Of a DNA stretch of 42,241 nucleotides, positions 1 through 42,241 are shown in pieces. Below the pieces are notes generated by a model that saw only the letters and a program-made list of their open reading frames with translations, ran no database searches and had not been told where the DNA came from. Positions within the stretch are counted from its first letter, which is position 1. Each line of letters opens with the position of its first letter. Source of the DNA: Subtercola vilae (lineage in GTDB: Bacteria; Actinomycetota; Actinomycetes; Actinomycetales; Microbacteriaceae); assembly GCF_004923255.1 (NCBI RefSeq), contig NZ_QYRT01000032.1, positions 1 to 42,241 of the forward strand, in the 5' to 3' direction. The translations under genes and the position numbers were made by a program.

Positions 1-200
1 GTGATGCTGAGGGGGTCGGGGGTGGGGTCGGTCGGCGTGCCCGTGCCGGGCTGTGCCTGCGGCCGGATGCGTACGGCGTTCGTCGGGTCGGCCACGAAGA
101 GCGCCTCGGCGATGTTGCTGACGCTGGTGGTGGCGTCGGCGGTGACGGCGAGGTCGACCTGGCTGCCGCCGGGCCGGGTGAGGGTGATCTTGATGCGCAT
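1..200 (-). CDS. Probable FtsK/SpoIIIE-type ATPase, N-terminal fragment (runs off the window)
   Basis: An open frame starts with ATG at 200 (minus) and runs past base 1, giving 66 readable residues that begin MRIKITLTRPGGSQVDLAV. The start lies 3 nt after the stop of the FHA/HTH gene, so it is the next gene of the same operon. The short beta-rich opening (a strand, an RPGG turn, a second strand, then a helix SVSNIAEALF) resembles the ubiquitin-like/FHA-associated N-terminus that I recall for actinobacterial FtsK/SpoIIIE and EssC-like secretion ATPases. No Walker motif is in the window, so the family call is inference. The last visible stretch is Pro/Thr/Asp-rich, like a linker. It could instead be another small FHA-associated protein. 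Confidence 0.5.
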   Translation of the reverse strand, partial: MRIKITLTRPGGSQVDLAVTADATTSVSNIAEALFVADPTNAVRIRPQAQPGTGTPTDPTPDPLSI

Positions 201-203
201 GGG

Positions 204-983
204 TCAGGGCCTGCCGGTGGGAGGTGCGGATGGGGATGCGGCTGCGGGTGCGGCCTCGTCGAGCAGCGCGAGATCGGCTTTGGTGACGAGGCGGGAGAGA
301 ACGGCGTACTCCACGAGGCGGGCGCGCCGGTTGGTGGCGAGGGCGCCGACTCCGCCGCGGAGGCCGTCGACTCCCGCGCGATTCAGCTTGTCGCAGACGT
401 TGTCGAGTTTGCGATTGAAGCGGCTGAGCACCCAACCGAGGCGCTCGGCGGCGGCCGCAGACGAGGGAATCTCGCTCGTGCCCGACCCGTCGCGCCGCAG
501 CATGGGCTCGGCCAGTGCCACGATGAGCAGGCGCTGAGACGCAGTGAACGCGATGGCGCCGACCGTGGTCGCCCCACTGCCGTCGGGTGTGGGCGACGAG
601 TCGATGAACGGGGGCGCAGAGGTGTGCACACTGAACTCGTAGCTCGTCGGCCCGGCTGTGAAGACCACGGTGGTGAGCCGGAACACGAGCGGAAGCCGCG
701 CGCCCGGAGCCAGCCACGCCTGCACGGTGCCCGACGAATCGGTGACGGTGGCCGACAGCCGCGACCCCACATTGCGGAGCCACCAGAGGCCCTCGCTGAA
801 GTCGATCTGCAGAAAGTGGCGGTGCAGGTACTGGTTGTCGTCGATGTGCAGGTCGGCGTCGCGGCCGATGTTGAAGGCGGTGGCGGGGTCGAGGGCGAAC
901 CATTCGTCGCAGAACTCGATGCTCGCGTCGTTGCCGGCGCTCCCGGAAGGGCCCACCGTCTCTGGGGTGCCGGCGACGCTCAC
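204..983 (-). CDS. FHA-domain protein with C-terminal helix-turn-helix-like region
   Basis: 259 residues from a GTG at 983 that overlaps the kinase stop as GTGA; the open frame extends further upstream, but only inside the kinase gene. Residues about 20-105 look like a divergent FHA domain: a GRD at 40-42, Asn then YLHRHF near 50-57 in place of the usual SRxH, and LRNVGSR where TNG normally lies. Residues about 146-245 are helical (TASQRLLIVALAEPML, then a basic stretch ending NRRARLVEYAVLSRL) and resemble a winged helix-turn-helix. FHA domains bind phosphothreonine peptides, so with the kinase just upstream this is probably a phospho-dependent regulator or adaptor. DNA binding is inference. 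The missing canonical Asn of the FHA pocket makes ligand binding uncertain. Confidence 0.7.
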   Translation of the reverse strand: MSVAGTPETVGPSGSAGNDASIEFCDEWFALDPATAFNIGRDADLHIDDNQYLHRHFLQIDFSEGLWWLRNVGSRLSATVTDSSGTVQAWLAPGARLPLVFRLTTVVFTAGPTSYEFSVHTSAPPFIDSSPTPDGSGATTVGAIAFTASQRLLIVALAEPMLRRDGSGTSEIPSSAAAAERLGWVLSRFNRKLDNVCDKLNRAGVDGLRGGVGALATNRRARLVEYAVLSRLVTKADLALLDEAAPAAASPSAPPTGRP

Positions 984-2734
984 GGTGCGCACGCCGTCAC
1001 GGGGTCTGACGCATGGCCATCGGTGCGGCGGATGCTCACCTCGACACACACCTGCCCCGATGTCGGTGCGGGCACGGTGACCGTGGGGTCGGGTGTCGAG
1101 GCCAGCTTCGGCTCTGCGCCCGGGGTGACGACGCCCCACAGGTAGACGTCTCCGGCTTTGGGAGCCGGGTTCGCCCATGTGAAGACCACCCCACCCGCGC
1201 CCGCGGTGCCGGTGAGACCGGTGGCGGGGGAGACGGTTTCGGCGGGAGCGATGTTCACGGGGGCATCCGGTGCCGTGCTGGCCTGGGCAGCTGGGCTTCC
1301 GTTACCCGCGTTCACGGCGAAGACGATGCCGAGCACGGCGAGTACGACCACGACGGCCGAGGCGCCGATGATGACGGGGAGGGCGCGCCGTCTCGGGGGT
1401 GCGGCCGTGGTTGCGCCGTGCCCGGCGGCGTGCCCGGGGGTGTGGCCGGGGTTCGGAGCGCGGTGCACGGTCTCTTCGACCGCCGGGGCACCGGATGCGG
1501 CGTCGTGGGGTGAACCGAAAGGGAGGCGGGGTGCGGGTGAGAGACCAGGTGAGGTGCCGGTGCCGAAGCCCTGCCCGGATGCGGCAGTGGTTGCGGCGCT
1601 CGCCGCGGCGCCGGAACGCAGCTGAGTGGCGTCGACGGGTGGAACGGCATGGCCAGCAGGTGCCGCTGACCACCCCTGAGCGGGCGCGGGCGGCGCATGC
1701 GAGGGGCTTGGCTGACGGCGGGAGGAGGTGTTGTGGGCCGTCGGGTCGATGGTGACGATGCCGCGAATGCGGGTGTTTCCGTCGTCTTCCTCTTCTGCTG
1801 TCTCGGCGGGCAGGGCGTCGTCGAGTACATCGGCGGGGCTGACCGAGAGGCTCAGCTCGAGCTGCACCTTCTGGAGTGCCCGGGCGAACTCGAGGGCCGA
1901 GGCGAAGCGGTCGGCGGGGCGTTTCGCCATGGCGACACGCAGAATCTGTTCGAGCGATTCGGGAACGTCGGCGCGGCCGGTGGGCTGCAGTGCGGCCGAC
2001 TGGATGCGCGCGATGAGGTCGATTCCCGCATTGGCCCCGCCCGGCACCTCGAAGGGTGTGCGGCCGGCCAGCAGTGTGTAGACGGTCGCGCCGAGCGAGT
2101 AGATGTCGGCGGGTGAACCCGAGGCCGACACGGCACCGAACACCTCGGGTGGCGACCAGGGAATCGACATGCCGACGGTCTCCTGCTCGGCACCGGCACC
2201 CCCGGGCCCGCCACTGCCACCCTGGCCGTCGCCCCCGCCCACGAGTGCCACCGAAATGCCGAAGTCGGTGAGGGCGGGGCGATTGTATTCCGTTGTGAGA
2301 ATATTCGCTGGTTTGATATCGCGGTGCAGAATCCCGGCGCGATGCGAGGTCTCGACGGCGCCGGCGACCTGCACTCCGATGCGCAGAACCTCGGCCACCC
2401 CGATCTTCTCGCGTCGATAGCGGGCGCCGAGGTTCGGGCGCGAGCAGTACTCCATGGCGAGGTAGGGGCGGCCGTCGGCCGAAATGTCGGCCTGGTAGAT
2501 GGTGACGATCGACGGATGCGTCGACAGTTGTGCCATGAGGTTCGCTTCGGCGTCGAAGCTCTCACGAGCACCATCGGTGAGGGTTTCGGGCAGCAGCACC
2601 TTGATGGCGACGCGGCGGCGGGGCATCCGTTGCTCATAGAGAAACACGTCGGCAAAGCCGCCGGAGCCGAGCAGTTCGATGTAGCTGAAGCCCGCAATCT
2701 CGGGCGGCAACGAGGGTGGGCGACGTGAACTCAC
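980..2734 (-). CDS. Membrane Ser/Thr protein kinase with Fn3-like extracellular domain
   Basis: 584 residues. Hanks-type kinase domain at about 15-290: glycine loop GSGGFADV at 23-30, Lys45 in VAIK, catalytic HRD at 137-139 with Lys141 and Asn144, DFG at 157-159, and PPE in place of APE near 195. All catalytic residues are present, so it should be active. The activation segment carries a Gly-rich insertion (about 165-182). A 160-residue Pro/Ala/Ser linker follows, then one transmembrane helix (451-475) and an outer Fn3-like domain (505-584) with Cys563 and Cys582 that could form a disulfide. There are no PASTA repeats, so it is not a classical PknB. GTG start at 2734 overlaps the FHA gene's stop (GTGA). 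It likely phosphorylates the neighbouring FHA proteins; PP2C at 4311-5177 is the natural opponent. Confidence 0.93.
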   Translation of the reverse strand: MSSRRPPSLPPEIAGFSYIELLGSGGFADVFLYEQRMPRRRVAIKVLLPETLTDGARESFDAEANLMAQLSTHPSIVTIYQADISADGRPYLAMEYCSRPNLGARYRREKIGVAEVLRIGVQVAGAVETSHRAGILHRDIKPANILTTEYNRPALTDFGISVALVGGGDGQGGSGGPGGAGAEQETVGMSIPWSPPEVFGAVSASGSPADIYSLGATVYTLLAGRTPFEVPGGANAGIDLIARIQSAALQPTGRADVPESLEQILRVAMAKRPADRFASALEFARALQKVQLELSLSVSPADVLDDALPAETAEEEDDGNTRIRGIVTIDPTAHNTSSRRQPSPSHAPPAPAQGWSAAPAGHAVPPVDATQLRSGAAASAATTAASGQGFGTGTSPGLSPAPRLPFGSPHDAASGAPAVEETVHRAPNPGHTPGHAAGHGATTAAPPRRRALPVIIGASAVVVVLAVLGIVFAVNAGNGSPAAQASTAPDAPVNIAPAETVSPATGLTGTAGAGGVVFTWANPAPKAGDVYLWGVVTPGAEPKLASTPDPTVTVPAPTSGQVCVEVSIRRTDGHASDPVTACAP

Positions 2735-4311
2735 GAGAGGCCCTCAAAGGTGAGGGTGATGCCGTCGCCGATGTCGATGAGGTCGCCGTTCAGCACGAGT
2801 ACAGGTTCACGCGGGGTGAGGCGGGCGGGCGGAGTGCCGTCGCGGTGCAGCACGGAACCGTTCGTCGTCGCAAGGTCGACAGCGAGCACGTGCCGACCCT
2901 CGGTGCGCACCTCGAGGTGGTTGCGCGAGATGTCTTGTTCGGGGCTCGGAACGGTGACGAGCGTCGGCATGCGGTCGGCGTCGACGCGGTTCGCGCGGGG
3001 GCGTCGGCCCACGATGAGGGTTCGGTCGAGGGCGAAGATGTCGCCCGTTGAGAGCACTATGCGTCCGGTGCCGGTATCGGTGCCGGATGCCCGGGGGTCT
3101 GGGCCCGTTGTGCTCGGTTGCTCACCGTCGGTAGCTGCAGTGGCGTCGGACGCGGCGTCACCCGCGGCGCCCAGTCGGCGCAGGGCGTCGAGCTCGCTGA
3201 CGGTCACGGTCATGCCGTCGTGGTCGTCGTCGGTGGAGCCTGTCGGCAGTGCTGCTGCTCTTACTGCTGCTGCTTGTGCTGCGGGTGCTTGTGCTGCGGG
3301 CGAGGGTGCCCGTGCCGGCGAAGGCGGGGCGGGCGTGCGGTTCGGGGTGACCGAGACCGGGGCGGGAGCGCCGACGGCGGCGAAACCGGGCACACGGTCG
3401 ATGAGACCCGTGGCGGGCGGGGCTGTCCACTCCGATGGGGGGCGGTTCGCAGGCGGTTCTCCTACCGCAACGGGTTGCGGTGCGGGTTCGGAGGCTCCGT
3501 CTTCGTCTTCTTCGTCGTCGATGTCGCGAACGGCCGCGGATTCGACCGACTTGACGACGGTGGCACCCCACAGGTGGTCGTACGCCTCGTCGGGAATATC
3601 TGTGCGGGTGTGGCTCAGGTCATCGTCAGGATCCGATGTCTCCTCGATGGCCAGCGCAATTGCTGGCTGAACTCGGGGGGCCGAAGCTGGAGCTGGAGCT
3701 GGAGCTGGAGCAGGTGCAGGTGCAGGTGCAGGTGTGGGTTTAGGTAGGGCGGCGGGCGGATCGCTCACGACGCCAGTGAGGGTGATACCCACCGCGTCGG
3801 TGAGAACGATGCCGTCGGAGATGGCGAACCAGTCACCGGTGCGGTGTGAGGCGGCGGGGTCTGAAGCGGGAGCACCGACCGAGAGTGTGAGGGCGGTGGC
3901 AGAGGAGACGACGCGTTCGCTCCAGGTGGTGATGTCGGCGCCGGAGACATCGAAGGAGCTTGGGGTGCCGCTGGCAGGCTCGGTGGTGCTGACGCTGATG
4001 GTGAGGGCGCCGCGCACGGCGAGCCGAACATCCGGAGACCCGCCTGTATCTGCAGCCCCGCCAGTATCTGCAGCCCCGACGGGAACGGCGGTCGGGCCGA
4101 ACGTGGCGACGGCGAACGGGGGGATGGCAGCGAGGCCGGATCCGAAGGCACCCGAGAGCGATTCGAGCACGGCACCGAAACCGCGGCCGTCGGCCAGAGC
4201 GTGCCACACCTGCTCGAGCACGTCAGGAGAGACGCTGGGGGGCAGAAGGGCGACCCCGTGGCGAGTGACGACGGCGCGCCAAGTGCCGGGGAGGTACCGC
4301 AGATCGGGCAT
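2731..4311 (-). CDS. FHA-domain protein with long Pro/Ala linker
   Basis: 526 residues; ATG at 4311 shares one base with the PP2C stop (TGATG). The first ~190 residues form a beta-rich domain I do not recognise (TWRAVVTRHGVALLPP, then DVRLAVRGALTISVS and GDWFAISDGIVLTD). A low-complexity Pro/Ala/acidic linker (about 190-400) follows. The C-terminal FHA domain is at about 415-526, with GRRPR, SRNH(LEV) and TTNGS, which are the canonical phosphothreonine-binding elements. No signal peptide or membrane helix, so it is cytosolic. The linker holds acidic Thr sites such as SHTRTDIP around Thr235 that could be kinase targets. It probably works as a phospho-reader or scaffold between kinase and phosphatase. 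The role is inferred from context. Confidence 0.85.
   Translation of the reverse strand: MPDLRYLPGTWRAVVTRHGVALLPPSVSPDVLEQVWHALADGRGFGAVLESLSGAFGSGLAAIPPFAVATFGPTAVPVGAADTGGAADTGGSPDVRLAVRGALTISVSTTEPASGTPSSFDVSGADITTWSERVVSSATALTLSVGAPASDPAASHRTGDWFAISDGIVLTDAVGITLTGVVSDPPAALPKPTPAPAPAPAPAPAPAPASAPRVQPAIALAIEETSDPDDDLSHTRTDIPDEAYDHLWGATVVKSVESAAVRDIDDEEDEDGASEPAPQPVAVGEPPANRPPSEWTAPPATGLIDRVPGFAAVGAPAPVSVTPNRTPAPPSPARAPSPAAQAPAAQAAAVRAAALPTGSTDDDHDGMTVTVSELDALRRLGAAGDAASDATAATDGEQPSTTGPDPRASGTDTGTGRIVLSTGDIFALDRTLIVGRRPRANRVDADRMPTLVTVPSPEQDISRNHLEVRTEGRHVLAVDLATTNGSVLHRDGTPPARLTPREPVLVLNGDLIDIGDGITLTFEGLS
3685..3733. repeat. 6-nt tandem repeats coding Pro-Ala run
   Basis: On the plus strand AGCTGG is repeated about four times, followed by about four AGGTGC units. 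On the minus strand these encode the alternating Pro/Ala run in the linker of the FHA protein. This is a coding microsatellite in a disordered linker and is likely to vary in length between strains. Confidence 0.85.
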
Positions 4312-5177
4312 CAGGTGTTCCTTCCGGCGCCGGCTGCCGCCCGCGGGATGGTGTCTTCGTCGCGGGGCTCGTGACCGTCAGACGTGGTGGGGGCGAGCGG
4401 GGGCGGTGGGGCATCCGGAGTCGAGTCGAACGCATCGACGACCACAGCCGTCAGATTGTCGCGGCCGCCGCGCAGCAGGCTCTCGTGAACGAGGCGGGTG
4501 GCCGCGGCCTGTGGGTCGGCTTCGGCAAGCAGAATGCGGGTGACTGCGTCGTCGTCGAGTTCGCCCGAGACGCCGTCGGAGCAGATCATGATGCGGTCGC
4601 CGGGTTCGACGGGCACGAGCCAGTAGTCGGGGCGCGAGTCGCCGCCGCCGCCGAGGGCCCGGGTGATGATGTTGCGGCCCGGATGCACGGCGGCCGCTGC
4701 GCGATCGAGTTCGCCCTCGTCGACGAGCTCTTGAACCACTGAGTGGTCGACGCTGATCTGCTCGAGAACGCCGTCGTTGAGGCGGTAGGTTCGCGAGTCG
4801 CCGAGGTTGAAGACGAGCCAGTAGGCGGCGCCTTCGTTCGACGCCAGCGCGACGCCCGAGACGGTGGTGCCGGCGGTGCGCGGGCCGGTGCTGGCGATGG
4901 CGAGAATGGCGCTTCGCGCGCGGTCGAAGGCGAGGCGGAGTTCGGTGGGGGTCACCGAGGCGCTGCCCGCGAGTGAGGCGAAGGCGTCGACGGCGAGGGC
5001 GCTGGCCACTTCGCCGGCCTGGTGGCCGCCCATGCCGTCGGCGACCAGAAACACGGGAAACTCGGCGAAGAACGCGTCTTCGTTGGTGGCGCGCTGCAGG
5101 CCGACGTCGGTGGCGGCGCCCACTCGGGTTGTGAGCGAGTCGAGGGCGAGCGACTCGGGGGCTCGGGATGCACTCAC
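4311..5177 (-). CDS. PP2C-family Ser/Thr protein phosphatase
   Basis: 288 residues. Metal-binding and catalytic motifs of the PPM/PP2C family appear in order: ATDVGLQRATNEDAFF (Glu33, Asp34), VADGMGGHQAGEVAS (Asp47, Gly48), NLGDSRTYRL, ICSDGVSGELDDDAV and GGRDNLTAVVV. All metal-ligand acidic residues are kept, so it should be active. It is a soluble single-domain enzyme that ends with a Pro-rich tail. The start is the GTG at 5177 overlapping the RDD/FHA stop as GTGA, with a strong Shine-Dalgarno (AGGTGGAGGAG) 6-7 nt before it; the longer open frame upstream lies inside the preceding gene. It most likely dephosphorylates substrates of the kinase in the same operon. Confidence 0.94.
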   Translation of the reverse strand: MSASRAPESLALDSLTTRVGAATDVGLQRATNEDAFFAEFPVFLVADGMGGHQAGEVASALAVDAFASLAGSASVTPTELRLAFDRARSAILAIASTGPRTAGTTVSGVALASNEGAAYWLVFNLGDSRTYRLNDGVLEQISVDHSVVQELVDEGELDRAAAAVHPGRNIITRALGGGGDSRPDYWLVPVEPGDRIMICSDGVSGELDDDAVTRILLAEADPQAAATRLVHESLLRGGRDNLTAVVVDAFDSTPDAPPPPLAPTTSDGHEPRDEDTIPRAAAGAGRNT

Positions 5178-6775
5178 GAGGCCTCCTCCACCTGAAAAGA
5201 TCGCGTGCCGATGCGAACCGTGTCGCCCGGGCGAACGGTGAGCGGTTCGCCCGAGACGAGCGGCAGGTTTCGGCCGCCCTGCACGAGAACGGTTCCGTTG
5301 GTGGAGCCGCGGTCGACGATCCACAGGGTCGGCGCGGTGGCAGAGAACCCGAAGGTGAGGTGCGTCTTCGAGACCGAGGCTGCGTCGCCGGGTACGCGCA
5401 CGATGAGGGGATCGGCGTTGCGGGGGTCTGTGCTGAGGGGATCGGCGCTGCGGGGATCGGCGCTGGGGGTGGCTTCTGGTGTCGAGGGTGCGGATGCTAG
5501 GGCGGCTGGGGCGATCGGGTCGCGACCGAGCACGCCGGGCCGGTCGACGACGAAGAGCTCGCCGCTGTCGAACCGGAATGCGAGGCGGGGGGTGGCCGGC
5601 GTGACAGGGACGGCGGGGAGCCCGGCGGTCGAGGCCGCGGCGACCGCAGCTGGCCGGCGCAGGTCGGCCAGGCGGGTGCTGTCGACGTCGAGGTCGTCGA
5701 AGGCGTCGACCACAGCTCCGAAGCGAGCGTCGCCCGTCGTTTCGGGCGGCACCGGGGTGGAGGCGAAGGCACCGGGGGCGGGCGGTTGGGCGATTTCGTC
5801 GGAACGCGGTGCTGGGGCGAACGCGGCTGCCGGTGGCGGTGGGGCAAAGCCGGGCACGCTCGCGATGAGGGGAGCAGGCGACGGTACCTCTGGCGGCGAG
5901 AAGCTCACGGCCGGTTCGGCTTCGGGGGGCAGGGTACTAGCGGGAGCGGGCACGGGAGCGGGCACGGGCAAGAGGCCGGGTGCGGGGCTGGCGGCCGCAG
6001 GCGCGAAGGCCGACGGGTCGGTGGCGGGCGGCGCGAGCAGCGGGTTGCGGCCGCGGCGCACGTCGATGACGAAGGTGTGGGCGACGCGGTCGTGCCAGCC
6101 GCGGTTGAGTCTCTGGGGATCCCAGAGGGGAGACAGGTAGACGACGAGCTGGCCGATACCGAAGACGAGACTGGCGGCGAAGACGATGATGTCGCGCAGG
6201 AGCATCCGGAGCAGCCCGGGAGTCGTGGGGCGGTCGACGCTGACAACCCGGAGGCCGGCGAGGAGTTTGCCGAAGCTGTAGCCCAGAAAAGCCTGCATGA
6301 AGAGGCTGGCGAGGGGGTAGAGGTAGGCGCTCAGAATGACCAGCACGAAGGGCAGGCCGGTGATGCTGACGCCGCCCGAGACGCCGCCGCTCGCTGCCGT
6401 GCCGCCCGAGGTGCCGCCGCGAAAGCCGCCGCCGACAGCCACGATGATGATGACGAGAAGGGTGATCACCCCGCCGAAGACGCCGTCGAGGGCGAACGCG
6501 AGGATGCGCCAGCCGTAGTTGCCGGCCAGAACGCCCGGCTCGCCGCCCTCGCCGGCAACGTCGGTTGTCGGCCACGACGCACCGGCTGCCCCACCCGCTG
6601 CCACCGCATCCGCAGGCGCGAGTGGGGAGGCCCCGAGCGCGGTCGCCCGCGTGCGCGACGAGACGGGAGTGCCACAGGCGAGGCAGAACTGCGCGTTGGC
6701 GGGCACCGGAGAGCCGCACTGCACGCACGGCTGCGGCCCGGCGGCGGGCGCGACGGGGGGCTGGGCATTCGTCAT
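5174..6775 (-). CDS. Zinc-ribbon / RDD membrane / FHA fusion protein
   Basis: 533 residues. An N-terminal zinc ribbon has two CxxC pairs (Cys17/20 and Cys31/34). An RDD-family membrane region (about 85-245) opens with GWRILAFALDGVF and contains about three to four hydrophobic helices. A Pro/Ala-rich linker (about 265-400) follows, and the C-terminal FHA domain (about 410-533) has GRD, SKTH and STNGT, the full phosphothreonine pocket. The FHA faces the cytosol if both ends are inside. The linker contains an acidic Thr site DVDSTRLADL (Thr367) and a 15-nt repeat. ATG at 6775 overlaps the transglutaminase-like stop (ATGA). It is a membrane-tethered phospho-reader; what passes through or binds the RDD part is unknown. 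Confidence 0.88.
   Translation of the reverse strand: MTNAQPPVAPAAGPQPCVQCGSPVPANAQFCLACGTPVSSRTRATALGASPLAPADAVAAGGAAGASWPTTDVAGEGGEPGVLAGNYGWRILAFALDGVFGGVITLLVIIIVAVGGGFRGGTSGGTAASGGVSGGVSITGLPFVLVILSAYLYPLASLFMQAFLGYSFGKLLAGLRVVSVDRPTTPGLLRMLLRDIIVFAASLVFGIGQLVVYLSPLWDPQRLNRGWHDRVAHTFVIDVRRGRNPLLAPPATDPSAFAPAAASPAPGLLPVPAPVPAPASTLPPEAEPAVSFSPPEVPSPAPLIASVPGFAPPPPAAAFAPAPRSDEIAQPPAPGAFASTPVPPETTGDARFGAVVDAFDDLDVDSTRLADLRRPAAVAAASTAGLPAVPVTPATPRLAFRFDSGELFVVDRPGVLGRDPIAPAALASAPSTPEATPSADPRSADPLSTDPRNADPLIVRVPGDAASVSKTHLTFGFSATAPTLWIVDRGSTNGTVLVQGGRNLPLVSGEPLTVRPGDTVRIGTRSFQVEEAS
5405..5474. repeat. Imperfect 15-nt in-frame repeats
   Basis: On the minus strand this segment encodes a run of pentapeptides DPRSA-DPLST-DPRNA-DPLIV, four imperfect copies of a 15-nt unit just inside the FHA domain of the RDD/FHA protein. 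It is probably a surface loop expanded by slippage. Confidence 0.7.
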
Positions 6776-9090
6776 GACTGCTTCTTTCCGTTCGACTGTG
6801 CGGCCCGGCGCCTGGCCCGGAACGACCGCAGCGACAACCGTGCTTTTAGCCGACGCCAGCGACTCTGCGACCCCGTCATGCCTTCGACGATAGCGTCAAC
6901 TTCGTTCCAGAAGGTCGAGACGTCGGCGGCCGAGGGCTCGCCCGGCCCGAACACTCCGTTGTCGGCGCGCTGGGCGACATCGATCACCGAGACGATCGGA
7001 TACGTGTCGGCGAGGGCCACGGCGCCCTCCCGCCGGGTGATGCCAGGCGGCAGGAGCGTGCCGAGGTCGCTTGCGCGGTCGACGATCTCGTCCCACCCGC
7101 CGCTCAGCCGATCGGCGGCCCGTGCGGCCGTCTCGCGCCGCCGCCGGCGCCGCAGCTTCAGCGCCCCGATGACGACGAGCGGGGCGATCAGGATGAGCAG
7201 CAGCAGCAGTCCACCGCCCGCGGCGAAGTACACGTAGGTCGGGATGCCGGCCGCGTCGGGCTGTTGGTCTTGGTCGGAGTTGTCGGTGCGGACATCCGGC
7301 GGCAACTGGGCGGGCTCCTGCGGCGGGGGCGGCGGCTGCAGCACCTGCGCCTTGGGGTCTGATTTGGGCTTGGGTGCTTCAGCGGTGGGCACCTGGTCTT
7401 TGGGCGGGGTGGGGTCGAACGCGACCCAGCCGCTCGAGGCGAAGTCGACCTCCACCCAGGCGTGCAGGTTGTCGCCCGTGAGGTTCTGGGTGGCGGATGC
7501 CCCGGCATAGGTGTCGGGGTAGAACCCCATCACCACGCGGGCAGGCAGCCCGAGCTCACGCACCATCAGGGCCATGGCCACCGAGTACTGTTCGTCGTCG
7601 CCGACCATCTGCGCGGCGGCGAGCAGTGCGGCGATGCGCTCTTCGCCGTGGCCGGCGCGGGAAGTCGCTTCGCCTTCGAGGCCGTGGCTGAAGAAACCGC
7701 CCTGGCTGAGGCTGGTGGCGATGTTGCGCACCTCGGTGAGTGGGTCGCCGGCGTCGCCGGCGTACTTCGTGGCGAGGGTGCCGATGTCGTCGGGAACACC
7801 GGTGACCTTCGGCATCGTCAGTTTCGTGGTCTGCTCGCTCTTCAGCTGGTCGTCGCTTGGTACAACGGGGATGGCGACGTCGGCCGTGTAGGTGTCGCCT
7901 TTCTGCAGGGAGTCGGTGGTGAGGGCGACGCCGGTGGCGGCGTTGTAGTGCAACGTGGTGGTGAGGGCTGCGGCACGGGGGCCGGTGAACTGCAGGGATT
8001 CGAGGGAGCCGGCGTCGGGCATCCAGACACCGGAGAGATCGCCGATGGTCACGTTCAGTGTGGCGTGGGTGGCGGTACCGGCGGCGGTTCCCGGAACCTC
8101 GCCGCTGATGCGTTGGAACGTGCCAGAGGCGGCCGAACCGTCGCCCGCCACGCTGTAGACGATGCCATCGTACGCGTCGAGGGTGGCGAGGCGGATGCGG
8201 GCGTTGTCGGGCAGGCCCTCGACCGAGAAGAGCACGTTCGACTTGTCGTCGCGCACGTATTTGCGAAACGACACGAGAGGGCTGGCGTAGTTCTTGACGT
8301 CGAGGGGTGGGTCGATCTGGTCGCGGAGAGCGTCGCGGGAGGCAGGGGCGCCGATGGCTCCGCCGGCGACGGCGCCGAAGGCGAGGGCGACCACCAGGAG
8401 GCCGGCGCCGCTGGCGAGGCGCACGATGCGAACGCTGCGGGCCGGCCCCGCGCCCGCCTGGTTCTCGGCCGCACGCAGTTCAGCACGGCGCCACGCCCAC
8501 CAGACCAGCGCGACACCCGCGAACACCAGGCCCTGGATGACCGGGGCCGCCGCATCCCGCGTGCCGAACACGATCGCGGTGACGAACAGCGCGGCAGCCG
8601 GAACGAGGGCCCAGGCTGCCCGGCGAACCAGTCGCAGCGCGAAACTGCCCGCCAGAACCGTGGCCACGAGCGTGGTGAGAAAGGGCACGATGAGCACCGC
8701 GGGAAAACCGCCCACCGGTATCTGCAGGGTGAGCACGTCTTTCCACGAGAACACGATGCCGAGCGCGAGCTGGCGAACGGTGTCGACGGTGGGAACGATG
8801 CCGCCGAGGGTCGACGCGGGCACGGCGAAGGCTCCGCCGAACAGCAGGTAGGCCAGCAGGGTGGCGGCGAGCAGCACGAAGAGGTTGAGGGCGAACCGGG
8901 CGCCGAGCACGGCGATGACCAGGCCGAGAACGAGGCCGCCGGCCGCGGCGACGAGGTAGCCGGTGCCGCCGAACGCGGGGCCGAAGCCCACGATGCCGGC
9001 CGCGAGGAGGGCCACCATGGCGGCGAGGTCGAGGGCCCAGCGCCAGGCCGGGCGGGTGGCCGTGGCGGGGGCGGCAGCGCGGTTCGCCAT
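6772..9090 (-). CDS. Membrane transglutaminase-fold protein lacking the catalytic Cys (TgpA-like)
   Basis: 772 residues. The first ~210 residues contain about six hydrophobic helices, followed by an outer region, a transglutaminase-like core (about 470-565), a Pro-rich stretch, one more membrane helix (about 615-640) and a basic cytosolic tail. This is the layout of TgpA/DUF3488-transglutaminase proteins. In the core, His543 (HAWVEV) and Asp559 (FDPTP) of the triad are present, but the Cys position in the usual GxCxxyA motif reads GDDEQYS, that is Asp499. It is therefore probably not a thiol transpeptidase or protease and may act as a binding module. ATG at 9090 shares one base with the DUF58 stop. 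The pairing with DUF58 and MoxR is a widespread bacterial gene set. Confidence 0.88.
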   Translation of the reverse strand: MANRAAAPATATRPAWRWALDLAAMVALLAAGIVGFGPAFGGTGYLVAAAGGLVLGLVIAVLGARFALNLFVLLAATLLAYLLFGGAFAVPASTLGGIVPTVDTVRQLALGIVFSWKDVLTLQIPVGGFPAVLIVPFLTTLVATVLAGSFALRLVRRAAWALVPAAALFVTAIVFGTRDAAAPVIQGLVFAGVALVWWAWRRAELRAAENQAGAGPARSVRIVRLASGAGLLVVALAFGAVAGGAIGAPASRDALRDQIDPPLDVKNYASPLVSFRKYVRDDKSNVLFSVEGLPDNARIRLATLDAYDGIVYSVAGDGSAASGTFQRISGEVPGTAAGTATHATLNVTIGDLSGVWMPDAGSLESLQFTGPRAAALTTTLHYNAATGVALTTDSLQKGDTYTADVAIPVVPSDDQLKSEQTTKLTMPKVTGVPDDIGTLATKYAGDAGDPLTEVRNIATSLSQGGFFSHGLEGEATSRAGHGEERIAALLAAAQMVGDDEQYSVAMALMVRELGLPARVVMGFYPDTYAGASATQNLTGDNLHAWVEVDFASSGWVAFDPTPPKDQVPTAEAPKPKSDPKAQVLQPPPPPQEPAQLPPDVRTDNSDQDQQPDAAGIPTYVYFAAGGGLLLLLILIAPLVVIGALKLRRRRRRETAARAADRLSGGWDEIVDRASDLGTLLPPGITRREGAVALADTYPIVSVIDVAQRADNGVFGPGEPSAADVSTFWNEVDAIVEGMTGSQSRWRRLKARLSLRSFRARRRAAQSNGKKQS

Positions 9091-10496
9091 CAGCTGTTCA
9101 CCCGCCGAAGCGCCGCCGGCAGCTCGTCGAGCGCGCCGATGGTGAGCAGCGTGAGGTCGCCGATCATGCGCCGCGACACCGCAGCGCCCGGCCGGCAGCT
9201 CACCGCGATGATGCGCACGCCGAGCGGAATGTACACGGTGGCCGCCTGCAGCTGCGTGGCGGTGACCTGCGCTCCGAACATCAGCACCGCGACCGACGCG
9301 TCGGGTACCTGCTGGCCGGCGACCTTCGCGAGGTGCACGATGGTGTCGCGGCGTTCGGTCTGCTCGAGGCTCGACAGGTCATCCAGAAGCCGGCGACCTG
9401 TTTCGGAGTGCAGAGTGCTGCCCTGAACCATGACCGTGACGTCGCGCTCTTCTTTCAGCGCCTGCAGCCCGAGTGAGCCGCACGACGAGATGGCGAGCTC
9501 GAACTCATCGGCGGTGGCGTAGTCGGCGGCATTGGTCGAGAGGGCGAGTGCGAGGTGCGAGCGACGGGTCTCTTCGAACTGCTTCACCATGAGAACGCCG
9601 GTGCGGGCCGAGGTCTTCCAGTGGATGTTTCGGCGGTCATCGCCCGGCACGTACTCCCGCAGGGCGTGAAACGAGACGTCGTCGCTCGAGAGCACCCGGC
9701 TGGTCTGGCCTTCGAGGTCGCGAATGAAGCCAGCCGAGGTGCCATCGATGCGCACGGTTTGCGGATGCACGAACAACAGTTCTGGCTCGGTCCAGCGAAT
9801 CTCCCGCCGCAGCAGCCCCAGGGGGTCGCCGCGAACCGATCGCACCGGGCCCACGGTGATGACGGCCCGCTTCGCCGTAGGAATGCCGAACAGATCGTCG
9901 TGTTCAGCGCCCGGCACGAGCCGCGGCACCTGGAACGACGCGAACCCGCCGCCCACCGGCAGCTCGACGCGCGACGGCAGCAGCGCCCGCGTCGAAGCAT
10001 TGCCCACCACAATGCTGCCCACCGCCCGCGTGCCCACAACCACACGGTTCGCGGCGAGGTTGAGCGTCACTGAGTACGCCGACCGGCCCACGATGAAGAT
10101 CACCGACAGCACCAGAGCGGCCAGCAGGGCCACGCCCAGCACGGTCAGCTCGAGCCAGCCGAACGCGCGGCCCACCACGAGGGCGACGATCGCAGCACCC
10201 AGTACGGCCCAGCCGAACCCCGACACGACACCGAGCACGCCGCCGACGACGGGTGAGGCGTGCTGCCAGGCTCCGGATGCCCCGGCCCGCACCCTCGGCA
10301 CGGCCACCTTCACCACGGTGAGCCTGCCCACGGCCGCGCCACCGGAGCGTGCCCGTACCGCCAACGCCCCGCGCGCGGCGGCGAACCGTGCGGCGCCCGA
10401 CGCCGCCGCCCCGGTGCGGGCCGTATTCGTGCGCGCCGAAGCTCGATGTGAGCGGGCCGGCGTGGCTCGGTTCCGAGGGGGTCGCGTGTCGGTCAT
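9090..10496 (-). CDS. DUF58 domain membrane protein
   Basis: 468 residues. The N-terminal ~85 residues are Arg/Ala-rich and disordered; two hydrophobic helices lie at about 85-145; the rest is cytosolic or peripheral. The DUF58 hallmark, FHALREYVPGDDRRNIHWK followed by ARTGVLMVKQFEE, sits near residue 285-310, and the following region resembles a von Willebrand A fold. DUF58 proteins are almost always encoded beside MoxR ATPases and are thought to be their clients or partners in envelope processes. The ATG at 10496 lacks a strong Shine-Dalgarno, so the exact start within the Arg-rich segment is uncertain. The gap to moxR is 55 nt. Confidence 0.9.
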   Translation of the reverse strand: MTDTRPPRNRATPARSHRASARTNTARTGAAASGAARFAAARGALAVRARSGGAAVGRLTVVKVAVPRVRAGASGAWQHASPVVGGVLGVVSGFGWAVLGAAIVALVVGRAFGWLELTVLGVALLAALVLSVIFIVGRSAYSVTLNLAANRVVVGTRAVGSIVVGNASTRALLPSRVELPVGGGFASFQVPRLVPGAEHDDLFGIPTAKRAVITVGPVRSVRGDPLGLLRREIRWTEPELLFVHPQTVRIDGTSAGFIRDLEGQTSRVLSSDDVSFHALREYVPGDDRRNIHWKTSARTGVLMVKQFEETRRSHLALALSTNAADYATADEFELAISSCGSLGLQALKEERDVTVMVQGSTLHSETGRRLLDDLSSLEQTERRDTIVHLAKVAGQQVPDASVAVLMFGAQVTATQLQAATVYIPLGVRIIAVSCRPGAAVSRRMIGDLTLLTIGALDELPAALRRVNS

Positions 10497-10551
10497 GAGG
10501 GGCGTCTCGGGTCAGGTTCGGGTGGTCACGATGGGCAGCGGAGCGCGGGTC

Positions 10552-11529
10552 TCAGACGGCGACCGACTGGCGGGCCTGCGGCGCGGCAACATCGGCGAGC
10601 ACGCGGGCGAGCACCTGCTCGGCGGTGGTTCCCGAGAACTCGGCCTCCGGGTCGAGCACGAAGCGGTGCACCCACACGGGAGCCGCCAGCTCTTTGATGT
10701 CGTCGGGCAGCACGAAGTTTCGTCCCTGGGCAGCCGCCCAGACTTTGGCCGCGCGAATGAGGGCCATGGCACCGCGAACGGAGACGCCGACGCGGCTTTC
10801 GGGGGCATCCCGTGTCGCTTCGGCGAGCTGAGCGGTGTACCTCAGCACGGCGCTGTCGACGTGCACGGTGGCGGCGAGGTCGGCCATGTCGGCCACGGCG
10901 GCGGTGGTGATGACGGGGCTGAGCTTCGCCGACGAGTCGCGAATCGAAGCACCCGCCAGAATCAGTTCGGCCGAGGCGAGGTCGGGGTACCCGATGGAGG
11001 TTTTGATCAGAAAGCGGTCGAGCTGGGCCTCGGGCAACCGGTAGGTGCCGGCCTGCTCGATGGGGTTCTGGGTGGCGATGACCAGGAACGGCCGGCCGAC
11101 GTCGTGCGTGACGCCGTCGACGGTGATCTTCGACTCCTCCATGACCTCGAGCAGCGCCGACTGGGTCTTCGGCGACGCGCGGTTGATCTCGTCGGCGAGC
11201 ACGATCGAGGCGAACACCGGGCCCTTGTGAAACTCGAACAGGTGCGAGTTCTGGTCGTAGATGGTGACACCGGTCACGTCGGAGGGCAGCAGGTCGGGGG
11301 TGAACTGGATGCGCTGGTGCGAACCCTGCACGGTGGCCGCGATGGCGCGGGCAAGCGACGTCTTGCCGGTTCCCGGCGCGTCTTCGAGCAGCACGTGGCC
11401 TTCGGCGATCATGGCCATGATCGTGAGACGAATCACGTGCGGCTTGCCCAGCACGGCCTGGCCGACGTTCTGCACGAGACGGTCGAAGGTGCCGGCGAAC
11501 CAGGTCGCCTGCTCGGGGGTCATTGTCAC
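10552..11529 (-). CDS. MoxR-family AAA+ ATPase
   Basis: 325 residues. Walker A is APGTGKTS (Lys56), Walker B is IVLADEIN (Asp113, Glu114), sensor 1 is ATQNP (Asn155), and the MoxR signature INRASPKTQSALLEVMEE is present. It should be an active cytosolic chaperone-like ATPase that remodels or activates partner proteins, typically the adjacent DUF58 and VWA-type proteins; no VWA gene is visible here. GTG at 11529 is chosen because AGAAGAG lies 7 nt before it; an ATG two codons later is the alternative. The operon context suggests it helps assemble or release the giant surface protein encoded 52 nt upstream. That role is inference. Confidence 0.95.
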   Translation of the reverse strand: MTMTPEQATWFAGTFDRLVQNVGQAVLGKPHVIRLTIMAMIAEGHVLLEDAPGTGKTSLARAIAATVQGSHQRIQFTPDLLPSDVTGVTIYDQNSHLFEFHKGPVFASIVLADEINRASPKTQSALLEVMEESKITVDGVTHDVGRPFLVIATQNPIEQAGTYRLPEAQLDRFLIKTSIGYPDLASAELILAGASIRDSSAKLSPVITTAAVADMADLAATVHVDSAVLRYTAQLAEATRDAPESRVGVSVRGAMALIRAAKVWAAAQGRNFVLPDDIKELAAPVWVHRFVLDPEAEFSGTTAEQVLARVLADVAAPQARQSVAV

Positions 11530-11581
11530 AGGGCTGCTCTTCTCTCGGTCAGATGTGGGGGTTCTGGATGCACGTGCCGGG

Positions 11582-14500
11582 TCATCGCGACACCGTCGGT
11601 GTCACGCCGCCACAGTTGATGTAATTCGCCTGAACTTCAAGCTCGTAGCCGGTGCCCTGGCGGTCGTCGGTGTACCAGCCGGGTGTCCTGGTTCCGTCGG
11701 GCGCCGACACCGAGGTGGTCTTGATGCCATCGGAGCGTGAGTTCCAGGTACAGGTCACTGAGCTGCCGTCGAAGTTGTGCACGGTGATCTTGATGTACGT
11801 GCAGTTGACGATTCCCTTGACGTTGCAGGCGCCGCCGGGAGAGATGGTGGCAGTAGGCGTGGGTTTGCTCTCAGACGTCGCCGATGATGAGCTCTCTCCA
11901 CTCACGGCACCGGTGACGTCGACCGTGCGGGCGGTGATGCTGTGAGTGTCGCTGTAGCCGGCTGGAATGGTACGGCTGCCACCGGCTGTGCCCACGTTCT
12001 CCCAGCCGCCCGAGTCGATCTTGATCTCGATGTGGTAGTCGCGGCCGTTGCGGGCGACCGACGACCAGTTGACGGTGACGCTCTGGTTGCCAGGTGAGGC
12101 GCTGGTGCTGGGCTTGTTCGGGGCGCCGTAGGGCGAGACCGAGTTCGAGGCAGTGCTCGCGGCACCGTTGTAGGTCTCGCCGTCGAGCTGGGTGACGGCC
12201 CGAACGCGCACGGTGTAGTCATTGTTGTTCGAGACGCCGCTCGTGATGACCTTGTTGCCGGGCATGCTGTTCCAGCCACCGTTGTTGAGGCTGTACTGGT
12301 AGGCGAGCTCGCTGGCTTTCGCGCCGTTGCCGGCGGCGGGCGAGTACGACACCGTGAGCTGGTTGTCGCCGGCGGTGGCGCTCACGTTGCCGGGTGCACC
12401 GGGGGCCACGAAGGCGCGGCGGGGCGCCGAGGGGCCGGAGGGGTTGCCGGTGCCGGCCTTGTTGGCCGCGGTGACGATGAAGGTGTAGTCGCTCTCTGAG
12501 GTGGCGACTTCGATGGCCTGCGACGTAGCGGTGCCCTCGGGGAGGGTGTTGACCACGGATCCTCCGAGCAGAACCTGCAGCGTGTACGCCGAGACCGCGT
12601 CACCGTTGTTGGCCGGGGCAACCCAGTTCACCTGCAACTGGGCCTTGTCTCCCACGGGCTCGAGACGGGTCGTGGTGGGTGCGGCCGGGGCATCCGGTTT
12701 GCCCGCCGGAATGACGGTGGCCGAGTACGGGCTGAAATCGCTCGGGTCGGGGGCACGGTTCACGGCTTGAATGCGCACCTGGTAGGCCACGCCGTTCTCG
12801 AGACCGTTCCACACCGTGCTGTTGCCGGTGACGCCGGTCTTCTGCAGGGTTCCCGCAGCGGGGGCTGGCGAGATCTCGAGGTTGTACGAGGTGACGGGTG
12901 AGCCCGTGGTGGGCGGGGTGACCCAGTTCACGGTGACGCTCTTGTCGCCGAACACGAGGGTGGGTGCGGCGGGGGCGCTCGGGCGGGCATCCGGTCGGGC
13001 GATGCCGGAGGAGGGCGAAGCGTCTGAGGTGCCGACGGCGTTCGTGGCGGTGACGCTGAACGTGTATTCGACGTTGTTCGTGAGGCCGTCGAGCGTGCAG
13101 GTTGTCGACTGGCACTGCTTGCTGTAGCCCTGCGGGCTCTTCACGGTGTAGCCGGTGATCGAGGAGCCGTTGTCACTCGGCGAAACCCACGAGAGCACGA
13201 CGGTCTTGTCTTGAATCGAGGTGACGCTCGGAGTCGTGGGGGTGTCGGGGCGACCCTGAACGGTGAGGCGAATGCGGCCGTCGGCGACCCGCAGCGGGTC
13301 GTTCGTGGCGTCGGTGATGCGGTAGCGCACCACCATCGTGCCGACGAAGTCGCTCGCGGGCGTCACGTCGACTTGGCTGCCGTTCACGCTGGCGGTGCCG
13401 TTGCCCGTCTCGACGACGGCATCGAGAATCTTCAGCGGAGTCTCGGGGTAGGGGTTGTAGTCGTTGTCGAGCACGCTCACCGAGCGGGTCTTGCCCTGGT
13501 CGGCCTGCGGGATGGTGTCGTCGACCGCCGACGGCATCGGCCGGATGGAGGTGAGTACGTTGACCGTGATCGCGCCGGTGCCGGGCGCACTCTGGCCGTC
13601 GGTCACCTGAATCTGAAAGGTGCTCTGCCCCTTGGCCGCGGAGCCGGAAGCCGACACGCTGAGTGTCTGGCCGTCGATCGAGGCGGTGATGCCGGGGTTC
13701 GGCGAGCCCACGACCGAGTAGCTGAGCTTCTCGAGGTCGCCCTGGTCGGGGTCGCGGGAGAGCGTGCGGAGGTTCAGCTTGTCGGCATCTCCGCCCGGCG
13801 CGACGTTGACACTGCCGCCGAGGAACGTGGGCGAGATGTTCGTGGTCGAGACAACGGTGATGGGAATGACCAGCACGGCCTTCTTGCCGAGCGGGTCGTC
13901 GGGCCCGGTGCCGTCGGTGACCTCGAAGCTCAGCGCATCGGGCCCGTAGTAGCCGGCCTGCGAGGTGTAGGTGAGAGTGGTCTCGTCGGTGACGAGCGAT
14001 GAGCCGTTGCCGTGCGCCACACTCACCTTGCCGGCCTCGGTGATACGTGCGGTCTTGCCGCTGTTCACGAGCACGTACTGCGACAGTGGCACGCTGATGG
14101 TCTCGCCGCTGTTGACCGTGATCGGCTTGACGCCGGGCTTCAGGGTGGGGTGCAGGTCGGCCAGCCCCGGTACGAAGATGAATGCCGAGGCTTTCAGACC
14201 GTCGGGGTCGGTGACCGTGTAGGTCACGATCTGGGCGTCACCGGTGAGGGTGACCGTCACTTGGTTGTCGGCCGTGATGCTGGCGTTGGGGTTGTCTGAA
14301 CTCACGGTGAGGTCGTCGACCGTGCCGTCAGGGTCGTCGTCGTTCTCCCGCACGGGAACCGTGGTTGTCGCCTTGCCGATGACGTCGGCCGCTACCACCA
14401 CGTCGTCGCGGGCGATGGGCGCCACGAGCACCGCGTTCGGGTCGACGGTGACCAGCAGCGGCCCCACGGCGGTGGCGCCGTACTGGTCGACGACGGTGTA

Positions 14501-17500
14501 CTGCACGGTGTACTGGCCGGGGGTCTGCGGGGCCGTCACTTCGACGCGCCCGCGCTTGACCACGGCCGTCACTCCGTCGGGCACCTGCAGGCCGTTGTCG
14601 CGGAGCAGAATCGGGTCACCGTCGGGGTCGGAGTCGTTTGCGAGAACATCCACCGCCACTGTTCGCCCCGGGCGCACGCTCACGGCGTCGGGCACGGCGT
14701 ACGGGCTCTGGTTGGCGCTCGCCGAGGGCACGATACCCACCTGTACGGTGGCGGTCGCTTCGGCGCCGAGTCGGTCGCGCACCACATAGGTGAAGGTGTC
14801 GGTGCCGGTCGACGTGGGGTACGCCTCATACTCGAGCCATGATTCGCCCACGCTCGTGATGCGACCCTTCGCGGGCGCGGTGCCCTGCCCGATGAGCGAC
14901 ACCGAGTCGCCGTCGGGGTCGATTCCGTCGAGCGGAATCGGGATGCGCACGGTGGTGCCCTGCAGTGCGCGCACGGTGACGTCGCGCGGCCGGGGCGGGG
15001 AGTTGGCGCCGGCGTCGTTGCCGATGATCTGAATGGTCACATACCCGGCAGCGCGCTGGCCCTGGCTGTCGACCACCTCGTAGGTCGTGTAGACGGTCTT
15101 CGCCACCGGGCCGGCCTTGAACCGCAGGGTGTCTTGCGCCACGAACATGTCGCCGTCGGCTGGTGCGATGAGCGGCTGCACGAGCGTGGGCGAGAGCGAG
15201 ATGGTGTCGCCGTTCGGGCTGTAGTCGTTGTCGAGCACGTGGATCGTCGCCACGTCTCCCGCGCGCACCGTCACCGTGTCGTTGACCGCGACCGGCGGCA
15301 GCAGTTTCGCGGGCGCCGGAATCGGTATCACGAACACCTCGCCCACCGCCGATTTTGTGCCATTCGTCACCGTGTAGTGAATCGTCGTGGGCGACGTGAT
15401 GCCCGGCGAGTCGGTGATGCGCAGCGTCTCGTGCTCGAGCACCTCGACGGCCACGCCCGAGTCGGCCGGGTTGTCGATCGACTGCACGGCCAGAATGCCG
15501 CCGGCCGGGTCGAAGTCGTTCGCGAGCACATTCACGAGCACGCTGTGGCCCTTGGTGAGCAGGGCGGTGTCTCGCACGGCAATGGGTGGGTCGTCTGCGT
15601 TGACGCTGGCGAGAACATCCACTCGCACCAGGCCCGAAGCCGTCTTGGGGCCGTCGGTGACGAGGTACTGCACGTAGTAGGTGCCCGGGTTCGGGGTGAT
15701 GAAGGTGAAGGTGCCCGTGGTGTAGTCCGGCACCACGGTGGCTCCGGTGACCTCGTTGATCTTCGCGAGACGCAGCTGCGCGCCGCTCGGGCTGAGGTCG
15801 TTGGCGAGCGGCGAGGCGGTGACCTGCTGGTTCGGGCGGGTGATGTAGTGGTCGGCGTTGGTGACGGGGGCGAGGGTTCCGGATGCCCGAACCTCGAAGT
15901 GAATCGTGCCCTCGGTGTCGAGTGTTCCGTCGCTCACAACGACTTTCACGTCTTTGCGGCCCGGGTCAGCGTCGAGCGCTGTGAATGTGATTTGTCCGTC
16001 GGCGCGGAACTGAACCTGGTTCGCGCCGTCGGCGGTGGCCGAGCGCACGAACAGGTCGTCGCCGTCGGGGTCGATCCAGTCGGGCAGCACGTTGTACGAG
16101 ACGGTCGAGTTCTGCTCCACGGGAATGGTGGCGACGCGCTTCTCGACCGGTGCCTCGTTCGTGCCCGGCGCCTTCACCGTGAGCGAGACGGTTGCCGTGG
16201 CCTTCCCGCCCCGCCCGTCGTCGACGCTGTACGAGAAAGTTCCCGTGCCCGTCGCGTCGGCCGGCACGGCGATCTGCAGGGCTGCGCCGCCGAGAATACT
16301 CTGCACTGTGCCGAGCGGGGGTTCGGCGCCGTTCAGGGTGGCCGTGAGCACGTCGCCGTCGGGGTCGGAGTCATTGTCGAGCACGGGCAGCACCGTGGTG
16401 CGGCCCGCCCGAACGCCGAACTTGTCGTCGACGGCAATGGGCGGACTGTTCTGATCGGTGCGGTTCGGCAGAATCTGCTGAAGCTCTTCTTCTGTGGTGT
16501 TGTCTTCTTCGTTGGTCTGGGTCTGGTCGGGTGGGGGCACCACGTCGTCCCAGTTCTCGACCTTCTTCATGTTCTGGTTCACGAGCCATACGGCGCCGCT
16601 CGTGAGGTCGTTGATCACCACGACGTCACGGTTGACCCGAAACACGAGGTCGGCGTTGTCGGGCAGGCCGTCGATGGTGCTCGACACATCGTTGGCGGTG
16701 CCGGCGCAGTCGCGTACATACGTCGAGGCGCCCGCCCAGGCGCCGTAAGCGCAACCGCTGAGAAACACGGGTGGGGCCGGCTTGCCGGGTTTGCCCGACG
16801 AGGTGCTGGTCGCCGTGCTGCCGTCGAGGGGCTGGCTGATCAGCTGGGTGGTGGTGGCGATGAGGGCCGACGAGGAATCCGGGCCGTTCTGCTGAAGGAT
16901 GCCGCCCTTCGAGTCGGCGACGCTCACCTGCTTGCCGCCCGGGAGGTAGAGCACGCCATTGACGCTGTCGAACACCACCGCGCGGGTGCCCACGGTGGCG
17001 AGCGAGAGCTGTGCATCATCCGGAACCGTGCCGAGCGCAGCCGTCACAGGGTCGCCCGCGGTGCCCTGGTCGTCGACCGGGATGCTCACCAGCTGCTTGT
17101 CGGCCAGCGAGAGGCCGTGAATCGTGCCGGTGTCATCGACCGTGGCCGAGGCTCCGGCGCCGAGCTTGTAGAGAGGAGTGTCGGGGTTGGCCGTGAAGTT
17201 CGCGACCGCGGCGGCGGTACTCGAGAACAGCAGCCCGGTCGAGGCATCGAGCACTGAAACGGTGTTGGCGCCCAGCGAGACCTCTGCCTGGGCCGGGATG
17301 GCGACCGGGTTGCCCACCGAGACGGTGGCCGGGTCGACCACACTGAGGGTCGACGACGACGGGTCGACGGCGATGACGGTCTCGCCGTTCTGCAGAATGT
17401 CGAAGGTGCCGCTGGTCATGCGCAGGCCCCCGTCGAGCACCTGCGAGGGGTAGTTGAGGTGGCCGAGCAGCAGGCCGCTGGGCTTGGTGACCCACACGCC

Positions 17501-17641
17501 ACCATCGTTGAGTTGCACGTTCGCGGTGGTGATGCCCTGGTAGAAGAGGGCCATGGTCGTGACGGCGAGCGAAACCACCGAAACGGTCGCCACAGATGCG
17601 ACCGTCGCCTTTCGGCGACGCATGGCCTCGAAGAGCCTCAC
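11582..17641 (-). CDS. Giant membrane-anchored protein with tandem Ig-like and Fn3 domains
   Basis: 2019 residues. An N-terminal helix (about 13-36) after a basic start acts as an uncleaved signal anchor. Residues 40-370 form a beta-rich, propeller-like region with Cys297 and Cys312. From about 398 to 1460 there are about eleven Ig-like repeats of the type PPxAVxDxxxVRxGxxxxxxVLxNDxDPDGD, some divergent. From about 1464 to 1925 there are about five Fn3 domains (for example SVTVNWVTPPTTGSPVTSY). A C-terminal cap (about 1927-2019) contains four Cys (two spaced CNVKGIVNC, then VTCTW and INCGG). There is no LPXTG or C-terminal helix, so attachment is through the N-terminus with the long rod outside. 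GTG at 17641 is preceded by GGGGAT with 8 nt spacing. It is the first gene of the operon. Adhesin or wall-spanning scaffold is the likely role; the ligand is unknown. Confidence 0.9.
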   Translation of the reverse strand: MRLFEAMRRRKATVASVATVSVVSLAVTTMALFYQGITTANVQLNDGGVWVTKPSGLLLGHLNYPSQVLDGGLRMTSGTFDILQNGETVIAVDPSSSTLSVVDPATVSVGNPVAIPAQAEVSLGANTVSVLDASTGLLFSSTAAAVANFTANPDTPLYKLGAGASATVDDTGTIHGLSLADKQLVSIPVDDQGTAGDPVTAALGTVPDDAQLSLATVGTRAVVFDSVNGVLYLPGGKQVSVADSKGGILQQNGPDSSSALIATTTQLISQPLDGSTATSTSSGKPGKPAPPVFLSGCAYGAWAGASTYVRDCAGTANDVSSTIDGLPDNADLVFRVNRDVVVINDLTSGAVWLVNQNMKKVENWDDVVPPPDQTQTNEEDNTTEEELQQILPNRTDQNSPPIAVDDKFGVRAGRTTVLPVLDNDSDPDGDVLTATLNGAEPPLGTVQSILGGAALQIAVPADATGTGTFSYSVDDGRGGKATATVSLTVKAPGTNEAPVEKRVATIPVEQNSTVSYNVLPDWIDPDGDDLFVRSATADGANQVQFRADGQITFTALDADPGRKDVKVVVSDGTLDTEGTIHFEVRASGTLAPVTNADHYITRPNQQVTASPLANDLSPSGAQLRLAKINEVTGATVVPDYTTGTFTFITPNPGTYYVQYLVTDGPKTASGLVRVDVLASVNADDPPIAVRDTALLTKGHSVLVNVLANDFDPAGGILAVQSIDNPADSGVAVEVLEHETLRITDSPGITSPTTIHYTVTNGTKSAVGEVFVIPIPAPAKLLPPVAVNDTVTVRAGDVATIHVLDNDYSPNGDTISLSPTLVQPLIAPADGDMFVAQDTLRFKAGPVAKTVYTTYEVVDSQGQRAAGYVTIQIIGNDAGANSPPRPRDVTVRALQGTTVRIPIPLDGIDPDGDSVSLIGQGTAPAKGRITSVGESWLEYEAYPTSTGTDTFTYVVRDRLGAEATATVQVGIVPSASANQSPYAVPDAVSVRPGRTVAVDVLANDSDPDGDPILLRDNGLQVPDGVTAVVKRGRVEVTAPQTPGQYTVQYTVVDQYGATAVGPLLVTVDPNAVLVAPIARDDVVVAADVIGKATTTVPVRENDDDPDGTVDDLTVSSDNPNASITADNQVTVTLTGDAQIVTYTVTDPDGLKASAFIFVPGLADLHPTLKPGVKPITVNSGETISVPLSQYVLVNSGKTARITEAGKVSVAHGNGSSLVTDETTLTYTSQAGYYGPDALSFEVTDGTGPDDPLGKKAVLVIPITVVSTTNISPTFLGGSVNVAPGGDADKLNLRTLSRDPDQGDLEKLSYSVVGSPNPGITASIDGQTLSVSASGSAAKGQSTFQIQVTDGQSAPGTGAITVNVLTSIRPMPSAVDDTIPQADQGKTRSVSVLDNDYNPYPETPLKILDAVVETGNGTASVNGSQVDVTPASDFVGTMVVRYRITDATNDPLRVADGRIRLTVQGRPDTPTTPSVTSIQDKTVVLSWVSPSDNGSSITGYTVKSPQGYSKQCQSTTCTLDGLTNNVEYTFSVTATNAVGTSDASPSSGIARPDARPSAPAAPTLVFGDKSVTVNWVTPPTTGSPVTSYNLEISPAPAAGTLQKTGVTGNSTVWNGLENGVAYQVRIQAVNRAPDPSDFSPYSATVIPAGKPDAPAAPTTTRLEPVGDKAQLQVNWVAPANNGDAVSAYTLQVLLGGSVVNTLPEGTATSQAIEVATSESDYTFIVTAANKAGTGNPSGPSAPRRAFVAPGAPGNVSATAGDNQLTVSYSPAAGNGAKASELAYQYSLNNGGWNSMPGNKVITSGVSNNNDYTVRVRAVTQLDGETYNGAASTASNSVSPYGAPNKPSTSASPGNQSVTVNWSSVARNGRDYHIEIKIDSGGWENVGTAGGSRTIPAGYSDTHSITARTVDVTGAVSGESSSSATSESKPTPTATISPGGACNVKGIVNCTYIKITVHNFDGSSVTCTWNSRSDGIKTTSVSAPDGTRTPGWYTDDRQGTGYELEVQANYINCGGVTPTVSR

Positions 17642-17869
17642 GTTGTTTTATCCCCATCGTCGACTGACAGTCGGGTCTCTCAACTTCGGGTGAAGAAAAA
17701 CCAACGCAGCCATTCAAACATGAGTTCTGCTAGGGCCCAAATATGTTTGCGCGAGGTATACGCGCGGGTGCGCCTTACGTTTGGGTTCGGTCGCGGCCTT
17801 GCGCCTCGTGCCACCGTGCGGCGAGGTGGTGCCCGCACGGTGCGAGGTCTTGCCCGTACGGTGGGCTGT
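17642..17869. other. Divergent intergenic region of the giant-protein operon and the MBL-fold gene
   Basis: This 228-nt gap must hold the promoter of the 17-kb minus-strand operon and that of the plus-strand hydrolase. It contains a short inverted repeat CGACT-GAC-AGTCG at 17661-17673 in the 5' leader of the operon, an AT-richer patch at 17690-17760, and a pair of similar 14-15-nt blocks 21 nt apart (17830 and 17851) just before the hydrolase start. No confident -10/-35 pair was recognised for the minus-strand operon. Confidence 0.6.
17857..17862 (+). promoter_or_regulatory. -10 hexamer TACGGT, leaderless start of the MBL-fold gene
   Basis: TACGGT lies 7 nt before the ATG at 17870, so transcription would begin at or next to the start codon. 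No convincing Shine-Dalgarno is present, and no clear -35 was seen. Confidence 0.5.
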
Positions 17870-18673
17870 ATGCAGCTCACCATTCTCGGCACGGCCCAGC
17901 CCTTCCCTGTTCCCGGCAATGCGTGCTCGGGGTACCTGCTGGCCTCGGGTGAGACGCAGGTGTTGGTGGATGCCGGCACCGGCACCCTCGCCGAACTGCA
18001 GCGTCACACCACCCTCGATTCGCTCGACGCCATCTGGGTTTCGCACCGGCACGCCGATCACTCGGCCGACCTGCTGGTGGCGTACTACGCGTTGCGGGCC
18101 ACAAAAGTGGGCGCGGCGCGGCGCATCCGGCTGATAGGCCCGGAGGGGCTCGACGAGCGGCTCGCCACCTACCTCGGCGGCGATGCGGCCGAGGGGCTCC
18201 ATGAGGTCTTCGAGTTCACCGAGATGCACGGCTGGGGCGAGGCGCTCGTGGGCGAACTGGCGCTGGCGTGGGGGCCGGTGTCGCACGGCGTGCCGGCGTT
18301 CGCGCTGACCGTCACCGACGTGGGTGGGCTCGGTGTCGAGCGGGGCAGTGCGGGGGCCGAGGTGGTGCCGGATGACGGAAGTTTCACCTACTCCGGCGAC
18401 ACCGGCCCGTGCACGTCGCTCGTGGAGATGGCCGAGGAGTCGTCGACGCTGCTCGCTGAGGCCGGGTACGACGTGGCTCCGGCCCGGGGCGAGGAGTACG
18501 TTCACCTCACCCCCGAAGACGCCGGCCGGGCCGCCACGTCTGCCGGGGTGTCGACTCTGCTGCTCACGCACCTCGCGCTGGGCCTGACCCCCGCCGCCGC
18601 GCGCAGTCGCGCCGCCACCACCTTCGCCGGAGCCGTCGCGCTGGCCCTGCCGGGCCAGACCTTCACCGTCTGA
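17870..18673 (+). CDS. Metallo-beta-lactamase-fold hydrolase (RNase Z/PhnP-like)
   Basis: 267 residues. The metal-binding motif is SHRHADH (His59, His61, Asp63, His64), followed by YSGDTGP (metal-bridging Asp) and THLALG with the final His. This is the RNase Z/PhnP-like branch of MBL-fold phosphodiesterases, soluble and single-domain. ATG at 17870 was chosen over the longer open frame because the family N-terminus (QLTILGTAQPFP) begins here and a -10 hexamer sits just upstream. The substrate is not predictable; a nuclease or cyclic-phosphate hydrolase role is most likely, and beta-lactam resistance is unlikely. The gene stands alone and meets the MATE gene tail to tail. Confidence 0.88.
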   Translation: MQLTILGTAQPFPVPGNACSGYLLASGETQVLVDAGTGTLAELQRHTTLDSLDAIWVSHRHADHSADLLVAYYALRATKVGAARRIRLIGPEGLDERLATYLGGDAAEGLHEVFEFTEMHGWGEALVGELALAWGPVSHGVPAFALTVTDVGGLGVERGSAGAEVVPDDGSFTYSGDTGPCTSLVEMAEESSTLLAEAGYDVAPARGEEYVHLTPEDAGRAATSAGVSTLLLTHLALGLTPAAARSRAATTFAGAVALALPGQTFTV

Positions 18674-18688
18674 GCTCTCCGCGTGTCG

Positions 18689-18711
18689 CCCGCCTCTGCC
18701 GCGCAGGCGGG
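18689..18711. terminator. Hairpin between convergent genes
   Basis: A 7-bp perfect stem, CCCGCCT pairing with AGGCGGG across a 9-nt loop, lies between the hydrolase stop and the MATE stop. There is no U-tract on either strand. Its position fits a bidirectional terminator. Confidence 0.55.
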
Positions 18712-20163
18712 TCATGCGGGGGTCGGGGTGGGGCCGAGGCGCATCCAGTGCGGGGTGCGGGCGCGAAGGCCGAGGGTGAGGGCGCGAGCGCCGATGTAGC
18801 CGTAGCCGAAGGCCGCCCAGAGCCAGACGAGGGCGTGCGAATCGGCCAGACCGCCAGTTGGGGTGGTGACGGCTCCAGCAGCGTGAGCGACGGGGTCCGA
18901 CGCGGTCAAGCCGCCGTCGGCCGCGGCAGCGGGGTGCAACCACAGCACGAGCAGCAGCAACGGCGCGTAGAGGGCGAGGTTGACCAGGCCCGAGAGCGCG
19001 AGGTACCGCGCGTCGCCGGCGCCGATGAGTACGCCGTCGAGCACGAACACGAAGCCGGCCAGCGGGATGCCCGCCGCCATCGCCAGCGCGGTGACGGTCA
19101 CCCCGTGCTGAACTTCGGGGCTCGCCGAGAACACCGGCCCGAGTACGGGGGCGAGGAGGGCGACGGCCGCTCCGAGCACCGTGCCGACACCGAGCGACCA
19201 GACGATGAGTCGCCGCAGCAGAAACCGCACCCGTTGAACGTCGCCGGAGCCCAGCCCGTGACCGACGAGGGCTTGCGCGGCGATGGCCAGGGCATCCAGA
19301 ACGAAGGCAAGGGTCGCGAACAGCGTCAGCGCGATCTGGAACGCTCCCAGCTCAGCCACCCCGAACGTGGCCGCGACCGCTACCGTGGCGAGCATCGCCG
19401 CCCTCAGGCTGGCCGTGCGCACGAACAGCCAGCCTCCGGATGCCGCCGCCGACCCCACACCGGAGAGCCCCGGCCGAAGGCTCGCCCCACTTGCCCGGGC
19501 CGCGCGCACGACGATGAGCAGGTAGATGAGTGCCATCGCCCATTGCGCCACAACGGTTCCGGCGGCCGACCCGGCGATGCCCCAGCCGAACCCCAGCTCG
19601 GGCCAGCCGGGGCCCCACGACCCGCGGTAGATGAACAGGGCGTTGAGCCCCGCGTTCGCGGCGAACCCGCAGACGGCGACGACCAGCGGGGTGCGGGTGT
19701 TCTGCAGGCCACGCAGCACCCCGGTTGCGGCGATGACCACCAGCATGGCGGGCAGGCCGGCGAGCGACACGGTGAGGTAGGTGGTGGCGTCGGTCGCGAC
19801 CGCGGGGTCTGATGTGAAGAGCCCGACCGCGTTCGCTGAGAAGGCGAGGCCGAGCAGTACGACGACGGCGCCGAGCAGCAGGGCGAGCCAGAGCCCGTCG
19901 ATGCCGGCCCGCAGTGCACCGGGGCGATCACCCGCGCCGAGCAGGCGTGCGACGGCGGGCGTAGTGGCGTAGGCGAGAAAGACGAGCAGGCCGATGACGG
20001 TCTGGATGAGGGCGCTCGCGATTCCGAGTGCGGCCAGGGGCACCTCGCCGAGGTGGCCGACGAGGGCGGTGTCGGTGAGCAGAAACAGAGGCTCTGCCAC
20101 GAGCGCGCCGAGCGCCGGCACCGCGAGGCGCAGGATGTCTCGGCTGAGGCTCGGGGTGGGCAT
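18712..20163 (-). CDS. MATE-family efflux transporter (DinF-like)
   Basis: 483 residues with about twelve hydrophobic helices. It begins ILRLAVPALGALVAEPLFLLTDTALVGHLG, the characteristic first helix pair of DinF-type MATE transporters, and has the internal duplication of the family (a second half near 250-470). MATE proteins export cationic or toxic compounds in exchange for H+ or Na+. A Gly/Ala/Thr-rich insertion (HPAAAADGGLTASDPVAHAAGAVTTPTGG) precedes the last helices. ATG at 20163 has TACCGT 6 nt upstream on its strand, which fits leaderless transcription. The substrate is unknown. Confidence 0.92.
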   Translation of the reverse strand: MPTPSLSRDILRLAVPALGALVAEPLFLLTDTALVGHLGEVPLAALGIASALIQTVIGLLVFLAYATTPAVARLLGAGDRPGALRAGIDGLWLALLLGAVVVLLGLAFSANAVGLFTSDPAVATDATTYLTVSLAGLPAMLVVIAATGVLRGLQNTRTPLVVAVCGFAANAGLNALFIYRGSWGPGWPELGFGWGIAGSAAGTVVAQWAMALIYLLIVVRAARASGASLRPGLSGVGSAAASGGWLFVRTASLRAAMLATVAVAATFGVAELGAFQIALTLFATLAFVLDALAIAAQALVGHGLGSGDVQRVRFLLRRLIVWSLGVGTVLGAAVALLAPVLGPVFSASPEVQHGVTVTALAMAAGIPLAGFVFVLDGVLIGAGDARYLALSGLVNLALYAPLLLLVLWLHPAAAADGGLTASDPVAHAAGAVTTPTGGLADSHALVWLWAAFGYGYIGARALTLGLRARTPHWMRLGPTPTPA

Positions 20164-20169
20164 CCCTTC

Positions 20170-20175
20170 ACGGTA
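20170..20175 (-). promoter_or_regulatory. -10 hexamer TACCGT, leaderless start of the MATE gene
   Basis: On the minus strand TACCGT is followed by GAAGGG and then the ATG at 20163, a 6-nt spacing. GAAGGG alone lies too close to the ATG to act as a normal Shine-Dalgarno. Confidence 0.55.
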
Positions 20176-20239
20176 GCGGGCTGATGCGCCCGTTCTGCAC
20201 CGGCCTGCGGCTCACAGCCGAACCGCTGGAGTGCTCCTT

Positions 20240-20245
20240 TATGCT
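20240..20245 (+). promoter_or_regulatory. -10 hexamer TATGCT, leaderless start of the M13 peptidase gene
   Basis: TATGCT is followed by GAAGGC and then ATG at 20252, 6 nt spacing. The hexamer is close to the TATAAT consensus. No clear -35 is seen. Confidence 0.6.
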
Positions 20246-20251
20246 GAAGGC

Positions 20252-22264
20252 ATGAACGAATCGGGTATCAAAACCACAGAACTCGACCCTGCCACTCGGG
20301 CCCAAGACGACCTGTTTCGGCACGTCAACGGCAAGTGGATCGCGCGCACCGAGATTCCCGAAGACAAGGCCCGTTTCGGGTCGTTCTACGAGCTCGCCGA
20401 AGAGGCTGAGAAGGCCGTGCAGCAGATCATCGTCGAGGCGCAGGGCGCAGTCGAGGGCAGCGAGGAGCGCAAGTTCGGCGACCTCTACACGAGCTTCATG
20501 GACGAAGCCCGCATCGAAGAGCTCGGCACTTCGCCCATCGACGCCCAGCTGGCCCTCGTGAGCAACGTTTCGTCGGTCGAAGACCTCGTGCGCACGGTGG
20601 GCCGGCTCGAGCGCCAGGGCGTCAGCGGCTTCTTTCAGACCTTTGTCGACAACGACCCGGGCAACCCCGAGCGCTACCTCGTCTTCGTGAACCAGGGCGG
20701 CCTGTCGCTGCCGAACGAGAGCTACTACCGCGAAGAGAAGTTCGAGAGCGTGCGAGAGGCGTATGTGGCGCACATCCAGCGCATGTTCGAGCTCGCCGAC
20801 ACGGGCAGCGCGGTCGACCGGGCCACTGCGGCCGATGCGGGCAGCCCTCCCGAGCGGGCCCAACGCGTGTTCGATCTCGAGACCGCCCTTGCGAGCCACC
20901 ACTGGGACAACGTGCGCACCCGCGACGCCCAAGCCACGTACAACCTGCTCAGCTGGGCCGACCTGCTGGCACTGTTCGCGGGCTCCGCGGCCGAGGGTTC
21001 GCCGGCCGGCACCCTCACTCTGTGGCGTGATGCTCTGGATGCCCCCGCCGGCGTCTTCGACGAACTCGTCGTGCGTGAACCCAGCTTTCTCGAAGGTCTC
21101 TCGTCGCTGATCACGGCCGACCGTCTCGAGCAGTGGAAAGACTGGCTGGCGTGGAAGATCATCCACGGCGCGGCCGCCCTGCTCCCCGCCGACTTCGTCG
21201 AGGCCAACTTCGACTTCTACGGGCGCACCCTCACCGGCACCCCCTCGATGCGCGACCGGTGGAAGCGCGGCGTCTCACTCGTCGAGGGCTCGATGGGCGA
21301 GGCTGTCGGCCGCATCTACGTCGAACGCCACTTCGGCGGCACGGCGAAGCAGGCGATGGATGTGCTCGTCGAGAACCTCATCGAGGCCTACCGGCAGTCG
21401 ATCACCGACCTGGCCTGGATGACCCCCGAGACCCGCACGCGTGCCCTCGAGAAGCTCGGCAAGTTCACTCCGAAGATCGGTTTTCCCGACACCTGGCGCG
21501 ACTACTCCGCCCTACAGCTCGACGCCTCGAGCCTGTTCGACAACGTGCGGGCGACCAACGAGTTCGAGTTTCAGCGTGAGCTCGGCAAGGTGGGCAAGCC
21601 GCTCGACCGTGGCGAGTGGTTCATGACCCCGCAGACGATTAACGCGTACTACAACCCCGGGTTCAACGAGATCGTGTTTCCCGCGGCCATTCTGCAGTAT
21701 CCGTTCTTCGACGAGGCACGGGATGGCGCGGCGAACTACGGCGCAATCGGTGCGGTCATCGGCCACGAGATCGGCCATGGGTTCGACGACCAGGGTTCGC
21801 GCTTCGATGGCGACGGCAAGCTCACCGACTGGTGGACATCCGCCGACCGCGAAGCGTTCGAGAAGCTGACCGCCTCGCTCATCGAGCAGTACAACGCGCT
21901 CGCCCCCCTGCAGGTGCCCGGCCAGCACGTGAACGGCGCCCTCACCATCGGTGAGAACATTGGCGATCTGGGCGGGTTGGGCATAGCGTGGAAGGCGTAC
22001 CTGATTTCACTGGGCGGCGAAGAACCGCCCGTGATCGACGGGCTCACCGGCGCCCAGCGGTTCTTCCTGTCGTGGGCGCAGGCGTGGCAGCAGAAGTCGC
22101 GTGACGAAGAAGTGATTCGCCTGCTGGCGATCGACCCGCACTCGCCGAACGAGTTTCGCTGCAACCAGATCGTGCGCAACATCGCAGAGTTCTACGAGGC
22201 GTTCGATGTCAGCGAGAGCGACGCCCTGTGGCTCGCCCCCGAAGACCGTGTGACCATTTGGTGA
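20252..22264 (+). CDS. M13-family zinc metallopeptidase (neprilysin/PepO-like)
   Basis: 670 residues, the usual length for bacterial M13 enzymes. Zinc site GHEIGHGFDDQG (His505, Glu506, His509), third ligand motif GENIGDLGG (Glu568, Asp572), and the substrate-binding NAYYNP motif are all present. It starts with the PATRAQDDLFRHVNGKW element typical of M13. There is no signal peptide, so it is likely cytosolic or exported by a non-classical route; M13 enzymes cleave short peptides. A GTG seven codons upstream is possible, but the -10 hexamer 6 nt before ATG 20252 favours this start. The serine hydrolase gene follows after 25 nt and is probably cotranscribed. Confidence 0.95.
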   Translation: MNESGIKTTELDPATRAQDDLFRHVNGKWIARTEIPEDKARFGSFYELAEEAEKAVQQIIVEAQGAVEGSEERKFGDLYTSFMDEARIEELGTSPIDAQLALVSNVSSVEDLVRTVGRLERQGVSGFFQTFVDNDPGNPERYLVFVNQGGLSLPNESYYREEKFESVREAYVAHIQRMFELADTGSAVDRATAADAGSPPERAQRVFDLETALASHHWDNVRTRDAQATYNLLSWADLLALFAGSAAEGSPAGTLTLWRDALDAPAGVFDELVVREPSFLEGLSSLITADRLEQWKDWLAWKIIHGAAALLPADFVEANFDFYGRTLTGTPSMRDRWKRGVSLVEGSMGEAVGRIYVERHFGGTAKQAMDVLVENLIEAYRQSITDLAWMTPETRTRALEKLGKFTPKIGFPDTWRDYSALQLDASSLFDNVRATNEFEFQRELGKVGKPLDRGEWFMTPQTINAYYNPGFNEIVFPAAILQYPFFDEARDGAANYGAIGAVIGHEIGHGFDDQGSRFDGDGKLTDWWTSADREAFEKLTASLIEQYNALAPLQVPGQHVNGALTIGENIGDLGGLGIAWKAYLISLGGEEPPVIDGLTGAQRFFLSWAQAWQQKSRDEEVIRLLAIDPHSPNEFRCNQIVRNIAEFYEAFDVSESDALWLAPEDRVTIW

Positions 22265-22289
22265 GAGAAGCGCTGAGGTAGGTGACGGA

Positions 22290-23192
22290 GTGATGCGCAG
22301 AGATCGACGGAGGGCCGGTTCGGAGTTGCCGAGCGGGCGTCGGTCGAGCGCGGCCGCGCACGACACCGACACTTTTCGGCGCGGGTTCGTCTCGCTGACG
22401 AACCTCGCTCTCTCCGGCGTGCAGATCACCGCCTCGGCGCTCGACGTCGAGAGCGAGAAGGTGCTCTTCTCGATCGACGACCACTTGTCGGTGCCCACCG
22501 CGAGCCTCGGCAAGGTTCTGCTTCTGATCGAGGTGGCCGCCAGGCTCACGCAGCGCGAGACCTCGGCGCACGGCCTGCTCGACCGCACGGTTGTCGACTC
22601 GGCGGCCGACACCGGGCTGTGGCAGCATCTGCAGGTGCCGATGCTGCCGGTGGCCGACCTGGCCGTTCTCATCGCATCCTCCAGCGACAACCTCGCCACC
22701 AACGTTCTGCTGCGGCACATCGGTCTCGACAAGGTGCGTGAGCGCGGGGAGTCGCTGGGTCTCAGCCGCACGTTCCTGCTCGACAAAGTGCGCGACCATC
22801 GGGGCCCCGACGACGCCCCGCACCTCTCCGTCGGTTCGGCGCGCGAACTCAGCACGCTTTTTCGCAACCTGGCCGAGGGCACCGTGGTCGATGTCGCCAC
22901 GAGCCAACAGGTGCTTTCGTGGCTCGGCCTCGGCGCCGACCTCTCGATGGTGGCCAGCGCGTTCGGGCTCGATCCGCTGTCGCACACCCACTCCGACCAC
23001 GGGTTGCTGCTGGTGAACAAGACGGGCACAGGCAAAGGCATCCGAACGGAGGCCGGCGTGCTGCGCGGCCCCCGCGCCGGCGTGGCGTACGCCGTCACGA
23101 TGCGCTTCAACGACGCCGACCTGAACGGGCGCCTCGCCGTGCTCGACGGCATGCGAACGCTCGGCACTGACATTCTCGAGTACGTGCACTGA
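22290..23192 (+). CDS. Class A beta-lactamase-like serine hydrolase
   Basis: 300 residues from GTG 22290 (ATG at 22293 is the alternative). Penicillin-recognising motifs are Ser72-Leu-Gly-Lys75 (SxxK), Ser132-Asp-Asn134 (SDN) and Lys244-Thr-Gly246 (KTG), in the order and spacing of class A enzymes. The omega-loop Glu of ExxLN could not be found in the segment between SDN and KTG, and no signal peptide is seen. It is therefore more likely an esterase, amidase or peptidase-like relative than a resistance enzyme. AGGTAGG lies 7 nt before GTG. The gene follows the M13 peptidase at short distance, suggesting a shared peptide-related role, which is inference. Confidence 0.85.
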   Translation: MMRRDRRRAGSELPSGRRSSAAAHDTDTFRRGFVSLTNLALSGVQITASALDVESEKVLFSIDDHLSVPTASLGKVLLLIEVAARLTQRETSAHGLLDRTVVDSAADTGLWQHLQVPMLPVADLAVLIASSSDNLATNVLLRHIGLDKVRERGESLGLSRTFLLDKVRDHRGPDDAPHLSVGSARELSTLFRNLAEGTVVDVATSQQVLSWLGLGADLSMVASAFGLDPLSHTHSDHGLLLVNKTGTGKGIRTEAGVLRGPRAGVAYAVTMRFNDADLNGRLAVLDGMRTLGTDILEYVH

Positions 23193-23223
23193 GCCGCCCG
23201 AGCCCCCCCATCCGCAACTCTCG

Positions 23224-23248
23224 CTGACGATCACACGGTGATCGTCAG
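23224..23248. terminator. Perfect 11-bp hairpin between convergent genes
   Basis: CTGACGATCAC is followed by a 3-nt loop and its exact complement. It sits midway between the serine hydrolase stop (23192) and the GNAT-NUDIX stop (23267). No U-tract follows, but the perfect stem and placement fit a bidirectional terminator. Confidence 0.7.
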
Positions 23249-23266
23249 GATGGCACCGCGTGCGCC

Positions 23267-24298
23267 TCAGTCGATGAGGCCGAGGGCCACCAGCCGTTCG
23301 AGCGTCTCGACCCCGGCCGGCGGGCACCGCCCCGCATCGGCCGACGTGACCCAGTGCACCGAGTCGACCTCGGCTGACGCCACTGGCTCGTCAGCGGTCG
23401 TGGCGGCGAACAGCGTCATCGCAACCAGTCGCCCGTCGGGCTCGCCATGCGCCTGCACTGTCACCGTGAACAGCTCCCGGATGCTCTGCTGCTCGAGCTC
23501 GACCGCAATCTCTTCGCGGCTCTCCCTGGCCACGGCCTCTGCGGCTGTCTCTCCCGCATCGATCTTGCCGCCCGGCAGGTACAGCACGTCGCGCCCGCGT
23601 GCGGTGACCATGAGCACCCGCCGCTCGCGCAGCAGCACGACGGCAGCCACGCGGATGGTCGGGAGCCCGGCCCCGGGCCGGGCAAGCAACCCAGCCGAAG
23701 CCATCGCGGTTACGCCGGCCTGGTCAGCTCCGGGCTGAGCCCACGCCGACCGCAGAATCGCGTAGACAGCGGTGTCGCCCCAGGCGCCCTTGAAGAATGT
23801 GTCTTCGCGAAAATGGGCCTCGAGCACCAAACCGAGCCGTTCGGCGAGGGCCGATGACGAGCTATTGCGAGGGTCGAGGGTGGCGTGCACGCGGTGCGCG
23901 TTCAGTTCGGTGAAGGCGTAGTCGAGCATCCGGCCGGCCGCCTCAGTGGCATAGCCCTGCCCCTGAAAGTCGGGGTGGAAGGCCCAGCCGATCTCGGCCT
24001 GTCGGGAGGCGGTGCTGCGGAGAAACACCGTGATCTCGCCGATGAGCCGTGCCGGCGAACCACCCGTGCCGGGAAGCTCGACCGCGACGACGAGCACATC
24101 GCCGTCGTTCTCGAGGCGGGTCATCGTGAGGCGCCGGGTGAGGTGCTCGCGCGACTCGTCGAGGGTGCGAACGTTCCAGAGCATGAACCGGGTGACCTCG
24201 GGCAGGCGCTGGTAGGCGTGGATGTCAGTGAGGTCGCTCTCGGCGAGCAGCCGCAGCACCAGGCGCTCGGTGTGCAGCGGTTCGGTGAAACTGACCAC
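23267..24298 (-). CDS. GNAT acetyltransferase fused to a NUDIX hydrolase
   Basis: 343 residues. Residues 1-185 are a RimJ/RimL-type GNAT domain (LHTERLVLRLL opening; acetyl-CoA loop HPDFQGQGYATEA; then RVHATLDPRNSSSSALAERLG). Residues about 213-343 are a NUDIX domain with the box GGKIDAGETAAEAVARESREE, a slightly degenerate G-x5-E-x7-RE-x2-EE (the usual second Gly is Ala). RimJ-type enzymes acetylate N-terminal or small-molecule amines; NUDIX enzymes cleave nucleoside-diphosphate-linked substrates. The linker (190-212) is Ala/Gly-rich and there is no frame break. GTG at 24298 lies 11 nt after the hemA stop, so it is probably cotranscribed with hemA. The substrate of either half is unknown. 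Confidence 0.88.
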   Translation of the reverse strand: MVSFTEPLHTERLVLRLLAESDLTDIHAYQRLPEVTRFMLWNVRTLDESREHLTRRLTMTRLENDGDVLVVAVELPGTGGSPARLIGEITVFLRSTASRQAEIGWAFHPDFQGQGYATEAAGRMLDYAFTELNAHRVHATLDPRNSSSSALAERLGLVLEAHFREDTFFKGAWGDTAVYAILRSAWAQPGADQAGVTAMASAGLLARPGAGLPTIRVAAVVLLRERRVLMVTARGRDVLYLPGGKIDAGETAAEAVARESREEIAVELEQQSIRELFTVTVQAHGEPDGRLVAMTLFAATTADEPVASAEVDSVHWVTSADAGRCPPAGVETLERLVALGLID

Positions 24299-24309
24299 GG
24301 GCCGGCGGG

Positions 24310-25719
24310 TCAGGATGCGGCGGCTGTGCCGGTGCGCGGCGGGTTGTCATCGCGTGCGGCGGTGCCTGTTCTGCCGAGCCCGGCCCCAGGCCCGGCGGGC
24401 AGAGCCGACGCGGCTGGCAACACAGGCACGATCGTCGGAAGAGGCGTGACCTGCGCTGCCGCCGCCGGCTGCACGCCGAACAGCGCGTCGAGCGCCGACA
24501 CGAACGACTCGCTCTCGCCGGCCCGGGCGAGTTCGCGGGCCCGAACAGAGGGCGTGTGCAGCAGCACGCCGACGAGGTGACGAAGCGCAGCCTCGGTCTC
24601 GCTGGCCGCCGCGTCGTCACCCGCGCGGGCGCGGGCCCGGGCGATCTCGGCGTCGAGCACGTCGAAGAAGTGCCCGCGCAGCGCCACCACGGCCGGCGTG
24701 ACCTCTGATTCGACGCGGGCGGCGGTGAACTCCGCCGCAGCCTCGTCGACCATGGCCCGAGCGCTCGTGGTGGCCTTGAACTCGTCGATGGGGGCGTGCA
24801 AGCTGATGGTCTCGAGGTCGAGCAGCTCGACGCCGGGCAGATGCTGGGCGGCCGGGTCGATATTGCGCGGCAGGCCGAGGTCGATCACCAGGCGACGCTC
24901 GAGCGCATTCGGCCGGGCCGCTGCCGCCGTGAAGTGCGCGGCAGAGAGCACGTAGGTCGGCGACTGGCTCGCAGCCACCACCACGTCACTCTGGGCGAGC
25001 ACGGCGTCGAGGCCGGGCGTGAACACCTGCGGAACAGACAGACGCTCGGCGAAGGGCGCGATGCGGCTCGACGGCGAGTACACGGTGACGTTGGTGACGC
25101 CGCGTTCGTGCAGGGCGGCGAGGCTCACGCGAGCGTACTTGCCCGTGCCGATGAGCAGAACGCGAGTGGCGGCCCAGTCGGTGACGCGGCTCTCGGCCAG
25201 TTCGAGGGCGAGGCGAACGAGCGAGCGACCCGCTCCGCCGACACCGGTTTTCGTCTTCACGTCGCGTGAGGTGTGGGATGCCCGCTGAAACAGTCGTTCG
25301 AGAGCCGACGACGTGGTGCCTTCGATTCGCGCCGTCTGCAGGGCGCGTTTCACCTGCCCGCCGATCTCCTCTTCGCCGATGACAACGGATTCGAGCCCAC
25401 TCGACACCGAGAACAGGTGCTCGGCGACAGTGTCGCCCGACAGAACGGTGATGGCGTCGATCACGTCGGCTGAGTCGACGAACGAGGCGGCGCTCACGGC
25501 GTCGATGACCTCACGGGCGGCGAGTGCACAGCCGGCGGTGAGGGGTTCGTCGACGTCGAGGTAGGCCTCGAAGCGGTTGCAGGTCGCCAGAACGACAGCA
25601 CCCTGGATGAAATCGCTGTTCGCGACGAGCTGCGGGGCCACCGACGGTGCGCCAACAGAGAGCTTCTCGAGGAGGTCGAAGCTCGCGTTTCGATGACTGG
25701 CAGTCAGGCAGATCAACAC
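24310..25719 (-). CDS. hemA: Glutamyl-tRNA reductase
   Basis: 469 residues. It reduces glutamyl-tRNA(Glu) to glutamate-1-semialdehyde with NADPH, the first committed step of C5 heme synthesis. Catalytic Cys is in ATCNRFE; the NADPH site is [12 protein letters not shown]; the dimerisation domain is helical, near residue 310-420. An Ala/Pro/Gly-rich tail of about 45 residues (from LPTIVPVLP) extends beyond the usual end. GTG at 25719 was chosen because TACGAT lies 6 nt before it and the family start ([10 protein letters not shown]) follows; a TTG one codon upstream is the alternative. It is divergent from hemE, and the product feeds HemL encoded 9 kb away in the same cluster. Confidence 0.96.
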
Positions 25720-25725
25720 CAACCC

Positions 25726-25731
25726 ATCGTA
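25726..25731 (-). promoter_or_regulatory. -10 hexamer TACGAT, leaderless start of hemA
   Basis: On the minus strand TACGAT is followed by GGGTTG and then GTG at 25719. The only nearby ATG (25727) is out of frame and hits a stop after four codons. Confidence 0.5.
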
Positions 25732-25760
25732 GGCGACTTTGCTGCGAGTACCGACCTTTT

Positions 25761-25778
25761 TCTACCAGCTGTAGTAGA
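25761..25778. promoter_or_regulatory. Inverted repeat in the hemA-hemE divergent region, possible operator
   Basis: TCTAC and GTAGA flank an 8-nt spacer containing CAGCTG. It lies about 35 nt upstream of the hemE start and about 40 nt upstream of the hemA start, where a shared regulator could act. The arms are only 5 bp, so this is a weak call. Confidence 0.3.
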
Positions 25779-25813
25779 CAGCCTGTGCAGCAAAGTTTGA
25801 GACACTGGAGCAC

Positions 25814-26956
25814 GTGACTTTCAACGTGAACACCAGCGATGTCGCCGAGCTTCCCGCCGGGCATCCGTTGCAGACCGGCCGAACCTCAGCGTCACCTCTC
25901 GTCACCACGTACCAGGGGGTGCGCGGCGACGTCACGCCCGTGTGGTTGATGCGCCAAGCCGGCCGCTCCCTTCCCGAGTACCGGGCGCTGCGAATTGGCA
26001 CCGACATGCTCGACGCGTGCCTCGACCCCGCCATGGCCAGTGAGATCACCTTGCAGCCCTGGCGCCGGCACGGCGTCGACGCGGCCATCTTCTTCAGCGA
26101 CATCGTGGTGCCCATGAAGCTCGCAGGCGTCGACGTGTCGATCGTTGCGGGCAAGGGGCCCGTGCTCGGCTCGGCGGTTCGTACGGCTCAGGATGTCGCG
26201 GCTCTCCCGGTGCTCGACGAGTCGGCCCTGGCGCCCATCTCCGACGCGGTCGCCCTCACCGTCGCCGCGCTCGGCGACACCCCGCTCATCGGGTTCGCCG
26301 GCGCCCCCTTCACCCTCGCCGCGTACATGGTCGAGGGCGGACCGTCGAAAGACCACATCGCCGCGCGAACCATGATGCACTCCGACCCCGAGACGTGGCA
26401 GGCGCTGATGCAGTGGACCTCCACCGTCACCGGGGCGTTCCTGCGCGCGCAGATCGTGGCCGGGGCGAGTGCCGCCCAGCTGTTCGACTCGTGGGCGGGC
26501 GCGCTGAGCCTGAAGGACTACGTGGAGAAGGTGGCTCCGGCCTCGAAGCTGGCGCTGGCGCGGGTGCACGGGCTGACGTATTCGATTTCAGGGGCAACAG
26601 ACGCAGCCGTTCGCACGGTGCCGATCGTGCACTTCGGCGTTGGCACGGGCGAACTGCTGAAGGCCATGCACGATGTGGGCGCCGATGTCGTCGGGGTCGA
26701 CTACCGGATTCCGCTCGACGAAGCCTCTCGCCGTCTCGGCGGCGGGGTTCCGCTGCAGGGAAACCTCGACCCCGCGCTTCTGGCCGCACCGTGGCCCGTG
26801 CTCGAAGCCCACATTCTCGACGTGCTCGAGCGAGGCACGGCGGCTCCGTCGCACGTGCTGAACCTGGGGCACGGGGTGCCACCGGATGCCGACCCGGCCG
26901 TCATCACCCGGCTGGTGAAGTTCGTGCACGACAATGCTGCCGCACCTGCGGCGTAG
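25814..26956 (+). CDS. hemE: Uroporphyrinogen III decarboxylase
   Basis: 380 residues, cytosolic. It removes four acetate carboxyls from uroporphyrinogen III to give coproporphyrinogen III. Signatures: WLMRQAGRSLPEYR (substrate-binding Arg loop), FFSDIVVPMKLAG with the conserved catalytic Asp, GFAGAPFTLAAYMVEG, FDSWAG, and near the C-terminus VLNLGHGVPPDADP. GTG at 25814 has GGAG just 3 nt upstream; a second GTG four codons later is an alternative. The N-terminal ~30 residues before the core are variable. It is the first gene of the rightward heme operon; hemY follows after 22 nt. Confidence 0.96.
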   Translation: MTFNVNTSDVAELPAGHPLQTGRTSASPLVTTYQGVRGDVTPVWLMRQAGRSLPEYRALRIGTDMLDACLDPAMASEITLQPWRRHGVDAAIFFSDIVVPMKLAGVDVSIVAGKGPVLGSAVRTAQDVAALPVLDESALAPISDAVALTVAALGDTPLIGFAGAPFTLAAYMVEGGPSKDHIAARTMMHSDPETWQALMQWTSTVTGAFLRAQIVAGASAAQLFDSWAGALSLKDYVEKVAPASKLALARVHGLTYSISGATDAAVRTVPIVHFGVGTGELLKAMHDVGADVVGVDYRIPLDEASRRLGGGVPLQGNLDPALLAAPWPVLEAHILDVLERGTAAPSHVLNLGHGVPPDADPAVITRLVKFVHDNAAAPAA

Positions 26957-26978
26957 TTCAGAGAATCCGGAGCACGGA

Positions 26979-28538
26979 GTGGCACTGAAGAGCATCGTCG
27001 TCATCGGCGCCGGGGTCGGCGGCCTGGTCGCTGCCCGCGAGCTCGCACGAAAGGGCTTCGGGGTGACGCTGCTCGACGCGGCCGACGAAGCCGGCGGGTG
27101 TGTTGCGACGCACACGGTGGCGGGCATCCGGCTCGACAGCGGAGCAGAGAGCTACGCCACCCGTGGCGGAACCGTGGCCCGCTTTCTCGCCGAAATCGGG
27201 CTTGCCGACGCCATCGTGTCGCCCAATCCGGCGGGCGCGTGGGTTCAGCTCGACGGGTTCGCGGCGCCCCTGCCCAAGAACACGCTGCTGGGTATTCCCG
27301 GAGTGCCGCTGGCCGACGACGTGCGCCGCATCATCGGCTGGTCGGGCGCCATTCGCGCCCAACTCGACCGGTACATGCCGCTCGTTCGGGTGCGCCGCGA
27401 GACTGATCTCGGCGACATCGTGCGTCGCCGCATGGGCCAGAAGGTGCTCGACCGTCTTGTGGCGCCCATCGTCTCTGGCGTGCACTCGGCCCATCCTGAC
27501 CTTGTGGATGTTCACGCCGTCGCCCCGGGGCTCACCGCCGCCATGACGACGCAGGGGTCGCTCTCGGGCGCCGTGATGTCGCTCATCGCGCGGCGCGGTG
27601 CGGCGGCGCAGGGCGCGCGACCCGACATCACGGGGGCCAGTGCGGCAAACGGGGTGGCTGGCGCGAGAGCAGGCTCGGCGGTCGGCGGAATCGACGGCGG
27701 AATGTACCGTCTCGTCGACGCCCTCGTGGCCGACTGTGCGCGCCTCGGGGTCGACGTGCGCCTCGGCAGTGTTGTCGCGGGCATCCGCCGGGTGCCGAAC
27801 AACACGCCCGGCCAGGCCGAGTGGATGACCGTGCTCGGCGACGGCGCAGTTCTCGGCTCGCACGGGGTCGTTGTCGCCGCGGGTTTTCGCGCCGCCCTCG
27901 CCCTGTTGGCGTCTCTGCCACCCGCTGACGCAGCCCCCAGCGACCTCGCTGGACCTGCGGCCTCAAGCGGCCTCGGCGATCTCAGCGAACCGAGCGACCT
28001 CGCCGCGCTCACGCGCTCGAGCGAATGGCCCGGCTCGAGTGCCGTGACGCTGGCCACGCTGGTGCTCGACGCGCCCGCGCTCGACGCGGCTCCGCGCGGC
28101 AGTGGCGTGCTGGTGGCAGAAGACGTGACCTCGGTGGGCGCAAAGGCACTCACGCACGCCACCGCGAAGTGGCCGTGGCTCGCCCGCGACGCCGGGCCCG
28201 GCCGTCACGTGGTGCGGCTGTCGTACGGTCGTGGCGGGGAGGGCCAGGCACCGAGCGCGGTGACGCAGGCACAGGCGTTGGCCGACGCCAGCACCCTGCT
28301 CGACACTCCGCTCGACGAAACGATGGTGCAGGGGTTCGCCCTCACCGAGTGGCGTGACTCGCTGGCCTTCGCGACGGGAGGCCACCGTGCTCGGGTCGAT
28401 GAATTGGTCGAGGCAATACACGAGCATCCGGGACTCGAGGTCGTCGGCGCGTGGATTTCGGGCACGGGCCTCGCGTACGTCATTGACGGAAGCAGAGTCA
28501 AGGCCTCTGAGCTCGCTGCACGTCTGCACAGGTCATAG
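26979..28538 (+). CDS. hemY: Coproporphyrinogen III oxidase, HemY/CgoX type (annotated often as protoporphyrinogen oxidase)
   Basis: 519 residues. FAD-binding VVIGAGVGGLVAARELA (GxGxxG at 10-15) and the C-terminal flavin motif GAWISGTGLAYVIDG are typical of HemY flavoenzymes. In actinobacteria with HemQ this enzyme oxidises coproporphyrinogen III to coproporphyrin III with O2. GTG at 26979 is preceded by GGAG with about 7 nt spacing; the open frame upstream overlaps hemE and lacks family similarity. A low-complexity Ala/Ser/Asp insertion (about residues 325-360, rich in PSDLA repeats) separates conserved blocks. It lies between hemE and three small membrane genes. Confidence 0.94.
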   Translation: MALKSIVVIGAGVGGLVAARELARKGFGVTLLDAADEAGGCVATHTVAGIRLDSGAESYATRGGTVARFLAEIGLADAIVSPNPAGAWVQLDGFAAPLPKNTLLGIPGVPLADDVRRIIGWSGAIRAQLDRYMPLVRVRRETDLGDIVRRRMGQKVLDRLVAPIVSGVHSAHPDLVDVHAVAPGLTAAMTTQGSLSGAVMSLIARRGAAAQGARPDITGASAANGVAGARAGSAVGGIDGGMYRLVDALVADCARLGVDVRLGSVVAGIRRVPNNTPGQAEWMTVLGDGAVLGSHGVVVAAGFRAALALLASLPPADAAPSDLAGPAASSGLGDLSEPSDLAALTRSSEWPGSSAVTLATLVLDAPALDAAPRGSGVLVAEDVTSVGAKALTHATAKWPWLARDAGPGRHVVRLSYGRGGEGQAPSAVTQAQALADASTLLDTPLDETMVQGFALTEWRDSLAFATGGHRARVDELVEAIHEHPGLEVVGAWISGTGLAYVIDGSRVKASELAARLHRS

Positions 28539-28586
28539 GTCTACGATTTATTTCAGATAAGCAACTCACGACTGATCGGAGTAATC

Positions 28587-28910
28587 ATGCGCGGAAAGCT
28601 GCTTTTCGTGGTCGGCATCGGTGCAGGCTACGTACTCGGCTCCAGAGCCGGCCGTAAACGCTACGAGCAGATCAAGGCGGGTGCAGACAAGGTGTGGTCG
28701 TCGCAGCCGGTGCAGGCCGGGGTCTCGTCCCTGAAGGGTTTTGCCAACCAGCGCATCGACGCTGCGTCGGGCGGGCTGGCCAAGCAGATCAGAAAACTGC
28801 TCGGTTCGCTGTTGCACCTCGACCGTTCGAGCGGCACCGGGGTCTCTGAGTACCGTCAGACGGCACCAGCGTCTGCAACGAAACCGCCGCTCACGCCGCC
28901 CGCGGCCTGA
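28587..28910 (+). CDS. YtxH-like small membrane/envelope protein
   Basis: 107 residues. The N-terminal membrane segment KLLFVVGIGAGYVLGSRAG is followed by a basic amphipathic region (RKRYEQIKAGADKVWSS) and a Pro/Ala tail, the pattern of YtxH-like actinobacterial proteins. CGGAG lies 5 nt before ATG 28587. It is the first of three consecutive small envelope genes inside the heme cluster. The 48-nt gap after hemY is AT-richer than the surroundings and contains TACGAT at 28542, so a local promoter is possible. Function is unknown; a role in envelope stress is suspected for such proteins. Confidence 0.75.
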   Translation: MRGKLLFVVGIGAGYVLGSRAGRKRYEQIKAGADKVWSSQPVQAGVSSLKGFANQRIDAASGGLAKQIRKLLGSLLHLDRSSGTGVSEYRQTAPASATKPPLTPPAA

Positions 28911-28927
28911 GCGGGGAGGAACGTTTC

Positions 28928-29419
28928 GTGACCAGTATCCCGACCCCCAACCCGAAGCAGAAACAGTCACTGGCTGAACTTGTTTCGGCCCTGCCGAGCC
29001 TCGTCACCACCCTCGTCAAAGACGAGCTCACACTGCTGAAGTCCGAGGTCGTCAAGCGGCTCTCGAAGCTGGGAATCGGTGCCGGACTCATTGCGGCAGC
29101 ACTCTTTCTGCTGTTCTTCGTGTTCGCCGTGCTGGTGGCCGCCGCTATTCTCGGCATCGCCACCGCGCTGCCGGCGTGGCTGTCGGCCCTCATCGTGGCG
29201 GCCGGGCTACTGGTGATCGCGATCATCCTCGCTCTTGTCGGGGTGTCGTCGATCAAGAAGGGCATTCCGCCGGTGCCCGAAGAGTCGATCACGAGCCTGA
29301 AGAAAGACGTCAACGCGGTCAAGGGGCTGGGCGAGACGAAAGCTCCCGGCGACACGAAAGCTCCCGGCGACACGAAAGCTCCCGGCGACACGAAAGAACT
29401 GGGTGCCAAACATGAGTGA
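28928..29419 (+). CDS. Holin-X-like (phage holin superfamily III) membrane protein
   Basis: 163 residues. A cytosolic N-terminal helix (SLAELVSALPSLVTTLVKDELTLLKSEV) precedes two membrane helices (about 52-76 and 82-106), the arrangement of the actinobacterial holin-X family. The C-terminus is hydrophilic and carries the hexapeptide APGDTK repeated. GTG at 28928 has a strong GGGGAGGA 7 nt upstream. Despite the family name there is no phage gene nearby; these proteins are ordinary chromosomal membrane proteins of unknown role. It overlaps the next gene by 8 nt, so the two are probably translated together. Confidence 0.82.
   Translation: MTSIPTPNPKQKQSLAELVSALPSLVTTLVKDELTLLKSEVVKRLSKLGIGAGLIAAALFLLFFVFAVLVAAAILGIATALPAWLSALIVAAGLLVIAIILALVGVSSIKKGIPPVPEESITSLKKDVNAVKGLGETKAPGDTKAPGDTKAPGDTKELGAKHE
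29336..29397. repeat. 18-nt tandem repeat in the holin-like gene
   Basis: Unit ACGAAAGCTCCCGGCGAC occurs three times without mismatch (29336, 29354, 29372) plus a partial fourth. It encodes TKAPGD repeats in the hydrophilic tail. Perfect identity at the DNA level implies recent expansion. Confidence 0.95.
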
Positions 29420-29765
29420 CATCTCACACGCGAGCGCACCGCTCGGTGCGGCATCGAAGGCCGCAGCGGCAGGGCTGAAGAAGAACCAGCCGGCGAAACC
29501 TGACAAGCCCACCGACACACGCAGTCACGAGCAGATTCAGAAAGACGTCGTGAAGAACCGCCAAGACCTCGCTGAGACTCTTGACGCCATCGAGTACAAG
29601 CTGAACGTTCCGAAGCAGGCCACAATGGCTGCCCGGCGCGTGAAGGCGAAGATCAAGACACTCCGCGAGGAGAACCCCGCAGTTCTGGTGGCCGGCGCTG
29701 CCGGTGCCGCGGCTGTGGTGGGCACCGGCATCTGGCTGGGTGTTCGCGCTCTTACCCGGCGCTGA
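29412..29765 (+). CDS. DUF3618 membrane protein
   Basis: 117 residues. The DUF3618 motif is a charged helix, EQIQKDVVKNRQDLAETLDAIEYKLN, followed by a basic linker and a C-terminal membrane helix (PAVLVAGAAGAAAVVGTGIWLGV). DUF3618 proteins are frequently encoded beside holin-like and YtxH-like proteins in actinobacteria, as here. ATG 29412 overlaps the holin-like stop by 8 nt; a GTG three codons earlier is also possible. Function unknown. It is followed by hemQ after 50 nt. Confidence 0.85.
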   Translation: MSDISHASAPLGAASKAAAAGLKKNQPAKPDKPTDTRSHEQIQKDVVKNRQDLAETLDAIEYKLNVPKQATMAARRVKAKIKTLREENPAVLVAGAAGAAAVVGTGIWLGVRALTRR

Positions 29766-29815
29766 GTGGCCAATTGCCGGCGCCGACCCTGGGTCGCCGG
29801 CCGAGAAAGAAGACA

Positions 29816-30634
29816 ATGACAAACCCGACATCCGATCGGGCCATGCCCAATTCGACCATCGCTTCGACCAGTGAGCCGGCCGGAGAAATGGTTACGGGGT
29901 ACGCCCTATGGGCGGTTTTCGCCCGCGACCGGCATGCGCCGCTCGGCCTGGCTGATAGTGACGCTGTGGCTGACAGTGACGCTGTGGCTGACAGTGACGC
30001 TACGGCCGGCAGTGCCGCTGCGGCCGGCAGTGCCGCTGCGGCGGCTGTGGCCGAACTCGACGCGGCCGTCGCACGCATCGAACAGCGCGACGTGACCCTG
30101 CGCGGCTGGTACGACGTATCGGGCCTGCGTGCTGACGCCGACCTCATGGTGTGGATTCACGGCGACACCCCCGAGACCCTTCAGTGGGCCCTTCGCCAGC
30201 TGCGCCGCACGACGTTGCTCCGCACGCTCGCGCCGGTGTGGAACGCGCTCGGTGTGCACCGCGACGCGGAGTTCAACAAGCGCCACATGCCCTCGTTCAT
30301 GCTGGGCAAACCGCCGCAGACCTGGGTGACCGTCTACCCGTTCGTGCGTTCGTACGAGTGGTACCTGCTGCCCGACGCCGAGCGGAGCGCGATGCTCCGC
30401 GACCACGGCATGAAGGGCGCCGCCTTTCGCACGACGCTGGCGAACACCGTTGCGAGCTTCGCCCTCGGCGACTACGAGTGGATCCTTGCGCTCGAAGACG
30501 AGAACCTGCTGAACCTCGTCGACATGATGCGTGACCTCCGGCAGACGGATGCCCGTCGCCACGTTCGCGAAGAGGTGCCGTTCTTCACGGGCCGCCGCAT
30601 TCCCACCACCGACATCGTGGAGGTACTCCTGTGA
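29816..30634 (+). CDS. hemQ: Coproheme decarboxylase (HemQ/ChdC)
   Basis: 272 residues. Chlorite-dismutase-fold enzyme that converts coproheme III to heme b, the last step of the coproporphyrin branch. Conserved features: DVSGLRADADLMVWIHG, FNKRHMPSFMLGK, YPFVRSYEWYLLP (with the catalytic Tyr), DHGMKG with the proximal heme His, ANTVASFALGDYEW, and VREEVPFFTGRRI. ATG 29816 has an AAGAAG-type site upstream and removes an unlikely TTG extension. Between the first strand (GYALWAVFARD) and the next helix it carries a 30-residue repeat insertion made of five 18-nt units. Its stop overlaps the hemH start (GTGA). Confidence 0.95.
   Translation: MTNPTSDRAMPNSTIASTSEPAGEMVTGYALWAVFARDRHAPLGLADSDAVADSDAVADSDATAGSAAAAGSAAAAAVAELDAAVARIEQRDVTLRGWYDVSGLRADADLMVWIHGDTPETLQWALRQLRRTTLLRTLAPVWNALGVHRDAEFNKRHMPSFMLGKPPQTWVTVYPFVRSYEWYLLPDAERSAMLRDHGMKGAAFRTTLANTVASFALGDYEWILALEDENLLNLVDMMRDLRQTDARRHVREEVPFFTGRRIPTTDIVEVLL
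29951..30040. repeat. Five 18-nt tandem units inside hemQ
   Basis: Three units of GCTGACAGTGACGCTGTG type (29951, 29969, 29987; one or two changes) are followed by two identical GCCGGCAGTGCCGCTGCG units (30005, 30023). They encode ADSDAV twice, ADSDAT, then AGSAAA twice, in frame. Confidence 0.95.
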
Positions 30635-31842
30635 CCGATGCATCAACCCCCGCATCAACAGACGTCGCGCCCGACCTCGTACGCAGCGCGACACCCGCCG
30701 CCGCGCAAGGCCCTGAGCACGTCACGGTCGCCGTGGCGTACGACGCGATTCTGCTCGCCTCCTTCGGTGGACCCGAAGGCCAAGACGACGTGATTCCCTT
30801 TCTGAAGAACGTCACCCGCGGCCGCGGGATCCCCGAAGAGCGCCTCGAAGAGGTTGCCCACCACTACCGTGCGTTCGGCGGAATCAGCCCGATCAACGAG
30901 CAGAACCGTGAGTTGAAGGCGGCCCTCGAACACGAACTCGCCGCCCGCGGCATCGATCTGCCCGTGCTCTGGGGCAACCGCAACTGGGACCCGTACCTGC
31001 GCGACGCGCTCGTCGAGGCGAACGAGGCCGGCTACACGAAGCTCATCGCCATCGGTACGAGCGCCTACAGCTCGTACTCGAGCTGCCGCCAGTACCGCGA
31101 AGACTACGCGAAGGCGCTCGACGAGACCGGCCTGAACGGCGTCATCCAGATCGACAAGGTGCGTCAGTTCTTCGACCACCCCGGTTTTGTCGCGCCCTTC
31201 ATCGACGGGCTCGCCGACGGCCTGGCCCAGGTGCAACAGGCGCGGCCCGGTATCGACCTCGCCACCGAGGTCGAGGTTCTGTTCACCACGCACTCGATTC
31301 CCTCGAGTGACGCCGACAGGTCTGGTCCGCCCGAGCGCGGTTTCGGGGCGGGCGGCGCGTACGAAGCGCAACACCGGGCGGTGGCCGAGGTCGTGATGGC
31401 CGCGGTCGGGGTGGGTCGTACATCCATGCCCCAGTGGCAGCTCGTCTTTCAGTCACGAAGTGGCCCGCCCACGCAGCCGTGGCTCGAGCCCGACATCAAC
31501 GACGCGATTGGCGAACTGCCCGCACGCGGCATTCGTGCGGTCGTGATCGTTCCGCTCGGATTTGTGAGCGACCACATGGAGGTGAAGTGGGATCTCGACA
31601 ACGAGGCCACCGTGACGGCTGCAGATAACGATTTGTACAGTGTTCGTGTTCCTACCCCCGGGGTGCACAAAAAGTACGTCGAGGGGCTGATTGACTTGGT
31701 GCTCGAACGCGTGAATGGAACACCGACTGCCGAACGCCCTTCGCTGACCGAGCTGGGGCCGTGGTACGACGTGTGTCGTTCGGGCTGCTGCGAGAACGTT
31801 CGCCTCGGCTTCAAGCCGGCTTTGGCTGGTCTGGCACCGTAG
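30631..31842 (+). CDS. hemH: Coproporphyrin ferrochelatase (HemH/CpfC) with [2Fe-2S] cysteines
   Basis: 403 residues. It inserts Fe2+ into coproporphyrin III. The metal-site His is His221 in FTTHSIPSSD and the conserved GFVSDHMEVKWDLD motif is present. C-terminal cysteines Cys382, Cys386 and Cys387 (DVCRSGCCEN) plus Cys152 (YSSYSSCRQY) match the four ligands of the [2Fe-2S] cluster known from actinobacterial ferrochelatases. GTG at 30631 overlaps the hemQ stop, with GGAGG 7 nt upstream. A 30-residue Thr/Ala-rich extension precedes the family core. CpfC and ChdC are adjacent and translationally coupled, consistent with handing over coproheme. Confidence 0.96.
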   Translation: MTDASTPASTDVAPDLVRSATPAAAQGPEHVTVAVAYDAILLASFGGPEGQDDVIPFLKNVTRGRGIPEERLEEVAHHYRAFGGISPINEQNRELKAALEHELAARGIDLPVLWGNRNWDPYLRDALVEANEAGYTKLIAIGTSAYSSYSSCRQYREDYAKALDETGLNGVIQIDKVRQFFDHPGFVAPFIDGLADGLAQVQQARPGIDLATEVEVLFTTHSIPSSDADRSGPPERGFGAGGAYEAQHRAVAEVVMAAVGVGRTSMPQWQLVFQSRSGPPTQPWLEPDINDAIGELPARGIRAVVIVPLGFVSDHMEVKWDLDNEATVTAADNDLYSVRVPTPGVHKKYVEGLIDLVLERVNGTPTAERPSLTELGPWYDVCRSGCCENVRLGFKPALAGLAP

Positions 31843-31880
31843 ATCGCGTTCACCTGGCTGATTCAGACATTCAGCTCACT

Positions 31881-31903
31881 GAACGGGCCCCCAGAACGGG
31901 CCC
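31881..31903. repeat. Direct repeat GAACGGGCCC in the hemH-hemC gap
   Basis: GAACGGGCCC occurs at 31881 and 31894, separated by 3 nt. Since GGGCCC is self-complementary the two copies can also pair as a hairpin. It could serve as terminator of hemH or as operator for hemC. The 97-nt gap otherwise holds no gene. Confidence 0.6.
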
Positions 31904-31939
31904 ACATCGCACCGACACTAACCGAATCGTTTCTCACTG

Positions 31940-32908
31940 ATGCCTCGCACTCTCACCATCGCCACGCGCGGAAGCGCTCTGGCGCTCGCCCAGACGGGCA
32001 TGATCGCCGCTGAGTTGACCCGTTTGACCGGTGTGAACGTGGTCATCACGGTCGTGACGACCGAAGGTGACACTTCGCGGGCGTCTCTGTCGAGCATCGG
32101 TGGCACCGGCGTGTTCGCGAGTGCGCTGCGGGCGGCACTCGTCGCGGGTGAGTGCGATCTCGTCGTTCACTCGCTCAAAGACCTGCCCACGGCGGCGTAC
32201 CCGGGCCTCGTGCTCGGTGCGGTTCCGGGCCGCGAAGACCCGCGCGACGCCCTCATCACGCGGGATGGCCTGACGCTCGCCGAGTTGCCGGAAGGCGCCA
32301 CGATAGGCACGGGGTCGCCCCGACGCGTCGCCCAGCTGCTGAGTCTGAGGCCAGATGCCACTGTTGTCGACATTAGAGGTAATGTCGACACCAGGCTGGC
32401 AAAGGTGTCGAGCGGGGAATTAGACGCTGTGGTGCTTGCTGCCGCGGGGCTGACCAGGCTGGGCAGGCTCGATGCTGTCTCCGAATTCTTCGATCTCGCA
32501 CTGTGGCCGACCGCTCCCGGCCAGGGTGCACTGGCCATCGAAGCGCGCGAGGAGGACAGCATTCCCGAACTGGCACTCATCCAGCATCCCGCCACTCGTA
32601 TTTCGATCGCCGCCGAACGTGCGGTGCTTGCGGCTCTCGAGGCAGGGTGTACGGCACCCATCGGCGCCTCGGCTGCCATCGACGGCGACACGCTGACCCT
32701 CACCGCCGTGGTGTACAGCACAGACGGGTCGAGCGAACTCGGCAGCACGAATTCGGTGAAGCTCCCGGCCGGTTTCTTTGTCTCCGGTGCCGCCGCAGAG
32801 TCCGGTGCCGAGGCAGACGCCCTCGCGGTGGGCCTCGGAACAGACATCGCCCTGCAGCTTCTGAGCGACGGCGCTGGCGAGCTCGCCGAGTTGGGAGCGG
32901 CCTCGTGA
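31940..32908 (+). CDS. hemC: Hydroxymethylbilane synthase (porphobilinogen deaminase)
   Basis: 322 residues. It joins four porphobilinogens into hydroxymethylbilane. The dipyrromethane-anchoring Cys is Cys237 in EAGCTAPIG, the catalytic Asp is Asp81 in HSLKDLP, and the Arg-rich cofactor loops TGSPRR and RGNVDTRL are present. No Shine-Dalgarno is visible before ATG 31940. It overlaps hemD by 4 nt (GTGA), as expected since the product is unstable and passes directly to HemD. Confidence 0.96.
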   Translation: MPRTLTIATRGSALALAQTGMIAAELTRLTGVNVVITVVTTEGDTSRASLSSIGGTGVFASALRAALVAGECDLVVHSLKDLPTAAYPGLVLGAVPGREDPRDALITRDGLTLAELPEGATIGTGSPRRVAQLLSLRPDATVVDIRGNVDTRLAKVSSGELDAVVLAAAGLTRLGRLDAVSEFFDLALWPTAPGQGALAIEAREEDSIPELALIQHPATRISIAAERAVLAALEAGCTAPIGASAAIDGDTLTLTAVVYSTDGSSELGSTNSVKLPAGFFVSGAAAESGAEADALAVGLGTDIALQLLSDGAGELAELGAAS

Positions 32909-33696
32909 GCGACAGCACAACGGGCCCCACCACCACGAAGCCGCTCGCCGGTTGGCGCGTGCTCGTTCCGCGCGGCGGGCCCTGGGGCCACGGCGTCGCC
33001 TCCGACCTTCGCGCCATGGGTGCTGCGCCCACGGTCGCCCCGCTCATCAACTTCGCGCCCACCGAAGACTCTGCTGCGCTCGAGAACGCTCTCGAACGAC
33101 TCGCCACGGGGGCCTTCGACTGGTTGACCGTGACGAGCGCCACCACGGTCGACGTGCTTTCTGCGCATCAGGCGACGGTTCCGGCATCCACTCGTATTGC
33201 CGCAGTCGGCGAGACCACCGCTGCTGCGCTCACGCTGGCGGGGTACAAGGTCGACCTCGTGCCGCTCGAAGACAACTCGGCCACCGGGCTACTGAGCGAG
33301 ATGAAGCAGTTCGAAGAAGCCGGGGCATCGCTTCGCATTCTCACCCTGCGCAGCGCGCTCGCGAAGCCCGTGCTCAGTAACGGCCTCATCAAGCGAGGCC
33401 ATTCGGTCGAATCGGTCATCGCCTATCGCACCATCGGAGTGCCGGTCGACCCCACCATCAAGGCCGACATCGCGGCAGGCCTCTATCGCGCCATTCTCGT
33501 GACCTCCGGCAGCGTTGCCGAGCAGGTCGAGCTGCAGCTCGGGCCGGTTCCGGTGTCGACCATCGTCGCGTGCATTGGGCCGGTGACGGCGCAGGATGCC
33601 CGCTCCTACGGCCTCCGCGTCGACCTGATCGCCGCCGAACGCTCGTCGGTATCGCTCATCAACGCCCTTGTCGAAACGGCTCGCGCCTCTCTGTAG
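32905..33696 (+). CDS. hemD: Uroporphyrinogen III synthase
   Basis: 263 residues from GTG 32905, with GGGAG 7 nt upstream inside hemC. It closes and inverts ring D of hydroxymethylbilane to give uroporphyrinogen III. HemD sequences are weakly conserved; the visible marks are VLVPRGGPWGHGVASDLRAMGA at the start, WLTVTSATTVDVL, IAAVGETTAAAL, and in the second half AILVTSGSVAEQV and IACIGPVTAQDARSYGL. Position directly after hemC supports the call. It is unfused, unlike some actinobacterial HemD proteins that carry an SUMT domain. Confidence 0.92.
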   Translation: MSDSTTGPTTTKPLAGWRVLVPRGGPWGHGVASDLRAMGAAPTVAPLINFAPTEDSAALENALERLATGAFDWLTVTSATTVDVLSAHQATVPASTRIAAVGETTAAALTLAGYKVDLVPLEDNSATGLLSEMKQFEEAGASLRILTLRSALAKPVLSNGLIKRGHSVESVIAYRTIGVPVDPTIKADIAAGLYRAILVTSGSVAEQVELQLGPVPVSTIVACIGPVTAQDARSYGLRVDLIAAERSSVSLINALVETARASL

Positions 33697-33773
33697 CCTC
33701 GCGGGCCGTGACGCGATGGGCATGGATCGACTCTGCCCGTCCCCAATAGGTGCTTACAGCCCTTGCACACGCG

Positions 33774-33779
33774 TAGGGT
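33774..33779 (+). promoter_or_regulatory. -10 hexamer TAGGGT, leaderless start of hemB
   Basis: TAGGGT is followed by 7 nt and ATG 33787. AAGG at 33782 is too near the ATG for a Shine-Dalgarno. This suggests hemB-hemL have a promoter of their own. Confidence 0.5.
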
Positions 33780-33786
33780 TTAAGGC

Positions 33787-34758
33787 ATGAACGTTCGCCC
33801 GCGCCGCCTTCGCGCTACTCCCGCCATGCGCCGACTGGTTGCCGAGACCCGGCTGAACCCGGCCGACCTCGTACTGCCGCTGTTCGTGCGCGAGGGCAGC
33901 GAGCCGCGCCCGCTGAATTCGATGCCCGGTATCCTGCAGCACACCACTGAGAGCGTGCGCGCGGCCGTGAACGAGGCCGCCGACCTGGGGCTCGGTGGCG
34001 TGATGCTGTTCGGTGTTCCCGACGCCAAAGACGCGGTGGGTTCGGGGGCCACCGACTACGACGGCATTCTGAACCAGGCCACGCGTGTGGTGGTCGCCGA
34101 GGTGGGCGATGCGCTCGTGGTGCAGACCGATCTGTGCCTCGACGAGTTCACCGACCACGGCCATTGCGGTGTTCTCGACGCTGACGGGCGGGTCGACAAT
34201 GACGCCACCCTGCTGCGCTACCGCGACATGGCCATTGCCCAGGCCGAATCGGGTTCAGAGCTGCTGGGGCTCTCGGGAATGATGGATGGCCAGGTGGCCG
34301 CTGTGCGCGATGCTCTCGATTCCCAGGGGTTCGAGAACACGGCGATTCTCGCGTACTCGGCCAAGTACGCCTCAGCGTTCTACGGCCCGTTCCGCGAGGC
34401 GGTCGGGTCGACTCTGCGGGGCGACCGCAAGACCTACCAGCAAGACCCGGCCAACCGCCGCGAGGGCCTGCACGAGACCATGCTCGACCTCGAGCAGGGC
34501 GCCGACATCGTCATGGTGAAGCCGGCCATGAGTTACCTCGACGTTCTGGCCGACGTGGCCGCCATGTCGCCGGTTCCGGTGTGGGCCTACCAGGTGTCGG
34601 GCGAGTACGCGATGATCGAAGCCGCGGCAGCGAACGGCTGGATCGATCGTGAACGAGCCATCTTCGAGTCGGTGACGAGCATCCGTCGCGCCGGAGCAGA
34701 CGTCGTGCTCACGTACTACGCGCCCGAGATCGCCCGAACCCTGCGCGAGCAGCCGTAG
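33787..34758 (+). CDS. hemB: Porphobilinogen synthase (delta-aminolevulinic acid dehydratase)
   Basis: 323 residues. It condenses two 5-aminolevulinates to porphobilinogen. Schiff-base lysines are Lys193 ([15 protein letters not shown]) and Lys245 ([10 protein letters not shown]). The metal loop reads [14 protein letters not shown]: Cys117, Asp119, Cys127, so the three-Cys zinc site is reduced to two Cys plus Asp, an arrangement between zinc and magnesium types. The usual APS-DMMDG stretch reads LSGMMDG. ATG 33787 begins at the family start ([15 protein letters not shown]). The stop codon lies in the first unit of a 17-nt triple repeat. Confidence 0.96.
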
Positions 34759-34797
34759 TTTTCGAGCAGCCCTAGTTTTCGGGCAGCCCCAGTTTTG
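34747..34797. repeat. Three 17-nt tandem units between hemB and hemL
   Basis: GAGCAGCCGTAGTTTTC (34747), GAGCAGCCCTAGTTTTC (34764) and GGGCAGCCCCAGTTTTG (34781) are head-to-tail copies differing at one to four positions. The first includes the hemB stop TAG; the second still carries TAG; the third reaches the hemL ribosome-binding region. Confidence 0.95.
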
Positions 34798-34812
34798 AGA
34801 GAGGCCACCACC

Positions 34813-36201
34813 GTGTCTGAGTCTGACGTTCTGTTCGCCCGCGCGAGCCTGTCGATCCCGGGGGGCGTGAACTCGCCGGTGCGGGCGTTCCGCTCGGTGG
34901 GCGGCACTCCGCGGTTCATGGTGAAGGCGTCGGGGGCGCACGTGACCGACGCCGACGGGGTCGAATACGTCGACCTCGTGAACTCATGGGGGCCGGCCAT
35001 TCTGGGGCACGCGCACCCCGAGGTGATTCAGGCGGTTCAGGATGCCGCGGCCAGGGGCCTCTCGTTCGGGGCCAGCACCCCTGGCGAGACCGAACTGGCC
35101 GAGGCCATTCGTTTGCGCGTCACGGCGGGCGGGCTCTCACCGGTTGAGAAGGTTCGGCTGGTCTCCACCGGAACCGAGGCCACCATGACGGCCATCCGTC
35201 TCGCCCGCGGGTTCACCGGGCGTGACCTGCTGGTGAAGTTCGCCGGGCACTACCACGGGCACTCCGACTCGCTGCTGGCCGAGGCCGGTTCGGGTCTGGC
35301 GACGCTGGCGCTGCCCGGTTCGGCAGGGGTGACGGCGGCGACCGCCGCGCAGACACTCGTGCTGCCGTACAACGACCTCGACGCCGTGCGCGAGGTGTTC
35401 GCCGCCTACCCCGGTCAGATCGCCGCGTTCATCACCGAGGCCGCTGCCGCGAACATGGGGGTCGTGGCGCCCGACCCCGGGTTCAATGCTGCGCTGGCCG
35501 GTATCGCGCACGAGAACGGTGCGTTGCTGATCGTCGACGAGGTGCTGACGGGGTTCCGTGTGAGCGCCGCCGGGTGGTGGGGGCTCGAGGTGGGCGGGGG
35601 CAGTGTCACAGGCAGCGCGGATGCCCGTGACCTCGGTGCCGACCTGGCCTACCAGCCCGACCTCTTCACCTTCGGCAAGGTCGTCGGCGGCGGAATGCCC
35701 CTGGCGGCCCTCGGCGGGCGGGCAGACATCATGGACTACCTGGCCCCTCTCGGCCCGGTCTACCAGGCGGGAACACTGAGCGGCAACCCGGTGGCTGTGG
35801 CCGCGGGCCTTGCGACACTGAGGCTCGCCGATGCTTCGGTGTACGCCACGCTCGACAGTGCGGCATCCATCGTCTCGGCCGCCGTTTCAGAGGCGCTGAG
35901 TGCCGAAGGCGTTGCGCACACGGTGCAGCGCGCCGGCAACCTGTTCAGCTTCGCGTTCGGCGAGTGGCCGAGCGGGCGCGCCTTCGCTGGCCCCCGAACG
36001 TACGCCGAGGTTCAGCAGCAGCAGTCGTTCCGGTACGCGCCGTTCTTCCACCACATGCTCGACGCCGGTGTCTCACTGCCACCGTCGGTGTTCGAGGCCT
36101 GGTTCGTGTCGGCGGCGTACGACGACGCGGCTCTCGAGCGCATCGTGTCGGCCCTTCCGGGCGCGGCTCGCGCCGCTGCCGCGGTTTCACCGGCAGACTA
36201 G
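34813..36201 (+). CDS. hemL: Glutamate-1-semialdehyde 2,1-aminomutase
   Basis: 462 residues. PLP enzyme that converts glutamate-1-semialdehyde (from HemA) to 5-aminolevulinate. The PLP lysine is Lys289 in [21 protein letters not shown] binds the cofactor; [10 protein letters not shown] and [11 protein letters not shown] are family signatures. An extra loop of about 20 residues ([19 protein letters not shown]) lies just before the PLP lysine block. GTG 34813 has GAGAGAGG 8 nt upstream; the open frame begins six codons earlier with a TTG that is not needed. HemL closes the pathway cluster; a small PH-like gene follows after 4 nt. Confidence 0.96.
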
Positions 36202-36205
36202 GGGC

Positions 36206-36592
36206 ATGTCAGTTCTGTTCGTGCATCCCGATCGCCTCGAGATCAGGTTGACGCGAGCCGAGAAGATCATGGCGCTGAGGCGCAGCGACATCGAGGTGCC
36301 GCTCGAGAACATCCGGGCCGCCGTGCTCACCGACGACCCGTGGGTGTGGGTGCGCGGCATCCGGGCTCCCGGAACGGCCGTGCCGCTGACGCTCGCCATC
36401 GGGTCGTGGAAGTACCACGACGGCAAAGACTTTCTGCTCATCAAAGGCACGCGTACGTCGGTGGTGATCGACCTCGAGAACTCGGAGTTCTCGCGCATCA
36501 TCGTGACGACGAAGCACTCGCTCACGCTGCTGCGCGCCCTCCGCCTGCCGCCGCTCGAGGCCGCCGACCCCACCGCGATCGCCGCAGACTAG
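36206..36592 (+). CDS. Small conserved-type protein, PH-like beta barrel suspected
   Basis: 128 residues from ATG 36206, four bases after the hemL stop, so translationally coupled; AGGGG precedes it at short spacing. The sequence alternates beta strands (VLFVHPDRLEIRLT, VPLENIRAAVLTD, TLAIGSWKYHDGKDFLLIKGTRTSVVIDL) and ends with one helix (HSLTLLRALRLPP). This is the pattern of bacterial PH-like domains. There is no membrane helix or catalytic motif. I do not recognise a named family. A link to heme synthesis is suggested only by its place in the operon. Confidence 0.7.
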   Translation: MSVLFVHPDRLEIRLTRAEKIMALRRSDIEVPLENIRAAVLTDDPWVWVRGIRAPGTAVPLTLAIGSWKYHDGKDFLLIKGTRTSVVIDLENSEFSRIIVTTKHSLTLLRALRLPPLEAADPTAIAAD

Positions 36593-36604
36593 CTCTACCC
36601 GGTA

Positions 36605-36629
36605 CCCGCCGCCCCTTTTTGCCGGCGGG
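36605..36629. terminator. Hairpin with internal T-run at the end of the heme operon
   Basis: CCCGCCG pairs with CGGCGGG across an 11-nt loop that contains TTTTT. It lies 13 nt after the PH-like gene stop and 10 nt from the 3' end of the convergent oxidoreductase gene. The T-run is in the loop rather than after the stem, so factor-independent action is uncertain. Confidence 0.55.
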
Positions 36630-36638
36630 GTGCGCGGG

Positions 36639-37709
36639 TCAGGCGCGCACGTCGACGACGGTGCGACCGCGAACCGAGCCGGCGAGGATACGAGAGCCCG
36701 CGCCGGCCGGGCCGAGCACGTCGGTGAGGCCGATGGTGTTGGTCATCGAGTCGAGCAGGGCCGGGTCGAGCTCGGCGGCGAGGGCGGCCCAGGCTTCTTC
36801 GCGAAGGGCAATGGGTGCTTCGACAGAGTTCGCGCCCGTGAGCGTCACCCCGCGCAGAATGAACGGCATCACGGTGAGCGGCAGGTCGGCGCCCTGGGCG
36901 AGCCCGCAGCTCACGACGGCGCCGCCGTAGTTCGTCTGGGCGACGATGTTCGCAAGCGTCGTGCTGCCCACCGAGTCGATGGCGCCGGCCCAGCGCTGCT
37001 TCTGCAGCGGCTTGCCCGGGTCGGCCAGTTCTGAGCGGTTGAGCAGGGTGGTGGCTCCGAGGCTCCGCAGGTAGTCGCCTTCGGTGTCTGCCCGCCCGGT
37101 CGAGGCGGTGACGCTGTAGCCGCGCCCGGCGAGCAGCGCGATGGCGACCGAGCCCACGCCGCCGGCGGCTCCGGTGACGAGAATCTCGCCCGACGACGGC
37201 TGGATGCCCAGCTTCTCGAGTGCGAGCACTCCGATCATCGCGGTGAAGCCGGCGGTGCCGATGGCGGCCGCCCGCTTGGCGGTGAGCCCTGCGGGCAGCT
37301 TCACGAGGGCATCCGGGCGCACCCGCGCGCGTTCAGAGAAGCCTCCGAAGAACTTCTCGCCGATGCCATCGCCGTTCAGGATGACGTGGTCTCCGGGTGC
37401 GAACCGGGCACTGGCCTGGCTGGTCGCGCCACCCGAGCCGCTTGCATCACCAGCATCATCTGCATCGCCCGCGCCGCCCTCGTCGACCGAAACGACGGTG
37501 CCCACGAGGTCGATGCCGGGGATGAGCGGAAAGCTGCGCACGACCCCGCGCGACCCGGCGAGGGCCAGCCCGTCTTTGTAGTTGACGCTCGAATACTCGA
37601 CGGCGATGGTCACGGCACCGGGTTGCAGAAAGTCGTCGTCGACGGTTCGCAGTTCGGCGGTGCCCGGCTCTGCAGGCGTGTCTTCGGTGACCACAATGCT
37701 TCTGAACAT
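36639..37709 (-). CDS. AcuI/YhdH-type NADPH-dependent quinone oxidoreductase
   Basis: 356 residues, medium-chain dehydrogenase/reductase family without zinc ligands. N-terminal VNYKDGLALAGSRGVVRSFPLIPGIDLVGTV is the YhdH/AcuI signature; the Rossmann site is ILVTGAAGGVGSVAIALLAGRGY; a C-terminal substrate-side stretch is AGAIDSVGSTTLANIV. Members reduce acrylyl-CoA or quinones with NADPH. An Asp/Gly/Ser-rich insertion (about 77-101) interrupts the catalytic domain after VVSVDEGG. ATG 37709 has TAGGCT 6 nt upstream, which fits a leaderless mRNA. It stands alone between convergent and same-strand neighbours. Confidence 0.92.
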   Translation of the reverse strand: MFRSIVVTEDTPAEPGTAELRTVDDDFLQPGAVTIAVEYSSVNYKDGLALAGSRGVVRSFPLIPGIDLVGTVVSVDEGGAGDADDAGDASGSGGATSQASARFAPGDHVILNGDGIGEKFFGGFSERARVRPDALVKLPAGLTAKRAAAIGTAGFTAMIGVLALEKLGIQPSSGEILVTGAAGGVGSVAIALLAGRGYSVTASTGRADTEGDYLRSLGATTLLNRSELADPGKPLQKQRWAGAIDSVGSTTLANIVAQTNYGGAVVSCGLAQGADLPLTVMPFILRGVTLTGANSVEAPIALREEAWAALAAELDPALLDSMTNTIGLTDVLGPAGAGSRILAGSVRGRTVVDVRA

Positions 37710-37715
37710 GCCAAA

Positions 37716-37721
37716 AGCCTA
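37716..37721 (-). promoter_or_regulatory. -10 hexamer TAGGCT, leaderless start of the AcuI/YhdH-like gene
   Basis: On the minus strand TAGGCT is followed by TTTGGC and ATG at 37709. No Shine-Dalgarno is present. Confidence 0.55.
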
Positions 37722-37735
37722 CGCCGCGAAAGGGC

Positions 37736-38554
37736 TCAGGTGACGTCGCGCCGCCAGCTTGTGAAGAAGCCCAGAAAGCTCGCAACGACGGCGTAGGCGA
37801 GCAAGACGAGCGCACCCTGCCACCAGTCGAGGCCCACAACGGTCGGGGCTGTGAGCGAGTAGAAGCTGGAGCCGACAAGGGCGTCACTGGCCGACCCGGG
37901 GAGATACTGCCCGATCTGGGCGGTGACGTCGGTGAGGCCCGAGGCGAAGCGCAGGATTGGTTCGACGAACTGGGTGAACGCCAGCACGATGACGATGGCC
38001 GCCACCTGGCTGGGAATGAGTACGCCGAGGCCGACTCCGACCGAGCACCAGAGGGCCATGGCGAGAACGGCTCGGCCGGCCAGCGCCCAGATGGCGGGGT
38101 CGGTGAGCCGGGCATCCTGTGAGAACAGGGCCATGACACCCGAACCGGCGCCGATGGAGGAGGCCATTGCGAGAACGCCGAACAGCCCGCCGAACACGGT
38201 GAGGGCAACGAGCTTGGCGACGAGGATGCGGCCGCGGCGGGGCATCGCCAGAAAAGTGGGGGTCAGGGTTTTGTGCCGAAACTCTGACGTGGTGACAAGG
38301 GCGCCGAGCAGCACGGGAAACACGTAGCCGATCGACGAACCGAAGCTGTAGATGAGCGGTGCGCGCTGGGCATCGGTGATCTGCGGGCCGCGGCTGCCGC
38401 CCACTGAAGCCAGAATGGCGGTGAGGCCGCCGGCGACGAGGGCTACATAGACGATCATGATGAGGGCGAGCATCCACCAGAGCCGTGTGGTGGTGATCTT
38501 GGTGAACTCGGCGTGGATGGCGTGGCCGAGCTGGCGCACGGGTTGCTCGCTCAC
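37736..38554 (-). CDS. ABC-2 type transporter permease
   Basis: 272 residues with about six membrane helices, in the ABC-2 layout: an amphipathic N-terminus (HAIHAEFTKITTTRLWW), helix 1, a long loop, then TTSEFRHKTLTPTFLAMPRRGRILVAKL, the coupling-type segment seen in export permeases of unknown substrate. GTG 38554 overlaps the ATPase stop (GTGA), with GAGGGAG 4 nt upstream. It forms an exporter with the ATPase encoded just upstream. The substrate is unknown. Confidence 0.92.
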   Translation of the reverse strand: MSEQPVRQLGHAIHAEFTKITTTRLWWMLALIMIVYVALVAGGLTAILASVGGSRGPQITDAQRAPLIYSFGSSIGYVFPVLLGALVTTSEFRHKTLTPTFLAMPRRGRILVAKLVALTVFGGLFGVLAMASSIGAGSGVMALFSQDARLTDPAIWALAGRAVLAMALWCSVGVGLGVLIPSQVAAIVIVLAFTQFVEPILRFASGLTDVTAQIGQYLPGSASDALVGSSFYSLTAPTVVGLDWWQGALVLLAYAVVASFLGFFTSWRRDVT

Positions 38555-39465
38555 AGGGCTCCCTCTTCGCCGACGAGCGCGAGAAACGAGTCTTCGAGGC
38601 CGGTGCGTTTCTGCGAGAGCGAGCTGAGGGTGACTCCGGCGTCGAAGGCGGTGCGTCCGACAGCCTCGGCATCAGCGTTCTCTACGATGACGCCTCCTCG
38701 CAGGCTGCTGAAGTGGTAGCCGGCGGCGGTGAGGGCCAGCTGTAGGGCGACGCGGTCGGGGGCATCCACAATCACCTGCCGGGTTTCGGTCATGTCGAGG
38801 CTGGCGAGTGAGCCGCGGTGGATGAGGGTGCCGTGCGCGATGATGACGACCTCGTCGACGCTCTGCTGCACCTCTGAGAGAAGGTGTGAGCTCACGAGAA
38901 TGGTGCGGCCTTCGGCGGCGAGCTGGCGAAGAAACAGGCGGATCCACCGGATGCCCTCCGGGTCTAACCCGTTGATGGGCTCGTCGAGCACCAGCACACT
39001 CGGGTCGCCCAGCAGTGCGCTCGCGAGGCCGAGTCGTTGCCTCATGCCGAGGGAGTAGCCCCCGACGCGGCGCGAGCCGTACTGTTCGAGCCCGACCTGC
39101 TCGAGAACGACGCCCACGCGCTGGCGGGGTAGGCCAGCGGCCTGGGCGTAGACGCGCAGGTGGTCGGCGGCTGTGCGGCCCGGGTGAAAACTTGCGGCCT
39201 CGAGCGCGGAACCCACCGTGCTCAGCGGGTGCGCGAGCGAGCGGTACGAGACGCCGCCGAAGGTGGCGGTGCCCGAGGTGGGCGCCACGAGCCCGAGCAG
39301 CATGCGCAGGGTTGTGGTCTTGCCGGCGCCGTTGGGGCCCAGAAAACCGGTGATCTGCCCTGGTTCGACGGTGAACGACAGGTCTGACACGGCGTCGACG
39401 GAGCCGGAACCCGAGCCGAAGCGCTTCGTCAAGTGGGTGAATTCGATGGTGACGCCGGCGGGCAT
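38551..39465 (-). CDS. ABC transporter ATP-binding protein
   Basis: 304 residues. Walker A GPNGAGKTTTLRMLLG, signature SLGMRQRLGLASALLG, Walker B VLVLDEPINGLDPEG, and the switch-region His in ILVSSHLLSEVQQSVDEV are all intact. It belongs to the single-domain ATPases paired with ABC-2 permeases. ATG 39465 (MPAGVTIEFTHLTKRFG) was chosen over a longer frame because GAGAGG lies 6 nt before it. The gene pair forms its own transcription unit, divergent from the LssY-C gene across 176 nt. Confidence 0.94.
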   Translation of the reverse strand: MPAGVTIEFTHLTKRFGSGSGSVDAVSDLSFTVEPGQITGFLGPNGAGKTTTLRMLLGLVAPTSGTATFGGVSYRSLAHPLSTVGSALEAASFHPGRTAADHLRVYAQAAGLPRQRVGVVLEQVGLEQYGSRRVGGYSLGMRQRLGLASALLGDPSVLVLDEPINGLDPEGIRWIRLFLRQLAAEGRTILVSSHLLSEVQQSVDEVVIIAHGTLIHRGSLASLDMTETRQVIVDAPDRVALQLALTAAGYHFSSLRGGVIVENADAEAVGRTAFDAGVTLSSLSQKRTGLEDSFLALVGEEGAL

Positions 39466-39629
39466 CAGGTTCCTCTCGGTGCACGACAGGGTGAAACTGC
39501 GAACACATCGCGTGCGGGTGGGTGCCTCCACCTTAGGGGGTGGGGGCTCCTCGGCGCACGGTCGTGAGGGCGCGGCTGCCTGGCCTCAGCCGAGGGTGTC
39601 CGCCCGGTGTTTTCGCGGCGTGTTTGCCA

Positions 39630-39635
39630 TACGGT
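39630..39635 (+). promoter_or_regulatory. -10 hexamer TACGGT, leaderless start of the LssY-C gene
   Basis: TACGGT is followed by TGAAGC and ATG 39642. It is identical to the hexamer used before the MBL-fold gene. Confidence 0.55.
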
Positions 39636-39641
39636 TGAAGC

Positions 39642-41102
39642 ATGGCAGGCAGTGTGCTCGAAAAGATCGGCATCGCACCCCGTAGCCCGCTCTCTCCGGG
39701 TCGGCGGCGGGTGTCTCTGCCGCGGCTTCTCGACAACCTGTACTTCTTTCTGGGGGCTGTGGCGGCGGCCTGGCTCGCCTACCTCGTCTTCACTGAATCG
39801 TTCAGCCGAGGGCTGCAGTATGTGTGGTTTCTACTGGTGTTCTGGGTGTTGCTGGCGTATCTGCTGCTGCCGCGCATCCACAGCATGCTGACTCTCATCT
39901 ATGTGCCCGACTACTTCATCGGCCGCGCCCGCACGCACGAGGGGCTGCTGGGTGACCCGGTGAACCTGGCGCTGTTCGGCGCTGAGGCGCAGCTGCACAC
40001 GGCGATGCTCGCGGCAGGCTGGCACCGGGCCGACGAGGTGGGTTTTCGCAGTTCTCTGCGCATCGTGACGTCGACGCTCTTTCGCCGCAGCTACTCTGAT
40101 GCGCCGGTCAGCCCGCTCTACTTGTTCGGCACCATTCAAGACTTCACGTACCAGCAGGAGGTGGCGGGCAACCCTGCAAAACGTCACCACGTGCGCTTCT
40201 GGAAGACGCCAGAGGGCTGGCTGCTTCCCGGCGGGCATTCGGCCGAATGGATGGCCGCGGGAACGTACGACCGCAACGTGGGTCTCTCGCTCTTCACTCT
40301 GCAGGTGACCCATCGCATCGAACGCGAGACCGACAAAGAGCGCGACCACATCGTGAACTCCATCGAGCAGGCCAACCCCGCCGCGTCGGTGAGCGTGATT
40401 CGCAACTTCTCGACCGGGTACCACGCAGTCAACGGCGGTGGAGATGCCATCACCACAGACGGCGATCTGCCCGTGATCACGCTGACCGCACTCGACGTGT
40501 CGCCCGAGGGCGCTGCCGGGGCCGCCGAGGTTGACGATGCTGTGCTGCCGGCTGATGCCTCGCTGCTCGGCCAGGCCGTGGTGCAGAATGCTCGAAACAC
40601 CGCGGCATCGAACCGGGTGAAGCGGCCCATCTCCATCTACCTCAGCTACCTGCTGATGATCGCCCGCGGTGTGATCGGTCTGGGGTCGGTCATTTCGCTG
40701 ATCACGACGTGGGCCGACTCAGTGGCGACGATTCGCATCGATCTCCCGTCGGGTAGTGACATCACGAGCGACCAGCTCGCGAACATCGTGCTGTGGATCG
40801 TCGTCGGCGCAGCCGCCTCCGCCTTCCTCGGCTACCTGCTTCTGGCGCAGCTGATGTTCTGGGGGTTCAACTGGGCGCGGTTCGTTGCCATGACGCTGAG
40901 CCTGGTGGCTGTCGCTCTTGTTGCTGCCGACTTCATCACCACGGGCATCGGCGTCACGCTCGCCACGGGTCTGGTGAACCTCAGCTTCGACATTCTCGTG
41001 CTGTTCGCGCTCTCGAGCTCAGATGCGCGCGTCTTCGTGCGGGAGCGCCGCGATCGCCGGCGTGCTCGGCGTGCGCTCGCTCGTCGGGTGCAGGCTGCAT
41101 GA
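39642..41102 (+). CDS. Membrane protein with LssY C-terminal-type domain
   Basis: 486 residues. Two membrane helices near the N-terminus (about 30-80), then an LssY-C-like domain (about 100-270) with [57 protein letters not shown] and [16 protein letters not shown], then about four C-terminal helices (330-465) and an Arg-rich tail. The LssY-C domain occurs alone or with PAP2 phosphatases; its activity is not established. The last 84 nt overlap the 3' end of trhO on the opposite strand. Start is supported by the -10 hexamer 6 nt upstream. Confidence 0.85.
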
Positions 41103-42011
41103 CGGCACAGCCTCGGCCGCGCAGGCTGGGCAGATGACCAGCTGTTCGCGGCAGGCGAGGTCGTGGCAATTCTGCATTTCGCTGGTGGATGCACCACAGC
41201 GGTAACACGCACCAATCGTTTTCGCGTCAGACGTGAATTCGAGCGACAGTCGGTTGTCGAACACATACAGCGAGCCCTGCCAGAGCCCGCTGTCGCCGAA
41301 CGTCTCGCCGTAGCGGGCGATGCCACCGTCGAGTTGAAAGACGTTCTCGAACCCTCGCGACACCATCAGTGACGAGAGCACCTCGCACCTGATGCCGCCG
41401 GTGCAGTAGGTGACGACGGGCTTCGACTTCAGGTGGTCGTACTTGCCACTGTCGAGTTCGGCAACGAAATCGCGGGTGGTGGCGACATCGGGAACGACTG
41501 CCCCGTCGAAGCGACCGATTTCGGCCTCGAAACCGTTGCGCCCGTCGAAGAACACGACATCGTCGCCTTCGAGCTTCTGCGCCTCGACCAGGGTGTGCAG
41601 TTCATGGGGTGAGAGTTTGGTGCCGCCGCCCACGACACCCTGATCGTCCACGACCAGCTCGCCGGGAGCGCCGAAACTGACGATCTCGTCGCGCACCTTT
41701 ACGCTCAGGCGGGGGAAATCGGGGGAGAAGCCGTGCGGTGCTTGAGTGGTCGCGGTAGCAGGGTCGAGGGGGGTGCCTTCGCTCCACTTCACGTCAAGGT
41801 TCTTGAACGCTGGGTAGTCGCGGGTCTTGCGAAGGTACTTCTTCACTGCATCGAGTTCGCCGCCGAGAGTGCCGTTGATGCCGTGCTGCGACAGCAGGAT
41901 GCGCCCGCGAAGCCCCAAACTCTCGCACAGGTCGCGCTGCCATAACCGCAGGGCATCGGGGTCGGCTAGTGGCGCAAAAACGTAATACAGAATGATCTTC
42001 GAAACGGCCAC
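41019..42011 (-). CDS. trhO: tRNA uridine 5-hydroxylase, rhodanese family (TrhO/UPF0176)
   Basis: 330 residues. The N-terminal UPF0176 domain ([45 protein letters not shown]) is followed by a rhodanese domain with active-site Cys203 in [10 protein letters not shown], then a Cys-rich tail with CYRC, CHDLAC and CPAC that probably binds zinc. TrhO hydroxylates uridine 34 of certain tRNAs using O2. GTG 42011 has TAAAAT 6 nt upstream. The last ~28 residues (after SCSLHP) lie in the region that overlaps the convergent LssY-C gene and are not conserved in character. Confidence 0.93.
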
Positions 42012-42017
42012 CCCACG

Positions 42018-42023
42018 ATTTTA
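42018..42023 (-). promoter_or_regulatory. -10 hexamer TAAAAT, leaderless start of trhO
   Basis: On the minus strand TAAAAT is followed by CGTGGG and GTG 42011. The hexamer includes the TAA stop of the upstream DUF222/HNH fragment, so the promoter is fused to the end of that gene. Confidence 0.6.
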
Positions 42024-42241
42024 GTCGCGGTAAAGCGGCTGTCTTACCCATGGTGGTAGCGGTGCCGTGGGCAAGGGTCCGCGTCGTCTGGATCTGATTT
42101 GACTGCAGGGTCGTGGGGTTTGTTCCCAGTCGATGCTTTTCGGTGGGATCAGCACGGGGACGCCGTTCTGCATGGCGAGTTTCCACTCAGAAGAATGCAC
42201 ATGTGTGTGGTGGAAGTGGCAGAGCAGTGCCCCGTTATCGA
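42021..42241 (-). CDS. C-terminal fragment of a DUF222/HNH endonuclease-type protein
   Basis: A minus-strand open frame enters from the right edge and ends with TAA at 42023-42021, giving 72 residues that begin DNGALLCHFHHTHVHSSEWK. The LLCxxHHxxxH pattern followed by MQNGVPVLIPPKSIDWEQTPRP matches the end of DUF222-HNH proteins, a multi-copy family in Microbacteriaceae and related actinobacteria, whose HNH Cys/His cluster sits here. The start and the DUF222 part are outside the window. The function of this family is uncertain; many copies may be mobile-intron-like or toxin-like. Confidence 0.75.
   Translation of the reverse strand, partial: DNGALLCHFHHTHVHSSEWKLAMQNGVPVLIPPKSIDWEQTPRPCSQIRSRRRGPLPTAPLPPWVRQPLYRD

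What the first reader, a model, noticed from the sequence alone, without database searches (positions are those of the whole stretch)
1..17641. Candidate undescribed cell-surface system: giant Ig/Fn3 rod plus MoxR-DUF58-transglutaminase-fold set plus a kinase/PP2C/triple-FHA circuit
Seen: ten genes in one direction with 1-4 nt overlaps at most junctions, encoding a 2019-residue anchored rod, an AAA+ ATPase, DUF58, a Cys-less transglutaminase-fold membrane protein, three FHA readers, one kinase, one phosphatase and probably the start of an FtsK/SpoIIIE ATPase. Known: MoxR-DUF58-transglutaminase sets and kinase-PP2C-FHA sets are each common. Inference: their fusion into one operon led by the rod suggests a phospho-controlled machine that assembles, exports or senses through the surface rod, possibly allied to a type VII-like ATPase.
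Basis: partly seen in the sequence, partly recalled or inferred. Interest (0 to 1): 0.8.

Follow-up and report, generated by a model that had tools for sequence, protein, structure and literature searches.

The report
Surface-rod operon fused to type VII secretion
A soil bacterium carries, in one run of ten genes, the parts for a giant surface rod, a phosphorylation switch and the start of a type VII protein-secretion motor; relatives show that these parts travel together, which suggests an overlooked version of that machine.

Summary
Confirmed: ten same-strand genes run from 17641 to base 1; seven of nine junctions lie between -4 and +3 nt. The genus is Subtercola.

Of 55 named loci with 9 kb on both sides, all have MoxR, TG, both FHA genes, kinase and the small FHA-fold gene on DUF58's strand; 53 have the rod; 53 have the kinase downstream of TG.

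The last gene starts an EssC/EccC-type ATPase. Contig C79 holds most of such a gene plus two WXG100 genes. Module and this EssC together: 25 of 60 relatives; EssC only 0; module only 15; neither 20.

The rod module is not new: it is homologous to the bifidobacterial PFNA operon. New here: its wider spread, its fusion to a type VII system without EccB/EccD and apart from T7SSd-type loci, a transglutaminase fold without catalytic Cys in 126 of 126 informative rows, and a kinase acidic-TR motif.

Only 4 of 23 module-bearing Bifidobacteriaceae have a full-length EssC, so the module can stand alone. Function is untested.

The parts
11582..17641 (-). Giant rod, 2019 aa: N-terminal TM (14-32), beta-propeller, 11 Big_9 Ig stretches, fn3 domains
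10552..11529 (-). MoxR AAA+ ATPase, Walker A/B intact
9090..10496 (-). DUF58 protein, two hydrophobic segments
6772..9090 (-). TgpA-like membrane protein with transglutaminase fold; Asp at the catalytic Cys position (probable pseudo-enzyme)
5174..6775 (-). Zn-ribbon + RDD membrane domain + FHA reader; linker T367 (codon 5677-5675) in an acidic-TR motif
4311..5177 (-). PP2C phosphatase (start by position: GTG overlapping the previous stop by 4 nt)
2731..4311 (-). FHA protein with the SR.H and NG residues used for pThr binding
980..2734 (-). Ser/Thr kinase, HRD and DFG intact, one TM (454-472); acidic-TR motif at T321 (codon 1774-1772)
204..983 (-). Small FHA-fold protein with a helical C-terminal part (no Pfam hit)
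1..200 (-). Start (about 66 codons) of the EssC/EccC-type ATPase gene, cut by the contig end
17642..17869 (.). 228-nt divergent intergenic region before a + strand MBL-fold gene (start 17870; name by eye); likely promoter region by position only, since the scan found no sigma-70-like site

Best explanation
The locus encodes a type VII secretion system (T7SS) of a distinct Actinomycetota lineage, in which a PFNA-type surface-rod module (rod, MoxR, DUF58, pseudo-transglutaminase, kinase, PP2C, FHA proteins) is joined to the EssC motor and WXG100 genes. Shown: gene content, shared strand and order across genera, co-occurrence with EssC, intact kinase, phosphatase and FHA residues, loss of the transglutaminase Cys. 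Inferred: the kinase phosphorylates Thr in acidic-TR motifs (its own juxtamembrane T321 and, in some relatives, the RDD-FHA linker); FHA domains, including the one near the EssC N-terminus, dock there and gate assembly or activity; PP2C resets it; MoxR works with DUF58 and the Cys-less TG membrane protein to fold or install the rod; the propeller-Ig-Fn3 rod crosses the wall as scaffold or contact sensor for secretion of the WXG100 proteins.
For: 55 of 55 long named loci hold MoxR, TG, both FHA genes, kinase and small FHA gene on DUF58's strand, 53 the rod, 53 the kinase downstream of TG, 47 the EssC start; unnamed relatives agree. EssC/DUF58: both 25, EssC only 0, DUF58 only 15, neither 20 of 60; in the genus 6 with both, 6 with neither; within 17 kb in 16 of the 25, in several arrangements (L085, L086, L087). 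EssC of G001 has an FHA domain and FtsK domains and matches solved EccC and YukB. WXG100-fusion relatives in 15 of 60 genomes, including all 12 type-A ones. EccB and EccD not found in any of the 12. Signalling residues intact. Kinase TR motif in 67 of 72, shuffles at most 7. TG Cys absent in 126 of 126 rows.
Against: The window's EssC is cut by a contig end; about 0.5 kb lies between it and C79, with no overlap (size estimated). 19 of 23 Bifidobacteriaceae with the module lack a full-length EssC frame. Six genomes have module and EssC more than 390 kb apart and two have them on different contigs. In G041 and G059 the WXG100-like hits lie on other contigs than EssC. Two Sinomonas loci have the operon but no detectable rod. 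G038 has the small FHA gene but no DUF58 match. The TR pattern was written after looking. No secretion, phosphorylation or expression data.
Confidence: 0.6

Rival explanations
1. The module is a self-standing, phospho-controlled system that builds a surface adhesin or sensor rod, as PFNA is proposed to be; EssC and WXG100 form a second system that shares regulation or is only co-inherited. Rod and secretion are not one machine.
For: Module without this EssC in 15 of 60 relatives and in 19 of 23 Bifidobacteriaceae that have it; type-B loci place the kinase upstream of the rod, several without a full EssC in view.
Against: No genome with this EssC type lacks the module (0 of 25); EssC is linked to it in several arrangements; the 12 type-A genomes show no EccB or EccD, leaving the module as the obvious source of envelope parts.
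Confidence: 0.28
2. It is T7SSd (Garrett et al. 2024): kinase, Ig rod TsdI, FHA-bearing TsdC, WXG100, with extra genes.
For: Same kinds of part: kinase, large Ig-domain protein, EssC with N-terminal FHA, WXG100.
Against: Five TsdI-like proteins of Bifidobacteriaceae show no profile similarity to the rod (hhalign probability 0.3%); their consensus ends in a TM-like stretch (by eye) while this rod is anchored N-terminally; type-A EssC falls outside the clade of those five loci; the T7SSd paper's main text holds MoxR, DUF58 and transglutaminase 0 times.
Confidence: 0.06
3. It is a host-immune sensor, as proposed for PFNA FN3 binding TNF-alpha.
For: Homology to PFNA; TNF-alpha binding by a B. longum FN3 fragment reported in passages.
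Against: The module is widespread in genera such as Subtercola, Arthrobacter and Promicromonospora, which I know mainly as environmental (recalled).
Confidence: 0.03
4. It is a MoxR-vWA-beta-propeller conflict system.
For: MoxR matches bpMoxR PF20030 at 43.9 bits, over its cut-off of 27; the rod starts with a propeller.
Against: AAA_3 scores 209.9 bits; in that system the propeller is fused to the vWA component (passages), here it is on a membrane-anchored rod and the neighbour is DUF58.
Confidence: 0.02

Closest known systems
PFNA operon of Bifidobacterium (pkb2, fn3, aaa-atp, duf58, tgm; in some species prpC, a hypothetical gene, fha)
   Same: Homologous rod, MoxR, DUF58, TG, kinase, PP2C and FHA genes; HMMs built from type-A loci hit the corresponding genes of Bifidobacteriaceae strongly
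   Different: Here the kinase stands after PP2C and FHA; a small FHA-fold gene, an RDD-FHA gene, EssC and WXG100 genes are added; FtsK occurs 0 times in the PFNA review and WXG100 0 times
Mycobacterial moxR operon (MoxR, DUF58, vWA)
   Same: A 2025 review notes that its organisation resembles PFNA (PMC12067865, passages), so resemblance outside bifidobacteria has been remarked
   Different: Those passages name no rod, kinase or EssC in it
T7SSd (TsdA, C, D, H, I)
   Same: Ser/Thr kinase, large Ig-domain surface protein, FtsK-type ATPase with N-terminal FHA, WXG100
   Different: Rod unrelated to the TsdI-like proteins tested; MoxR, DUF58, TG and PP2C added; separate EssC clade
T7SSa / ESX
   Same: EccC-like ATPase and WXG100
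   Different: No EccB or EccD match in any of the 12 type-A genomes
T7SSb (EssC-EssB)
   Same: EssC with N-terminal FHA beside a kinase-fold membrane protein
   Different: Kinase residues intact here, while EssB is a pseudokinase; no EssA, EssB or EsaA family hit among the nine operon proteins scanned; no whole-genome search run

Membership tests
PFNA operon | Five core genes (kinase, FN3 rod, MoxR, DUF58, TG) linked and in one direction | tested here: met
PFNA operon | Fixed order with pkb2 first | tested here: not met
   Kinase is eighth here; type-B loci and Bifidobacteriaceae have it before the rod
PFNA operon | Transglutaminase-like enzyme with catalytic Cys (as annotated in PFNA papers) | tested here: not met
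   No Cys in 126 of 126 rows with letters; the 12 Bifidobacteriaceae rows printed have Ser in 11 and Glu in 1, so PFNA itself does not meet it
T7SS in general | EccC/EssC-type ATPase with several FtsK/SpoIIIE domains | tested here: met
   G001 EssC; in this strain in two pieces, window and C79
T7SS in general | WXG100 protein encoded alongside | tested here: met
   C79: 88 aa and 382 aa proteins; Pfam E 1.5e-5 and 1.5e-3, both under the curated cut-off
T7SS in general | Secretion of the WXG100 protein | not testable with these tools
   needs experiment
T7SSa | EccB and EccD present | tested here: not met
   0 of 12 type-A genomes; 9 and 11 of 60 relatives match
T7SSd | TsdI: Ig rod with C-terminal TM helix, homologous | tested here: not met
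   against five TsdI-like proteins of Bifidobacteriaceae, not against Olsenella TsdI
T7SSd | TsdC with N-terminal FHA and TsdD kinase | tested here: met
T7SSd | TsdH: short single-TM protein | not tested
   none stood out among the ten genes; no search run
T7SSd | EssC within the TsdC clade | tested here: not met
   named TsdC sequences were not at hand
T7SSb | EssA, EssB, EsaA, EsaB | not tested
   not searched genome-wide; no such hit among the nine operon proteins

The most novel reading that the evidence does not exclude
An additional T7SS subtype of Actinomycetota, not among T7SSa-j, in which a PFNA-type module supplies the envelope-spanning part (propeller-Ig-Fn3 rod, many-TM pseudo-transglutaminase, DUF58, MoxR installer) and a true kinase speaks to the EssC FHA domain through a conserved phospho-threonine motif. 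The bifidobacterial 'immune-sensing' PFNA operon would then be a relic or stand-alone version of this machine.
Probability: 0.42. Interest if true: 0.82.

Novelty: new variant of a known kind. Interest (0 to 1): 0.66.

Why it matters
It would join two bodies of work that show no link in what I saw: PFNA (bifidobacterial host communication; 0 mentions of FtsK) and T7SS subtypes (0 mentions of PFNA in the subtype paper). It gives a T7SS of many Actinomycetales a defined gene set without EccB/EccD but with a phosphorylation circuit, offers one concrete Thr to mutate, and indicates that the PFNA 'transglutaminase' very probably does not act as one and that the cluster is not unique to bifidobacteria.

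Tried and rejected
T7SSa and T7SSd membership, the MoxR-vWA-propeller system, and strict dependence of the module on EssC were tested and rejected. A TR motif shared by all FHA linkers was rejected: clear in the kinase (67 of 72), present in 20 of 73 RDD-FHA linkers, absent from the second FHA protein (1 of 71), PP2C (3 of 70) and TG (2 of 80). A ubiquitin-like N-terminus of EssC looked plausible by eye, but Pfam gave nothing for three such pieces, so it is not claimed. The pdb_via library was not available. One search used an arbitrary Pfam family to obtain the genome handle and says nothing biological. One search was a badly aimed paper search. The class-wide search with the rod's propeller hit 35 of 296 genomes; it is a lower bound, since it missed G059, whose rod is seen in L049. 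Outside the order it found full-size frames (2031-2496 aa) in 8 genomes of one genus (f45 g104) and 420-791 aa frames in others; neither was followed. No structure of EssC, TG or DUF58 was predicted (both jobs went to the propeller and the small FHA protein).
Full report
Anatomy. The window is contig C30 of a 103-contig genome and begins at the contig start. Ten genes on the minus strand run from 17641 to base 1. Seven of nine junctions lie between -4 and +3 nt; the two around MoxR are 52 and 55 nt. Upstream lies a 228-nt divergent gap to a + strand gene starting at 17870, MBL-fold by eye. The consensus scan found no promoter-like site, and four terminator-like sites against a mean of 5.5 in shuffles. 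The rod has one N-terminal TM segment, then a beta-propeller (AlphaFold pLDDT 89.4; best Foldseek hits a surface-layer YVTN propeller, NirF, a lyase and BamB), then Big_9 domains (11 stretches) and fn3 domains (3 stretches). The 259-aa protein 983-204 has no Pfam hit, but its model has an FHA fold (pLDDT 81.6, pTM 0.48; FHA hits from E 1e-4). It lacks the usual Ser of the S..H motif (my reading), so phosphopeptide binding by it is doubtful.

Who carries it. Of the 80 loci, 55 have at least 9 kb on both sides. In these, on DUF58's strand: MoxR, TG, both FHA proteins, kinase and the small FHA protein in 55 of 55; rod in 53; PP2C in 53; the EssC start in 47. The kinase is downstream of TG in 53. 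The two without a rod are Sinomonas. L196 and L202 (Pseudactinotalea, Actinotalea) have the kinase upstream of the rod and no PP2C or EssC in view. The other six without EssC carry the small FHA gene and may simply end too early. The 25 shorter loci were left out of this count. All 80 favour the window's near relatives.

The other order. Among unnamed relatives, type-B loci run kinase-(small FHA)-rod-MoxR-DUF58-TG, in several with PP2C and FHA upstream of the kinase; three end in an FHA gene and a shorter FtsK-like ATPase of 905-1052 aa (L054, L082, L102). Family f4 is Bifidobacteriaceae by a recalled genus-specific primer: 8 of 9 f4 genomes tested match, the window genome does not. L094 shows the published PFNA order on one strand, kinase-rod-MoxR-DUF58-TG-PP2C-x-FHA. 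L117-L120, L126 and L127 show the same neighbours, but with the FHA gene on the other strand and the kinase cut off in L118 and L126; L093, L121 and L122 show kinase to TG only. Rod frames are about 1800-2200 aa. A loose WS-motif pattern occurs in 9 of 11 such rods, but a related pattern also in a type-A rod, so this is weak support. No named B. longum locus was compared. Passages of the PFNA review call the cluster and FN3 unique to bifidobacteria. That does not hold, and a 2025 review already notes a resemblance of the mycobacterial moxR operon.

Link to type VII secretion. C79 (5471 bp) encodes 1256 residues of an EssC-type ATPase open at the contig end, then an 88-aa WXG100 protein and a 382-aa WXG100 fusion. 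It does not overlap the window; from the alignment I estimate about 175 residues missing between them. In several relatives the order runs on from rod to EssC on one contig. WXG100-like hits lie on EssC's contig, just beyond it, in 10 of the 12 type-A genomes (7 kb beyond in G001, after a DUF4062-TPR gene); in G041 and G059 they lie on other contigs. EssC of G001 has an FHA domain (43.8 bits) and FtsK domains, and matches T. curvata EccC, B. subtilis YukB and mycobacterial EccC5. Of 60 relatives, 25 have both this EssC type and the module DUF58 (E <= 1e-30), none EssC only, 15 DUF58 only, 20 neither (Fisher p 8e-7; the genomes are related, so p is only a guide, and the EssC cut-off was set after seeing the hits). 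Within the genus it is 6 with both and 6 with neither. In 16 of the 25 the two lie within 17 kb; this genome has them on two contigs; two more have them on different contigs; six have them more than 390 kb apart. The small FHA protein is found in 24 of 60 genomes; 20 of these are among the 25 (my count), and one, G038, has no DUF58 match. The WXG100 fusion has relatives in 15 of 60, some only over the WXG part, including all 12 type-A genomes.

Which T7SS. EccB and EccD match in 9 and 11 of 60 relatives (9 over the cut-off for each) but in none of the 12 type-A genomes, so this is not T7SSa. Garrett et al. 2024 (PMC11217815; abstract, sections 7 and 9 and passages read; supplements not seen) describe T7SSd in Actinomycetota with a kinase, an Ig rod TsdI, TsdC, TsdH and a WXG100 protein; MoxR, DUF58 and transglutaminase occur 0 times. 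Loci of that kind in Bifidobacteriaceae (L210, L211, L213, L214: kinase, 1325-1800 aa rod, EssC, FHA; L212 without a kinase in view) have rods with no profile similarity to this one, and their EssC form a separate clade (support 1.0). Ten type-A EssC (G003's and G005's were not in the tree) form a clade with support 1.0, inside a larger clade (0.999) holding the module-linked EssC of G043, G058 and G045 and several unlinked ones. G015 and G027 carry a different EssC close to the module. One EssC that I had labelled T7SSd without seeing its neighbours (G067) fell elsewhere. FastTree support only; no named T7SSb-j ATPases were included.

Working parts. Across the pooled loci (all types, window included, some genomes twice) the residues needed for signalling are kept: kinase HRD-Asp, Asn and DFG in 112 of 112 rows with letters, PP2C DG in 99 of 99, RDD-FHA S..H in 96 of 96, second FHA SR.H and NG in 88 of 88, MoxR Walker A Lys and Walker B DE in 123 of 123. 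The transglutaminase-fold protein never has Cys at the catalytic position: D 96, S 11, A 10, E 7, Q 2 of 126; of 12 Bifidobacteriaceae rows printed, 11 have Ser and L128 has Glu. The position was assigned from the G-x-C-x-x-[FY]-A pattern of active relatives, which I recalled. So the protein called TGM in PFNA papers is very probably a pseudo-enzyme. After the kinase domain, 67 of 72 named loci have an acidic-TR[LMIV] motif (shuffled mean 2.6, maximum 7 of 72); 20 of 73 RDD-FHA linkers have one (maximum 5); the second FHA protein does not (1 of 71) (pattern chosen). The five bifidobacterial kinases looked at lack it; of three unnamed type-B kinases two have it, and the two named type-B loci lack it. 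This fits a phospho-threonine docking site for FHA domains in the type-A system, not in PFNA as a whole.

Mechanism and limits. The most economical reading is a T7SS whose envelope part comes from the rod module and whose activity is set by the kinase/PP2C/FHA circuit; the T7SSd paper raises a similar phospho-control for TsdC. Against it: of 23 Bifidobacteriaceae with the module's DUF58, only 4 show an EssC frame of 1300 aa or more (my count), so the rod module has a life of its own; and the Sinomonas loci keep the rest without the rod. No paper joining the two was found in the listings of searches. The library is open-licence only and two listings were partial (15 of 29, 10 of 109), so absence from print is not established.

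Noticed in passing
L205, L209 (Sinomonas atrocyanea): Operon from MoxR to the EssC start but no detectable rod gene; a natural test of whether the rod is needed.
   Followed up: partly
L054, L082, L102: Type-B loci end in a shorter FtsK-like ATPase (905-1052 aa), perhaps another secretion-like variant.
   Followed up: partly
L066:6254-7930: DUF4062-TPR gene right after EssC in one Subtercola genome, before the WXG100 genes.
   Followed up: partly
G097 and G107 (Bifidobacteriaceae): Both a PFNA-type DUF58 gene and a T7SSd-type EssC locus, about 30 kb apart.
   Followed up: partly
L208, L199: Actinobacterial-looking contigs filed under Vibrio cholerae 35D and Sporosarcina beigongshangi (G+C 71% and 67%): probable contamination in public assemblies.
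   Followed up: partly
L157 and other Arthrobacter-group loci; G351:C1:1138134 and 1144363: Two rod hits in a row in front of MoxR; possible duplicated rods.
   Followed up: no
L095 (G055): Module with the kinase and an FHA gene on the opposite strand, and no MoxR hit.
   Followed up: no
f45 g104 genomes (G161, G193, G207, G251, G261, G290, G299, G396): Full-size rod-propeller frames in one genus outside the order.
   Followed up: no
window 983-1312: The kinase's outer C-terminal part looks Fn3-like by eye; not tested.
   Followed up: no
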